64,000 bases of DNA, taken from the NCBI RefSeq assembly GCF_001316005.1, contig NZ_BBBJ01000011.1, positions 1 to 64,000 of the forward strand, given 5' to 3'. Positions 1-64,000 of the stretch are shown here, piece after piece. The stretch comes from Vulcanisaeta distributa JCM 11217. GTDB lineage: Archaea; Thermoproteota; Thermoprotei; Thermoproteales; Thermocladiaceae. The notes beneath the pieces were generated by a model. It did no database searches, was not told the origin of the DNA, and saw nothing but the letters and a program-made list of their open reading frames with translations. Position 1 is the stretch's first letter; the number at the start of each line of letters is the position of its first letter. Position numbers and translations under genes: made by a program.

Positions 1-4
1 CGGC

Positions 5-444
5 TTAGATTTCGTTGAATTCCGACGAAGGACTCCTAATATCATTAAACTGCATGCGTAAGTTACTTACGTTGTTTGAGTCGAAGCATGAGCGAGTACC
101 TAGGTGCATGCATTGCCGACTTGGTAAACGAGCAGAAGTACAGCGTCTCTATCGCAGTCAACCCTGAAGCCTATTAAATATTGGTAATGACCACTGGTCT
201 CACCCTTAAGCCAAAGCTTTTTCCTGCTCAATGACCAGTAGTGGACCATGCCTGTGGTTAATGTCTTTATTACGGCATCCCTATTCATGCTCGCGACCAT
301 GAGCACATCCTTCGTCTCATAGTCCTGGGCCACGGCTATCACGGTATTATCAGTATGCCTATACCATAGGGAATCAGCTATTCTCCTAGCCTCATCCTCA
401 CTGAGCCTAAGCACCTTAATATTGCTTGGTGGACTAATCATCAC
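5..444 (-). CDS. hisI: phosphoribosyl-AMP cyclohydrolase
   Basis: Opens the adenine ring of phosphoribosyl-AMP, the third step of histidine synthesis; a cytosolic metal-dependent enzyme. Visible family motifs are AVAQDYETKDVLM near residue 37, WSLSRKKLW near 70, and the metal motif DCDRDA. The last zinc cysteines (NACH, then GTRSCF) appear only if one base is restored near 104-108; the frame then runs to TAA at 5-7, giving about 146 residues, normal for HisI. As printed the protein stops at NACT. It is divergent from hisE, with about 80 bp of AT-rich DNA between them. The family call is firm; the frameshift is inferred from conservation. Confidence 0.93.
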
Positions 445-524
445 ACTTACCGAGGTATCCTAACTATTTAGTTTTTCTGTATGAGAGCATAATCAATATA
501 AAACATATATAGACTTAAGCAGTG

Positions 525-832
525 ATGGTGTGTCAATTCCTGGATGAATTACAAAGTATAATTGATAATAGGATTAAGCATGGAGACTCCAATAGCTATA
601 CCCATAGGCTTGCCAGTGGTGGTGTGGACTTGATTAGTAAGAAGGTTGGTGAGGAGGCTGTGGAGGTCGTGGTGGCCGCCATGAGGGGGGTGACAGGGAC
701 TGGGTAGTTAGGGAAACGGCGGATCTGATGTATCACTTGCTCGTACTCCTCAGGTTCATGGGTATTAAATTCGATGATGTGTGTGAGGAGTTAACCAATA
801 GGCACCTGGCGAGGGTTGGTTCCGATGGTTAG
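525..832 (+). CDS. hisE: phosphoribosyl-ATP pyrophosphatase (frameshifted as printed)
   Basis: Hydrolyses phosphoribosyl-ATP to phosphoribosyl-AMP, histidine step 2. The N-terminal half has the metal-binding signature KKVGEEAVEVVVAA of the MazG-like fold. The reading frame breaks in the G run at 685-690 (6 G). With 4 G the product continues RGDRDWVVRETADLMYHLL and then LVLLRFMG, ending at TAG 830-832 (about 102 residues, normal size). Start is ATG 525 (GTG 522 is possible). It overlaps hisH by 8 bases, so the two are probably co-translated. HisE and HisI are separate proteins here, as in many archaea. Confidence 0.9.
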
Positions 833-1429
833 GGTCGGCATTATAAACTACGGTGTAGGTAACCTGGGCAGCCTAGTTAATGCATTTAGAAGGGTTGGTT
901 CTGAGCCTATAATTATTAATGAGCCTAGTGAGTTCATGAACGTTGACGCTATAGTGCTTCCCGGCGTTGGTTCCTTTGACGCCGCCATGTCTAGGCTTGA
1001 TAAATTCAAGGATGCGCTGTCTAAGATTAAGGGTTCAACACCGATACTCGGTATTTGCCTCGGACTACAGGTAATGTTTGAGGGCAGTGATGAGGGTTCA
1101 CTGGGTGGTCTGTCATGGTACCCAGGACGGGTCAGTAGACTTAGGGGGGGCCTAGGGTACCGCACATTGGTTGGGACCTTGTGAAAGCAGTGAAACCCTG
1201 CGAATTACTCAACGATAATGGGTATTTCTACTTCATGCATAGCTACGCCGTAATTAACCCAGGCGATGAAATACCGTACTCGGGGATTACACATTACGGA
1301 GACGATAACATACTCAGCGTGTTATGCGATGAGAGGGCCATGACGTTTGGCGTTCAATTCCACCCGGAAAAGAGCTCCAGGAATGGCCTGAGGGTATTAC
1401 GACGATTTATCGAGATTACCCATAAGTAG
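825..1429 (+). CDS. hisH: imidazole glycerol phosphate synthase, glutaminase subunit
   Basis: Class I glutamine amidotransferase that feeds ammonia to HisF. It shows IINYGVGNLGSL at the start, PGVGSFDAAM near residue 45, the nucleophile elbow GICLGLQ near residue 77, and the catalytic His-Glu in FGVQFHPEKSS near the end. The frame is interrupted at the 7-G run 1144-1150; with 5 or 8 G it continues PRVPHIGWD, the conserved second oxyanion region. Restored length is about 201 residues. ATG 825 was chosen because MVRVGIINYG is the canonical N-terminus. The 3' end overlaps hisD, which converges from the other strand, by 33 bases. hisF is not in the window. Confidence 0.93.
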
Positions 1430-2674
1430 CCACTCCATTATCGACTTAGCATGGTTATTAAAGCCCTCCCGCACTGCCAGCAAGGCGCCATGCTTAGCCA
1501 AGTTACTTACTGAGTCCTTACTAACGGCTTTAACGTATACCACGGGCTTTAGGAAATCATAAACTGAGAGGGCACCTCTCCACCTGGCTGATGATTCCGT
1601 GGGCAATACGTGGCTTGGACCAGCAACGTAATCAATCATCGCGGAAGGCATTGAAATCGACACGGCACCGGCATTCTTAATATTACTAACTAAGTTCTCC
1701 AAGCCCCATAACGTAACATGCTCAGGCGCTAACTCATTTATTAAGTCAGCGCAATCCTCAGGTCTATCAACAAGTGTTGATAGGTAATTTAAGTTATTGA
1801 GCCTCGACTCGATAGCGCTTAGGTACTTCTCATCCCAGGTAATCACTACGCAATCGCTGAGCTATGCTCAAGCTGGGCCATGATATCCAGAGCGACGATG
1901 CCTGGGTCAATTGATGGGTCAGCACAGACCACGAGCTCGGTGGGGGGGCCCTCAATACCGTCAATACCCACGTACTGCGAGACCAGGTATTTAGCTGCCT
2001 GCACGTAAGCATTGCCTGGTCCAACGATCTTATCGACCTTGGGTATTGACCTCGTCCCAAAGGCCATGGCAGCAATGGCCTGCGGGCCACCCACCTGAAC
2101 ACCCTGGCATTTAGCTTAAGTGCCACGTAGCTATCTCCGGGCTTATGCCACCGTCCTTATTTGGCGGTGTTGTCACTACCAACTCCTCCACACCCGCCAC
2201 CCTGGCTATAACGCCTGTCATTATGAGTGTCGAGAAGTAACCTCTAGGCACGTAAATCCCCAACCCTCCTAATCGGCACCCACCTAACCCCCCCCTAATT
2301 AATCCGCAACACTCCTCCTCGAAATCACTGGGCATTAACCTACGGTTAAAGTCCTCCACTGACCTGTAAGCCGCGTCTATTGCCTGCGCAACGTCCTTAT
2401 CAACCTTAGACGCCAACTCCCTTAACTCACTTATGTCAACCTCAATCCTCGTAAGTGCAACACCGTCTAACCTCTCGGTATACGCAATCACGGCCTCGTC
2501 ACCCCTAACCTTAACGTCATCCACAATAGACCTGACGGCATCTACATACTTATCTAAAGTCTTCATCCTCCTAAACTCATTAAGGAGTAACTCCCTACTT
2601 AACCTCAGGGAAGACACCCCCCCACAATCACTTAAATACATGTTTTTAAACATGCCAGTGGTCATGATAATCAT
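1397..2674 (-). CDS. hisD: histidinol dehydrogenase (several frameshifts)
   Basis: Oxidises L-histidinol to histidine in two NAD-dependent steps; zinc enzyme. Recognisable blocks are [36 protein letters not shown] and [18 protein letters not shown]. Three missing bases are inferred, near 1848, 2108 and 2120: restoring G in each gives a continuous chain (for example SSAIAVVITWDE across 1848, and ATVALKL then FRVGGPQA). None lies in a long homopolymer, so base loss is not confined to G runs. Restored length is about 426 residues, normal. Alternative starts are ATG 2665 and 2653; the 5' end overlaps the divergent pantoate kinase gene, so the shorter start is plausible. Confidence 0.92.
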
Positions 2675-3516
2675 CGACGTACCACTTCACATTACGAGTA
2701 TTTGGTTACCGATGTACGGAGATGACCCAATGAGTACAGGTTCGCTGGGTTGCGGTGTCGTCATAAGGCCTGGGTTGAGACTTACAGTTAAGCCAGCGGC
2801 TAGCCCTATTAAGTATGGCATTGATCACGTGGATCTAGCGCTTAAGGAGTTAGGCGTTAATGCGGAGATTAATTACTCATCACCCGTACAGCTGGGCGTT
2901 GGTTATGGAATGAGTGCTGCGCTTGCGCTGGGCACTGCATTAGGTGCTGCCGTAATTGCACGTAAGCCATTAATAAAGGCGGCCCAGGTTGCTCATGTAA
3001 TTGAGGTGAGGCTTAGTACTGGGCTTGGTGATGTAATCGCTGAGTATTACGGAGGGGGGGCATTGAGCTTAGGCTAAGGCTGGCGCCCCCCCTGGTATTG
3101 GGGGGGTTGTTGATAGGATCCCATACCCACAGGATTTAACTATTGTCACTGCCGACCTGGGTAAATACTCAACGAGTGAGATGCTTCGTGAATTGAGGGA
3201 TAGATTGGCAATACTGGGTGATAAATACATAAGTGAATTAATTAATGAGCCGACTTATGAAAAGTTCGTGGGATTAAGCACGGCGTTCTCCAGGGAGGTC
3301 GGCTTCCTAACTAGGGACCTTGAGGATAAGGTGAAGCCATGCGTGCGCCATGCCGATGCTTACTACGTTAAGAAGAGGGTTTTGGTATTCCTAACGCATA
3401 GGGACGAGACTGAGGCCTTAATTAATTGCTTAAGGATCGTTGGTTATGAGCCGAGGATTTTTGAGCCATCGAATGAGGGCGTTAGGGTGGTGATCGATAA
3501 GGGTAATATGTCATAA
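2664..3516 (+). CDS. pantoate kinase (GHMP family)
   Basis: Archaeal enzyme phosphorylating pantoate in the CoA pathway that replaces pantothenate kinase. The N-terminus [13 protein letters not shown] resembles the VPGHIT start of PoK, and GVGYGMSAALALGTA near residue 75 is the GHMP phosphate loop. TGLGDV and YYGGG follow. Two frameshifts sit in the 7-G run 3054-3060 and the 7-C run 3086-3092; setting both to 5 restores IELRLRLAPPGIGG and a product of about 282 residues. Its partner, phosphopantoate-beta-alanine ligase, lies at 6926-7735. The start overlaps divergent hisD. Confidence 0.88.
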
Positions 3517-3562
3517 GGATATATTAAGTAGTGTGGTGAAAGAGTATTGGGATTAACCTATA

Positions 3563-3828
3563 ATGATCGATGAATTACTGATTTCGATACTTGGATTAAT
3601 AATTACTATAATAGGTATGTTAGGCGCTGCGTTGTATTGACTTGGTGGTAAGTTCAGGGAGATTGGCATGAGATTTCAACAGATTGATAAGAGGTTTGGG
3701 GGAAATTGAGAGGGGGGACTTATAAACTTTGCCGACTCCGTTAGGTCGGCCATCGTGGCCATGAACTCCGTGGTCGTCGAGTTCCTAGGCGTTAAGGGAT
3801 TGATAAGCCTGGTGAGGCGTCATTCTTA
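3563..3828 (+). CDS. small membrane/coiled-coil protein, disrupted
   Basis: Not recognised. An ATG at 3563 opens a hydrophobic stretch (ISILGLIITIIGMLGAAL, one membrane segment), then an in-frame TGA at 3638-3640, then GGKFREIGMRFQQIDKRF, which looks like an amphipathic helix. After G runs at 3697-3701 and 3712-3717 the sense frame changes and continues as NFADSVRSAIVAMNSVVVEF to a TAA immediately before the next start. The stop and the shifts may be sequence errors (TGA for TGG would give YWLGGKF). The overlap TAATG with the next gene argues for a two-gene unit. Function unknown. Confidence 0.45.
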
Positions 3829-4074
3829 ATGAACGAGGTTGCTAGGTTATCCCAGTCAATGAGGCTCAACCCAATTACTAAGGAGGAGCTTGAGTACATA
3901 AGGTCTGTTTTCTCTAAGGGCGATATTGATAAGATAAGTGTTGAGGAGCTTGAGAGGGTTGCGGAGATTGCGAAGCGTTGGTGGTGGGAAGACGGCTCAG
4001 AGGTAGCCTATAAGATATTTCTCTACACATGGATGTTAAGGGCATTCAAACTATATGGGAAGAAGGGTGGATGA
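3829..4074 (+). CDS. hypothetical protein, 81 aa
   Basis: Unknown family. It starts with ATG overlapping the stop of the preceding small gene (TAATG). The sequence is helical and charged, with an unusual Trp triplet in AKRWWWEDGSEVAY near residue 50 and a C-terminal YTWMLRAFKLYGKKGG. Codon use matches its neighbours, so it is probably real. No signal peptide or metal motif is visible. Its pairing with a membrane/coiled-coil peptide suggests the two act together, but no function can be assigned. Confidence 0.55.
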   Translation: MNEVARLSQSMRLNPITKEELEYIRSVFSKGDIDKISVEELERVAEIAKRWWWEDGSEVAYKIFLYTWMLRAFKLYGKKGG

Positions 4075-4136
4075 TGAGTCGGCACTAATTGCCTAAATGA
4101 CATTTCACAGGCTAAACAGAGCTCCTAAACCCTTAA

Positions 4137-5652
4137 CTACTCAGGTGGTATTTCCATATACGTTAGGGTTAGTGGTATTCCCTCCCTCTTCCTAATGTAT
4201 GAGACTGCCGCGAATATCGCTAGGCCTATTACGAATATTGCTGATGACTCGGCAAGCAACTGAAGTGAATTACCCGTGATTAATAGGTAGTACTGTGGCT
4301 GTGTCAGCCAGTAGTAAGCAAATATTGATAAGACGGCTAGGTATACAACGTCTAGAGTAATTAAGACTCTTCTATTCACGCTCAATTTCGTGATACCTCT
4401 CACGTGCATTACCAATGCCAGTAGCATTGATGCCATGAAGGTGAACACCAACAGTACCAGTGCGTCTAGGTTTATTGCGTATAGTAGCGCCGTGCTTAAC
4501 GGTGTTAGGATAAGTATATACATTAGGGCTACGGTAATTACTAAGTCGACTAAGTGCGCCATGACTGGCGAATGTGTCCTCAGGCTCACGTAGGAAAACG
4601 CCCTTGGGAGAACCCTATCCATGGAGAATGCCAGTAAGTACCTAGATACCTGGATTATCACGCCAGTCACTGGGGCTATGTACCAAAGGACTGACGAGTA
4701 CGCCAAAGCAATGGCTATTGGCGTATGCATCAGGGCCAAGTCAGCGCCGGGATTCACAAGTACGTAGCCGTTATCCACTCCGTAAGCACTCATGTAACTC
4801 GCACCGATATAAAACCTCAAGCCAAAGCCCTTGAGAAATGCCGTAATGAATAACGTGAAGAATAAGCCACCAAGCGCGAACATGCCAATAACACCAAGAA
4901 GTGCTGTTAACCTATCCCTCCTAATCTCACCACCTATTGTCACTGGGTAATTCACATAGGCCCAGACGGCCGTAGTGAAGGCGGCCATACCGAGTAAACC
5001 GTATAATCCACCAGTTACTGACACCTTATTAGCCTCATTCAAGGCCTTTAGGTATTCAATGCCAAGCGAGCTCTCGATTATACCTCGCGGTAATAATAAC
5101 ACATAGACTGCAGATGCTACGAATGTTGCCAGGGCAGCCAGAGACATTGCCGCAAACATGGTTAACCCAGCCCTAGCTGAAACTACATTAATCATAATTA
5201 ATACGGTGATTAAAATTATGGCCAGTATGAACTCATTCCTCGGGTTAAGTACAGCACTTGCCAATGGGTTATTCAACGCTTGCATTACAGTGCCCAACTG
5301 AACTATGGCGAAATATACGAGAACCGCGTCATAGAGCATTTCACCCACGGTGAAGTTAAACCAAGCTGCGAAACCAATGGGTGGGTTTAGCCTTGAGAAG
5401 TACACGTAGTCACCTGCAGTCCTTGGGTACTGTCTGGTTATGTAGTACCATATCAATGCCCCGGGTATGAACATTAGCCATGAAATTACTAAGGCTATGT
5501 AAGCTATGGCCCCCTGCACCATATAAGTAAAGCCCAGCAAGGTAGACGAATGGTATAGTAAGGAAGCCATTATAACCCATACTCATTAATAATAGCTTAA
5601 ATGGACCGACCTCCCTAACCAAGCCTGTGCTCTCCCTAACGAAGACGCTCAT
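4137..5652 (-). CDS. APC-superfamily amino acid permease
   Basis: Integral membrane transporter of about 500 residues with roughly twelve hydrophobic segments. The first helix contains GYNGFLTIPFVYLAG, and the GALIWYYITRQYPRTAGDYVYFSR segment corresponds to the substrate-site region of APC permeases. The frame is interrupted near 5530-5570. ATG 5652 (MSVFVRESTGLVREVG) is the likely start; it overlaps the end of the aminotransferase gene (stop 5636-5638), so both belong to one operon. It ends with the tail EIPPE, shared with the remnant at 30986-31474. The substrate may be linked to alanine, glycine or serine metabolism, by context only. Confidence 0.85.
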
Positions 5653-6812
5653 GCTTAACACCACTCAGGAATGCCTCCACTGCATCACCCACCTTAACTC
5701 TGTGACCAAGCTCGTTTAAGGCCTTAGCCAGCGCTATGATGCATTCGCCATTATGTTTAAGGATGCCGTGTACCCCCCCATGTGCCCAATCCTAAGCACC
5801 TTGCCCTTCAATGGTCCCCCCCATGAGCCGGCTATGAAGACCCCGTACCTCCTCGCCGTTTCTATAACCTTAATGTCACTTAAGCCGTTGGGTACGTAGA
5901 ATGCCGTGACAGTTGGACTCGAGAAAACCTCCGACTCAGGGACCAACTTGAGATTCATGGCCTCAACAGCCCTAACTACGCCCTGAGCCACGGCCCTATG
6001 TCTCATATAGACGTTGTTTAAGCCCTCCTCACGAATTATCTTAAGCGACTCAAGCAAGCCATTGATCAACGGTTCACTGTGAGTATACGGGAACTCCATC
6101 TTCTCCATCACATCCCTCCACAATCTAATGTTTAGGTAGAACCCCCCTGTAATTGACTCTCTCCATGCTTCCCAAGCCTCATCACTAACGGCCAGAATCG
6201 TTAGGCCAGACGGCAGGTTAAGCACCTTCTGGCTACCGCCAATGAGTATATCCACGCCCCCCCATTTAACATCAATCTCCACACCGCCAATTGATGAAAC
6301 CGCATCAACGATTAGGAGCTTACCCTCGGATTTAATGGCCCTCGCCAACTCCTTAAGGCCATTCAACGTTCCGCTCGGCGTTTCGCAGTGAACCATCGTG
6401 ACAACCCTCGCATCCTTAGCTTCACCCTTGAGGAATGATATGACCTTATCTGGATCAAGTACCTTTGTATACTCAACCCTATGTATTATAGGGTCCCGCC
6501 ATATGCTGTGACTAAATCCGCAAAGGCATCGCCGAATATGCCATTACTCAGTACGGCGACCTTATCACCACTTCTCACTAGGTTTGCTATGGCTGCCTCA
6601 AGACCACTCATTGCCTCGCCAACCCAAATAATAATATTGTTCCTTTTAGTGCCAAGCATTTCCGCAAGCATTGACCTAGCCTCGTCATAACGTCTAAAGA
6701 ATTCTGGGTCTAGGTCGGGGGGGTTCGTGGTTCGCCTAGCCATGGCGAGCAGTATTCGGTGAGGTATCTCTGTAGGTCCTGGCGTAACTATTAATGTGTC
6801 CGTTACGAGCAT
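5636..6812 (-). CDS. alanine-glyoxylate / serine-pyruvate type aminotransferase
   Basis: Class V PLP-dependent aminotransferase. N-terminal VTPGPTEIPHRI, then LIVDAVSSIGGVEIDVKWGG (cofactor Asp) and GGSQKVLNLPSGL, in which the Lys forms the Schiff base. Frameshifts near 6400-6486 and in the C run 5774-5780 split it; restored, the tail reads RIGHMGG, then HGILKHNGECIIALAKAL, to TAG 5636-5638, about 390 residues. It heads an operon with the amino-acid permease. Its promoter carries the palindrome shared with pdxS (see 6848-6859), linking it to PLP supply. The exact amino donor is unknown. Confidence 0.88.
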
Positions 6813-6847
6813 TATCTAGCCTTGCTTAGGGCAGATTATATACTTAG

Positions 6848-6859
6848 TTAAACGTTTAA
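6848..6859 (-). promoter_or_regulatory. palindrome TTAAACGTTTAA upstream of the aminotransferase operon
   Basis: Perfect 12-bp palindrome about 36 bases upstream of the aminotransferase start, followed toward the gene by the TATA-like tatataat and the leader block CCCTAAGCA (6823-6831). The same 15-base core (TATTAAACGTTTAAC) occurs at 27684-27698 in front of pdxS, at the same distance and with the same leader block. A position upstream of the TATA box suits an activator or a BRE-overlapping regulator. The regulator is unknown. Confidence 0.65.
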
Positions 6860-6925
6860 TAGTTAATTGGTTCGGAGAGATTAGGAAAGGAGGAAGCTCT
6901 TGCATGTTCACTAACTAGGTGTTTC

Positions 6926-7735
6926 CTAGACCTTGTGGAACTCGAACGTGATACCCTTGTTGACTAATTCCGTGAGCCTATCCCTAATGAACATTAACGC
7001 TGCCCTTAGGTTTTCCTCGTTATTGAAGCCCTTAACAATGCTGATTAACTCATCCCTAGACATAGACCTCATTTCCTCGGCGAATCTTATCATGTTTGGT
7101 ATTGCCCTAACAACGTTGTCAACAATCGTTATGCTCGCAGCCCTGGAGGTCCTCGAGAGTGGGTTCAAATCAATGGCTATCACAGTCTTCCCCATCCTCC
7201 TGAGGGCCTCCGTCCTATCACCATCCTCAAGCGGCACCAAAACCACATCGGCAATGTATATGCCCCCCCTGCAGGAAACCCTACGTCTCTCGCTGAATAG
7301 CTCAGGTATTACGCAGGATGCGTCGTCACCAACACCGAGGACCTCCTCAGCACCGCTCTCCCTGAGCACCCTAGCTATCAACTCCTCTCTCTCCCTGGTC
7401 CTATAGAATAAGTTAACCTCGAGCTTTGCATTGACGAGTTTAGCCAATTCAACGATTTGCCTCGGCACGAGGGCCGCCGTGTTTCCATTGATCGAAATGA
7501 CCGGGTGCTTGGCCGTAAGTAACGCCGCTACGGCAGCCCTCTCTGCGGTCAATGCGGGAGGTATTGTGGACTCGCCAATGAGGTAATCAAAGCACTCACC
7601 ACGACCATGCGCGATCAAGCCCTGAAGCGCGACGTAACCCTCCCTAAACCCATCAACTAACCTCTCCCTAATCAGCAATGATTCTCTTCTTGGATGGTTA
7701 GGCGGTATCCAAGATGCATGGTTTTCCTTAGCCAT
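6926..7735 (-). CDS. 4-phosphopantoate--beta-alanine ligase
   Basis: Archaeal phosphopantothenate synthetase: joins 4-phosphopantoate and beta-alanine with ATP, following pantoate kinase in CoA synthesis. The 269-residue frame is intact. Family blocks are [19 protein letters not shown] at the start, [12 protein letters not shown] near residue 85, and [17 protein letters not shown] followed by [12 protein letters not shown]. It is divergent from panB across 64 bp with TATA-like sequences on both strands. With panB, panE and pantoate kinase nearby, the window holds the pantoate-to-phosphopantothenate half of the CoA pathway. Confidence 0.93.
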
Positions 7736-7799
7736 TATCGCTCAGTATAAATTTGCATTTCTTAAAGCTTTAATTCAGGGATAAATAAGGACCATTAAT

Positions 7800-8612
7800 A
7801 TGGAGAGGAGGAAGGTCACGGTACAGACAATAATGGGGGGGATGAAGGGTAAGCAGAGAATCGCCATGATAACGGCCTATGACTACCCAACGGCAAGATT
7901 GGTAGACCAGGCGGGCGTTGATGGTATATTGGTTGGCGATTCTCTGGGAATGACCGTATTGGGCTTCGAGAACACCCTAAAAGTCACGCTCAGGGACATG
8001 CTCATACATGTGGCTGCCGTGGCCAGGGCAAAGCCCAAGGCCCTATTAATAGCTGACATGCCCTTCATGACATACGAGACCGGCGTCAGGGATGCCATGA
8101 GGAATGCCTCGAGACTCATCAGAGCAGGCGCCGAGCTGTAAAGCCCGAGGGTGGCCAGGAAATATTTGATATCGTGAATAACCTGGTCAAGTTCGGGATC
8201 CCAGTGATGGGGGCACATCGGACTCAACCCACAGAGGGTTCTCTCGCTCGGCGGGTTCAAAATGATTGGAAAAACCGAGGAACAGGCAAAGAAGTTAATC
8301 GAGGATGCCAAGGCGCTTCAGGAGGCTGGGGGGGCCTTCGCTATAGTCATAGAGATGGTCCCAGCTAGTGTGGCTAAGGCGGTGACGGAGAGCGTTAAGA
8401 TACCGACAATATGCATCGGCGCTGGCCCACACTGTGATGGGCAAATACTCGTCATTCACGACGTCCTCGGTCTCACGGAGAGGCCGCCGAGCTTCGCCAA
8501 GAAGTACGTGGACCTAGCCTCCATTATAAGGGATGCTGTGGCTAAGTACGTGAGTGAGGTTAGGAATGGTGAATTCCCGAGCACCGAGTACTATAAAGAT
8601 ATCAAGTCCTGA
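7800..8612 (+). CDS. panB: 3-methyl-2-oxobutanoate hydroxymethyltransferase
   Basis: Makes ketopantoate from 2-oxoisovalerate and methylene-tetrahydrofolate (or an archaeal folate analogue). Motifs: [30 protein letters not shown] with the metal-binding Asp, [12 protein letters not shown], and [13 protein letters not shown] near the end. Two frameshifts: a lost base near 8138 (AGAE to AVKPEGG) and one extra G at 8209-8213 (5 G; 4 restores [12 protein letters not shown]). Restored length is about 270 residues. ATG 7800 directly follows a TATA-containing region. Next step in the pathway is panE at 9790-10633. Confidence 0.94.
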
Positions 8613-8672
8613 GGCCATGCGTACTCATCAATGTCTTCAACATTTAAAATTAGCTGATCGCGCCATGACTAC

Positions 8673-9769
8673 TCACGTAGTATTACCCATACTCCTTAGC
8701 AATTCCTCATAATCACTAAGTATAGCCCCCTGCAACTGACTGATTGAGTAACCCCTGGAGATTGCCGCAATGGACGCACCACCAGCGCCGACACCCTCCT
8801 TCACAAAGCCACTCTCATAAGCCTTTAAGCCCTCATAGGGCATGTTGCCGAAGTCCAGATTCGCGGAGGCCACGGGCACATGCGCAATCTCCCTAACGAG
8901 GCCTATCAAGTCCGCCGTCCTATCATTAACTAACCACCTAGTGGTCCCGATAGCTACGTTGCTGAGTGCGTTCTTATCTGCGTGCTTTATGAACGCGAGG
9001 ACGGCGGCCATTTGAGTACCGCCGGCTAGGAGGACCTTGGCGCCCTGCTTAGCAGCGCCGATAGTTATCGAAGCCATGGCCACTATCACTGGGTCACCAA
9101 CCCTCGACACGGCCTCAAGCGGGTCCTCCAACGGCTTGTTAATACCCGCGTTCCTCAGCGCCTCCCTAACAACAGCTATCTTCAATTCCCTTGGGTTGAC
9201 AGGCGATGCGCTGGACATCTTATCCCATGCGTCGTAGCCCATGGCCACTAAGAAGGCCATGGCTGTGGTGGTCCCTGCGGGTATTGACTCGCCAATAACA
9301 ATTGCCTCGCTTATCCTGGCCAGGTTCTCCCCCCCAAGGATTACGCCGTTCTCAAAAACCCTATCGACAACCTCATGATTAATGGCCAGCCCAGTCCTAA
9401 TGTCCCTACCAGGCTCACCCTGCAGGTCAATAATGGGTATGTTCGGCCTAACCCTAGCCCCCCCAGCATTGACAACGAGAACGCCCGCGCCCGTTAGTTT
9501 GATTGCGGCTCTGGTGATCAATGCCGGTGTTGGCTTGCCATCGGGGGGGTCATGGGTACTGTGGGTATTACACGGCATTTACCAAGCAACAAGTACTCGG
9601 CGTCGGCCGCCGGCGTGTAGTGTGTTAGCTCGGGCTTGGCCCCGGCGATGGTTATTCCCGGTATTAGGCTCGTATCCGTGGTGCCTATGACTAGGGTGAA
9701 GAGGAAGCCCCTACTTAATTGCTGCATGTGCTGTGAAATATCGCCTAAGTGAACCGTCACCGGTTCCAT
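8673..9769 (-). CDS. cobT: CobT-like nicotinate-nucleotide phosphoribosyltransferase
   Basis: Member of the archaeal branch of the NaMN:5,6-dimethylbenzimidazole phosphoribosyltransferase family, which activates the lower-ligand base of cobamides. The N-terminus [18 protein letters not shown] is followed by [35 protein letters not shown] (a catalytic Glu is expected here), [12 protein letters not shown] and [16 protein letters not shown]. The frame breaks at the 7-bp G run 9544-9550; 5 bases restore [10 protein letters not shown] and 364 residues. It lies 27 kb from the cobalamin island but carries the same operator (9777-9792), strong support for a cobalamin role. The actual base substrate is not known. 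Confidence 0.88.
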
Positions 9770-9776
9770 AACGAGT

Positions 9777-9792
9777 TAGGATAGGAATCCTA
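9777..9792 (-). promoter_or_regulatory. cobalamin-regulon operator before cobT
   Basis: Perfect inverted repeat TAGGAT-TCCT-ATCCTA read on the minus strand. The TATA-like ttataag (9793-9799) touches its outer edge, and the cobT ATG lies 7 bases beyond its inner edge. Site, spacing and TATA contact match those in front of cbiF, btuF and cbiZ. It overlaps the 3' end of panE. Confidence 0.85.
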
Positions 9793-10633
9793 CTTATAAG
9801 AACTAATCTCCAACGCCTTAACCAACAACCAAAGCACGTAATTAACAGGAGTATTAACACCAACCTCCCTACCCTTAATCACTATGGCCCCCGTTTATGT
9901 AATCAACCTCAGTCCTCCGGCGATTCAGCACGTCCTGCAGCATAGATGAGTAATTATTCCTCGTAGTTTCCGCAATCCTTAAAGTCTCGGCCAACGGATC
10001 ACTGGGTAGCTTAATGCCTAGCCTACTAACGACTTCAACACCCTCCTTAACCACGGCCACCGCCAATGCCTTGGCATTGGAATCCTCGAGAATTACGCCA
10101 TTCCTAGCCCTCAGAATGGCCGTTACTGGGTTAATGGCTGCGTTAACGATCACCTTCAACCACCTGTAAGGCTCAATGTCATTAACCACCCTGACATTAG
10201 CACCTCCGGCCTTTAGGGCATCGGCAACCTCACCCACTGAACTCGGCAGTATTACCTCACCAACGCCCCCCCTGACCTCAGCCACACCACCACTCCTCGT
10301 AACGCCATACGTAATGACAGCACCATAACCAACGCCAAGCCTCTCCCTGATCAATTCAACGCCACCAATTCCGTTTTGAAATACCACGGGGATGTTAACC
10401 ACCTTATCGATTATGGACTCCGTATCGTAAGCCTTAACGGCAATTAGGGTATACTTAACATCACTGGGTAATTTATCGACAAGCCTCACCCTGACCTCAT
10501 ACTCCCCCCCACCGAATTTAATAAGGTAACGACCATAGCGGGTCCTCGTCACGACATACGGCACGTAACCGGCATTGTTGAGGAAGTAGGCGAGGAGCAT
10601 CCCCACACCGCCAAGTCCAATTATTCCAAACAT
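9790..10633 (-). CDS. panE: 2-dehydropantoate 2-reductase
   Basis: NADPH-dependent reduction of ketopantoate to pantoate. A Rossmann start GIIGLGGVGMLLA with GxGxxG, AVKAYDTESII, a catalytic-Lys region RWLKVIVNAAINPVTAI near residue 170, and NNYSSMLQDVLNRRRTEVDYINGA near the C-terminus with the family's substrate-binding Ser and Glu. One extra C in the run 9887-9891 (5, expected 4) cuts the tail; restored, the frame continues AIVIKGREVGVNTPVN to TAG at 9790-9792, 280 residues. It is divergent from queE. The 3' end overlaps the cobT operator and promoter. Confidence 0.93.
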
Positions 10634-10684
10634 CAGTGATTCGTGGTTAACCCTTAAAAATAAGCGTTATACACGCGATAGTCC

Positions 10685-11341
10685 GTGAGGGTTATCGAGA
10701 TATTTAGGTCATGGCAGGGCGAGGGCCCCAACGCGGGTAAGGAGGCCGTCTTTCTAAGGTTGGCCTTTTGCAACTTAAGGTGTTCGTGGTGTGACACTAA
10801 ATATTCGTGGTTTGGCGGGACTGAAATGAGTGTTAACGATGTTTATGATGCAATAATGAAGATAGCCGGTAACGTGAGGCACCTGGTGGTGACAGGTGGT
10901 GAACCACTTTTATGGCGTCGAGAACTACTCCCACTGTTAAGCCTTGTTAAGGCCCAAGACTTCTTCGTGGAGGTTGAGACGAATAGCACGCTTAAGCCTG
11001 GTGAACTCGTTAAATACGTAGATGAATTCAACGTATCGCCCAAGCTATCTAACTCGGGCATTTCAGTAAGGCTTAGGGTTAATGAGTTGGCCATTAGGGA
11101 TTTCGTGACCAGCGGCAAGGCCATCTTTAAGTTCGTTGTTGATAAGCCTGGGGATATCGATGAGGTCCTTTGGTTTATTAATAAATTCAGTATACCACGT
11201 GATAAGGTTTACTTAATGAGCCAGTGCACGACCCGTGAGGAGTGCATTGCCAAGGATGAGGGCATTACCAAGCCCATGGCAATGAAGCTCGGCGTTAATT
11301 ACACACCGAGGCTCCATATTTTAGCGGGGGGGTTTAGGTGA
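10685..11341 (+). CDS. queE: 7-carboxy-7-deazaguanine synthase (radical SAM)
   Basis: Converts 6-carboxytetrahydropterin to 7-carboxy-7-deazaguanine on the way to archaeosine. The substrate loop FRSWQGEGPNAGKEAVFLRL precedes FCNLRCSWCD, the radical-SAM CxxxCxxC cluster motif at about residues 29-36, and VVTGGEPL is the SAM-binding GGE motif. The frame is intact at 218 residues from GTG 10685, though a 7-G run close to the end (11330-11336) makes the last residues doubtful. It precedes GAT-queC on the same strand, the next enzyme of the pathway. Confidence 0.94.
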   Translation: MRVIEIFRSWQGEGPNAGKEAVFLRLAFCNLRCSWCDTKYSWFGGTEMSVNDVYDAIMKIAGNVRHLVVTGGEPLLWRRELLPLLSLVKAQDFFVEVETNSTLKPGELVKYVDEFNVSPKLSNSGISVRLRVNELAIRDFVTSGKAIFKFVVDKPGDIDEVLWFINKFSIPRDKVYLMSQCTTREECIAKDEGITKPMAMKLGVNYTPRLHILAGGFR

Positions 11342-11420
11342 AGGGCTCTGGTCTACAAACGCAATCAAAACCGTCAAAGACAAACTAAGGCTTAAATACA
11401 CATGCATAGCCCAGGTCAGG

Positions 11421-12925
11421 ATGTGCACCATCGGTGGAGTGCTAATCTTTGGCGATAAGTTGGATAGGGATAGGGCTAATAGGATTGAGGAGGTCTTAAG
11501 GATGATCATTGTTAAGGGCGAGGAGAGGGGGTCGCGACAGCTTCGGCATTGTTGCCCTGGATAAAAACGGTGAATTAAGCGTGTTCAAGAGCAGGGATAG
11601 ACCGAGCATTGCCGTGAATAAGATGCCCAGCATCATTAATGAGAATACCGTAGCCGCAATATTCAACAACAGGGCCGAGCCAACGACAGAGTATGTAAAG
11701 GCTAAGACGGAGGATGACATACAGCCAATGATTAGTGAGCACGTGGTAGTGGCTCATAACGGTACGATAGCCAACGACAAGGACCTGGAGACAAGGTTCA
11801 ACCTAACCCGTAGGTCCAGGATCGATACGGCAATACTACCGCCATTACTTGAGAGGTTTTGGGATGGATCACTGAATGGACTTAGGGATGTGTTGATTAA
11901 CTACGTCATTGGTAGTTACGCACTGGCGATAATGGATGCCCGCAGACCTGGCAGGATTTGGCTCGCCACAAACTTCAAGCCGCTTTACATGGCCTGGTAC
12001 AGTGACCTGAAGGCTCTATTCTTCGCGAGCCTAGATGACTACTTAATTGATAGCCAAAGCAGGCCCATTTGGGACATGCCGGTCATAAGGCGTGTTGAGC
12101 CATACACGGCCATGGAGATTGGGGGGGTTGACGGTACCTGGTCCACGGTATCGCTGAGGAGGGAGGAGCAGGGTAGGAGAAGGAGGGTTCTTGTGATAGC
12201 CAGCGGAGGCCTTGACTCGACCACGGCGGCGACTCATCTGCTTAAGCAGGGCTACGATGTGACATTACTGCACTTTAACTATGGGCATAGGGCTGAGACC
12301 CAGGAGGACAGAGCCATTAAGAGGATTGCTGAGTTCCTCGGTGTTCCGCTGCTCGAGGTGAACATGGACTTCTTCAAGGTGGTTAGGCACTCGCCACTCC
12401 TTGGTGATGGTGAGATCAATAGGGTTGATGAGGGCAGGGAGGGCGCGGAATTCGCGCATGAGTGGGTTCCCGCCAGGAACTTCGTGTTTATAGCCCTAGC
12501 AACAGCCATTGCGGAGGCCTACGGTTATGACTACATAGCCACGGGCATTAACCTAGAGGAGGCCGGCGCCTATCCTGACAATGAGATGGAGTTCATAAGG
12601 CTTCTCAATAAGGTGATGCCCTACGCCGTTGGCCCCCCCAATAAGCACGTGGAATTATTAATGCCCGTGGGGGGGCACTTGGTTAAGCATGAAATCGTTA
12701 AGCTAGGCCTCGAGGTCGGCGCACCACTTCACCTGACCTGGAGTTGCTATGACAATGGAGAAAGGCACTGCGGCAGGTGTGGGCCGTGTTACATGAGGAG
12801 GTGGGCGTTCAGGATAAATGGTGTTAGAGACCCCCGTGGAGTACGACCTACCAAACGAGGTTGAGGAGGAGTTTTGGAGGGGGGGCACGAAGCCGTACGA
12901 AATCCCTAAAAGGCCAAGTGATTAA
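11421..12925 (+). CDS. queC: GAT-QueC fusion (glutamine amidotransferase plus QueC)
   Basis: Two-domain protein. Residues 1-230 form a class II (Ntn) amidotransferase domain with the nucleophile Cys2 (MCTIGG) and VVAHNGTIAN. Residues about 250-490 are the QueC ATP-pyrophosphatase with the PP-loop VIASGGLDSTT near 259 and a zinc site ERHCGRCGPC near 450. GAT-QueC is known in Crenarchaeota as a candidate for the last archaeosine step, amidating preQ0 bases in tRNA, where the usual ArcS or QueF-like enzyme is lacking. Two extra bases (5 G at 11525-11529 and 5 C at 12831-12835, expected 4 each) break the printed frame; restored length is 500 residues. Confidence 0.92.
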
Positions 12926-13037
12926 TGCGGCGTCTGGTTTTAAACCCAATGCTGGAAAATTAAGTTAATGAGTGTTAAGGTTGGTAGGATTAAGTATGGG
13001 AGTTTCGCCTATGTTGGTAGGATAAGGGTGAGGCTGG

Positions 13038-13457
13038 ATGGCCGTGAGGCTGAGGATAAGGATAAGGGTAAGGAACAAGGCGGTGGAGGAGGTGGCGCTA
13101 CTCAATAGCGGTTTTGAGGCACCTACGCCACAATTATTAATTCCATTAAGTACTGCGAGGACCCTTGGCCTCTGGCCACCCACTGAGGATGCCAGGGAGG
13201 TTAGGGTTGACACGGCTGGCGGGCCATTAAACGTGTGGTTTTACCCGAGAATAGCAACCGTTAAGATAATTGCAGGCGATGCCGAGTCCAGGGAGGTATT
13301 AGTCGACGTCTTAGTTTCACCATTAGCTGATGAGCCATTAATAAGCGACTTACTTGCTGATGAGTTAGAGATAGTCGTTGAATCCTTCGGTAAGGGATTG
13401 TGGAGGTTCAGAGGCGATCCGCCGGGTAAATTAAGGCCCTCGGAAATAAGGCGGTAA
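13038..13457 (+). CDS. clan AA (retropepsin-like) protein, possibly without catalytic Asp
   Basis: About 139 residues, beta-rich. The block LLNSGFEAPTPQLLIPLSTA stands where retropepsin-like proteins have LVDTGF, so the catalytic Asp is Asn here, if the alignment is right. A flap-like VRVDTAGG and a late DVLVSPLADEPLISDLLADE follow. An earlier start at ATG 12968 is possible if the two frames are joined near 13030. It follows queC but has its own spacing. A second relative, with an intact DTG, is at 43165-43527. Protease activity is not established. Confidence 0.55.
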   Translation: MAVRLRIRIRVRNKAVEEVALLNSGFEAPTPQLLIPLSTARTLGLWPPTEDAREVRVDTAGGPLNVWFYPRIATVKIIAGDAESREVLVDVLVSPLADEPLISDLLADELEIVVESFGKGLWRFRGDPPGKLRPSEIRR

Positions 13458-13666
13458 TTTCGCTGGCGCCTTTTTATAGTCATGGCTGTAGCCAACCACA
13501 TCATTGACTACGCGGCTCACCATCCCTGCCCTAAATAATGGAAATTGACTAGGCACGGCGTGGCGGTAGACTCCATATTCCTAGGCATAGTTGCGCTGGT
13601 GAATTGATGGAATACTTTTAATCATTATAATATTATGTTAATTGTATTGACGATATCTATTGTATT

Positions 13667-14811
13667 TTATATGGAGTCCCACGGCGGCACGTACTTATCT
13701 ATTTCATTACCATACACAATACCCAACACCTCATTAATTCTTCTCCTCAAATCAGTGATGCTGTCAGCCACTATGTTTACGTGGCCCATCTTACGCCTCG
13801 GCCTAACCCCGGCTTTACCATACCACCAGACGCTGGTTCCTGGCACCGCCAGTACCCTCTTAATCATCTCCTCACTGTAAGGCACGCCTAGCATGTTTAC
13901 TATGCCTGACGGCTTTAGCAACGTAGTGGGCCCCCCCAGCGGCATGTCCAGGACTGCCCTCACGTGATTCTCGAATTGACTCACAGCCGCGCCCATTAAT
14001 GTCCAATGCCCTGAGTTATGGACACGGGGTGCGAATTCATTAATCAACACCTCCCCACCCCCCCTCGTTATGAAGAACTCAACCGTGAGGACCCCCCCAA
14101 CGTAATTTAAGGCTTCAGCAAGCTTTACGGCTATTTCCCTAATCCTACTTGCAACCTCCTCATTTATCTCCGCAGGGGGGGCTATGCTATATAGGAGGAT
14201 TCCATTATAGTGGTAATTCTCGGTTACGGGGTATGTGAGGACCTCACCGCCGCTAGATCTAACAAGCACTATCGAAACCTCCTTATGAATATCCACAAAC
14301 TCCTCGGCCAATAATGGGAACTTCCTGGGCACTTTACTTAAGTCACCCCCCCTACCCATCACGTAATACTGACCCTTACCATCATAGGCGCCCTGGGGCT
14401 CCTTGAAAACCACCCTCCCAAACTGCTCAAAGGCCCTATCCACGTCCTCAGGGCTATTAATTATCATGAAATGGGGGGGCACTGGGAATCCGTGATCCCT
14501 AAGGAATGTCTTCTCACGAATCTTGTCCTGCTTTAGCCATATCGTTAGCGAACTAGGCCTTAACTTGCCGAGTGATTCAGCAGTACTTACCGCGAGGGGG
14601 GGTTCACGTGCTCAAATTCGAAGGTGACTACGTCGGATTTATCCACTAGTTCCTTCCATGAACCACCGAAGTACTTACCATCAGCCACGCCTAGTGCAGG
14701 TGCCTCCGGGTTTTCGTCATGTACGAGGAATTTAATGCCTAGTTTTTTGCTCTCTAAAACCATCATCAAGCCCAGTTGCCCACCGCCTAGGATACCTAAT
14801 ACCCTACTCAT
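13667..14811 (-). CDS. purK: N5-carboxyaminoimidazole ribonucleotide synthase
   Basis: ATP-grasp enzyme that carboxylates AIR to N5-CAIR in purine synthesis. N-terminal MSRVLGILGGGQLGLMMVLE, VTFEFEHVNP, FKEPQGAYDGKGQ with the ATP-binding loop, and NEFAPRVHNSGHWT near the C-terminus are all diagnostic. The frame is broken at the 7-bp run 14596-14602; 5 bases restore HVNPLAVSTAESLGKL and about 380 residues. It lies directly downstream of purE on the same strand, the usual pair converting AIR to CAIR. Confidence 0.95.
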
Positions 14812-14868
14812 AGACTAATCACCGTGTTTAGTACTTCGTTCTTCATCGATTCCATTAATTCAATCACC

Positions 14869-15294
14869 CTAGCTCTGATGCTTGTATTTAATACCAAGTA
14901 TCCTCGCGGCCAGCAATGCGGCGTTCTTTGCATTACCTATGGCGACAGTAGCCACTGGGGTGCCAAAGGGCATCTGTACTATTGATAGTAATGAGTCAAG
15001 ACCATTCAAGTGCTTGCTTGGTATTGGTACGCCAATTACGGGTAGGGGCGTCAGTGATGCCGTCATACCCGGTAGGTGAGCCGCGCCGCCAGCGCCGGCT
15101 ATTATTACCTCTAGGCCCCCCCTGTCGAGCGCCGTCTTTGCGTACTCGAACATGAGTTCCGGCGTTCTATGGGCCGAGACAACCCTGGCCTCGTTGGGTA
15201 TGCCTAATTTATTGAGCAATTCCACGGCCTCCCTCATCACGTCCCAGTCATTTTTACTGCCCATTATCACTCCAACCAGTGGTTTTGTGCTCAT
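14869..15294 (-). CDS. purE: N5-carboxyaminoimidazole ribonucleotide mutase
   Basis: Moves the carboxyl of N5-CAIR to C4 giving CAIR. Intact frame of 141 residues: [20 protein letters not shown] with the catalytic His, [12 protein letters not shown] and [14 protein letters not shown]. It works after PurK, whose gene starts 57 bases downstream. It is divergent from purL across 86 bp holding two ATTGTTTAAA half-sites of the presumed purine regulatory motif. Confidence 0.96.
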
Positions 15295-15302
15295 TATGAT
15301 TA

Positions 15303-15369
15303 ATTGTTTAAAGAAAAATTTAAAAGTCTTTTTTCACTATTAACCTAGTATGTCCGTGTATTGTTTAAA
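15303..15369. promoter_or_regulatory. two ATTGTTTAAA half-sites between purE and purL
   Basis: ATTGTTTAAA occurs at 15303-15312 and 15360-15369, one near each divergent promoter. The decamer equals the half-site of the 26-bp palindromes near purC/purD and purS. The inner part also supplies AT-rich TATA-like sequence, so base composition explains some of the match. Confidence 0.5.
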
Positions 15370-15380
15370 TAAAAAATTAA

Positions 15381-17600
15381 ATGGTGATCGACGCCATGCC
15401 CCTTAACGATAATGAGAAGTCAATAATTAGGAAATCCCTAGGGAGAGAGCCAACGCAGGCTGAGTGGCTTGTGTTTGAGGCTGAGTGGAGTGAGCATTGC
15501 TCGTATAAAAGCAGTAGGAGGTTCCTTAAGTTACTGCCCAGTAAGGCACCGCACGTAATTAGGGGGCCTGGCTTGATGCGCCATTAATACGCGTGGGAAA
15601 CCTAGTTGTTAGTTTCAAGATAGAGAGTCATAACCACCCATCCGCCGTGGACCCCTACGACGGCGCCGCAACGGGCATTGGCGGCATTGTAAGAGATATA
15701 TTAACCACAGGCTTAAGGCCCATAGCGTTAATGGACAACCTACACTTCGGCCCATTGAATGATCCCCCCCACCCCCCCCAGTGGTTGATGAGGAATGTTG
15801 TTAGGGGGGGCATTTCGGATTATGGGAATAGGATTGGGGGGGTGCCCGTGGTTGCCGGCGAGGTGTGGTTTGATGAGTCGTTCACCACGAACCCGATAGT
15901 CCTAGTAACGTGCGTTGGCGTGGGCAGACCGGAGGACGTGATACTCGGTGAGGCAAGCCCTGGCGACTTAGTCCTGGTCATAGGCAATGACGTGGGTAGG
16001 GATGGAATGCTTGGCAGCTCTTTCGCATCCAAGGTCCTGGACAGGGATAGAAATGAAATAGGCGCCGTGCAGGTCGGTAATCCATTGCTTGAGAAGCTGC
16101 TGATCGACGTTGTGATTGAGTTAAGGAGCCGTAGGTTAATTAAGGCGATAAAGGACGTGGGCGGTGGAGGATTAGCCACAGCACTCAGTGAGCTGGCCGA
16201 TCAATTCGGACTTGGTATTGAGATTCGCCTGGATAGAATTAGGACTAGGGAGACCATGCCGCCCGAGGAGATCCTGGTCTCAGAATCCCAGGAGAGGATG
16301 GTGATCGTAGTGAGTAAAGGCGTCCTTAATGAGGTAGAAGAGGTGTTGAGGAGGTACGGTGTTGGCTATGACGTAATAGGTGCGTTGACGGGCGATGGCA
16401 GGTTTACGGCCTATTACGGTAGTGATAAAATCATAGACCTACCCGTTAAGCTCATCACGCACGCACCAGAGACTAATTATGACGTAAAGGAGCCACAGTA
16501 CCTAAGCAAATTAAGGATAATACCAGAGTTGCCCGAGATACCACTTGATAAGGCATTGACTAAAATATTAAGTAGCCCAAACATTGCGTCTAAGGAGCCC
16601 ATATTCAGCCTTTATGACTACGAGGTCGGCGTTAGGACCGTGATTAAGCCAGGCAGGGCCGGCGCGGCGGTGCTTAGGTTCCTTGATATTGATGGAGGTG
16701 ATGGTAAGCTGGGGATTGCGGTGAAGGCCGACGCTAACCCAAGGTATTCATTTCTCGACCCATTCATCGGGGCTGCTAATTCCCTAGCCAAGGCCTATAG
16801 GAACGTGGTGGCCGTCGGCGCGGAGCCCCCCCTGGCTGCCGTCGATTCGATAAACGTAGGCAATCCTGAGAAGCCCGATAGGTACTGGTACTTCGTGAAC
16901 TCGGTGCTGGGGGGGCTTTCCTGGATGGCGCGGGAGCTGAGCGTGCCAATAGTTGGTGGTAAGGTTAGCTTCTATAATGAGGACGTTAATGGCAACGTGA
17001 TTAAGCCGTGGTAGCCGTTGCCGTGCTGGGCCAAGTGAATGACGTTGATAAGGTCGTCGATGGCGGGCTCATTGGTGGTGGGTCAATAATAATCATAGGT
17101 AACACATCGGCCGAGGTGGGAGGGTCTGAGTACCTATACGCGGTTCACGGCATAGTCAGAGGCATACCACCAAGCCAAGGCCGAGGGATGAAGTTAAAAA
17201 CTCGAGGGCTGTCCTTAGATTAATCCAAGAAGGCTTAGTGACCGCTTCAATGGATATCGGCGTTGGCGGGTTATTAACTACATTAAGTAAGATGGCCCTG
17301 ATTAATGGGGGGGTCGGCTTCAACATCGACCTATCCAGGGTGCCAACCGATGAATGCGGTATTGACCCAACGGTATTGGCGTTCTCCGAGACCAACGCGA
17401 GGTATGTTGTTGAGGTTAGAAATAAGGATATTGATAAGGCAACGAGCATCCTCACTGACTTAGGCGTGCCATTCTCAGTAATAGGCAGTTCAGGCGGTGA
17501 TTACGTGGTAGTCCGCTGGGGGGGAGGTCGTGAATTAATGACACTAAAATTAAATGACCTGAAGACCGCGTACAACTCATTATGGGGGGGTGCGTTGTGA
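15381..17600 (+). CDS. purL: phosphoribosylformylglycinamidine synthase subunit II
   Basis: Synthetase subunit of the PurS-PurQ-PurL complex: ATP-dependent amidation of FGAR. The 740-residue region has WSEHCSYKSS near residue 36, KIESHNHPSAVDPYDGAATG, DVGGGGLATALSE and a second half with GGKVSFYNE. Three interruptions (near 15573, 17011 and 17180-17230) leave neighbouring frames joined by conserved sequence, for example PGGDAPLIRVGN across the first. In-frame 7-base runs add extra residues, as in GAEPPLA (16826-16832) where the family has one Pro. It is divergent from purE; purF starts on its last base. Confidence 0.95.
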
Positions 17601-18932
17601 TGTGCGGCATATGGGCATTCTTAGGCCCTAATGCGGGTAATTACGTGGTTAAGATGGCTCCATGGCTAATTCATAGGGGGGGTCAGGAGGGGGTGTCATT
17701 TGTATGCCGTATAAATGGATCGCTTATTAAGTTAAGCAATTCTTTAACAACGGATTCAACGCTATGCCTTGGACATGCTAGGTATAGTACGAGCGGTCCC
17801 TATGGTGTTGAGCTTCAACCTATCGTGCTTGGTAATGACTTTGCCCTGGTATTTAATGGCACAATAAGTAACTACATCGAATTAATTAAGAGACTAAGGG
17901 ATCTCGGCGTAAATGTTGGGACGAATTATGATGCCTTGGTTTTGGCCCATTACATGAGGGAATTACTTACTAGGCGGGGGGGTATTGATGGCGGTGTTAA
18001 TGAGCTTTTCCGCACATTACGTGGTGGCTACTCCATAATAGCTATTTGGAAGGATTCCCTAATAGTGGTTAGGGATCCCTGGGGCATTAGGCCTCTTGCC
18101 ATTGGTAGTGATGGCAATGGCATAGCCATAGCTTCGGAGACGGCGGTGCTTGAGACATTGGGTATGAGTTGGCGTGAGGTGGAGCTGGGAAGGCCCTTGT
18201 GTTACGTGGGTCTGGTAGGGAGTATTGGATTGAGGGTCCCAGGGTTAGGAGAGCTTATTGTGCGCTTGAGTATATCTACTTCCTAAGGCCCGACTCCTAC
18301 TTCAACGGTATTAACGTCTATGAGGCTAGGCGTAGGCTCGGCATGGCGTTGGCCCGTAAGGAGACCACTCACGACATCGACTTTGTATCGCCAATACCCG
18401 AGACCGCTAGGGTTGCAGCGGAGGCCTACGCGAGTGGTATTGGCAAGCCGATCCACGATGTCGTAATTAAGAATAGATACGTTGGGCGCGGCTTCATTAA
18501 GCCGCCTAGGGAAAGGTCTGTGGACATGTATAGCGTGGTTAAGGATGCGACCAGGGGGGGCGCATCCATAGCCTTAGTTGACGACTCGATCATAAGGGGG
18601 GGTGATACCCTTAGGAAGGTCTTGCCTAAGCTCAGGCTTCAGGTGCGAGGGCCATCCACGTTAGGGTCTCCTCACCGCCAATTAGGTACCCATGCTTCAT
18701 GGGCATGGACTTCCCAACTAGGCGTGAACTAGTGGCTCACGGTAGGTCAATAGATGAGGTTAGGAAATACCTCGGTGCAGACTCCCTGGTCTACCTAACG
18801 GTTGACGAATTAATAAACGCCATTGGAACCACCGAGCTATGTACCGCCTGCTTCACGGGTAATTATCCATTCACGATAAATATTGACGAGGCCGAAAAGG
18901 CATTCACAAGTGATAGGTTATGGGAGCCGTAG
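17600..18932 (+). CDS. purF: amidophosphoribosyltransferase
   Basis: First committed step of purine synthesis: PRPP plus glutamine to phosphoribosylamine. It starts MCGIWAFLG with Cys2 as the exposed nucleophile, so no propeptide is needed. GHARYSTSG and [10 protein letters not shown] mark the glutaminase domain; [15 protein letters not shown] near residue 325 is the PRPP loop; the C-terminal [10 protein letters not shown] is the 4Fe-4S motif of B. subtilis-type PurF. Frameshifts near 18215-18225 and 18640-18670 separate the parts. It overlaps the degenerate paralogue that follows. Confidence 0.95.
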
Positions 18933-18934
18933 GG

Positions 18935-20152
18935 ATGGTCGGCGTGACATCCTTCCACGATGGTTGGAATGTGAGTGAATTAATGAAATACGCAGTGCCA
19001 GTGCTTAGACATAGGGGTGATGATGGCTGGGCCGCAATATTCAGTAAAGGTAATGGATTAACCACGTTTCAGGTTAAGGAGGGGAACAACGCCTTAAGCG
19101 GCGAGGCTGGCCTGTTATGCCTCAGTACAAACAGCGACTCTAGAGGTGTGGTAAGGTGCGGTGATGCAGATGTTGCGTATTGCCTCGAAGGTCTCGTAAT
19201 AAGGCCTGAGGACGTATGTAGGCTGATTGATAATGAGGTCAAGGCCCTTTCATACACGTCATTGATTGCTCTAACGAGTAACGGCGAATTGATCGCGCAT
19301 AGGCCCATCACTGGGTTAAGGAACCTAGTTCTCGGTGCATACGGCTTCGACCTGGCCATGATAACCAACGAGAGCTCAGCCATAGGCGCACTGGGCGGTG
19401 ATGTAAGGACGTTTATAAGGCCTGGATCAACCATTAGAGTCAGTAGGTTGAACCTCTCGATAATAGAGGGTCTCAATAACTCCAGGGGGGGTAGGCTATG
19501 TGCCGTGGAGTTTATATACTTATCAAGGCCTGACTCAGAGATTGACGGCTACTCCGTCTATGAATTCAGGAGGGTATTAGCGAGTAAGTTGGCTGGGAGA
19601 TTAATGGATAGAATGAGCGATTTCGATGTCGTTATTGGCATGCCGGAGACGGGCGTGATCTACGGCATTAAGGTTGCCGAGGCGTTGAGAAAGCCCTTTG
19701 AGTACGCCCTCATGAACATCGAGAGGCGTAGGTCGGCTTTGAGGAAGGACCTGATTGATAAGTTATCTTCCATTCATCTAAAGCTCAGCCCAGTCACCAG
19801 CGCAGTTAGGGGGGGTAAGAGAGTCCTTTTAATCGATGATTCGCTACTTACTGGACTATCCATTAAGGAGGCATCCCAAGTCCTTAGGCATAGGGCGGGC
19901 GTGAGTGAGATCCACGTGGCCATAGCTAGCCCGAGGATAGTTAGGTCATGTCCCTACGGCGTTGACATGCCGCCTAATAATCAATTACTCACCAATACTT
20001 TCAATGATGAGGACGCCCAGAGGGTGCTTGAGGTCGATTCGTTAACGTGGTTAAGTCTTGAGGACCTATACGAAGCGGCCGATGAGGTGGGTATTGGCAG
20101 GGATTACATATGCACGTACTGCATGGGTGGTGGGCGTGGGCTGGACATATGA
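18935..20152 (+). CDS. PurF-like paralogue lacking the nucleophile Cys
   Basis: Same fold as the preceding PurF, 405 residues without interruption, but the start reads MVGVTSFHDG: Val replaces the catalytic Cys2, so glutaminase activity should be lost. The PRPP loop remains as VLLIDDSLLTGLS near residue 298, and CRLIDNEVKALSYTS and FIYLSRPDSEIDGYSVYEFR match the PRTase domain. The C-terminus YICTYCMGGG keeps two cysteines but loses the ACFTG context. An upstream ATG at 18920 (MGAVGM) is possible. Lying between purF and purM and overlapping both, it may be a regulatory or ammonia-using subunit. An intact frame among broken neighbours argues against decay. Confidence 0.85.
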   Translation: MVGVTSFHDGWNVSELMKYAVPVLRHRGDDGWAAIFSKGNGLTTFQVKEGNNALSGEAGLLCLSTNSDSRGVVRCGDADVAYCLEGLVIRPEDVCRLIDNEVKALSYTSLIALTSNGELIAHRPITGLRNLVLGAYGFDLAMITNESSAIGALGGDVRTFIRPGSTIRVSRLNLSIIEGLNNSRGGRLCAVEFIYLSRPDSEIDGYSVYEFRRVLASKLAGRLMDRMSDFDVVIGMPETGVIYGIKVAEALRKPFEYALMNIERRRSALRKDLIDKLSSIHLKLSPVTSAVRGGKRVLLIDDSLLTGLSIKEASQVLRHRAGVSEIHVAIASPRIVRSCPYGVDMPPNNQLLTNTFNDEDAQRVLEVDSLTWLSLEDLYEAADEVGIGRDYICTYCMGGGRGLDI

Positions 20153-21143
20153 AAAGGCTGGAGTAAGCCTAACTAGGCATTGGGAGATGCACTCAATAGC
20201 CCGTGAGGTAATCCATGAACTTGCCAATGAACTTGGCATCAAGCTGATAGAGGGCGGTTTTACGAGGTCGATAAATCTGGGCAACTACGAAATAACGCTG
20301 CACACGGATGGTGTTGGTACCAAGTCAATGATTGCCTGGTCCACGGGCAGGCTTGAGGTGATTGGCTGGGACTGCGTCGTCGGTAACGTTAACGATATAG
20401 CATGCGATGGCTTTGTACCGATTGCGGCCACGGATTATATAGCAATATCCAATAATGATGCCGACGCCGTGGATAAGGTCCTTAAGGGCATTAGGGACGC
20501 AGCCGCCAGGGCTGGCGCAATGTTGCTGGGTGGTGAGACGGCTATAATGCCTGACCTGGTCAATGGTATTGACGTCTCTTGTACCGTACTTGGGGGGGTC
20601 AGGAGGGTCAGGGTGGTGGGTAAGGCTGGGGGGGTTGGTGATGTGGCCATAGGTGTCGAGTCCAGCGGTCTTCACATGAATGGTTACACCCTAGCCCGTA
20701 AAGTCCTGTTAGGTAAGTATGGCTTGAATGCCGAGGTCTGCGGTGATGAATTAGTCAATTGGTTGTTGAAACCAACGGCTTACTACGGGGGACTTATTGA
20801 TTGAGCTTTATAGCCGTGGGTTAATCAAGGCCGCGGTTCACGTGACGGGTGGGGATTTACTAAGTTGAGGCGTGTTATTGGTGATTTAGGCGTTGAGCTC
20901 GAGGTCCCTGAACCGCCATGCATCTTCAAGGTAATTAAAGACTCAGGCAACATTGAGTGGGACGAAATGTATAGAGTATTTAACATGGGCATTGGACTCG
21001 TGATCTTGACGAGTGAGGAGTACGTGAAGGAGGTTACCAAGGTGATTAGGGCGCTGGGCCTTAACCATTGGGTCCTTGGTAGGGTCATTAATGGCGGTGG
21101 TATTAATATTTTAACGCCAGGCGGCCTTAGGGTGAGGCTTTAG
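20136..21143 (+). CDS. purM: phosphoribosylformylglycinamidine cyclo-ligase
   Basis: Closes FGAM to AIR with ATP. It starts VGWTYEKAGVSL (GTG 20136; GTG 20130 also possible), matching the MTYKDAGV N-terminus. LHTDGVGTKSMIA, LLGGETAIMPDLV and GVESSGLHMNGYTLARK follow. Breaks near 20795-20850 separate the last third, which continues TKLRRVIGDLG and VLGRVINGGG. It overlaps the PurF paralogue by 17 bases, and its stop overlaps that of convergent purC. Confidence 0.94.
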
Positions 21144-21867
21144 GATATGCCGAGTAGCCTATTCATCTCCTCATAGGCTCTGACCAAGTCTAGGCTGAGG
21201 CGCCCCCCCTCCTAAATAATTCCTTATCCAAGTGCCTACCATTGATCAGTATCCTCATGGTATCACCACTCAACTCATCAGCGAGAACCAAGTTGCCTGA
21301 CTTATCAAAGCCAAACTCAAGTTTAAAATCTACGAGTGTTAATCCCCTACTCACCATGTAGTTACTCAAAATCTCATTAACCCTTAATGCAATACCCGTT
21401 ATCTCATTCAACTGCTCCTGCTTTGCTAAGCCAGCCTCTATTATATCGTCGGTGGTTATTAATGGGTCGTGAAGCTCGTCACTCTTCAGGTGAAACTCAA
21501 CGAGGGGCTTGCTGAACCTCGTCATTGGCTTTACTAGAGGCATTCTCTTTAGGAATGAGCCGTAGGCGTAATTCCTTACAATCACCTCTATTGGTATCAT
21601 CCTGAGACCCCCCCTCACCAATATTTTCCTATCGCCATCCCAATCAACCAGGTGATTCTTAATGCCGTACCTACCTAATAATCTCATGAAGAATGCAGTC
21701 TGAGCCGCGGCTAACCTACCCTTACCAGGCGCAAGCTCCTTCCTGGCGCCGTCAAATGCCGTGACCTCATCCTTAAATTCCATGACGAGGAGCTCATCAT
21801 TAACCCTATAAACCCTCTTGGCCTTACCCTCATATATCAACTCCCCCCCAACCCAATTACTAACCAT
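21140..21867 (-). CDS. purC: SAICAR synthetase
   Basis: Joins CAIR and aspartate. ELIYEGKAKRVYRV, VTAFDGARKELAPGKG, PIEVIVRNYAYGSFLKR and LVDFKLEFGFDKSGNLVLAD are diagnostic, followed by ELSGDTMRI. The printed frame stops at GGASA because of the 7-bp run 21203-21209; 5 bases give FRRGRLSLDLVRAYEEMNR to TAA at 21140-21142, 241 residues. It is divergent from purD across the palindrome-bearing region 21868-22053. Confidence 0.95.
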
Positions 21868-21956
21868 ACTTAATCCAAATCTGGCGCCGGTTATTTAAGG
21901 TTTACTTAATTGATTAAATAAATACCTAGGTAATACCGTGATTATACCCCCCCTTT

Positions 21957-22005
21957 ATTGTTTAATTAATTATTTTAACAATATGTTTAATTATTTAATT
22001 AAACA
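21957..22005. promoter_or_regulatory. AT-rich palindromes between purC and purD
   Basis: A 26-bp near-palindrome at 21957-21982 has arms ATTGTTTAA and TTTTAACAAT. It is identical to the purS-upstream site (25882-25907) except at 21976. A second, related inverted repeat of TGTTTAATTA and TAATTAAACA lies at 21984-22005. The spacing from both divergent starts suits a shared operator. Confidence 0.6.
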
Positions 22006-22053
22006 ATTTAAGGATAACAATTATTAAGGGGTACGCAATTAATTTAATTAATT

Positions 22054-23541
22054 ATGATAAGGAGTAAGGTCCTAATCGTGGGCGACGGTGCGAGGGAGCA
22101 TGCCCTGGCCGCAAGGCTTAGTTTGAGCGTTCACGAGCCTAGGATAAGCGCGTTGGTGATGCATGAAAATCCTGGGATCAAAAGGATCGTGGAGAAAACG
22201 GGCGGTGAATTGATTAAGTCTAGGTTAGATCCAAATGGCTTGATCAACGCTGTTGATAGGGTTAATCCTGACATCGTGGTTATTGGGCCCGAGGAACCGC
22301 AGTTCGCCGGCGTTGCCGATAAGGCTATCGAGCTTGGTATACCCACCTTCGGGGGGGTTCCTAAGTTACTAGCCATGATAGAACAGAGTAAGGCCTTCGC
22401 GAGGACCCTAATGTGGAAGTATAGGATACCAGGTAGGATAGCCTTTAGGGCGTTTAGGGACATTAACGAGGCATTGCAGTACGTATCCAGTGCAGGTTCC
22501 GTCGCGATAAAGCCGGCCAGACAAAGCGGTGGTAAGGGCGTTAGGGTATTCTGGGATAGGCAGGCCTACCTTAGGGACAGTCTTAATAAGGCTAAGGCTA
22601 CCCAAGTGATCACGGCATCAAGCGATGTTAAGGCATATGGCGACATCGATGATTTAATAGTCATCGAGGAGGCAGTGACTGGAGTTGAGTACACGGTTCA
22701 GGTAATCACCGACGGTAAATCTATCATAGCCCTACCACCAATCCAGGATCACCCGCATGTGTTTGACTATGACGTAGGCCCCGAGTGCGGTGGGATGGGG
22801 GGGCCATAGTCGGTCCAGGACCCGCACTGCCATTTTTAACCCAGGAAGAGTATGGGGGGGAAAGCGTCGAAATAGTGAGGAGAACCTTGGACGCACTACA
22901 ACGTGAGGTTGGCCTTAGGTACGTCGGCGTATTAAGCGGTCAATTCATGCTCACGACGTACGGACCAACACTCATCGAGTACTACAGTAGGTTTGGTGAC
23001 CCAGAGGTCCTCAACGCATTAGCGATGCTGAACGGCGACTTACTTGAAATCATCGAGGCTGCGGTGGAGGGTAGGTTAGCGAGCATTAAGTTCTCATTTA
23101 GAGAGGGCGTTGTCGCGATCTCAAAGGCCGTGGCGCCCCCTGGGCTACCCACACAATAGGGAATTGGCACGTGGAAGAACAATAACCATGGACATGGATA
23201 AAATAAGGAGGTTGGGTTGTGAGGTTTACTTCGGCTCAGTAGTTGAGGAGGGTGGGCTTTATAAAACCCTGGGCTCCAGGGCCGTCGAGGTACTCGTCGT
23301 GGGCAGCACGTATGAGGAGGTCTATGAAAGAATCGAGAATTGCATAGCCAGCATCAAGTCACCTGATTGGCAATTAATACATAGGCGGGATATAGGGGGG
23401 GGTAGGGAATTAATTGAGAGGAGGATTAAAGACGCCGAGCGCGTCAGGGCAGTCTATAGATGGAGAAGAGAACATGGGCTGGGCAGGGTAAGGATTGACT
23501 GGGTACCTGGTGGTGAAATCACTATATATGATTACGCATAA
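22054..23541 (+). CDS. purD: phosphoribosylamine--glycine ligase
   Basis: ATP-grasp enzyme making GAR. N-terminal VLIVGDGAREHALAARL, VIGPEEPQFAGVADK, AIKPARQSGGKGVR, and PECGGMG followed by GPGPALPFL. Two frameshifts: the 7-G run at 22797-22803 (5 restores GGMGAIVGPGP) and the 5-C run near 23136-23140 (4 restores VAPLGYPHNRELARG). ORF ends overlap correctly after repair, giving about 495 residues, somewhat longer than bacterial PurD. It is preceded by the purine palindromes and converges with purT. Confidence 0.94.
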
Positions 23542-23671
23542 AACGCGCCATTGTGGCTAAATAACAAGGAGGTGCCAAGCCTTGCGCTTATCAGTAAAGC
23601 TCTCAGGAACTATTTAAAAATAATTTTTTAATTAGTTTAGTTTTTAACTTTAAAATATCCAAATATATCCT

Positions 23672-24883
23672 TTACCTAACCTTAATTAGTGACGCAGCTA
23701 ACCTAGCCTTCTCCCTGGCCTCCTGTACCGTACTTCCCGTGGCTAACACGATGCCCATCCTCCTATGCCTATACGTGAAGGGCTTCCCGAATAACCTAAC
23801 CTGGACCCCCCCAGGTATCCTCAGCGCCTCCTCAAGCCCTGTGATCCTAGGCGCCCAGGTCTCGGTATCCGCGAGTATTACGTGGGCTGCTGCCGGCGTT
23901 ACTAACTTAACCTCAGGCGTTGGTAGCCCAAGGGCGCTTCTCACGTGTATCTGAAACTCGTTTATATCCGTGCTGACTAACGTGACGAGGCCAGTGTCGT
24001 GGGGGGGCCTCGGCGCTGCTTCACTAAATAATACCCTGCCATCCCTAGTTATGAGTATTTCCACACCGTATATCCCAAGCCCTCCTAACTCATTGACGAG
24101 CCTAATGGCGTAATCCCTGGCCCTCTTCATTATTTCCTCACTCACCGTGGCTGGGTGCCAGGACTCAACGTAGTAATAAACGCCCTCAGGTCTCTGATGC
24201 TCTATAGGTAATACCGTGTTGGTCACTACGTTATTGCCCAGCAGGTACCTGTAGGTTAGTACCGTTAATTCTCTGTCAATCTTCACATACTCCTCAACCA
24301 CAACCTTACTACTACTACCCCCCCTCGCATGGGCAAGGGCCTCCTTGAAGCCTCGCTCGACATCATCATACTTACTGATGAGTACGTGCCCATGCCCGCT
24401 GGAACTCATTTCCGGCTTTAGTAGGCATGGGAAGCCCAAGTCCTTGCACGCCCTCTTCACATCCTCAACACTCTCCGCAAAGAAATACCTGGTGGTTGGT
24501 AATTGAAGCTTCTCCGCAGCCAGTCTCCTCAGCTCAATCCTATTCATGCAGATCTTAACGGCCCTGGCGTTGGGCACGACTTTGAAGCCCTCCTCCTCCA
24601 GCTCCACAAGGGCGTCGGTGTTTATCGCCTCTATCTCGGCAATGATCGCGTCGGGGGGGCCCTCCCTATGCACCAATGCCTTAATGGCATTTTTATCGAG
24701 CATATTAATCACGTACCTCCTATGGGCAACATGCATTGCCGGGGGGGCCATGTCATACCTATCGACAGCTATAACCTCGACACCCATTCGCTGCGCCTCA
24801 ATGGCCATCTCCTTGCCCAACTCACCACTACCCAACAGCATTATCTTCTTGGAACCCACAAGTAGTGGTGAACCAATCTCCAT
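23672..24883 (-). CDS. purT: formate-dependent GAR transformylase
   Basis: Formylates GAR using formate and ATP, independent of folate. The 403-residue frame is intact: [40 protein letters not shown]-grasp [13 protein letters not shown], and RPPHDTG. The last has two Pro where the family has PRPHDTG; the extra one comes from the 7-bp run at 24001-24007. The start ATG overlaps the purQ stop (TGATG), so purS-purQ-purT form one operon. Confidence 0.96.
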
Positions 24884-25562
24884 CACCAACCACCCACGAG
24901 GCTATCCCTAAGACTAAGCCAAAGCTTTAGCCCACCAGGCACGAAACCCCCCCTTGGGGGGGTTAGTACGGCTTCCGCCGACCTCTCTGGGTGCGGCATG
25001 AGACCGAGGACGTTGCCTCGTAATTAACCACACCGGCTATCAAGGCTGCTGAGCCGTTTGGGTTCTCGCCATAGTACGTGAAAGCCACCCTGACCTCGTC
25101 GACGCTATCTATGAAATACCTACCTTCGCCATGGGCTATGGGCATTGAAACCACCTCATCAAGCGAATATAACTTAGTAAAGGGCGTCTTAATGTCGTTG
25201 ACCTTGACCCAAACCCACTTTGCTATGAACCTAGGCGGATCGTTGGGTAGTAATGCCCCCCCAGGTAGTAATCCAGCCTCAACGAGTATTTGAAAGCCAT
25301 TACATATGCCAAGTACGGGTACACCACCCTCCGCATCCATGATTACCTCCCTCATCACCCTTGACCTGGCGGCGATTGCGCCAGCCCTTAGCCAATCCCC
25401 ATAGCTAAAGCCTCCAGGTACTATAATGGCATCGTATATGCCGTGCCTAAAATCTTCATGCCAAACCAGCTCGGCGTCGATGTGAACCACATTCTTAAGA
25501 ACGTGAATTACGTCTAGGTCGCCATTAGTACCTGGAAACCTAATAACAGCTACTTTAGGCAT
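24883..25562 (-). CDS. purQ: FGAM synthase glutaminase subunit
   Basis: Supplies ammonia to Pur[34 protein letters not shown], and the nucleophile elbow GICNGFQIL near residue 90 are diagnostic. A missing base near 25012-25020 hides the C-terminus; restored it reads [18 protein letters not shown] with the catalytic His-Glu, ending in TGA 24883-24885 that overlaps purT. About 226 residues. The ATG at 25562 overlaps the end of purS. Confidence 0.95.
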
Positions 25563-25827
25563 TCTCAACACCAAGTATTAGCAATCTATGGACCGTTGGG
25601 TTAAATATCCTAGCCCTCTCGCAGACCTCCCTAACGTAGTTTATGGCCTCCGCATCGTCCTTCGCGTTAACTATGAAGCCGAGGTACTTACCGCTGATGA
25701 CCTTATTGACATTACTAAAACCACTAATTGAAACAAGGTCCTTAAGTATGGTCTCGCCCTCAGGGTCTCGAACACCCTTAAGTACAATAGCCGTATGGAC
25801 CAAGTACTTATTCGATACGTTACCCAT
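25555..25827 (-). CDS. purS: FGAM synthase subunit PurS
   Basis: Small bridging subunit between PurQ and PurL, 90 residues, intact. The block VRDPEGETILKDLVSISGF and the late GFIVNAKDDAEAINYVREVCE show the PurS ferredoxin-like fold. It heads the purS-purQ-purT operon. A 26-bp palindrome lies about 55 bases upstream of its ATG. Confidence 0.92.
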   Translation of the reverse strand: MGNVSNKYLVHTAIVLKGVRDPEGETILKDLVSISGFSNVNKVISGKYLGFIVNAKDDAEAINYVREVCERARIFNPTVHRLLILGVENA

Positions 25828-25881
25828 TGATTAATTAAATGATTAAAAATATTTAAAGGTTTCCCTTGAAGAATACCGGCT

Positions 25882-25907
25882 ATTGTTTAATTAATTATTT
25901 AAACAAT
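25882..25907. promoter_or_regulatory. 26-bp palindrome upstream of purSQT
   Basis: Arms ATTGTTTAA and TTTAAACAAT around a TTAATTA centre. One base differs from the purC/purD site at 21957-21982. Candidate operator of a purine regulon. Confidence 0.62.
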
Positions 25908-26002
25908 AATTGAGAGCCGATGCACCATTAAATTTGTTAAAAACATAATTACTAATGAAATTGAAAATTTAGACGATGACGCTTTAATTTTATTACACCG
26001 AC

Positions 26003-26619
26003 TCAATGCTTACCCAACGCCAATTCGAGTAAGTACTTATGCACTGCCGTTGTCGTTAGTTCTGGGTGGAAGGCTATCGCCAACATGTGGTCTTCCTGGG
26101 CCGCAGCAATGACGCTACCCAGCCTTGGGTGCTTAACGCTAGCCAACGCCCTTGCATTTCCCCCCCAAACCTTCACTATGCTGGCGCCCTAATGAAGACG
26201 GCCCTTACCGCGCCAATACCTTCAATAGTTACGTCCACCTCAAAGGAGTCCCTCTGCCTACCGAAGGCGTTCCTAACCACGGCTATATCCATAACACCGA
26301 GTATTGGCTGGCCAGTCTCGCCAACCACGGAGTCCCTGACCTCCCTGGCCATGAATATGGCGCCGGCGCACGTGCCCAGCGTCGGTAGTCCATTGATTAT
26401 TAAGTCCCTAAGCCTATCAAGAAGGCCGTTACGACTGGCCAATGAGCCTATCGTGGTTGACTCACCGCCTGGTATTACTAGGGCGTTTAAACCGTTTAAG
26501 TGCTCGGGCTTCTTAACCCTAACGACATCAACGTTGATCTTCAACTCATCCGCCGCCCTCCTAATGGCATACTCGTGCTCCTCAACATCACCCTGCAATG
26601 CGAGTACGCCGACCTTCAC
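26003..26619 (-). CDS. pdxT: PLP synthase glutaminase subunit
   Basis: Releases ammonia from glutamine for Pdx[51 protein letters not shown] with the nucleophile Cys, then a broken region at 26155-26185 containing a 7-C run, after which [19 protein letters not shown] supplies the catalytic His-Glu. TGA at 26003-26005. About 205 residues. Starts 2 bases after the pdxS stop, same strand. Confidence 0.95.
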
Positions 26620-26621
26620 GT

Positions 26622-27649
26622 CTAAACACCCCCCCTTACCTGAAGTAATTCCTCAGGCTTCAGGGACTTAATGTCTATACCCATCATTGACGCCTTCTCA
26701 CTAACCATCCTCTGAGCCTCAACCACCGTCTCCGGGTCGTCCCAATGCGCAGTGGCTATTACTATGGCCTCAGCCCTCTCCCTCGGGTCCTGGCTCTTGA
26801 AGATACCGGAACCTACGAAGACTCCGTCGGCGCCGAGCCACATCATTAAGGCAGCATCGGCCGGCGTGGCTATACCGCCTGCGGCGAAGGTGATCACCGG
26901 TAACCTACCCATCCTAGCCGTTAAGGTCACCAACTCGACTGGTACCTGGCACTGCCTGGCGAAGTCCCTCAGCCTCTCCTCATCACCATCCCTATAGGCT
27001 GCGTATAACTCATTAATTGCCTTGTAAAGAACCTTAAAGTGCTTAACGGCCTCACTGACGTTCCCCGTGCCCGCCTCACCCTTAGACCTTATCATCGACG
27101 CACCCTCACTAATCCTCCTAAGTGCCTCGCATAACTCACGGCATCCATTGACGAAGGGCACAGTGAACAACCACTTATTGATGTGGTGCTGCTCATCAAC
27201 CGGCGTAAGCACCTCAGACTCATCTATTAAATCAACGCCCACCTGCTCAAGGATAAAGGCCTCGTAGTAATGACCAATCCTCACCTTCGCAGAAACCGGT
27301 ATTGTTACGTGCCTCATCACATCCTCAATAACCTTGACATCAGCCATCCTGCCACGCCACCTGCCTTACGCACATCGTAGGGCAACTTATCAAGGACCAT
27401 TACGCCAACAGCACCCGCCTCCTCAGCAATTTGAGCCTGCTCCACATTGGTCACGTCCATTATGACCCCATTCCTAAGCATTGATGGGAAGCCAACCTTA
27501 ACCTTCACCGTGCCGGTAACAACGCCATCCACCTCATAAGGCCTAGGCCAGTTAAATCCCCTCTCCCTAAGCCTATCCCTCAACTCCAGCATGCCGTAGA
27601 AGAAGTCCCTGAGCTTCTCGAGGTACTCGAAGGAGGGTGATACCGACAT
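26622..27649 (-). CDS. pdxS: PLP synthase lyase subunit
   Basis: Builds pyridoxal phosphate from ribose 5-phosphate, glyceraldehyde 3-phosphate and ammonia. [38 protein letters not shown] (catalytic Lys), [13 protein letters not shown] and [19 protein letters not shown] are diagnostic. One frameshift near 27343-27352 (GGVA then RMAD). The protein has about 45 extra N-terminal residues before the usual KVGFPSML block ([19 protein letters not shown] region). Its promoter shares a palindrome and leader with the aminotransferase at 5636-6812. Confidence 0.96.
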
Positions 27650-27685
27650 CGGGAATTAGCCTGCTTAGGGATTATTTATGGTTTG

Positions 27686-27697
27686 TTAAACGTTTAA
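27686..27697 (-). promoter_or_regulatory. palindrome TTAAACGTTTAA upstream of pdxS
   Basis: Identical 15-base core to that at 6846-6860, again about 36 bases from the start codon, followed by the TATA-like ataaataat and the leader block CCCTAAGCA (27662-27670). Confidence 0.65.
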
Positions 27698-27728
27698 TAA
27701 CGTAGTAAGTGACGTTTATTATCATTAT

Positions 27729-28201
27729 TTAACGCTTTAATAAACCCCCCCTTAACTTATTTATTAATTTAAGAACGTATTCCCTATGCACCTCATACTC
27801 GTCCCTCGTCATGAAATTATGGTAAAAATTTGCGTGTAAACGCTCAGCGGCCCCCCCAAAGTAAAGCGGTAATTCCTTATCATTTGTCTCTTTAAATAAT
27901 CTATTGATTATTACGTCGTAGTCCCTATGGCTGTAGTGATCCCAACCCCCCCTCAACTCGGCGATCGCATTAAGTAAAGCCGCAACGGCACCCCCCCAAA
28001 GTTTTTCGCTCGCTTGAACTAAGTCGCCCTTGGCATACTCATCATCACTATGCTAAGTAATTCCTCATGAATCTTCAGATAAATATCAACCCTATCCTTA
28101 GGATCAAGTCTCTGAGCCAGTAAATCGGCCAGGAATAACTCTACGGCAACACCCCCCCTATTCCTACTCTCCTCATTTATCAACCTAAGCAGTTCCTCCA
28201 C
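27729..28201 (-). CDS. PaREP1 family protein (one frameshift)
   Basis: HEPN-like helical protein of the Pyrobaculum repeat family 1, multicopy in Thermoproteales. N-terminal EELLRLINEESRNRGGVAVE is followed by DPKDRVDIYLKIHEELL; after repair near 28020 the chain reads KGDLVQASEKLWG, AALLNAIAELRG, WDHYSHRDYDVIINRLF and ERLHANFYHNFM, the classical PaREP1 order. In-frame 7-G runs at 27959 and 27992 add glycines. Function unknown; HEPN folds occur in toxin-antitoxin and RNase contexts, but no catalytic RxxxxH is evident. Confidence 0.8.
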
Positions 28202-28289
28202 GTGATTAATTATTACGTGGTTCCCTTAAAAAGGGTTTGTAGGCTATGTTCAATAAAAGCTTAATAATAGGATAATAAGTTAGTTATTA

Positions 28290-29615
28290 ATGGCTAAGAC
28301 AATAATCGAGGAGGTTAGGGAGGGTAGAATTCCAGATGAGGTTAAGGCTGTGGCTAAGCGTGAAGGTGTTGATGAGTATAAACTGGCTAAGAGGATAGCC
28401 AGCGGCAGAGCCATAATTATTAGGAACATTAAATTGCCCGACAAGGCTAGCGCGGTTGGCCTAGGGTTAACGACTAAGGTTAACGTTAATATAGGCACGT
28501 CAAGCGAGGTCGTGAGTCTGGAGACCGAGCTTGAGAAGGTTAGGATCGCCAATAAGTGGGGGGGCGACACGCTAATGGACCTATCGACCGGCGGCGACCT
28601 AGATGAGATACGCAGGGCGATAATTAAGGAGTCTAGGTTGCCGTGGGGGGGACAGTACCGACTTACCAAGCATTCATAGACTCGTTTAAGAGGAAGGGTG
28701 GTGGGGGGGCTTATTTCGCTGAGGATGAGCTCTTTGATGTTGTCGAGAAGCATTTAAGGGATGGCGTAGCCTTCATGACCATACATGCAGCCGTCACCAG
28801 GGAATTAGCAATTAAGGCTTTGAAGAGCGGTAGGGTTATACCATCGTCTCTAGGGGGGGTGGGGGGGACATGCTCATTGGCTGGATGCTCCATAATAATG
28901 CTGAGAACCCATTCTACGCCAGGTGGGACTATGTGCTTGAGCTCTTTAAGGAGTACGACGCCATCATCTCAATAGGCGACGCCCTACGCCCAGGAGCCAC
29001 GGCAGATAGCCACGACGAGTTCCACGTGGCTGAACTAATCGAAGCAGCGAGACTGGTGAAGAGGGCTAGGAAGGCCGGGGTTCAGGTGATGGTTGAGGGT
29101 CCGGGGGGGCATGTACCACTTAACGAGATTGTTTGGGATGTTAAGCTAATGAAGAAGTTAACGGATGGCGCGCCGTACTACGTCCTGGGGGGGCCGCTTC
29201 CTACCGATGTGGCTGCCCCCTACGACCACATCGCGGGCGCATCGGCGCCGCAATTGCTGGGGGGGCGGCTGGCGCGGACTTACTATGCTACCTAACGCCT
29301 GCTGAGCACCTGGGCTTACCAACGCCAAAGCAGGTTGAGGAGGGCGTGATAGCCTTTAAGGTGGCGGCTCACGTGGCGGATATAATAAAGCTCGGCAGGA
29401 GGGCCAGGGCCTGGGATGACGAGGTCAGTAGGTTGAGAGGTAAGCTCATGTGGAGGGAAATGATATCCAAATTAATAGACCCGGATAGGGCCTGGGCCGT
29501 GTACACGCAGTACGGGGAGCCCAAGGTTAAGGGTTGTACAATGTGCGGCGGTTACTGCCCAATGCTCATGGTGATGCAGCAAATTAGGAAGGTTAAGGGT
29601 GAGACCAATGGATGA
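28290..29615 (+). CDS. thiC: phosphomethylpyrimidine synthase (several frameshifts)
   Basis: Radical-SAM rearrangement of AIR to HMP phosphate in thiamine synthesis. [75 protein letters not shown] and [11 protein letters not shown] near the C-terminus, the cluster motif (C-x2-C-x3-C as printed). Breaks near 28648, 28704, 28855-28868 and 29260-29300 lie at or beside G runs. [11 protein letters not shown] and [10 protein letters not shown] each have one Gly more than the family, from 7-G runs. It uses AIR from the purine pathway. Confidence 0.95.
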
Positions 29616-30116
29616 GGCTTGGGTCTGGAGCACGTGGGTTAAGGCTAGCAAGTTAAGGGGGGCGCTGACGTTGCGATAGTCGCCGCTTGCCTACCCTTCG
29701 TAAACCCGAAACTCTATCAAGAGATTTCGAAGAATAAGGTGGTGCTGCTCGCCTGCCCTGAGCGTGAGCACTCGGCGCTTTACGGTAAAATAGCGAGCAT
29801 GGTTCGGTCGTCAAGGCCGAGGTCGATAACGGTAGTCTCAATAGATGGCAGTCCGCACTGTGCATTACTTCACGCATCGGTCAACGAGGCCGAGTACATA
29901 CTCAATGAAGACATACCCAGGAGGCACTACGTGGTACTTGACGGCGAAGAGCTTAGGGAAATATCGCCGAATGCCGTGAGAGTCGCTAGATACTTATCGA
30001 TTGTTGAGGAGTTGATCAGGAAAAGCCCCGAGGCGCTCGAGGAATTAGCGAGACACAGCCTCGAATATAGAAGTAGCCTCGCCAGAGCCGGTAAAGGCGA
30101 TGCATCAAGGGCCTAA
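29609..30116 (+). CDS. conserved protein coupled to thiC
   Basis: Not recognised. ATG 29609 overlaps the thiC stop (ATGGATGA), so translation is probably coupled. Restored by removing two G from the run 29656-29661, the product (about 168 residues) starts [18 protein letters not shown] and continues [54 protein letters not shown] and [20 protein letters not shown]. The alternating strands and helices and the conserved-looking Cys and His ([11 protein letters not shown]) suggest a small alpha/beta or metal-binding protein. A thiamine-related role is inferred from position only. Confidence 0.6.
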
Positions 30117-30117
30117 T

Positions 30118-30440
30118 GGTGCTATTTCACAATACTCCCTGCTTTACTAAGTCCTCCATGTGCCCCACATCCTCCTCAATCTGCCCAGCTTCAACATGGC
30201 CTTATGTAATCCCTCCACATGCAGGAACCACGCCCTACCCACCAAGCTTAATCTCCCTATTACTGAGTTTGCTGCTCATTGGATCCACGGCGTTGAACAG
30301 CAACGTTGCTATCCATCCTCCCTGGGTCTTAGCAGTCCCTGCCTCGTCTAAACCTAGCTACTACCATGGCTTTGATGGTCTCTTCGGCAGCCTTACAGAG
30401 CTTCTCACAGACTTATTCAGGATTCCTATCATGTGATGAT
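30118..30440 (-). pseudogene. PaREP1-like gene remnant
   Basis: No long frame, but minus-strand fragments in different frames match PaREP1 order: KAAEETIKAMVV, then GGWIATLLFNAVDPMSSKL, GRAWFLHVEGLHKAMLKLG, and EDVGHMEDLVKQG. Several shifts without G runs distinguish it from the surrounding sequence errors and indicate real decay. Its upstream part (30440-30610) shows no recognisable domain. Confidence 0.55.
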
Positions 30441-30639
30441 AGGGAGGTTGATATGTCCTATTGCCGTGAAGCAGAAGAAAGTTCTGCAGGTAGTGACTAT
30501 TTACGTAGGTGCTACGTCAGAAGTGGGAGGGCTATGAGGTTTGTTAGGCACCATGATAGTGCTAACACCGTCTTATGGAGGTATTACCTACTTCCCGCCG
30601 CTAGATTATAGAATCCATAACAATAACAATGATTAATTT

Positions 30640-30662
30640 CCACCCCCCCATTGGGGGGGTGG
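30640..30662. other. short inverted repeat in a 370-bp gene-free stretch
   Basis: CCA plus seven C, a three-base turn, seven G plus TGG. It could act as a hairpin in RNA, but no T-run follows and the run lengths are doubtful. The rest of 30612-30985 is AT-rich and shows no gene. Confidence 0.3.
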
Positions 30663-30985
30663 TAGTAACTCAATTTGGTAAATTACTATACTATTTATTA
30701 TATACATACTATCTATCTATTATTATATTATTTATTATTCACTTCTTAACCATAGTATCGAATGTGTAGAACTTATCATATGCAGCTTATATAAGGTATT
30801 AAAGGTTTCATGTTTCTATCATCAAATACCTGATTAACGGAAATACATGATCCATTTAAAGTTCATCATTACCTTAATTTACGACTGATGATTCTTAAAT
30901 GTATTTTGGACATTAATGCAATATAAAAATAGCTATTATGTTTTAATTGCGTTGTTTTATGGGTTGTTAATATCTTAAGGGCAAT

Positions 30986-31474
30986 CTATTCTGGTGGTAT
31001 TTCAGCGTATGCCATTGCTATGTCTATTCCGTAAAGCCTCTTATTTAAATGCTGTGATAGTAAAAATACTGTAATGCCCAGTAGCATAGAGCTCATCACC
31101 ACACTGTATGCCAGCCAGTTACCACCCCCCCATAGGTTCGGGTACTCAATGAACTCATACGTTAAATAGGCCATTACAATTGCCTGCAATATGCCGAAGA
31201 CCGATAATATAACTCTAGTTGATCCATTGACGCTGAAGGACCCCCCCTTAATGCCTATTATTATCGCCGCTATACTAACAATTAAGAAGTACATCAATGC
31301 GCCTATTGTTACGCGTAGAGTGCCGTGAATGTTCCTTAGAATAAATCCGTCAGTGTGATTAATATGGCCGTAATTAATAGGTCGAATAGGTGTGCGCATA
31401 TTGGTGTTCCAAACCTCGGGCCTAGGTAAGCGAAGGCACACTATCAGCTCATGCAATGAATTGACATAATCCAT
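30986..31474 (-). pseudogene. C-terminal remnant of an APC-type permease
   Basis: Shares the terminal EIPPE and the late transmembrane pattern with the permease at 4137-5652. The upstream end, read in a second frame, gives AYLGPRFGTPICAHLFDLLI, which parallels FSYVSLRTHSPVMAHLVDLV of that gene. After a shift, IGALMYFLIVSIAAIIIGI and three further helices follow. About two thirds of the transporter is missing, so it cannot be functional. One 7-C run (31126-31132) lies inside. Confidence 0.6.
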
Positions 31475-31666
31475 GAGGATTTTCGGGAAAGGCTAGATCT
31501 AAGCCATACTTAATCATGGCATTATCACACTTTATCATTGATATTTTTGATTAAATAATACCTTATAAAAGTTGCGTAAAAATTCACATTGATTTGTTTA
31601 ATTAAATGATTAATAAATAATCCACGCTACTTCCTTTCGACTCATTTAAGAAACTTTATTTAATTA

Positions 31667-31676
31667 ATTGTTTAAA
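31667..31676. promoter_or_regulatory. ATTGTTTAAA half-site upstream of the phosphoribosyltransferase-purP operon
   Basis: Same decamer as at purE/purL, within an AT-rich segment (31590-31700) that also contains TTGTTTAATTAA at 31593-31604. It lies about 70 bases before the start of the operon. Confidence 0.45.
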
Positions 31677-31747
31677 TAATTAACGTATTATATACCGAGG
31701 TTTAGTAAGTAACCTTTAAATAAAAATTAATTAATTATTGATAGGTT

Positions 31748-32392
31748 ATGTCGAACATGGAACTTATTAGGGTTTATGGGGGGGGCAGTCGTTTCATGAG
31801 GTGGAGGTCTTCGGTCTTAGGCGTAGCTTACCCATAGTGCCCATTGGTGATGGTTTGTGGATTGCCTCGGACGCTGGGCTTGTGCTTGGTGATGTGGAGT
31901 TCATTGGTAGGGCTGGTCGTGAGGTTGCCAAAGTGGTGAGGCAATACGACCCGGATATCATTGTTACGGCTGAGGCTAAAGCCATTGCCATGACCTATGA
32001 GGCGGCTAGAAACCTCGGCCATGGTAGGTTCGTTATTGTTAGAAAGAGTGTTAAGGGTTACATGAAGGGTTACATTGCTGAGAGAGTGAAATCAATAACG
32101 ACTAAGGAACCCCCAAACCCTCGTACTTACCGGTGAGGATGCGGAGTTTATCAGGGGGGGTAGGAGGGTGTGCCTATTCGATGATGTTGTTTCGACGGGC
32201 AGCACAATGAGGACTCTGGAGAGACTTGTTAATAGGGTTGGTGGTGAGGTTATTTGTAAGGCGTGTATCTGGCGTGAGGGTCCCTGGTACACCTCCAATG
32301 ATTTGATATTCTTCGATTACCTACCGATCTACGTATCGAGGGAGCTGTACGACAGGTTCATGGAAGTCCCTCATTGGGGGGGTGGTAGGTAA
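31748..32392 (+). CDS. purine phosphoribosyltransferase-like protein
   Basis: Type I PRTase: VCLFDDVVSTGSTM near residue 145 is the PRPP loop, and DIIVTAEAKAIAMTYEAAR resembles adenine/hypoxanthine PRTases. The start ATG 31748 (MSNMELIRVYGG) is separated from the main frame by the 8-G run 31778-31785; restored it reads YGGQSFHEVEVFGLRRSLP. A second break is near 32108-32150 (5 C and 7 G runs). About 213 residues. It forms an operon with two purP genes (TAATG overlap), which supports a purine salvage role. Confidence 0.85.
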
Positions 32393-33463
32393 TGAGTGAG
32401 GTCCTTGCTAGGTATGACCTGGATAGGGTCACCATAGCCACGCTAGCTAGCCACTCATCGCTTCAGATATTCCACGGGGGCCAAGCTCGAGGGTTTCGAG
32501 ACCGTAGCCATCGTGCCCAGGGATAGGCTTTGGTTCTATGAGCAGTTTAGGCACTTGATTAATCACTTCGTGGTCCTCAATAACTGGAGGGAGCTATGTA
32601 GTCCTGAGGTGGTTGGGAGGCTCCAGTCGTTGAATGCCGTGTTGGTGCCTCACGGTAGTTACGTGGAGTACGTGGGCCTTGATTGCGCCGAGGGTATTGA
32701 GGTGCCCATCTTTGGGCTTAGGAGACTGTTTAGGGTTGAGAGTGACCAGTGGGCTAAGATGGATCTCCTCAGGAGGGCCGGTATACCAATACCGAGGCTC
32801 TTTGGCGTTGGCGATGATGTTGATGGGCCAGTGATAGTCAAGTTGCCGGGTGCGAAGGGTGGTAGAGGCTACTTCATTGCCAGGTCTGGGGGGGGAGGAG
32901 GTGGTTAGGGGGGGTGTTGAGGAGAGGGTTAGGGAGGCTTGGTGAAGACGCCCAAGGAAGCCATAGTCCAGGAGTATCTGATAGGCGTACCGATATACAT
33001 ACACTACTTCCACAGCCCAATACTGGGTAGGGTCGAGATACTGGGCGCCGACATTAGGTATGAAACCAACATAGACGGTCTAAGGAGGTTACCACCAGAC
33101 GTGATAATTGAGATGGGCTTGAAACCAACCTTCGTCGTTGTGGGTAATATACCGCTTGTGCTTAGGGAGAGCCTTTTGCCCAAGGTCCTCGATTACGGCA
33201 TTAAATTTACCGAGGAGACCAGGAGAAGCCTACCGCCGGGTATAATTGGGCCCTTCTCCCTAGAGGGCGTTATTAATGATGAGACCAATATAAGGATTTT
33301 CGAGTTCTCTGGGAGGATTGTTGCTGGGACTAATTTATACGTGTATGGTAGCCCGTACTCATACCTCTACTGGGGGGGCGAGCCTATGAGTATGGGTAGG
33401 AGGATTGCTAGGGAGATTAGGATGGCGATTGAGAAGGACTCGCTGGAGAAGGTGGTTACATGA
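32392..33463 (+). CDS. purP: FAICAR synthetase, PurP copy 1
   Basis: Archaeal formate- and ATP-dependent formylation of AICAR, replacing folate-dependent PurH. ATP-grasp family: [63 protein letters not shown], and [10 protein letters not shown] at the C-terminus. Breaks near 32476-32480 (5 G, 4 expected), 32887-32895 and 32940. About 356 residues. ATG overlaps the stop of the PRTase; its own stop overlaps purP copy 2 (ATGA). Confidence 0.92.
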
Positions 33464-34581
33464 GGTATAGTGCCAGGGAATTACTAAGCAATTATAAGCT
33501 TGGCGTGGATTCGGTTCACATAGCCGCCATAGCAAGCCACTCAGCCCTTGATGTTTTTGATGGGGGCTAAGGACGAGGGGTTCAGGACGATAGCCGTCTG
33601 CCAGAAGGGTAGGGAGACGGCGTACCTCAGGTTTAGGAGGGTTGTTGATATTCCGTTAATACTTGATAAGTACGCCGACGTGGCTAGGGAGGATGTCGTG
33701 GGCAAGTTGAGGGCGTTAAGCACCATATTCGTGCCTAACAGGAGCTTCTCGGTTTACGTGGGTTACGATACTATCGAGAGCCAATTCCCAGTGCCCATAT
33801 TCGGCAATAGGTACCTGCTTAGGTATGAGGAGAGGGTTGGGGGGGATAAGACGTATTACAAGATCCTCGATAGGGCAGGCATTAGGAGACCTAGGACCTA
33901 CGTCTCACCCGACGATATTGATAGGCCCGTGATGGTTAAGATGCCCCACGCGAGGAAGAGGGTTGAGAGGGGGGGTTCTTCGTTGCCGTTGATAGGGAGG
34001 ACTTCTGGAGGAAGTTTAGAAAGCTCGTTAGTGATGGGGGGGTAGTGAGTGAGGGTGACCTTAATAGGGCATCGATTGAGGAGTTGGTCGTTGGGGGGGC
34101 TCACTTCAACGTTAATTACTTCAGGAGTGTCGCGAGGGATGAGGTGGAGATCCTAAGCATTGATAGGAGGATTCAGACGAACCTTGATGGGCTACTGAGG
34201 CTCACGGCTGATGTGCAGTTGGAGATTAAGGATTACTTTGACGTGGAGATGATTGAGATCGGTCATGAGCCGGCCACCATCAGGGAGAGCGAGCTCAATA
34301 GGCTCTTTGAGGTGGGTGATAGGTTCGTTAAGGCCACCGAGGAGGTCGAGCCGCCGGGCGTCATTGGGCCATTCACACTACAGTTAATGGTCACCTCAGA
34401 CCTCGATATAGTGGTCTTCGACGTGGCCCTCAGGATTGGCGGTGGCACGAACATATACATGGGCATTGGCAGTCAGTATAGCAAGCTGTACTTCGGAAGA
34501 CCCATTAGCATGGGCAGGAGGATTGCCATGGAAATTAGGGAATGCCTTGAGGGTAATTGCCTAGAAAAGATAATAACCTAA
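33460..34581 (+). CDS. PurP-family protein, copy 2
   Basis: Second PurP-type ATP-grasp protein, about 371 residues after repair. It starts [20 protein letters not shown], with HIAAIASHSALDVFDGAKDE aligning to copy 1, then VPIFGNRYLLRYEE, MVKMPHARKRVERGFF, QTNLDGLLRLTADVQ and VIGPFTLQLMV. Breaks at 33562-33566 (5 G), 33970-33976 and 34036-34042. Tandem PurP paralogues are known in archaea, where one copy may have a different or structural role; here copy 2 retains the overall motif order. Confidence 0.85.
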
Positions 34582-34719
34582 CCATAGCCTTATTCCGCAA
34601 TCATTCACAGCAATAAGTCTCAAATAAGTCTCCATCCCTAACCGCCTAAGTAAGCAGCGCAACCTCCGCGCATTAAATCAATATTTACGTTAAAATAACG
34701 AATGGTATTATTAATGCTG

Positions 34720-34835
34720 AATAATCGATACTTTGCCCCCCTGCATGCACCCACACCATTGGGTCCCGCGGCCCGGTTTTGCCGGGTCGTGGGTGGCCCA
34801 ATGGTGTGAATGCAAGGCAGGTATGGGCTTTTTTA
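34720..34835 (+). ncRNA. candidate structured RNA (long hairpin)
   Basis: A nearly continuous stem: CACACCATTGGG (34752-34763) pairs with CCCAATGGTGTG (34797-34808); CCCGCG (34765-34770) pairs with CGTGGG (34788-34793); CCCGG (34772-34776) pairs with CCGGG (34782-34786) around a TTTTG loop. Below, TGCAT (34742-34746) pairs with ATGCA (34810-34814). A T6 run at 34829-34834 follows, and taaaataa at 34691-34698 could be a TATA box. GC-rich in an AT-rich gap. No known RNA family was recognised. Strand chosen from the TATA and T-run positions. Confidence 0.45.
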
Positions 34836-35002
34836 ATTGCTTGTTTGTTCGTGGCTTATATTGATTACTTCATTAATTAGCCTATGAATTACACTTGAAT
34901 TACGCTTAAATTACTCATGGATTACGCAAGAATTACCTAAGCACTCTCACCACTAATTAACAACTCAACCATGTACTTCATGGATTTACTCAAAATTAAT
35001 TC

Positions 35003-35149
35003 TTACTTATTAACCCCCCCATCATTGCGAACATGCCTAACCTTAATTGTCCTCAGCTCGCTTCTCGTTATGATGTACGTGGCTCTCCACCTCAGCTTAA
35101 CAACGTCATCGCCCATTGCCCTCACCTGCCTGATTACCTTGTAAGTCAT
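35003..35149 (-). CDS. small hypothetical protein, 48 aa
   Basis: ATG-started frame rich in basic and beta-branched residues: MTYKVIRQVRAMGDDVVKLR, then WRATYIITRSELRTIKVRHV. Codon use resembles the neighbouring genes. The C-terminus passes a 7-C run and is uncertain. It could be a small nucleic-acid-binding protein or a chance frame; no family recognised. Confidence 0.35.
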   Translation of the reverse strand: MTYKVIRQVRAMGDDVVKLRWRATYIITRSELRTIKVRHVRNDGGVNK

Positions 35150-35261
35150 TCATAGCGCATATGTACACGAAGAACTTGGCGATTGAAATTATAAGAGTCG
35201 CCAAGACAGGTAGTATAACCGCATCATTATCACTAACTGGCCTTAGGGTATTAATATCGTG

Positions 35262-36054
35262 ATGCCTAAGCTATTCGGTGATAATGTGTTCAAGCCCGCG
35301 GGATCATTATTAACCAACGGAGTGCTCGAAGAGAGATACCCAGTAATAAGTAATAATCAGTTATGGTAAACCATTAATGGTTAATAACGTGGTCAGGAAA
35401 AACCATGTATACATAAGCAATGTGAACCTTAATGAAGGTGACGTGAGTATCATGTGGAGATTAATAGCGATGGATAATAAGGATGAGGTTGAAAATAAAG
35501 CTAGGACCGTTGAGAGGGTTCCTAAACTTAATGATGGGGGGGAGTTTTACGTTCCTATTGTTCGCTATATTAGGCGATGGCGACGTTAATGTTAAAAAGA
35601 AGGGTATTAAACTTACGATCTTAGAATGCATTGATTAGGGTTTTAGTTGAGGGCTTGGGCTCGCTTATGCTGATGGGCTTAGGCAATCGTCAGCGTTGGC
35701 AGGCATGAGGGTTAAGTCCCTGGGTAGGTCTTCAATTAAGGTTATTGGAGGCGTTAGGATGGCTGTGCACGTGAACAATAACGGCTACGTGGAGTTGAGG
35801 GTTAAACGCGAGGATTACGATAATGCCGTAGAGGTCTTAACGAGACCGGAGGCGCGGCTATAAGGGATTGGGTTTAAGAGTCTTAAAAGGCTTCGAGGTC
35901 TACGTAGGCCAGGTGGAATCAAGAAACACCCAGAGTCAATGGCTAAGGTCTATGGGGGGGTGTAAAGAGGATTCTTGATGAGGTGGTGAGTGAGGGTAAG
36001 GAAAGGAGGGTGGAGACAGTAATAAAGGCAATGGCAAGACTAGGCTGTCAATAA
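35262..36054 (+). pseudogene. PaRep2b-like remnant
   Basis: Fragments of the Pyrobaculum PaRep2b family in order, in shifting frames: FYVPIVRYIRRWRR (35550-35589), LGSLMLMGLG near 35660, VKSLGRSSIKVIGGVRMAVHV near 35710-35770 split over frames, GYVELRVKREDYDNAVEVL near 35790-35840, and HPESMAKVYGGV near 35930-35960 followed by RILDEVVSEGKERRVETVIK ending at TAA 36052-36054. Many of the shifts are outside G runs, so it is probably truly degenerate. Confidence 0.55.
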
Positions 36055-36167
36055 CCCCCCCGCCCGGAGTCCACAGGTCTTAAACGAAGACAAGGTTTAA
36101 CAATTCCGAGAACTGGGAAATTAAACTTCTGGCTCGCACGTAGGTTCCGTATGGCCTGGGCAGTACT

Positions 36168-36284
36168 ATGGCTGGGTTGCTCATGGATTATGCGGAATTC
36201 TCGTTATCAATGGTGCTGGGAGGCGTCATAGCGTTGCTCGACCCAATACTTTACTACGTATTCTTTAGGTATGGCGGTGAATAA
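36168..36284 (+). CDS. candidate 38-aa membrane peptide
   Basis: MAGLLMDYAEFSLSMVLGGV, then IALLDPILYYVFFRYGG: one or two hydrophobic segments. It sits 66 bases upstream of cbiG, where small membrane proteins of cobalt uptake systems sometimes occur, but there is no motif to support that. May be a chance frame. The rest of 36055-36320 shows no gene. Confidence 0.3.
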   Translation: MAGLLMDYAEFSLSMVLGGVIALLDPILYYVFFRYGGE

Positions 36285-36329
36285 GGTATTGTTTATTAAT
36301 TTTGGGTGTGTATTTGTAGTGCTTATAAA

Positions 36330-36345
36330 TAGGGTTGTTATCCTA
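36330..36345 (+). promoter_or_regulatory. cobalamin-regulon operator before cbiG (one mismatch)
   Basis: TAGGGT-TGTT-ATCCTA: right half perfect, left half with G for A at position 5. TATA-like cttataaa abuts it at 36322-36329. GTG start of cbiG lies 4 bases downstream. Confidence 0.75.
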
Positions 36346-36349
36346 CATC

Positions 36350-37343
36350 GTGTCGGCTCTGGAGAGATTATGGAGAGGTGTGCTTATTGTTTATGCTAGC
36401 AATGCCGGTGCTGATACCGCCAATAGGCTATTTAAGTTGTTGAGGAGGGTTGGCGTACCGACGGTGGTGATTAAGTATGACGGTGATTTAAGCAGGTACT
36501 GGGGCTGTTTCGACGCCATAGTCCTCGTGATGGCGTTGAGCGGTGCCGTCAGGCTAGTTTGTAAATACGCTAAGTCTAAGGTTGTGGATCCAGCCGTAGT
36601 TGCCATTGATGATGGGGGGGGTAGTACGTAATACCAATATTGAGCGCCCATTGGGGTGCCAACGAGGTCGCTGAAGCAATCGCTGAGTTAATGGGGGGCC
36701 GAGGCCGTGATAACCACGGCGGCCGAGTACATGGGCATTACGGGCATTGAGGAACTAGCCAGGCTTCTTCACTGTGACATTATCAATACCGAGGAATTAC
36801 CAAGCTTCTACTCAGCGCTCCTCGGTGGTAAACCAGTATGTATCGTCGGCATAGATAAATTACCAAGTGGTGTCAAGGGTAACTACATGGTTGGGCTTAA
36901 TACGGAGTGTGAATACGCCGTGGTCGTGGGTGATACACAACAATCATTAGGGGGGGGTATCAGGGTGCTGCGGTGCATGCCGTATAAGGTGATCATTGGG
37001 GGGGTTGGGCTTATGAATGAGGCCGGCGTTGATGAGGTAATTAAGGCCATAAGGGCTGTGTTGGATAGGCTCGGCATTGAAGTCAATAGGGTCTTGACCG
37101 TGGCCTCGATAAAGCCGAGGGTCGGCGAAGCAGCCAAGGCATTGGGCTTACCCTTTAGGTTAGTAGGTGTTGATGAATTGCGGAGAATCGATTACGGATG
37201 CGCCACACCGCCAAGCGATGAGCTAAGAAGGCTAGGCATTAGGGGGTGTTGCTGAGCTTGCGGCATTAGCCGCGGGAGGAACCTCACTATTACTTAGGAA
37301 GATCGTTGTTGGGAGGGTCACGGTGGCCGTGGCGAGGGTTTAA
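36350..37343 (+). CDS. cbiG: cobalt-precorrin-5A hydrolase
   Basis: Opens the delta-lactone of cobalt-precorrin-5A. GVLIVYASNAGADTANRLF, FDAIVLVMALSGAVRL, ISAHWGA-type segment (ILSAHWGANEVAEAIAE after repair), EAVITTAAEYMGITGIEELA, and a C-terminal VNRVLTVASIKPRVGEAAKA are characteristic. Three breaks (8-G run 36613-36620, near 36692-36697, and 37243-37247). The usual GIGCRRGT segment reads IIGVGLMNEAGVDE, without Cys. Starts leaderless at GTG 36350. First gene of the cbi island. Confidence 0.9.
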
Positions 37344-37376
37344 CGCTTATAAGCTAGGCATTAAGTCACGCCTTAA

Positions 37377-38063
37377 ATGCTGTACATAATCGGCGCTGGA
37401 CCTGGCGATCCAGGGCTAATAACCGTTAAGGGCCTCAACGTACTACGCTCAGTTGACACGGTGGCCGGTTGGGGTAGTGTGCTTGATAGGTTTGGTGAAT
37501 ACCTCGTTGGTAAGAGGATCATTAGGCTTAGTTATAGGAATGAGGCAGAGGGCCTTAAGGAACTAGTGATCAGCGCCGTCAATGGTGATGCGGCACTGCT
37601 AATACATGGGGATCCCTCGGTGTCAGAGTCACAATTAATATCCAAGATAACGCAGCTATGCAGGGAGTACGGGGTTAATTACGAGGTAATACCAGGCGTC
37701 TCCTCGGTAAATGCGGTATTGGGGTTACTGGGTATTGACTTAGACTCCTCCGTATTTATATCCCTGCATGTGAGGGGTTCTTTAGACGATAGGCTGAGGG
37801 AGCTTAAAACAATATTAAAGGTACTGAGGAGGTTCATCATTGTATTACCACCTCCATACCCACATGGGCCACGGCTGATCGCCAAGACGCTTCTGGATTT
37901 GGGTTGCGACCCTGAGGTCATAATAATTGAAAGAGCCACGTATAACGACCAAAGAATTATGAGGGCCAAGGCCTCAAGCGTTATAAACTTAAGTAATGAG
38001 TTTAGTGATTTAACAATCATGGTAATACCGCCCTGCAGCTGTGATAGTAATTCTTTTAAATAG
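37377..38063 (+). CDS. cbiE: cobalt-precorrin-7 C5-methyltransferase
   Basis: SAM-dependent tetrapyrrole methylase of 228 residues, intact. It begins MLYIIGAGPGDPGLITVKG with the invariant SAM motif. LIHGDPSVSESQLISKI and VIPGVSSVNAVLGLLGIDL follow, as in CbiE rather than CbiH or CbiF. It works with CbiT, whose gene is downstream. Its last codons overlap the first operator of the cbiX-C unit. It is a useful control for sequence quality, because its Gly codon is GGA and the GPGDP motif is normal. Confidence 0.93.
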   Translation: MLYIIGAGPGDPGLITVKGLNVLRSVDTVAGWGSVLDRFGEYLVGKRIIRLSYRNEAEGLKELVISAVNGDAALLIHGDPSVSESQLISKITQLCREYGVNYEVIPGVSSVNAVLGLLGIDLDSSVFISLHVRGSLDDRLRELKTILKVLRRFIIVLPPPYPHGPRLIAKTLLDLGCDPEVIIIERATYNDQRIMRAKASSVINLSNEFSDLTIMVIPPCSCDSNSFK

Positions 38064-38074
38064 GATGTATGTCC
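38061..38074 (+). promoter_or_regulatory. degenerate cobalamin-regulon half-site before cbiX-C
   Basis: TAGGAT-GTAT-GTCC: left half perfect, right half degenerate. TATA-like ttttaaa abuts at 38054-38060. Lies 24 bases upstream of the full site. Confidence 0.45.
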
Positions 38075-38084
38075 AGTTTTTAAG

Positions 38085-38100
38085 TAGGATATGAATCCTA
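38085..38100 (+). promoter_or_regulatory. cobalamin-regulon operator before cbiX-C
   Basis: Perfect TAGGAT-ATGA-ATCCTA, overlapping the presumed ATG start (38091) of cbiX-C. TATA-like tttttaag at 38077-38084. Confidence 0.8.
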
Positions 38101-39149
38101 CATCGGTACTCGTAATAACCCATGGATCCCGCAGATCTGAATTCCTAGATTGGTTCAATGATTTAGAACGTTACATTAAGGGCAGGTTGGGTGGCTTGGG
38201 TTTGATGGCTCATGTTAGTATTGCTCATAATGAGTATTCAAGCCCTAACTGGAGGGATTCATTAAGGGAGCTTCTTGCTCTGGTACCAAGCGCGTTGTGA
38301 TCGCCCTAGCGTTTCTAGGCCCTGGTAATCACGTGATTAGGGACATAATGGGGTCCCTGGGTGTTCAGGAGTTTAATAAGTGGGTTAGGGCATCGTGGGG
38401 GGTGGTTACGAGTTTGAGGTTTACGTTACAAGGCCGCTAATTGACTCAGCGCTTGTTAAGGAGGCGTTGCTTATGAGGATAGTCAACGCCCTGAACACAT
38501 CCGTGAACGTGGATAGGTACATCATGGATCCCGAGGAGATTGAAAGAAATAGCTAGATAAGGTGGTTGAGTTGGTCCGTAGAGAGCTTGGTACTAACGAT
38601 GAATCAATTATTAGGCTTGTGGCCAAGGCCGTGTTTGCCACCGGTAACCCCCCCGCCCTTATTAAGTACATGCATGTGGATCCCGAGGTATTTAATGTAT
38701 TTAGGGAATTAATTAATGGTAACGCCACGGTAATTACTGATGTTAAGATGGTGGCGGTCGGCGTGAGGTGGGGGGGTAACACCGTGACCCTGATAGACGA
38801 TGTGGAAGTCACAAAGTTAGCAGTGGAGCTTGGCATCACGAGAGCCGCAGCATCAATGAGGATGGGGGGGCTGAGCAAGTTCAAGCCCGCGATTCCAATT
38901 ATCGGTAATTCACCCACGGCCCTTATCGAGGTAATTAAGATGATTAGGGAGGGCTTGGAGGTCCCCATGGTAATCGCGACGCCGCCGGGCTTCACCAATG
39001 CTGTGGACGCGAAGGAGGAGTTAATCAGGATGGGGGGGATACCTAGCGTGGTCGTGAGGGGGGGTACGTATGGGGGGGGTAGTAACGTGGCTGTGGCCGT
39101 ATTTAATGAATTACTAAGCATTGTAAGGGAGGGGGGGCATGGCGGGTAG
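38091..39149 (+). CDS. cbiX: CbiX-CbiC fusion: cobaltochelatase plus precorrin-8 methylmutase
   Basis: N-terminal 130 residues resemble small CbiX: VLVITHGSRRSEFLDWFN with the metal-binding His, SIAHNEYSS, and ALAFLGPGNHVIRDIMGS with the second His. A link (DPEEIERNSLDKVVELVRRE) leads into CbiC: VITDVKMVAVGV, GITRAAASMRMGGLS, IIGNSPTALIEVIKMI and IATPPGFTNAVDAKEELIR. Breaks near 38293, 38395-38405 and 38552. After repair the two domains share one frame, so a natural fusion is likely. The CbiC region has VFATGN where the family has a catalytic His (IHATGD), to be checked. Ends overlapping cbiH. Confidence 0.85.
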
Positions 39150-39874
39150 GCTCTACGTAGTTGGCATTGGACCAGGAAGCCCCCGAGTTAAGGACTGTGG
39201 CCGCAATTAATGCAATCAGAGACAGTGATGTAATTATTGGCTATAACACGTACATAAATCTAATTAGCGATTTAATTAATGGTAAGGAAGTAATTAGATC
39301 AAGAATGCATGAGGAGGTCATGAGGGCTAAGCTTGCCATTGAGAAGGCCCTCGATGGCCATGTAGTCTCGCTGGTGAGCGGTGGCGATCCCCAGGTCTAT
39401 GGATTGGCGAGTCTCGTCCTCGAGTTAATAAGTAAGGAGGAACTTGACTTGAGACCTACCGTAATACCTGGGGGGGTCACCGCGGCCCTCGCGGCGGCAG
39501 CCAGGTTGGGCGCGCCCCTCAACATGGACTTCGCGGTTGTAAATCTGAGCAATCTATTGGTTAGTGATGAGGAGATTATGATGAGGATTAGGGCGGCGGC
39601 AAGCGGCGACTTCGTGATTGCCCTGTACAACCCGATCAGTAAAGACGTACTTATCAAAGCCATGAATCTAATATCCATGTTTAGAAATGCATCAACGCCG
39701 GTGGGTATAGTCAGGAATGCCTATAGGGATGGCGAGTTCGTGATAACGACAAACTTAGGTAACTGGATGAGGTATTTAGAGGTCATAGATATGAATACGA
39801 CATTAATAATAGGTAACTCAAGAACCTACGTTTACAGAGGACTCATGATAACGCCAAGGGGTTATAGGGTATGA
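39139..39874 (+). CDS. cbiH: cobalt-precorrin-3B C17-methyltransferase
   Basis: SAM-dependent ring-contraction methylase. ATG 39139 gives MAGRLYVVGIGPGSPELRT once the 5-C run at 39180-39184 is set to 4. IIGYNTYINLISDLI, GHVVSLVSGGDPQVYGLA, and VIPGGVTAALAAAARLGAPL follow; the second Gly of PGGV comes from a 7-G run at 39470-39476. Then FVIALYNPISK and TPVGIVRNAYRDGE. 245 residues. Overlaps cbiC by 11 bases and cbiD by 4. Confidence 0.94.
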
Positions 39875-40935
39875 GCGTGATTGATTATTTCAAACGCTTC
39901 GGCATAACCACGGGGGCAGCGGCTGCGGCTGCCGCTAAGGCGGCAACCATCGCATTAATTAGGGGTGTTACGCCCAGTAGCGTCACAATACCAACGCCTG
40001 TTGGGCTTAGGCTTGAGGTCTCCATTGATAGGGTCTTTACGATTGGCGATTATGTATGCGCCGATGTGCGTAAAATCGCCGGTGATAACCCAGACAGCCT
40101 AAATAACGCGGTGATTAGGGCCTGCGTCCATTCAATAAATGAACAGGTAATAAAAATCAAAGGTGGGCATGGCGTGGGTAAGGTCGTGAGACCAGGTTTA
40201 AGCATCCCCCCCATGGGTGAACCGGCCATTAGCCCCCCCACGGCTAAGCTCATGATTGAAAATGCTGTTAGGGAGGTCGTTAATGCCGGTGTTGAGGTCA
40301 TAATAGAGGTACCCAATGGCGAGGAGTTGGCTAAGGCAACGATGAACGAGGACGTCGGTATAGTCGGCGGCATAGCTATACTTGGGACGACTGGGATTGA
40401 ATGGCCTATCAGCAATGAGGCCTTTGTCCAACATATCAAGGCCCAATTAACGGCATTAAGGGGGGGTAAGTACGATGGTGTAGTGATTGCCTCAGGGAAT
40501 AGGGCTGTTAACTACGCTAAGGCAATTTACGAGATGCCCGTGGTTAAGGTAGGCGACTTAATAGGCGCCTCTGTTAAAGAGGCCATTGGGCTAGGCTTCC
40601 ATAGGGTAGTCATTGCGCTGCTGCCCGGCAAGGCCGTCAAGTTGGCGGCTGGTTTAATGAATACTCATAGCTCAATTGGAGATGCGCGTATTGAGACGAT
40701 TACCTGGGCAGCAGTAATGGCGGGGATTAATGGAGAATTACTACGGAGGATAGCGGTCTCAAAGACTGTTGGTGAGGCGTTGCATTACCTTGGCGATGCG
40801 GCGGGTAAGGTTATGAGGGTGATAGCCGAGAGGGCATTGGGCAGATTAAGGAGGTTTGGCAATGCCTCTCTTGAGGTCGTGATATTTAGTGAGGATGGGG
40901 GGGAGGTACTCGCGAGGGTTAATAGCCATGACTAG
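39871..40935 (+). CDS. cbiD: cobalt-precorrin-5B C1-methyltransferase
   Basis: Methylates C1 of the corrin ring in the cobalt-early route. Intact 354 residues. RFGITTGAAAAAAAKAATIA at the start, GHGVGKVVRPGLSIPPMGEP, EVIIEVPNGEELAKATMNED, and GGIAILGTTGIEWPISNEAF are classical. It overlaps cbiH at its start and cbiT at its end. Confidence 0.96.
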   Translation: MSVIDYFKRFGITTGAAAAAAAKAATIALIRGVTPSSVTIPTPVGLRLEVSIDRVFTIGDYVCADVRKIAGDNPDSLNNAVIRACVHSINEQVIKIKGGHGVGKVVRPGLSIPPMGEPAISPPTAKLMIENAVREVVNAGVEVIIEVPNGEELAKATMNEDVGIVGGIAILGTTGIEWPISNEAFVQHIKAQLTALRGGKYDGVVIASGNRAVNYAKAIYEMPVVKVGDLIGASVKEAIGLGFHRVVIALLPGKAVKLAAGLMNTHSSIGDARIETITWAAVMAGINGELLRRIAVSKTVGEALHYLGDAAGKVMRVIAERALGRLRRFGNASLEVVIFSEDGGEVLARVNSHD

Positions 40936-41587
40936 CCCTGCCTGGCCCTACATAACTCCTGGAATACCTGATGAGCTGTTTGAGCGTGTTGAGGGCATAC
41001 CAATGACTAAGGAGGAGGTTAGGGCGTTGGTGATTTCTAAGCTTAGGCTAAGGGAGGACTCGAGGGTTCTGGATGTCGGTTCAGGGACTGGCTCAGTGGC
41101 TGTGGAGGCTGCCCTAATAGCGAGGAGGGGTCTCGTATATGCTATTGATAGGGATGAAAGAGCCATTGAGTTAACCCGCAGGAATGCCATGAGGTTTGGC
41201 GTGGGTGATAGAGTCGTTGTAATACATGGCGAGGCGCCAGAGGCCCTGGACAAAGTACCTAATGAGGTTGACGCGGTATTCATAGGTGGTAGTGGCGGTA
41301 AGTTGAGGGACATAATCACTGGTGTATGTGGTAAATTAGCCGTGGGCGGCCGTTTAGTGATTGACGCGATAACCCTAGAGAATGCATCGCTCGCTTTAAC
41401 TATCATGGCTGAGTTAGGCTTCGTAAACGTGGAGGTTACTGAAGTCGTGATAGCCAAGGGCTTTAGAACAAGCTTAGGCACGGCAATGCTCTCGAGAAAC
41501 CCAATATTCATAATAGTCGGTGAGAGAGACGAATGCCGGCCAACGCATTCAATGGCGAGCATTAAGGATGCCATTAAACGGTGGTGA
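40928..41587 (+). CDS. cbiT: cobalt-precorrin-6B C15-methyltransferase (decarboxylating)
   Basis: Class I SAM methyltransferase. WPYITPGIPDELFERVEGIP, MTKEEVRALVISKL, VLDVGSGTGSVAVEAALI (SAM loop) near residue 48, YAIDRDERAIELTRRNA and DAVFIGGSGG. Intact, 219 residues. ATG 40928 was chosen because the text before PAWPYITPG is in the cbiD overlap. Acts with CbiE on ring carbons C5 and C15. Confidence 0.95.
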   Translation: MTSPAWPYITPGIPDELFERVEGIPMTKEEVRALVISKLRLREDSRVLDVGSGTGSVAVEAALIARRGLVYAIDRDERAIELTRRNAMRFGVGDRVVVIHGEAPEALDKVPNEVDAVFIGGSGGKLRDIITGVCGKLAVGGRLVIDAITLENASLALTIMAELGFVNVEVTEVVIAKGFRTSLGTAMLSRNPIFIIVGERDECRPTHSMASIKDAIKRW

Positions 41588-41589
41588 TC

Positions 41590-42299
41590 ATGACACATGA
41601 AAAAGGCGGCAATGGGGGGGTACCTAGGCTATACATCATTGGGCTGGGGGGGCCGGGCGACCCAGGTTTAATCACGGTTATGGGTGCCGAGGTCCTCCGC
41701 CAGGTCAAGCTAATTTTCATACCCTATTCCACCGGTAGCAATAGGAGCTTGGCGTATACAATAGTTAGTAGGTACGTGAGTTCCGACGCCAGATGATATT
41801 CCTGGGATTCCCAATGGTCAAGGAACCAAGCGCCGAGACTTTAATGGCTAATGCGAGCGTGATATGCGATGGGTTACGCAGGTACGGTAGTGCGGCGTTT
41901 GTGGTTCTTGGCGACCCATCACTATACAGCACCTTCTACAGGGTCAAGCCATTCATTAATTGTGACTATGAACCCATAATCATTCCTGGGGTCTCCTCAA
42001 TAACGGCATGCGCCGCCAAGGCCGGTATTGACCTGGCCATAGGCGGTGAGTCTATAGTCATACTCGTGGGCGATGATACCGAGAGGTTAACGAGGGTTAT
42101 GGACTTCGCCGACACGATAATAGTGCTTAAGGGCAGCACCGACATGGGCGGTATAGCGGCATTACTTAGGGATCATGGGTATTCCGTGACCTACGCCAGG
42201 AGGTGTTACATGGATGGCGAGTTAATAATTAGGGAGCCAAGCGATGAGCTGCCCAGGGACTATTTCTCGCTTATCATTGCTAGAAGGATTTATAAATAG
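41590..42299 (+). CDS. cbiL: cobalt-factor II C20-methyltransferase
   Basis: SAM-dependent tetrapyrrole methylase. RLYIIGLGGPGDPGLITVMG at residue 12: the family has GLGPGDPG, and the second Gly comes from the 7-G run 41646-41652. IFIPYSTGSNRSLAYTIV, FVVLGDPSLYSTF and IIPGVSSITACAAKAGIDLA fit CbiL. A lost base near 41793 splits the frame (DAR then MIFLGFPMVKEPS). About 236 residues. Immediately downstream of cbiT. Confidence 0.93.
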
Positions 42300-42312
42300 G
42301 ATTTACATCCTA
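42297..42312 (+). promoter_or_regulatory. cobalamin-regulon operator before cbiF
   Basis: Perfect TAGGAT-TTAC-ATCCTA. TATA-like ttataaa (42290-42296) touches its left edge; ATG of cbiF is 5 bases beyond the right edge. The site overlaps the end of cbiL. Confidence 0.85.
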
Positions 42313-42317
42313 CATCG

Positions 42318-43135
42318 ATGGTTGGGAAGGTAATATTCGTGGGCGCGGGGGGGCCTGGCGACCCTGAACTAATTACTGTGAAGGGAATGAAGTACCTCCA
42401 ACAGGCTGATGTCATTATCTACGCAGGTTCCCTGGTAAACCCGGAAGTACTGAGGTGGGCTAGGCCAAATGCGGAGATCTATAATAGTGCGTCAATGACG
42501 CTTGAGGAAATCGTGAATATAATGATTAGTAGGGCTAGGGAGGGCAAGTTGGTGGTTAGGCTTAAGTCAGGCGATGCAAGCATATATGGCGCATTGCTTG
42601 AAGAAGTTGTCGCCCTCAGGGAGGCCGGCATACCGTATGAGGTGGTGCCTGGAGTAACGGCAGCGCTGGCCGCAGCCGCAGTCCTAGGCATTGAGTTAAC
42701 CCTACCCAAGATAGCCCAGACGGTGATCATAACCAGGGCATCGGCTAGGGTGCCGATGCAGGGCTCGATAAAGGACTTCGCTAAGGCACTACTCATAGGC
42801 GCCACAATGGCCATATACACCGGTGTCCACTTAATTGATAAGGTTGTTAAGGAGTTAAGGGAGGCCGGCGTACCTGATGATACGCCGGTTGTGGTGGTTT
42901 ACAAGGCGACATGGCCCGACCAATTAATAATCAGGGGGCACGCTGGCCGACATTGCCGAGAAGGTTAAGAGGGCTAGGATAACCAAGGACTCCGTGATAA
43001 TAGTGGGCAAGGCCGCGGACCCCCTCCATCCTAGACCTGCCACTAAGATCGAGCGTCTACGACCCAAGGCACACCCACAGCTTTAGGCCGAAGCTAGGAT
43101 CAGTAGCACAGATGTTGAGTAAAACGATTAATTAG
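42318..43135 (+). CDS. cbiF: cobalt-precorrin-4 C11-methyltransferase
   Basis: MVGKVIFVGAGGPGDPELIT has the extra Gly caused by the run 42347-42353. VIIYAGSLVNPEVLRWA, VVRLKSGDASIYGALLEE, VVPGVTAALAAAAVLGIELT and VIITRASARVPM are typical of CbiF. Two extra bases (5 G at 42935-42939, 5 C at 43020-43024) break the tail; restored it reads RGTLADIAEKVK, then SSVYDPRHTHSFR, the CbiF terminal signature. About 272 residues. Own operator and promoter. Confidence 0.94.
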
Positions 43136-43164
43136 GACGTGAAAAGCTTAATACATTAACCTCA

Positions 43165-43527
43165 GTGAATAAGAACGTGGGTATAGCATTCGCCGAAGCC
43201 GAGATAAATGGAGTTAAGTTCAGGGCTCTCGTGGACACGGGCTTTAATGGGGGGGACGTATTAGTTAGGCGCGAAATCGCTAAGAACCTGGGGGGGCTCC
43301 AGGTAATTGGCAGGACCAAGCGGAAAACCGCGGACAACAGAGTCGTGGAGCTCGACGTATCATACGCCAGGTTAAGGCTTTATGGTGAGGAGGGTTACGT
43401 GATCGTAGAGATAATCGATGACTCGCCAGTCGACGTACTAATAGGTGTTAGGGCCCTTGAGGCCCTAGGCTTCATAATTGACCCAGCAACCGGGACATTA
43501 AGGAAGATAGGCCTAATAGCGGTATAA
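43165..43527 (+). CDS. retropepsin-like aspartic protease family protein
   Basis: 120 residues from GTG 43165. LVDTGFNGGDVLVRREIAKN contains the DTG active-site motif of single-domain clan AA proteases, which act as dimers; VEIIDDSPVDVLIGVRALEA followed by LGFIIDP matches the second family block. It lies in the cobalamin island after cbiF, without its own operator, so read-through expression is possible. Whether it is a protease is not known. Relative at 13038-13457. Confidence 0.7.
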   Translation: MNKNVGIAFAEAEINGVKFRALVDTGFNGGDVLVRREIAKNLGGLQVIGRTKRKTADNRVVELDVSYARLRLYGEEGYVIVEIIDDSPVDVLIGVRALEALGFIIDPATGTLRKIGLIAV

Positions 43528-43716
43528 CGGCTAATTATTTTACGTTTACTGCATTGGTTATTTTAAACATTAACGACTCATTCAATCCATAAATACTTAG
43601 TAATGCCCATGGGATTAAAGCCCTAGCCTCAACTGCCGTAAATGATCGTAATAATTGAAAGGTATATTTACTGTAATAATCCTCGATGTATTTTCGTAAA
43701 TGAAAAAGCTTTTAAA

Positions 43717-43732
43717 TAGGATGCTTATCCTA
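43717..43732 (+). promoter_or_regulatory. cobalamin-regulon operator before btuFCD
   Basis: Perfect TAGGAT-GCTT-ATCCTA. TATA-like ttttaaa (43710-43716) abuts it. ATG of btuF at 43740 follows after 7 bases. The rest of 43528-43710 shows no gene. Confidence 0.85.
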
Positions 43733-43739
43733 CCACGTG

Positions 43740-44860
43740 ATGCCGAGCGATAAATCGAAAAACGGTAAGGTCACTTCCGCATTAATCACGATAATAGTGG
43801 TGGCAATAGCCTAGCAGTAACGATAGCAATATATGAGTGGAATATACATAGGTCACTGGTCAAAACCCCCCCCTCTTACACTTATTATTTATCGCCTAAT
43901 TTTGAAATCGTTAGTTATAATGGTACTTCCGTTACTGTTGAGAATTACGGATCTAACGTGACCATAGGCATACCCGTTAAGAGAATCGTGGCTGATAACA
44001 CGGTTGCCATGCAAGTATTAATTGACATAGGGCGGGTAACACAATAGTTGGGATTGAGGGCTATGCCATAGAGCTCCCTTGGCTCTTTGGGAATCTAACG
44101 GCGTTACCAGCGTGAGCCAGGGAATGTGGTCGTGGAATTATGAGGAGATGGTTAACTTAAGGCCTGACCTAGTCATAGAGTGGAGTTACGGTGTCCAGAC
44201 AGTGAGGAGTAAGCTGGCTCCATTCGGCATCCCGGTGATTGGTTATGGCCCCCAGGACAACTTGACGTCATTCATCTACCTCCTCGGACTAATCACTGAC
44301 CATACCAGCAATGCCGTGAGGCTCATAAACTTCATCAATAATGTGCACCACGTATTAAGTGAGGGTTTAAGCAAGGTCTCCACTAGGTATAAGGCTTACG
44401 TAATCTTTGACTACGAGTATAGCCTATGGTTCACGTCAGGTCCTCTGGGGGGGATCCATATTGGGCTGCCGTAAATGCCGGCCTACAGCCATGCTTCAAT
44501 AAGTCCATGCAGGTTGAGCCCGGCGCAGTGCTTCAGTGTAACCCAGACGTCATTATTGCGGTTACGTGGAATTTAAACCCGCACTCACCAAATGCCACGG
44601 CCTATTGCGAATCAATAATCGAGACTATTAAGGACAACCCAGTGCTTAATGCGACAAACGCCGTTAGGTACGACAGAGTCATCATCATACCCGGCTACCT
44701 AACCGAGGGACCTCCGCAGGTGATAGTCTCGCTATACATAGCGAGTCAGGTGTACCCAAGCGCCTTCAGTGGCGTTAACGCCACGCAGTACCTCAATCAG
44801 TACTTTGAGGAGTTCCTGAGAACCGCCGAGCCAGGTGGTGTCTGGTGGTGCAGTGGGTGA
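43740..44860 (+). CDS. btuF: corrinoid ABC transporter binding protein (BtuF-like)
   Basis: Membrane-anchored substrate-binding lipoprotein-type protein of the periplasmic binding family. The N-terminus KSKNGKVTSALITIIVVAIA is a signal/anchor helix. Then VKRIVADNTVAMQVLIDIG, EEMVNLRPDLVIEWSYG, DNLTSFIYLLGLITD and LQCNPDVIIAVTWN, as in BtuF/FecB. Breaks at about 43812, 43865-43872, 44031, 44080 and 44447-44453. About 370 residues. It overlaps btuC. The operator and the cbi neighbourhood support a corrinoid substrate. Confidence 0.85.
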
Positions 44861-45897
44861 GGTGGGGGGGGATAGTGGCGGTTAGTGGTTTGGCGCTCCT
44901 CCCGTTGGTCGTCCTTGACATCATGATTGGAGCCTATGGAATTGGGCCAATGACCGTCTTAAAGGCTGTTATTGACGGCATAGACCCAATATTCAACGTG
45001 CCACGCGACGTATACCTAGTGGTTTGGCAGATAAGGCTACCGGAGGCCCTGGCATCGCTAATACTCGGCGCATCGCTTGCATCAGCCGGCGCCGTGTTGC
45101 AGGGCATACTGAGGAATCCACTGGCGTCAACCTACACGCTCGGCGTCTCCGCCGCAGCGGGCTTTGGAGCGCCGTGGCCATACTCCTAGGCGCTGGTTAT
45201 GTTATTAGGTACTACCTGCCTGTGATAACAGAGCCGTACCTGGTGATCATTGGCGCATTTATAGCGGCTTCACTCGCAGCATTGCTCGTTTACTTCCTAT
45301 CCTTCATTAGGGGTGCGTCGCCGGTCACGATAATACTGGCGGGCGTGGCCGTGATGTTTGTATTTAGCACGGGGACCTCGCTCATCCAGTACTTCTCTGG
45401 CAATCCTGATGTGAGCCACGCCATCGTCATGTGGATGTTGGGTAGTGTAACTAACGTGACCCTCAACTACATACCATACATGGCCCTATCCCTACTTGCA
45501 ATACCATACTACGTCTTAATATCTTGGAGATTAAATGCACTTAACCTTGGCGATGATGTTGCCCACAGCCTCGGAATTAATGTTAGGAATACGAGACTGG
45601 CTGCAATGCTTGTGGCGGCATTCCAGCTGCGGCCACGATAAGCTTCGTTGGTCTAGTGGGCTTTATCGACTTGGTGATACCGAACATAGCGAGGGTCTTG
45701 GTGGGCAGTGACAATAGGTACTTGATACCGGCATCGGCGTTGATGGGCGCCGACATCGCGGTACTCGCCGACGTGGTTTCAAAGACCTTAATACCGCCAT
45801 ACGTGATACCCATAGGCGTTGTACTCTCAATGATTGGCGCCCCATACCTACTCGCAATAATAATATCGAGGGGGGGGCTAGGTATGGTTATGAGTAA
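44845..45897 (+). CDS. btuC: corrinoid ABC transporter permease (BtuC-like)
   Basis: FecCD-family permease with about ten membrane segments. IRLPEALASLILGASLASAG, LQGILRNPLASTYTLGVSAA near residue 92, GASPVTIILAGVAVMFVFS, and LGINVRNTRLAAMLVAA then FVGLVGFIDLVIPNIAR (coupling region) are diagnostic. Breaks near 45170, 45628 and 45871-45877; with the last run shortened it ends SRGARYGYE, overlapping btuD. Starts GTG 44845 or 44848. Confidence 0.9.
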
Positions 45898-46659
45898 GGC
45901 CGTACTCGAGGTTAGGGACCTCGAATGCGGCTATGATAGGCCTGTGATTAGGGACGTCAACATTAACGTTGATGGTGGGGGGGAGTTGGTGGTGCTAATG
46001 GGGGGGCCTAACGGTGCTGGCAAATCCACACTAATTAAATGCATCCTAGGCATGGCGAGGGTTTTCGGCGGCTCCATTAGGGTTAATGGTGAGGATGTGT
46101 TGAGGATGGGAAGGCGTGAGATTGCTAAGCTCGTCTCCTACGTGCCGCAGAATCACGCAGTTGCATACCCAGTTAGGGTTTTTGACGCGGTTTTGCTGGG
46201 TAGGTTACCACACATGGCTTTAGGCCGAGTAAGCTGGATATTGACACGGCCCTCAATGCCATGAGGAGGCTCGGCATTGAGCACCTAGCCAATAAGTTGG
46301 TCACTAGATTAAGCGGCGGTGAGGCGCAGCTCGTCCATATCGCTAGGGCAATTGCGCAGGGAGGGGGGGTCCTAATGCTCCTTGACGAGCCTACGAGCAA
46401 CCTAGACCTAAAACACCAGGTGGCGGTCATGGAGACCTTGATTAGGATTGCACGTGAAGACGGAATTGCAGTGCTGGCGACAATGCATGACATAAACCTA
46501 GCCCTTAAGTATGCGGATAGAATTTACGTAATGCGCGAGGGCAGGATAGTCGCTGAACTAAGCCCAGGCGATATTAGCCCGAGTATTATCGAGGAGGTGT
46601 ATGGGGGGGTTAAAACCACGGTGATCGAGCACAATGGGAGGCCCGTGGTAATCGTATGA
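45890..46659 (+). CDS. btuD: corrinoid ABC transporter ATPase (BtuD-like)
   Basis: ABC ATPase with Walker A LMGGPNGAGKST near residue 38, Q-loop YVPQNHAV, signature LSGGEAQLVHIARAI near 141, Walker B LMLLDEPTSNLD near 162 and switch His in TMHDINLALKYADRI. Walker A has one Gly more than the family (LMGPNGAGKST), from the 7-G run 46000-46006. One break near 46228-46235. 256 residues. Overlaps btuC and the chelatase gene. Confidence 0.93.
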
Positions 46660-48636
46660 ACCGCCGTGTCGTTTTCCCATTTCCAGCCATTGTCGGTATG
46701 GAGAAGGCTAAGTTGGCCCTCCTCGCCGTTGCCGTGAACCCATCAATAGGCGGCGTCCTGCTTAGGGGGGGTGATAAGGGTACTGGGAAGACGACGCTCG
46801 TTAGGTCCTTCGCGGATGTATTGCCTGAGATCGAGGTCGTGGCCGACTGTCCATTTAACTGTGATCCACATGACCCGCAGCTCATGTGTGATTCGTGCTA
46901 TGCAAGGTACCAGCGTGGCGAGAAGTTGCCGGTGGCTGTTAGGAAGATGAGGGTTGTTGACATGCCACTCTCGATAACCGTTGATAGGCTCATCGGCACG
47001 CTGGACATTAGGAGGGCCATAACGGAGGGCGTGAGGGCGTTACAGCCAGGTCTCCTTGCTGAGGCGAATAGGAATATTCTATACATCGATGAGGTTAACC
47101 TACTCGATGACTACATAGTTGATGTAATCCTAGACGCGGCGGCCTACGGCTGGAATATCGTGGAGAGGGAGGGCGTGTCTGTAAGGCACCCCCGCCAGGT
47201 TCATACTAATAGCCTCCATGAACCGGAGGAGGGTGAGCTTAGGCCGCAGCTCCTCGATAGGTTTGGCCTAGTGGTGGATGTGGAGACTCCTCAGGACCCA
47301 GGGGGGGTTAGGGCTGAGATTGTTAGGAGGGTTGAGGAGTTCAATAGGGACCCAGAGGGATTCTACAGGAGGTGGGAGCGAGATCGAGAGGATTAGGGAG
47401 AGGATCAAGATGGCTAGGGAGTTGGTTAGGGATGTTGAGGTGCCGGAGGACCTACTTAAGCTCTTAGCCGAGACCGTGGTTAAGCTGGGCATTAGGACAA
47501 GCCGTGCAGAGATAGTCACCATCAGGACTGCGAAGGCGTTGGCCGCCTTAAATGGTAGGGCTAGGGTGGCGATGGAGGATCTGCAGAAGGCCATGGAGCT
47601 GGCACTACCCCCCCACAGGCTCAAGGCTAGGCCCTTCGAGAGGCCCAGGATGCCGATACCCCCCCCACAGCCAATGCTCAACGAAGGTAATTCCCAAGGT
47701 GGGCGGCAAATGCCTAGCTCAATGCACAACCAACAGGGCGGTGCAGTGCGAGGTGGTGAGGGTAATGAGCAGGGTGGACTTAATGGCGGGAGTAGTGTAG
47801 GTGATGAGGCTAATGCTTATGGTGATACCAGGAGGTATGGAGTATCCAGCGTGGATATTCCTGTGGAGTTTAGGAGGGAGCTAATACGTACTGGGGGGGA
47901 CCGCGGCCTTAAGTCGAGGTCCTCCTTCAGGAGAGTTGTTGGTCAGCCCCACGGTATCCCGTACATGTACCTACCGCCGAGGAATGGGGGGGATTTAAGG
48001 GACATAGACCTCACCGCATCTATCGTCCACGCATCGCTCAGGGGGGGCTCAGGCCTACCCATTAGGGTTAGCTTGGGAGACCTGATGGTCAGGGTTAGGA
48101 GGTCTAGGACCCCCCCTAGGGTCTCGCTCATAATACTTGACGCCAGCGGTAGTATGAATTTCATGAGGAGGATTGAGGTTGCGAAGGGGGGGCTCGTGAG
48201 GAGGATAACCGAGGAGTCCTACGTGAGGAGGAGCTATGTGGGGGGGCTAATAAGCTTCAGGGGGGGCCGTGGTGTTGATGTGGTCATAGAGCCCACGAGG
48301 AATTATTGGCAGGTCCTAAACGCCCTAGATGAGTTACCAAGCGGTGGGGGGGCAACGCCAATGCCCGCGGCGCTGGCCTACGCAGTTGATTTAATCAAGA
48401 GATTAAACCTCAAGCTAAAGGGTGATTACTGGGTTTACCTAATAACTGATGGTAAGGCAAACGTGCCCCTCACGGGTGATGTTAGGGAGGAGGTTGAGAG
48501 GTTCATGGGTGAGTTGAGTAGGTTGGCTAGGGTCGTCGTTTACGACACAAGGCCGCGGCTCCTCTACGACCCATCAATAAGCCACATGGACATACTAAGC
48601 AGGTACGCAATTGACGTTGTTAGGGTTGGTGAGTAA
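46656..48636 (+). CDS. ChlI-ChlD type chelatase AAA+/VWA fusion
   Basis: One polypeptide of about 655 residues. The AAA+ part has Walker A GDKGTGKTTLV near 40, ADCPFNCDPHDP, NILYIDEVNLLDD (Walker B) and a sensor block ASMNPEEGELRPQLLDRFG-like after repair. A Gly/Gln/Asn-rich linker (47640-47860) leads to a VWA domain with the MIDAS motif LDASGSMN near 495 and LITDGKANVPL. Breaks near 47197-47215, 47300-47306 and 47380-47395. Together with CobN this forms a class I chelatase of the CobNST/ChlHID type. 7-base runs insert Gly or Pro (RGGDKG, LPPHR). Confidence 0.9.
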
Positions 48637-48637
48637 C

Positions 48638-51600
48638 ATGCCCAGGTGCCGCATACTACTAATCACAAGGTCAGTCCTCACTGAGGGGGGGTTTTATGAA
48701 GCGTTAAGTGAGGCGTTAGGCGGAGTTGGCGATGTAGACCTTGAAGTCATATACCTGGAGAGTTACGAAGTTAATGAGGTCTCTAGGCAATTGAAGGCCG
48801 TGAGGAGACCTGACATTGCCTTGCTAAGCTTAATGGGGGACCACCCAGAACTACTAAACTACCTAAGGAATTGGTTACGCGAGACTCCCATTGTCTTTAC
48901 ACTAAGTACGGGTTTAGAGACTATAATGCTTACGAAGGTTCGTAATTACGAGTTAGGCGGATTCTTAATTAATTCAGTATCTACGTATAATGACACTATT
49001 AAAACTACGAATTACTTTGACCCAAAGACCCTTTCTCACGTTCTTCATGAGGCATCCAAGGCCCTTTCAGACCCCATATCCCATTACGTTAAGGATTGGG
49101 CATTATTAATTGATTATTGGAGGAATTGGCGTAAAGAAAACATAGTCAATATGATACGCCTAGTGCTGAGGAATTACTGCGGCATAGCCGTACCAGCGCC
49201 AGAGCCTCCCATCGAGTTAGGGGATTACTGGATTGAGGATTATGAGGGGGGGTACGTATACTATAGCGCTGACGAACTTCTGAAGCAGAGAGATCTCAAG
49301 TCGCCGCTCATAGTGTTAATGGCCTACTCTGGCCAGTCCTATGATAAGGCTAAGAAGGTAATTACCCATATAATGAAGAGGAGAGTCGACACGATCTCGC
49401 TTCTTTCTAACTATGGCTATACATTGAGGGGGGGCTTAAGGAGCTGTTTAATAATGCTGATGTGGGGGGGCATACTCGACCTTCAGTGGTTCAGGTTCGT
49501 TAGGAACCGAGAAGATGAGGGCGTTCTGCTAAAGTTCAATGTTCCTGTCATGAACCGGTGGTCATGTACGGCAGGGACATAGATGCGTGGATTAAGGATC
49601 CAACGGGGGGGCTTAGCCCCGTTGAGGTTATATATGCCGTGGCCATGCCCGAGGTTGATGGCGCCATAGAGCCCATACCAATAGCGGGCCTCGTTGATAA
49701 AAATGGCGTGAAGGCTATGGAGGTAATTCAGGATAGAGTTGATAGGGTCCTCAATAGGGTTGATAAGTGGTTGGCCCTTAGACATAAGTCTAACGCGAGT
49801 AAGAGGATTGCCATTGTGATGTATAATTATCCACCCGGTGAGGAGAATATTGGTAGAGCCTCATACCTCGACACGCTTAAGTCGGTCGAGGTACTGTTGA
49901 GGAGATTAAGAGAGGAGGGCTATGGTGTTAAGGCCATTACCGCTGAAGCCATTAAGGAATTCTTCGTGAAAAACCCAAACTCCGGTAGGTGGTCGGCCGG
50001 CACCGACTATGTGCTGGTTGATCAAACAACGTATATGGACTTATTCAATAGGTTAAGGCCGGAGCTTAGAGATAAAGTCATTAAGCAGTGGGGTGAACCC
50101 CCCCTGGCAATATAATGGTTAAAAACGGATACCTCACACTGCCCGTGCTTGATCTAGGCAATGCAATTATCGTATTGCAACCAAGTAGGGGCTGGCATGA
50201 GGATCCTAACAAGATTTACCATGACTCGGAATTATACCCGCATCACCAATATGTCGCACTTTATAGGTGGCTTGAGGAGGTTTGGCGCGCCGATGCCGTT
50301 ATTCACGTGGGGGGGACCCACGGTACACTCGAGTTCCTCCCAGGTAAGCAGGTCGGCCTATCCTCCAGCTGTCCCCCCCAGATGCGCTCCTCGGCAATTT
50401 ACCAAACATTTATATCTACCATGTGGTTGTCGTCGGTGAAGGTACAATCGCCAAGAGGAGGTCATACGCCGTATTGATTAGTCACCTCTCACCCAGGATG
50501 ACCGAGGCGGGCCTCAGTGATGATCTCAAGAGGATACGTGATTTAATCGATGAGTACAGAGAAGCAAACGTTGTTGATCCACCTAGGGCAAGCGCTGTGC
50601 TCAAGACCATAGAGGGCATTGCAGGTAAGTATGGGCTAGAGGTTAAGGACCTCGATGTGCTTTACGACGAGCTTATGAGGATGGAGCACTCGGCAATGCC
50701 GTATGGGTTGAGGGTACTCGGCATGGAATTAAGTGATGATGAGATCGTTGATTACTTAACGCTGGCGTTAAGGCGTGATAGGGGTGTCGTTAAATCGCTG
50801 CATAGGCTCCTGGCCGAGGCAATGGGGGGGTATAACTATGATGACTTACTCGAGCGCCCAGGTAAGTATGCGAATATCCTAAGGTTAATAGACGAGGGGG
50901 GGTTAAAAGGATTGTCAGGGCGTTAATTACGAACGGCATTGATTTGGCAATTAAGGTAGCTGAGGAATATGGGATTAGGAGTGATGACGCGAAGACCGTG
51001 CTGAATTATGCACGTGACATAGCAGAGAGGTTAAGGCTATCGCCTAAACTTGAGCTTGAGAACGTAATTAGGGCTTTGAGTGGGGGGGAGTACATACCGG
51101 CCGGCGTTGGCGGCGACTACGTAATGGACCCCCCCGATGTCTTACCTGCAGGGAGGAACTTCTACGCGCTCGACCCACTTAAGATACCCAGCGATTCGGC
51201 ATTGGAGTTGGGGGGGCTAGGATTGCGGAGGATAGTATTAGGAAATACTTGGAGCAGTATGGTAAGTACCCCCCCGAGACTGTGGGCGTCGTTGTTTGGG
51301 GCGGTCAGGAATCAAGGACTAGGGGCGTCACTATTGGGCAGGCGCTGCGGTATCTTGGCGTTAAGCTTATTCATAGGCCAGGTAGTTGGGATCCAAGACT
51401 TGAGGTAATACCACTTAAGGACCTCGGTAGGCCTAGGATAGATGTCGTTGTTACGATGAGCGGGGGGGTGTTTAGGGACATGTTCCCGCACTTAATATCA
51501 TTGATTAATAAGGCCGTCAAGCTCGTTGCCGAGTTGGATGAGCCGTTGGATATGAATTACGTCCGTAAGCACTACCTCGAATTGAGGAGTAGGTATGGTG

Positions 51601-52357
51601 AGGCTTCCTTAATAAGGACTTTCAGTGAGAGGCCCGGTGACTATGGGAATAAGGTTAATCACTTGATAGAGACATCGAGTTGGAGGGCGGGTACGGACAT
51701 CGCCAGTGTTTATACCATGTATATGGGCTATGGCTATGATGGAGACATGCGTGGGATAAGCTCAAGCGAGCTTAAGGACCTATTCAAGGCATTGCTCAGC
51801 AAGGTGGACATCACAAGCCAGGTCCAGTCGAGTGTTGACTACTCAATAATCGACATAGATGATTACTACGCATACCTGGGCGGCCTATCCAAGGCGGTTG
51901 AGGTATACTCAGGCAGGAAGCCCCTTATCCTATACACGGACCTAACGCAGGATAGGCCTAGGATGATGACTGCGAAGGATGCCGTTGGGTTCTACGTGAG
52001 GACTAGATTACTCAATCCTAAGTGGATCGAAGGCATGAGAAAGCACGGTTACATGGGCGCCAGAACATTTCGAAGCGCGTTGAGTATGTTCTCGGGGGGG
52101 TTGCCGTGACTATGAATGCCGTGGATGACTGGGTTTGGGACAGGATTGCGGAGACGTACGTGTTTAATGAGGAGATGAGGAGGTGGTTTACTGAAGTTAA
52201 TCCCTACGCATTGGAACAAATCATTAAGAGACTATATGAGGCGCATGAAAGGGGGGGCTTATGGCATACATCAGAGGACGTCATACGTAAATTAAGGGAG
52301 ATATACACAGAGTTAGAAAATGCGCTGGAGGGAATCGGCCAATGGGGGGGCAGGTAA
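48638..52357 (+). CDS. cobN: cobaltochelatase large subunit (CobN/ChlH family)
   Basis: About 1240 residues. Blocks: YLESYEVNEVSRQL, FVLSTG-like region, DIDAWIKDPTGGLSPVEVIY, VMYNYPPGEENIGRASYLDT, DSELYPHHQYVALYRWLEEV, and HVGGTHGTLEFLPGKQVGLS near residue 557, followed by GRPRIDVVVTMSGGVFRDMF and a C-terminal RAGTDIASVYTMYMGYGYDG. The family has HVGTHGT; the extra Gly is from run 50309-50315. Breaks near 49440, 49557, 50110, 50350-50385, 50910, 51230 and 52095. Its Co2+ substrate is presumed; Mg-chelatase relatives exist. Confidence 0.92.
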
Positions 52358-53274
52358 CTAACTTAGTTATTTACGAGCTCCACTACCTAGCATTCGCCAT
52401 ACTGGGCATAGTACTGGGTGTCCTTACGATGTACTACATAATGAGTAAAGAAGCGGTAATAAGGGCCATAGGTAGGCTGGGGGGGCGGTGGATAACGGCG
52501 TTGTCTGGGTTACCCAGCTATTGTTCCTTACCCTTCATTGTCTCCCTCGTTAGTCCATCCACCGCATCCTCAATGCTCATAGCCATGTATAAGGACGGTA
52601 GATTGACGCGTAGGGAATTGTACATATCATCACTCATTAATTCCTTCCCAGCCCTACTCTCGCATTTAAGGACCCTCATGCCGGTGCTACTGAGTACCAT
52701 GGGGGTCTACGGTCTACTATACCTCCTAATCCTTATGACCCTCGGCTTAATGCAGATGATCATATTCGCAATCCTTGGGAGAAGAGGTTCAAGTAGGGAT
52801 AGAGACGAGGACGGTATAGCCGAACTTACAGAACAGGCAGTGAACGGTTCGTTTAATTTAGGAAGGGTCTTGAAATTGATTGTAAGGATAGTACTGGTTA
52901 CGTCAATAACGAGTGTTGCGTTAACGGTCATTGAGCTTTTAGGACTCAATAACTACCTCAGTGATTATCTATCGCATATGTTCGGTACCCTAAGTCCATA
53001 CGCAGTAAGCCTAATAGTGGCTTATGTAATTAGTGACAATGCAGCCTTCGCCGTCGCGGGCACACTCATTAATGAGGGACTCAGCGGCATCCTAATAATT
53101 AAGTGGTTGCTGATTGGCTACGTGGCCTTATCACTAACACGTGGAATTAGGCACAACGCGCCCTACTACCTCGGCATTTACGGGCTTAAGGATGGCGTTA
53201 CCATAATGCTCATCTCCATACTAACCAGGGCACTCCTGGCGTTACTTGTCTTGGGAATTCTCTACCTTATCTAG
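52342..53274 (+). CDS. Gate-domain membrane protein
   Basis: Intact 310-residue protein with about eight hydrophobic segments. AIGRLGGRWITALSGLPSYC, then SLPFIVSLVSPSTASSMLIA and IVAYVISDNAAFAVAGTLIN are typical of the nucleoside-recognition/Gate family, also related to the FeoB channel part. It overlaps cobN by 16 bases and precedes cbiZ, inside the regulon; this points to transport of cobalt, a corrinoid or a lower-ligand precursor. The substrate is unknown. Confidence 0.75.
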   Translation: MGGQVTNLVIYELHYLAFAILGIVLGVLTMYYIMSKEAVIRAIGRLGGRWITALSGLPSYCSLPFIVSLVSPSTASSMLIAMYKDGRLTRRELYISSLINSFPALLSHLRTLMPVLLSTMGVYGLLYLLILMTLGLMQMIIFAILGRRGSSRDRDEDGIAELTEQAVNGSFNLGRVLKLIVRIVLVTSITSVALTVIELLGLNNYLSDYLSHMFGTLSPYAVSLIVAYVISDNAAFAVAGTLINEGLSGILIIKWLLIGYVALSLTRGIRHNAPYYLGIYGLKDGVTIMLISILTRALLALLVLGILYLI

Positions 53275-53304
53275 GACTTTTCATAATGTGATAGTGCTTA
53301 TTAA

Positions 53305-53320
53305 TAGGATTTGCATCCTA
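53305..53320 (+). promoter_or_regulatory. cobalamin-regulon operator before cbiZ
   Basis: Perfect TAGGAT-TTGC-ATCCTA with TATA-like ttattaa (53298-53304) abutting; ATG 53328 is 7 bases downstream. Confidence 0.85.
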
Positions 53321-53327
53321 TCACGTA

Positions 53328-54088
53328 ATGAATGTAGCGTTTAGGGAGGTCTGGTCCCGTGATGGCGTGACTGCCCGAATATACTATCAAAGCTATGGCG
53401 GTATCAACGTTAAGACACTCCTCATAGACCTGGCACAGAGGAGACGAGTGCTCAGTACAATGCATGGCATGGTTAACGTACGCTTTGTATGCAATAACTA
53501 CGCACCGCCAGACCTATGGTGCGCACTACACAGCCAGGGCTTCCGTGAGAAGTACCTAGACACATTAATGGGTCAGCTTGGGGGGGTACCCCCTCATGAC
53601 CATGCATGCCTGGGCACGGGCGTTGACATGGATGACTTAGCGGTGGCGAGTGATGAGTATAGGGATGTGTGGGTTACAGCCCTCACCACTGCGGGTGTTG
53701 AGTCGAACGCATTAAGGACGGGTATTGACAAGGCATCTACGTACGAGGTTGATGGCGTGTTTGAGAGGGTGGGCACGATAAATATCATATTGATAACCAA
53801 TGCCTTATTAACCGAGGCCGCCATGCTAGGGCCTTAATTACGATAACCGAGACTAAGTGCGCGGCACTTCAGGACTTAGGCATAGAGAGCAGTTACTCAC
53901 CGGGCTTAATAGCCACGGGTACGGGCACAGATAACGTAATCGTGGTCCCCCCCGGCAATGGGATACGCATAACGTACGCTGGCGGTCACTCTAAGGCCGG
54001 CGAGCTAATTGGAAGAGTAGTCTACGAATCTGTTAAGGAGGCCGTGACCAGGCATAGGGCCAATGTTAGGTCCAAGACTATCCAGTAG
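53328..54088 (+). CDS. cbiZ: adenosylcobinamide amidohydrolase
   Basis: Removes the lower-ligand tail of imported corrinoids for remodelling to the cell's own form. VWVTALTTAGVESNALRTGI, INIILITNALLTEAAM, TGTGTDNVIVV and ITYAGGHSKAGELIGRVVYE are diagnostic. A lost base near 53824 splits it (AM then ARALITITETK). About 253 residues. CbiZ plus BtuFCD indicates corrinoid salvage beside de novo synthesis. Confidence 0.93.
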
Positions 54089-54110
54089 ACCTTAATCATT
54101 AAATTATTAA

Positions 54111-54320
54111 TTAATACATGTGGGCTAAGTCCTCTCTGAGTATTTTTGTGAGGGCGTAGTTAGATAGGGTAATGCCAATCACTATGTATGCAAGGGCTAG
54201 GATAACCAACGGCCATAGGTAATTAAGTAGTTGCGGATGCCATAGCCACCGAGCATAGCACCTCTAAGCCCCGATAACTAGGCTCAAGGCCCTCTGACTA
54301 ACAATACTCATAAAAACAAT
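54111..54320 (-). pseudogene. C-terminal remnant of an ABC-2 type permease
   Basis: Minus-strand reading gives ALSLVIGA, then in another frame GAMLGGYGIRNYL and in a third NYLWPLVILALAYIVIGITL, then NYALTKILRED, with TAA at 54111-54113. This order matches the end of ABC-2 permeases. The N-terminal part is missing. Confidence 0.5.
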
Positions 54321-54616
54321 GTGCCCTAATGCCTAACTTATTTCTCCTTGGGCGAATAAGCGATTAAATAAATTATGTGCACATTCAAGCATGCATAGTA
54401 AATTAGTAAATTAATACAATTAATACCGTATATTTAAGTTTAGGAGAGCAATGTTTGATAGTGGCTAGGTCTATGAACCTTGAGGATGAACCAAGATAGT
54501 TATTTTAAGCGTGATGGTTTCATCATGTCCGTGGGCCCTAGGCAGGGCAGTTTGGATCCCCGTTACATATTTTAAAAATTATGTCATTATACTACTTATT
54601 TATTATTATATAAGTA
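54321..54616. other. gene-free stretch
   Basis: AT-rich, with no frame or RNA I can support. It separates the cobalamin island from the lysine/arginine cluster. Confidence 0.5.
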
Positions 54617-55701
54617 CTACACCGGGTATAAAGGAATTTGATTTAGTGCTGTGGTTTCGGGGAAGCCTAGGGCCACATTCATTGCCTGCACGGCCTGTCC
54701 CGACGCGCCCTTCATTAGGTTGTCTATTGCGGCTAGGACAACAAGCCTGTTCAGCCTGGTGTCTATTTCGAAGCCTATGTCAACTAGGTTTGACCCTATC
54801 ACGTACTTGACGTCTGGATACCTCTGGAAGCCCGCCCTGTCCTTAACAATCCTGATAAATGGCTCATTACTATACATGGCCCTAATTGCCTTCCACACGT
54901 CTGGCTCCTGCACGGATTTCGTTAACCACGTATGTGACGTAGTTAATATCCCCCTGACAAGGTCCACGGCGTGTGGGGGGGTAAATGCCACGTGTACCTG
55001 CTTATTAATTAATAAGCTCAACTCCTGCTCTATCTCCGCCGTATGTCTATGGTGAACAACCTCGTAGGGCCTAATCACGTACGTCCTAAAGGGATGTAGG
55101 TCGAGCCTGGGCGCGTGCGCGCCGGCGCCTGAGCTCGATATCTTCGCATCAACAACAATCCTCTCAGTATCCACGAGACCTGCCTTTACCACAGGGGGGG
55201 CTAGGGATATTATGGCTGCGGTTGCATGCACCCAGGCACGGCTATTAGCTTGGCGTTTCTCAACTCCTCCCTATGTAACTCGGGAAGTCCATAAACGGCC
55301 TTCTTAAGTAGGTCTGGGTATGGGTGTGGCTTCTCCCACCCGTACCACTCGACGTAGGCGTTTGGGTCCTTAAGCCTGAAGTCCGCGGATAGGTCAATCA
55401 CGGTTAGTCCAGCCTCGTAGAGCTTTGGAACCCACTCAATACTCTGCCCATGGGGGGGTAGCGCCAGGAATACCACGTCAACCTCCTTTTTGAGTATGGC
55501 GTCAATCGTGGAGTCACTGAAAGTTAGGTTTGTCCTGCCCCTAAGGTTTGGGTGAACCCTAAATATGTACTCGCCCTTAAACTCCCTCGAGGTTGCGCAG
55601 GCAAGTTCGATACCTGGGTGATTAAGTAATAGCCTAAGTAACTCACCGCCAGTGACGCCGCTGGCCCCTACGACGCATGCCCTATACTTACCACTCGCCA
55701 T
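54617..55701 (-). CDS. lysY: LysW-aminoadipyl/glutamyl phosphate reductase (LysY/ArgC)
   Basis: NADPH-dependent reduction of the LysW-bound acyl phosphate to semialdehyde. ACVVGASGVTGGELLRLLLN, VDVVFLALPPHGQSIEWV (family: ALPHG), VIDLSADFRLKD, VYGLPELHREELRNAKLIAV with PGC (catalytic Cys), SSSGAGAHA and FTPPHAVDLVRGI. The frame breaks near 55218-55232 just after PGC. About 361 residues. It may serve both lysine and arginine synthesis, as no second copy is in the window. Follows the unknown gene at 55688-56368 on the same strand. Confidence 0.9.
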
Positions 55702-56368
55702 TGTACCACCTCACTATCGTATTTACCACCTTATCCGCCAAGTCCATTGTTAATTCGACCTTAGGCTCTATACCGAGGACCAGGTGTTCATTGCCGTAAG
55801 TACCTATTACGTATGTGCACATGAGGCACTTAATATCCCTTGAAATCTTTAAGACCCAGGGCTTCAAATCGCCGCAGTTAAGGCACTCATCACCAATGAC
55901 CTGGGCATTGATTATCCTATCAGGCGCCTTAATAATCATGTTTATCCTAACCAGTGGGTTGGCCATGTACATCCTATGCTCGGCCACTGATTTACCGCCC
56001 TCCCACGTAGTTACGTTGCCATCAAGGCCAAGTGACGGCGCTGGCGTCGCTAGGTATGCCCTACCGAGACCCTTAATTACCTTACCAACTACGTTGGGAT
56101 TTAACGCAATAATTAAGTCAGGGGGGGTTGGGTAGCCCAGCCCTGAGAGTTCCCTGAATAGGAGGGCCCTGTTGATTGCTAATATGTATGTATCACGTGG
56201 GTTCAACGTATCATCGAATAACCCAGATATTACGAATGCCTCAAAGACATCGTCAAGGAGTAAGACGGCTTTACCGCCCTTATGCCTTACCTCATCATCC
56301 CTGGTATTTATTATGGCTACCCTGAAACCCCCCCTATTAACTAATTCGCTGTGTATTTTCTGTTCCAC
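55688..56368 (-). CDS. unknown protein with paired CxxC motifs in the lys cluster
   Basis: Not recognised. At least 226 residues; the frame is open upstream to about 56440 through a 8-C run (56416-56423), so the start at GTG 56368 is uncertain. Visible features are VLLLDDVFEAFVISGLFDDT, ALNPNVVGKVIKGLG, ECLNCGDLKPW and IKCLMCTYVIGTYGNEH, two CxxC pairs that could bind zinc. It overlaps lysY by 14 bases, so it is probably expressed together with it. The Zn-binding look and position suggest a role with the carrier LysW, but that is inference. Confidence 0.6.
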   Translation of the reverse strand: MEQKIHSELVNRGGFRVAIINTRDDEVRHKGGKAVLLLDDVFEAFVISGLFDDTLNPRDTYILAINRALLFRELSGLGYPTPPDLIIALNPNVVGKVIKGLGRAYLATPAPSLGLDGNVTTWEGGKSVAEHRMYMANPLVRINMIIKAPDRIINAQVIGDECLNCGDLKPWVLKISRDIKCLMCTYVIGTYGNEHLVLGIEPKVELTMDLADKVVNTIVRWYNGEW

Positions 56369-56576
56369 TGGGCCGTACTTACTGAGTATGAGTACGAGGT
56401 CTTGATTAGCCGTGGCCCCCCCCGCTTCAATGACGACTCACCAGCGCTTACCGTAATGACGAGGCTTTTAAATATTTTCTTTATTATTCCGGGAGTTATA
56501 AGCATGTTATTGTTGATTAGGGAAATATTTATATAATGTATTTAGGATTGTGGGTTGGTAGTATGGAACGGTTTCC

Positions 56577-57401
56577 ATGCTATACGACACAATGAGAGTT
56601 GAGGAGAGGTTAATATTGAAGGAGCTTAGGGACCTCGGCGCCAATGTCGCTTTAATAAACATTGATAATGTCTCCCTGAGCCTTAATAATAGTGGTGACT
56701 TCGGCGTAGTCCTCGTTAGGCCCATGAGCCATTCAAAGGCCGGCTTGGTGGCTCGTATCTTGAATATACATGGTGTGATGACTATAAATAAGGGGCTCGC
56801 CATAGAGAACTCGTGGAATAAGGCCATCGCAATATCAACGTTGGCTAAGGCAGGCATACCCACGGTACCCACTAAACTACTATTCTCAATTAATGCCCAG
56901 GGTGATGGCGTTAGTTACCCGGCCATTGTTAAGCCGATCCATGGTTCTTGGGGGGGTAGGCTCGTGAGTTTAGTGGGCAATGCGGAGGACCTGGCAATGA
57001 TACTGAGACATAAGGCCGTGGGTGATTCCTATTCGAGGATTGCGATGATACAGCCATTCATTGGTGATGGGACAGACTATAGGGTGTTCGTCATTGGCGA
57101 TGAGGTGGTTGCGTCAATGGTTAGGAAGCCAAGCCCAGGTGATTGGAGGAGTAATGTTGCCAGGGGTGGGATTGCCCACGCAATTAGGCTTAGTGCTGAC
57201 GCCTATGAAATCGCCATTAAGGCTGTGAAGGCCCTTGACCTTGACTACGCGGGTGTTGATCTGCTGTTTAGTGGGGGGGAGGGTGGTTACATGGTTAATG
57301 AGGTCAACGCAATACCTGAGTTCAAGGGCCTCATGAGTGTCTCGGGCATTAATATTGCGCGTAAAATAGCTGAGTATGTGATAAATACTGTCAGGAGGTG
57401 A
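56577..57401 (+). CDS. LysX/ArgX-type LysW ligase, copy 1
   Basis: RimK-like ATP-grasp ligase that attaches alpha-aminoadipate or glutamate to the C-terminal Glu of LysW. MRVEERLILKELRDLG, INKGLAIENSWNKAIAISTL, YPAIVKPIHGSWGGRLVSLV, DYRVFVIGDEVVASMVR and VNEVNAIPEFKGL are diagnostic. Intact, 274 residues. HGSWGG has one Gly more than copy 2 (HGSWGRLVSLV at 61090-61965), from the 7-G run 56950-56956. Which of the two is ArgX cannot be settled here. Confidence 0.9.
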   Translation: MLYDTMRVEERLILKELRDLGANVALINIDNVSLSLNNSGDFGVVLVRPMSHSKAGLVARILNIHGVMTINKGLAIENSWNKAIAISTLAKAGIPTVPTKLLFSINAQGDGVSYPAIVKPIHGSWGGRLVSLVGNAEDLAMILRHKAVGDSYSRIAMIQPFIGDGTDYRVFVIGDEVVASMVRKPSPGDWRSNVARGGIAHAIRLSADAYEIAIKAVKALDLDYAGVDLLFSGGEGGYMVNEVNAIPEFKGLMSVSGINIARKIAEYVINTVRR

Positions 57402-57408
57402 TTGTGCA

Positions 57409-58587
57409 ATGAGTAATGACTTGCTTAGGTTCGAGGATGAGTACCTGGCTAGGTACTATAGTAAGAAGCAGGTAAACATAGTTAGGGGGGGTTACATGCA
57501 GTATGTTTGGGACTCAAACAATAATAAGTACCTGGACATGCACACGGGCTTTGGCGTTGCATTCCTCGGTCATAGGAATCCGAGGATAATAAATGCCATT
57601 AAGGATCAACTCGATAAAATAATCACAGTACACTGACCTTCTATAACGAGGCGAGGGCTGAGTTTATTAGGGAGTTCATGAAGGTCGTACCTAGCAGCTT
57701 CGGCAAGGTATTTCTACAGAATAGCGGTACTGAGGCCGTGGAGGTCGCCCTTAAGATAGCGAGGAAAATTAGTAAGAAGGCTGAGTTCCTGGCGTTCCTG
57801 AACTCATTCCATGGCAGGACGATGGGTTCTCTCTCAGTAACTGGTAATGAGAAGTATAGGAGGGCTTTCGAACCAATGCCGTATAAGGTCAGGTTCGCAC
57901 CATTCAACGCGGTTGACCAGGTAGATAAGTTGGTGACTGAGGATTTAGCGGCTGTGATCGTTGAGCCAATACAGGGCGAGGGCGGTGTTAACCCAGCGAA
58001 GCCTGAGTTCCTAAGGGCCCTTAGGCAGGTGACGAGGGAGAGGAATGTGTTGCTTATATTTGATGAGGTCCAGACGGGGTTTGGCAGGACTGGGCGTGTT
58101 TGGGCCTTTGAGAATTACGGTGTGGAGCCCGATATATTCACGGCAGGTAAGTCAATAGCCGGTGGTTTACCAATTGGAGTGGCAGTTGTTAGGAGGGAGT
58201 TCGGTGACATCTTCGAACCTGGAGAGCACGGCAGTACCTTCGCGGGTAACCCGCTTGTCATGGCCGCGGCTAAGGCGGGGGTTGAGGTTTTGATTAATGA
58301 TAATGTGCCCGAAAGGGCGAGGGCTATGGGTGATAGTTCATGAGGATACTTGAGGATGAGTTCAATGGCTTAAAGACTGTCCTAAGGGTTAAGGGTATGG
58401 GTTGATGCTCGGTGTTGAGCTTAGGAAGAGGGCTGATCCATACGTTGACAAGTTAATAGGCATGGGGCTACTGACCAGCGTTGCCGGTGGGACCACAGTG
58501 AGGCTATTACCACCCTACTGCATAACTGATGAGGACCTGGAAATGGCCATTAGGGCGCTTAAGAACGCATTGTCTGACTCATCATAA
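57409..58587 (+). CDS. lysJ: LysW-aminoadipate semialdehyde/ornithine aminotransferase
   Basis: Class III PLP aminotransferase. KYLDMHTGFGVAFLGHRNPR, VFLQNSGTEAVEVALKIARK, FHGRTMGSLSVTGN, LLIFDEVQTGFGRTGRVWAF (PLP Asp) and FTAGKSIAGGLPIGVAV with the Schiff-base Lys. Breaks near 57635, 58335 and 58400. About 393 residues. Follows the LysX/ArgX copy by 7 bases. Its end overlaps that of convergent homocitrate synthase by 29 bases. Confidence 0.93.
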
Positions 58588-59961
58588 CGTCGTTGAGTAT
58601 TTTATTCAATTCTTCATCACTTAACGGCTCCCTCTTTAAACCATCATCGTAGATGCGCATAACCCTCTCATAAACAGCATTAATAAGCTTGGGCGTGGGC
58701 TCCACACCACGCCTCCTCAGCCAGTAAGCTATTGATGACCTACCTGAGTACGGCCCAATAAGTATCCTAGCCTCACGACCAACTATGGATGGGTCCATCG
58801 ACAGGTAAGTCATTGGATTCCTCAATTGCGCATCAACGTGTATGCCAGCTGCTGTCGTAAAGGCATTCTCGCCAACAAATGGTTGATACCTGGGCACTTG
58901 GTAATTGAGGTTCCTGAACTCCTCAGCTATTTTACCGATCACCCTGGGGGTTCATGCCATCAAAGGAACCCTTGATCCTAGCATACCAAATTACTAAGGC
59001 CTCTATAGGCACGTTACCAGCCCTTTCCCCCCCAATCCCAAGCAACGTCCCATTGTTTATGGACGCCCCCCCATAAAGCCAGGCGGCAACCGCGTTGGGT
59101 ACGGCCATGTAGTAATCGCCATGGCCATGGAACTCCAGGGACTCGCTGGGTATTCCCAACACCTTCCTAAGGACCCACACGAGCTTTGGTATGCTATAGG
59201 GCAGTGGCGCGAATGGGTAGGGTACGCCAACGCCCGTCGTGTCTGGTAGCTTTATCGTGATCTCAATGCCATACCTCTCCCCAAGCTTAAGCAGTCTCTC
59301 TACAAAGGGTATTACGAAGCCAACCACGTCAGACCTGGTAACATCCTCAAGGGAACACCTAAGCCTAATACCCTCCCTCAACGCGTACTCCGCGGCCTCT
59401 AGGTACTTAGCCACGACTCTATCTCTCGTGGAATTGAACTTATACTTAATGTGTATGTCGGATATCGACATTAACATAACCATTTCATCAAGACCAGCCT
59501 CCTTAACGAGCCTCACATCCTCAACCCTAGCCCTACCCCCCCCAACCAATAACCCTAGGCCACTCAAGGCCTAAGTCCCTAACAGCCCTTACAAGCTCCC
59601 TATCCCTACCAGTGTATAGGAAGAATTCGCTCCTAATTATCCTACCGCTCCCATTATCTAAATCAGCCAATAACCTAAACAACCTAACGGCATCACTTAT
59701 TGAGTAGTAGATATAGAAGGCTTGTTGCCCATCCCTAAAGGTTGTATCCGTTATGAATAATTGACTAGGGAGCTCTGGGTCAATATTAATACCGTCAGTC
59801 ATTAATCTCGGTGGTAAGGGCCACTGCCTTAAGATGGGATCCTCCAACTCCTCATAATCAATGCTTTCACGCCTTAATAAACGCATTAGTAGTTCATCCT
59901 TACCCTGAAACGGAGGGTTTTGATTTGCAGGCACTTCAATGGGAACCACCCAGGTCTTCAT
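58559..59961 (-). CDS. homocitrate synthase-like (LeuA/DRE-TIM family)
   Basis: Condenses acetyl-CoA with 2-oxoglutarate, entry to the aminoadipate lysine pathway. FITDTTFRDGQQAFYIYYSI (metal-binding Asp), SISDIHIKYKF, SLEDVTRSDVVGFVIPFVE, KLPDTTGVGVPYP, EFHGHGDYYMAVPNAVAAWL and AAGIHVDAQLRNPM. Breaks near 58938 and in the 7-C run 59538-59544. About 466 residues, with a long N-terminal lead before the TIM barrel. The 2-isopropylmalate branch cannot be excluded, but the cluster favours homocitrate. Confidence 0.88.
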
Positions 59962-60017
59962 GAAATAAATAATTTATAAATTTTACCCTTAATAATAAAT
60001 AATCATTTATTCACTAT

Positions 60018-61100
60018 CTATTTATAAATATTCATAAATTCGACTATCGCCTGCTTATATATATCTATGGCCCTGAGATAATCGTCAATAAGTATGTACT
60101 CCTCAAGTGAGTGTGAAAATGCGCCGTCACCAGGGCCGTAGGCAACTATGTTCTTGGTTAATGAGGCTAGGTCGTTCATATCGCTTGTGCCCCCCCACTT
60201 CCTGGCGAGGGTGGGTCCCTTACCCAGCACCTTGATTATCGCCCTGGACACAGCCCTGGCGCTGGTATTGCTTACAGGGACTTCAACGGCTCAGTGCACC
60301 ACCTCATGTTAATGGTAACCAACTCGCCATACTTTGCCCGTAGCTGATTAATCGCGTTCTCAACATCCTTACATGACCTGCCAGGGGGTATTCTTACGTC
60401 GAGGATCAATCTGCAATTGCTTGGTATCATGTTTTCCGCCTCACCGCAATTCATGATTGTTGGTGTTACCAGGAAGTTTTCATAAGACGTCCCAGCCATC
60501 AATGCATTCCATAGGTCTCTATACACGTTCATGGCGATAAGTATTGAGTTTGATTCAAGGTCAGGATTCGACGCGTGCCCTCCCCCCCTGGTCCTCACGT
60601 TTACTTCAAGCTTTGTACCACCCCCCCTATACTTGGTCACCACCCTATCAATCCCGGTCGGCTCACCAACGATTATGCCCGTCGGCCTCGGCACGTGATT
60701 ATTAACCATTAAATGCCTAGTGCCTAGGCTATCACCCTCCTCATGCACGACGCGGCGAGCACAAGTGTTCCTTTACTTAACTCACTCTCCATGAAGGCTA
60801 TCACCATCGCCATTAGCGGGCCCTTATCATCGCTGGCCCCCCCCTACCAATTACCTTGTTGCCCTCACGCTTAACCTCTATGAAGCCGGGCACTGTGTCC
60901 ATGTGGGCATGAAGCCAAAGAACAGGTTCGCCACCGCCTTTAATGGCAACCACATTGCCTACCTCATCAATCCTAGCCTCAAAGCCATTCATTGTCATTA
61001 ATTCCACTAGGAACTCCGCAAGCTCATGCTCACCACCCGTGGGTGAGTAAATGTTCAGGGCCTCCATGAGTAATTTTAACTTAGCTTCGTCACTGAACAT
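60018..61100 (-). CDS. lysK: LysW-lysine / LysW-ornithine hydrolase
   Basis: M20 zinc peptidase releasing lysine or ornithine from LysW. LMEALNIYSPTGGEHELAEF, VLWLHAHMDTVPGFIEV, GADDKGP-type motif after repair, GIIVGEPTGIDRVVTKYRGG, and ARKWGGTSDMNDLA. The family has RKWGTSDMN; the extra Gly is from run 60190-60196. Breaks near 60282-60290, 60748 and 60836-60843. About 358 residues. ATG 61100 overlaps the end of lysX. Confidence 0.92.
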
Positions 61101-61965
61101 TATCAACCCTCTTAACAATGTCCATTACCAACTCCGCTATTCGCCTAGCCACATTAACACCCGTCACCCTCTGCACATTCTTGAACTCAGGGACTGTGTT
61201 AACCTCAAGCACCTTGTAACCTCCGTCAGACTCAACAACATCGACACCTGCGTAATAAGCACCAATTGCTCTTGTGGCCTTGACGCTTATGTCCTCAAGC
61301 TCCGGGTCAATCCTCACGGCCTCGGCCTTACCACCCCCCCTCGCGGTGTTCGTCCTCCAATCATCGCCGACGGCGTACCTATATATGGCCGCCACAGCCT
61401 CATTGCCGACAACGGTGACCCTAATATCCCTACCCGGCTTCCTAATGAATTCCTGAACTAGGTACGTCTCGTACTGGGGATTCTCCATGGATCCCCCCCT
61501 ATGCCTAGTCAGGAGGATTAAGTCCTCATTACTACCCACCAGGCTAACCAACCTGCCCCATGAGCCATGTATCGGCTTAATAATTGCGGGATAACCAACA
61601 ATGCCCAGGGCCTTGATTGCCGACTCGCTGGATAGGGCAACTACGGTGTTTGGTATTGGGATTCCAAGGCGATTGAGTATCGCCAGGGTAATGGCTTTAT
61701 TATTGCCAATCATTATCGATGCGTATGGATTTATTGACCTACCACCAATGACCTCATACATCTGAGCCAGTAACTGAGTCCTGTGTTGGCTGACGGTCCT
61801 TATGAATGCCGTGGCAACCTCATTAGTTCCAGGGAATTCGAAGGCCAGGTTCTCGGCATTCACAAGCCTATAATTAATGCCCAGGTTATCAAACTCCCTA
61901 ATGAGCAGTTTCTCATCAAGCCTTATGGCATCGTAGAGGAAGTGTACGACTTCAATCAGAACCAC
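61090..61965 (-). CDS. lysX: LysW-aminoadipate ligase LysX (copy 2)
   Basis: ATP-grasp ligase, 291 residues, intact. IREFDNLGINYRLVNAENLA, NKAITLAILNRLGIPIPNTV, YPAIIKPIHGSWGRLVSLVG, VQEFIRKPGRDIRVTVVGNE, and VLEVNTVPEFKNVQRVTGVN. Adjacent to lysW and lysK, so it is the likely aminoadipate enzyme. Starts GTG 61965, a few bases after lysW, though an upstream start is possible across the 7-C run 61964-61970. Confidence 0.92.
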   Translation of the reverse strand: MVLIEVVHFLYDAIRLDEKLLIREFDNLGINYRLVNAENLAFEFPGTNEVATAFIRTVSQHRTQLLAQMYEVIGGRSINPYASIMIGNNKAITLAILNRLGIPIPNTVVALSSESAIKALGIVGYPAIIKPIHGSWGRLVSLVGSNEDLILLTRHRGGSMENPQYETYLVQEFIRKPGRDIRVTVVGNEAVAAIYRYAVGDDWRTNTARGGGKAEAVRIDPELEDISVKATRAIGAYYAGVDVVESDGGYKVLEVNTVPEFKNVQRVTGVNVARRIAELVMDIVKRVDNVQ

Positions 61966-61978
61966 CCCCCCTCAGCAA

Positions 61979-62160
61979 TTATTCGCCCCCCCAATCCTCC
62001 TCCTCAACCTTAATCAGCTTCAGCTGTATTAAGCCATTCTGAATAACTACCTGGTACTTCTGACCACAGCTTGGGCAACTGACTAATTCACCATCGAGCA
62101 CATCATCTGGTATTTCTATGTCCGCCCCCCACAGACCTGGCAGGAAACCTTTGTTGGCAT
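61979..62160 (-). CDS. lysW: amino-group carrier protein LysW
   Basis: Small acidic zinc-ribbon protein whose C-terminal Glu is the attachment point for pathway intermediates. MPTKVSCQVCG, then DVLDGELVSCPSCGQKYQVV (two CxxC pairs), IQLKLIKVEEEDWGGE. The invariant tail is EDWGE; the additional Gly comes from the 7-C run 61986-61992. The 6-C run at 62125-62130 (4 expected: VCGADIEIPD) shifts the frame. About 58 residues. Missed by simple ORF calling because it is short and broken. Confidence 0.92.
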
Positions 62161-62251
62161 CGCGTTATTACGTAAATATAGCCTATTTAAGCATTGCGGT
62201 TAATAGCGGAGATTTTATAAATTAACGATTAAGGTATATATCTAATAAACA

Positions 62252-63080
62252 TCACTTCTGCGGTGACACGTGCGTACCAAAGCCATTAATTGCTGATGTT
62301 ATTGGTCTATCAATCACTCCGTTAGAGATTATCGTGTATATACCCTTACCAGCCAACTGGGCTGCCGTATAGACCTTCCTCTTCATACCACCCCCCCCTA
62401 ACCTCCGGATTCTTAAACAACTCCTGTGCCTCAGCGGCGCTTACCCTGTTGATGACCTTCCCGTTTATGAGTACGCCATCGACGTCCGTGAGAATCACGG
62501 CATAGTTGGGCGTTAGGGATGTTGATAATACCTCGAGTGCCTGATCACCATCAACATTTAGCGCCCCCCCGCCTGTCTTGACATCCATGGCTATTGGCGC
62601 TATCACAGGCGTGAAACCATCATTGAGTAGTCTCATTATGAAGTCCTTATTAGCACTCTCTATCTTACCCGTATAGCCACCATCAACAATCCTCTCCCTA
62701 CCCCCCCTCTCATCAATTATAATCATTGACTCTCTCCTCCTAGCTCTCAGTAAGCCGCCATCAACTCCAGAAAGCCCAATGGCATTAACCCCCCCAACAC
62801 CCTGCAACCTACTCACCAACTCCTTATTTAGGAACATCATGCCCATCACGTAGACCCTCAGGGTCTCCAGGTCCGTGTACCTGCTCGTGACACCGCTGGG
62901 GGGGCTAGTTACGAACTTGGGCTTAAGCCCCATTCTTTCCATTAGCTCATTTATGAAGTAACCACCACCATGTATTAGCACCACCCTATGACCATTATTG
63001 AGCAATTCAGGTATCTCCCTAATGAGATTATCAACTCCCTTCCTAATCACGGATCCGCCTACCTTCACTATTACGAGCAT
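62252..63080 (-). CDS. lysZ: LysW-aminoadipate/glutamate kinase
   Basis: Amino acid kinase family, phosphorylates the carrier-bound side chain. [85 protein letters not shown] and [15 protein letters not shown] 63080 matches the family N-terminus. The frame breaks at the 8-C run 62391-62398; restored it continues [19 protein letters not shown] to TGA 62252-62254. About 270 residues. Between lysZ and lysW lies 91 bp with the lysW promoter. Confidence 0.92.
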
Positions 63081-63160
63081 CACTGAGGAACAGCATATCA
63101 ATATTATAAATATTGCCATGCCGTAGTAAACATAATATAATTTTAACGCCAGAGACCGAG

Positions 63161-64000
63161 TTATAATGAGCTCCTTAGATCATTAATGGCATTGCCTATT
63201 CTCTCAATCCCCCCCATGCGTATCCTCTCGATGCTTTCCACCACGAAGGAGATCCTAATTGCCGACTTATAAATATCGCTGAAGTACGTACCAGGTATCA
63301 CGGTCACACCATACCTCTCAAGGAGCGCCTCGGCGAACTTCTCGGAATCCCTTATGTAACGTGATAAGTCGACGAATATGAACATTGAACCCTTTGGAAC
63401 AACGAACCTGGACTCAGTAGGTACTCCCTCAATGCCTTAACTGCGGCATCCCTCCTTGACCTATACTCCTCAATTATGTACCTAAGGTGTTTCAACCTGA
63501 CCTCAGACCTTAGGTACGCGGCCACGAACTTCTGGGCAATAACGGGTGGGCAGTACGTCATTTCCTCAGCGGCTAGCTTCAACTTAGGTATTGCATCGCT
63601 TGGCCCGTAGATGAAGCCCAACCTCCAACCTGGTATTCCAGGGTCCTTAGAGAATGTGTTTATTGAGATTACGTGGTCAGGCGCGTACCTATAAATATAT
63701 GTGTGCTCCCCCCCCTCGTAAATCAACGTCCTATAAGCCTCATCAGATACTATCCAGAAGTCCTTATCCACCGCTAGGTCGGCTATCGCCTTCGCGGTGT
63801 CCCTATCAATTATATTGCCCGTTGGATTATCCGGAGACACTAAAACCAGTGCCTTAGTCTTGTCCGTTATTAACTCCTTAAGCTTCTCAACGTTGATCTT
63901 GAACTCATCCTCCATGCTCAGGCCAAGTCTCCTTATCCTACCGCCAAAGTACTCAATAATGGCTTATAACCAAAGTATGTTGGGTCCAGTAGTATGACCT
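63161..64000 (-). CDS. class I aminotransferase, runs off the window
   Basis: PLP-dependent aminotransferase of the aspartate/aminoadipate type. ALVLVSPDNPTGNIIDRDTA, FWIVSDEAYRTLIYEGG, ISINTFSKDPGIPGWRLGFI with the Schiff-base Lys. Breaks near 63410-63420 (PKGSMFIFVDLSRYI after repair), at run 63208-63213 and near 63950. At 63930-64000 the text ILLDPTYFGY shows the protein extends beyond the end. In the lys cluster it could be the 2-aminoadipate aminotransferase (LysN). Confidence 0.85.

Follow-up and report, generated by a model that had tools for sequence, protein, structure and literature searches.

Bacterial B12 riboswitch regulons have a gene content similar to that of the regulon described here, comprising btu, cbi, cob and cobalt transport genes, but here the shared element is a DNA palindrome at the promoter and the DNA analysed has no Rfam match. 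PMC2667541 reports cobalt transport with B12 riboswitches, and PMC3794607 reports riboswitch motifs in few archaea. The latter also describes TrmB of Halobacterium salinarum, likewise a transcription factor through which an archaeon controls cob/cbi genes, but a global, sugar-responsive one that activates them, whereas here the regulon is dedicated to B12 and the site lies between TATA box and start. 'CblrR (unknown)', a cobalamin regulon predicted in Pyrococcus furiosus, is already in print as a presumed protein-controlled archaeal regulon, in a passage that names no regulator (PMC10746257); it belongs to another phylum and is likened to ours by description. At the level of the protein, PH0730 of Pyrococcus horikoshii (PDB 2p8t), a member of the DUF4443 family (PF14544) whose PDB title gives no function (hypothetical protein), shows a profile match over nearly full length (E 9.5e-27) and a TM-score of 0.71 to the predicted Vulcanisaeta model.

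Results

Putative operator sites and the genes behind them

The window, i.e. the whole 64,000-nt stretch of Vulcanisaeta DNA analysed, contains five perfect copies of TAGGAT-N4-ATCCTA and one with a single mismatch, all reported in a first-pass annotation and all recovered by our scan. Base composition predicts ~0.004 perfect sites in the window, and 0.13 in the 2.08 Mb genome against the 7 found there (1 in a reversed-pattern control). With up to two mismatches the window gave 9 matches versus a shuffled mean of 3.85, and the two-mismatch matches at 16294, 25597 and 50193 are therefore regarded as background. The geometry is rigid and as previously described, with a TATA-like element touching the left half-site at 6/6 sites and the start codon 4–7 bases after the right half, cbiX excepted.

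The only minus-strand operator (9777–9792) reads TAGGATTCCTATCCTA, abuts the TATA-like CTTATAAG and precedes cobT (8673–9769, minus strand; PF02277), whose frame is broken in the assembly, leaving two reading-frame pieces. This gene, previously called cobT-like, is orthologous to an intact cobT (L043) that scores above the curated cut-off of TIGR00303. On the plus strand, the single-mismatch site (TAGGGT; 36330–36345) is perfect in the relatives G002, G003, G008 and G010 and lies 4 bases ahead of the GTG start of cbiG (36350–37255; PF01890 on 36707–37255), again with a frame broken in the assembly. In the cbiX promoter, positions 38054–38076 hold a further TATA-like element upstream, TTTTAAA, together with a second, half-degenerate operator, TAGGATGTATGTCCAG, at 38061–38074, which is a real element as first proposed, two Vulcanisaeta relatives carrying TAGGATTTCTATCCGG (G010) and TAGGATTTTTATCCAG (G008) at the same place. 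The perfect cbiX operator follows at 38085–38100, with the probable ATG (38091) inside its spacer, and fronts the operon cbiX-C, cbiH, cbiD, cbiT and cbiL (38091–42299), for which NCBIfam names were taken from the syntenic genes of G010. The operator at 42297–42312 abuts TTTATAAA, and cbiF (42318–42968), whose frame breaks ahead of the gene end, begins with an ATG 5 bases downstream. The site at 43717–43732 precedes btuF, btuC, btuD and genes for a chlID-type and a cobN-type chelatase (43737–52357), several with broken frames and named from orthologues with PF01497, BtuC-type, TIGR02442 and BchH/CobN models. The last operator (53305–53320) lies 7 bases ahead of the ATG of cbiZ, whose first reading-frame piece spans 53328–53837 (PF01955).

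A regulon conserved across the family

Beyond the window, the genome has two further perfect sites, one preceding an MFS transporter gene and the other a second BtuF-like gene, which extends the regulon past the gene island. Allowing up to one mismatch in the core gave 13 sites in this genome versus 8 in the reversed control; five of the six one-mismatch sites (L008–L011 and L013) lie outside the window and were rejected by eye as having no abutting TATA element, the sixth being the cbiG site.

A scan of 25 family genomes, from Vulcanisaeta and its relatives, returned 71 perfect sites compared with 8 for the reversed control; sites in the neighbouring Vulcanisaeta genomes, which are closely related, are not independent. 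The same 66 of these 71 are both TATA-linked and placed in front of regulon genes, the remaining five being neither, so the motif is not equally frequent at unrelated genes, an outcome in favour of the first-pass reading. The genes concerned are cbi, cob, btu, cbiZ, a Ni/Co transporter, a B12-dependent ribonucleotide reductase, a conserved MFS transporter and a TPR protein, with 16 of the 66 sites (MFS, TPR) at genes recognised through the motif itself. In each of the 99%-complete genomes G008 and G010 all eight sites are at regulon genes. Leaving out the cbiX sites, the start codon of the first ORF lies 2–9 bases past the site in 48 of 50 tabulated cases. Spacers vary freely whilst half-sites are invariant, and the genes bearing the site differ from genus to genus. 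A single palindrome is conserved at the promoters of most B12 genes and is rare elsewhere, as expected of a protein-controlled B12 regulon. A TATA-extended pattern (up to three mismatches, both strands, 25 genomes) was less discriminating, with 129 matches versus 63 in the reversed control; about half of that list is thus background, and only individually inspected sites from it were used.

Motif outside the family

The expectation that the motif would be conserved in relatives was borne out in front of the cbi, btu and cob orthologues within the family, but not in the sister family (f2), where it is essentially absent although cobT was found in 11 of the 15 genomes searched. The upstream DNA of 6 of these 11 cobT loci yielded one weak candidate site only (G029). 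The motif is therefore a trait of the family, not of the whole order.

Elsewhere in the class, other families carry the palindrome, or variants of it that keep the symmetry, ahead of ECF S-component and DUF4430 (transcobalamin-like) genes linked to DUF4443, the DUF4443 gene lying ≤1.5 kb from DUF4430 in 22 of 26 DUF4430 genomes. Across 27 DUF4430 loci the strict palindrome occurs 11 times (shuffled mean 0.34, maximum 3 in 200 shuffles), always where an S-component or DUF4430 gene begins, and is missing from 16 loci; where the sequence changes in these families, both half-sites change jointly. AT-flanked palindromes in 49 other genomes gave five sites, four of them directly at DUF4430/ECF genes, with one in the reversed control. 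Among 324 genomes of the phylum outside the class there were 12 AT-flanked sites versus 15 in the reversed control, with none of the 12 loci B12-related by eye, a result that is not proof of absence since the pattern demands flanking AT on either side and overlooks most of the sites in Vulcanisaeta.

DUF4443 as the candidate binder

DUF4443 proteins are winged-helix proteins, PH0730 being the solved relative, and the genome carries one such gene at G000:C7:74570-75145, on a different contig from the window. Within the family, the genera with functional sites (g1, g2 and g4) show a strong DUF4443 match in 19 of 20 genomes, against 0 of 5 in g3, the genus that has no functional sites. That g3 lacks the protein as well as the sites amounts to one event on the tree; four of the five g3 genomes keep cobT. 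The co-occurrence does not extend to f2, which has DUF4443 without the motif. Individual exceptions are G017, with DUF4443 and no perfect site, and G001 (84% complete), with a site and no DUF4443. Between g1 and g2 the motif is the same but the recognition helices are not, and comparison by eye found no simple helix-to-motif rule.

Discussion

We propose, with a probability of about 0.72, that one dimeric regulator of B12 supply, most likely a DUF4443/PH0730-family repressor, has TAGGAT-N4-ATCCTA as its operator. A dimeric binder, as the first-pass annotation had it, fits the invariant half-sites with a free spacer and the joint half-site change in other families. The operator lies past the TATA box and ahead of the start in genes that are probably leaderless, where a dimer bound to it would be expected to block initiation by TFB and RNA polymerase. 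We infer that the protein encoded at G000:C7:74570-75145, the most likely binder, occupies and represses these promoters with cobamide as ligand, and would release the DNA when cobamide is scarce. One point against our explanation is that control of a B12-dependent reductase by a B12-relieved repressor is unusual.

The operator could be real and control the B12 regulon through another protein, for example a metal-sensing regulator of the DtxR or ArsR type, with DUF4443 merely travelling with ECF genes elsewhere. The TAGG...CCTA ends, which we take to resemble DtxR boxes, speak for such a binder, as do the f2 genomes and the setting of DUF4443 in the window's own family, where the gene neither adjoins B12 genes nor has an operator within its 3.2 kb locus and so shows no autoregulation. 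We nevertheless consider it unlikely, since in several other families operator and DUF4443 share a small gene cluster, the regulator gene lying beside operator-bearing B12-type genes, and since genus g3 has neither DUF4443 nor functional sites.

An equally improbable variant keeps operator and regulator and makes cobalt or another metal the signal instead of cobamide. Ni/Co transporter and chelatase genes do belong to the regulon, and the Vulcanisaeta DUF4443 proteins have six invariant cysteines with a CxCxxC motif; these cysteines are, however, missing from the ECF-linked DUF4443 families, the genes for B12 uptake and the B12-dependent reductase, like cbiZ and cobT, are not metal genes, and G004, which has no cobT match, keeps its btuF2 and MFS sites.

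That the element acts as RNA or sets promoter strength (hairpin, initiator, BRE-like) is very improbable, even though it is palindromic and at a fixed distance from the start codon. Archaeal TATA-to-transcript-start spacing puts a TATA-abutting site upstream of the expected transcript start, so the site is probably not transcribed, and the whole genome has only seven perfect copies. No Rfam family reached the gathering threshold in the window, in agreement with the earlier statement that no riboswitch fold was seen there, or in L052 or L053; a cobalamin riboswitch was rejected on this result and on the position of the site. Chance, or shared ancestry of one copied promoter, can be dismissed despite the close relationship of the neighbouring Vulcanisaeta genomes, because counts are far above controls, spacers differ freely around constant half-sites and different genera carry the site at different genes.

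A literature search, with most subscription papers and regulon databases outside its scope, found no publication that deals with a regulator of the DUF4443 family or with a B12 regulon in Thermoproteales; DUF4443 was named in none of the publications found and PH0730 in one, in a family table. What is new here is the candidate binder. We would give even odds to a broader reading in which DUF4443/PH0730 proteins form an archaeal B12 repressor family, sensing cobamide, binding TAGGAT-type palindromes between TATA and start and including the missing Pyrococcus cobalamin regulator. It predicts that the P. furiosus CblrR regulator is a DUF4443 protein, PH0730 of Pyrococcus being a family member. 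On the same reading the sites reveal new B12 genes, among them an MFS-PfkB kinase pair, which may serve the salvage of lower-ligand nucleosides, along with genes for a TPR and a radical SAM protein.

Archaeal B12 control is poorly known. The sharp motif, the family-conserved regulon and a candidate with a solved relative mean that a single purified protein and a single 30-base-pair DNA would suffice to test the proposal. The motif also draws attention to genes that lack a B12 annotation, i.e. the MFS-kinase pair, the TPR and radical SAM proteins and the DUF4430 ECF systems, and if DUF4443 is the true binder, the controller of B12 supply in these heat-loving archaea would have a name.

Operator sites in the window

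A pattern search of the window confirmed the positions that the first-pass annotation gave for all five perfect TAGGAT-N4-ATCCTA sites, as well as for the single-mismatch site, and a reading of their flanks bore out its description of a TATA-like element touching the left half-site and a start codon 4-7 bases past the right half, except at cbiX, where an ATG is located within the operator spacer. The cbiX promoter also carries a second, more degenerate palindrome after an upstream TATA-like element, and a better palindrome lies at this position in two relatives (G008 and G010). From base composition the window should hold 0.004 perfect sites and its whole genome 0.13, against five and seven found. 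A retropepsin-like aspartyl protease gene within the B12 island (window 43165-43527) is without an operator, and a membrane protein gene with no Pfam match lies between cobN and cbiZ (window 52342-53274); a relative of the latter likewise adjoins cbiZ in G005. Across window positions 1-64000, runs of G or C of exactly 7 bases occur 169 times and of 8 bases 17 times, whilst the syntenic islands of two relatives contain no such runs of ≥7 bases. These runs are an assembly artefact which breaks many reading frames, and may account for the 67% completeness of the assembly.

Specificity across the family

An exact-pattern search covered the window's genome plus 40 relatives. The 25 of these genomes that belong to the same family as the window (f1, genera g1-g4) contain 71 perfect sites, against 8 for the reversed pattern. 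All 71 were inspected, with TATA contact scored by a loose scripted rule: 66 are touched by a TATA-like element, and the identical 66 have a regulon gene behind them. The remaining five, one each in G004, G005, G011, G016 and G024, have neither and are about as many as the control predicts. The motif is thus not equally common at unrelated genes, and its presence upstream of cbi, cob and btu orthologues in relatives upholds the cobalamin regulon first proposed from the window. Perfect sites precede genes for an MFS transporter (13), the second BtuF-like gene btuF2 (11), cbiZ (6), island btuF, cbiF, cbiX, cobT and nrdJ (5 each), cbiG (4), a TPR protein (3), btuF of g4 (2), and NiCoT and cobN (1 each). 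The 16 MFS and TPR sites, having been assigned via the motif itself, do not test the regulon independently; the remaining 50 do. The separate BtuF-like proteins match PF01497, score only below the cut-off of the BtuF model and have a putative B12 role. In G008 and G010 (99% complete) all eight perfect sites of each genome are at regulon genes.

Allowing up to three mismatches, a TATA-extended pattern gave 129 matches (reversed control, 63), of which a chosen subset was inspected. A radical SAM protein gene has a site in all five Vulcanisaeta genomes inspected (L118-L122), four sharing one three-mismatch form in close relatives and the fifth (G004) having two mismatches. Beyond the perfect sites, extended-pattern sites occur at the TPR gene in G010, G012, G015 and G018, at a BtuF-like gene in G012 and G021 (two of five such sites of that genus inspected) and at cobT in G005, where a perfect site is also followed by a NiCoT transporter gene leading into the cbi operon. 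The exact search found no perfect functional site in G011, which has one-core-mismatch sites at cbiZ-cobT, MFS and btuF2. A different near-perfect palindrome, TTATAAATAGG..CCTATTTATAA, is common to two g4 genomes (L130, G017:C12:27804; and G020:C11:35209); at L130 it adjoins, by eye, an acyl-CoA-dehydrogenase-like gene, and it is perhaps the site of another regulator.

All five g2 genomes have a site before nrdJ, the adenosylcobalamin-dependent ribonucleotide reductase gene (the L053 copy scores above the curated cut-off of TIGR02504). Here operator and gene are separated by a 180-199 base leader (L052, L053, L267, L269, L272), which includes conserved blocks along with a small open reading frame; the two leaders tested, L052 and L053, had no Rfam match. 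The site could instead or additionally serve a divergent methyltransferase gene.

A candidate operator-binding protein

Outside f1, the TATA-extended pattern run on 81 class genomes gave one two-mismatch match each in G044, G054 and G067 and, at the two loci read, matches adjoining DUF4430-type genes (G047, G060). DUF4430 is a constituent of transcobalamin-type proteins, according to a passage in PMC4350170. The product of the next gene in G060 is a winged-helix protein in which a DUF4443 domain is weakly recognised, and DUF4443 and DUF4430 were then searched throughout the class. A DUF4443 gene lies ≤1.5 kb from DUF4430, adjacent or one gene apart, in 22 of 26 DUF4430 genomes (exceptions G044, G045, G048 and G049). 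An ECF S-component gene often comes first in these loci and is absent from those of G060, G061 and others. The 27 DUF4430 loci (85.5 kb) contain 11 copies of a strict palindrome, T.GGAW-N4-WTCC.A (shuffled mean 0.34, maximum 3 in 200). Every copy lies where an S-component or DUF4430 gene starts or shortly before it, and the other 16 loci have no copy. The half-sites covary between lineages (TAGGAT/ATCCTA, TGGGAT/ATCCCA, TTGGAT/ATCCAA, TAGGAA/TTCCTA). Five AT-flanked palindromes were found in 49 genomes outside f1 (reversed control, 1), four directly at DUF4430/ECF genes (G047, G050, G053, G060) and one within a coding gene; in G047 DUF4443 is on a separate contig from the DUF4430/ECF operator locus.

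Within f1, a profile search gave strong DUF4443 matches (E 5e-39 or better) in 19 of 20 g1, g2 and g4 genomes, some split or cut by the assembly, the sole exception being G001 (84% complete). The five g3 genomes gave just helix-only matches (E above 5e-4), and functional sites are likewise missing from g3; this joint absence is a single loss on the tree, and cobT is retained in four of the five. DUF4443 is present in G017 (g4, 76% complete), where perfect sites are lacking. In the window's genome the DUF4443 gene (G000:C7:74570-75145) is unlinked to B12 genes and its locus contains no operator. Since DUF4443 and B12 genes are not linked in f1, assignment of the binder rests on linkage in other families and co-occurrence in f1. 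In the sister family f2, DUF4443 adjoins a citrate synthase or TIP49-type ATPase gene (named by eye), and the motif is essentially absent from the genomes searched, bar one candidate in G029. There, TTGGATGTGCATCCAC lies with AT-rich flanks in a divergent B12 promoter between cobT and a cbiX-like gene (L232), possibly a diverged operator.

A structure predicted for one Vulcanisaeta member (pLDDT 90) aligns with Pyrococcus PH0730 (2p8t) at a TM of 0.71, and also with aspartyl-tRNA synthetases over about 115 columns; the DUF4443 profile covers PH0730 nearly full length. A winged helix makes up the first domain, and the second is a putative ligand domain. Five aligned Vulcanisaeta members (A2) share six invariant cysteines, including CxCxxC, possibly a metal or cluster site, which ECF-linked members do not have. 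Literature searches for DUF4443 or PH0730 found only a family table naming PH0730. Parts of PMC10746257 describe a predicted cobalamin regulon in P. furiosus with its regulator unknown, for which the database behind the prediction may hold a proposal, and a passage of PMC3794607 describes TrmB as an activator of cob/cbi genes in Halobacterium.

Mechanism and signal

The first start codon falls 2-9 bases past the site at 48 of 50 tabulated sites and, since a TATA box touches the other side, leaderless transcripts are expected. Given the archaeal spacing between TATA box and transcription start, the operator would lie between the two. The anatomy of the sites is observed directly, and we infer their function: a dimer bound there would block initiation. 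The main alternative for the signal is cobalt rather than a cobamide. At the loci read, a PfkB-family kinase gene comes after the MFS gene, a pair which we guess serves salvage of lower-ligand nucleosides. The content of the regulon argues for a cobamide as the signal.
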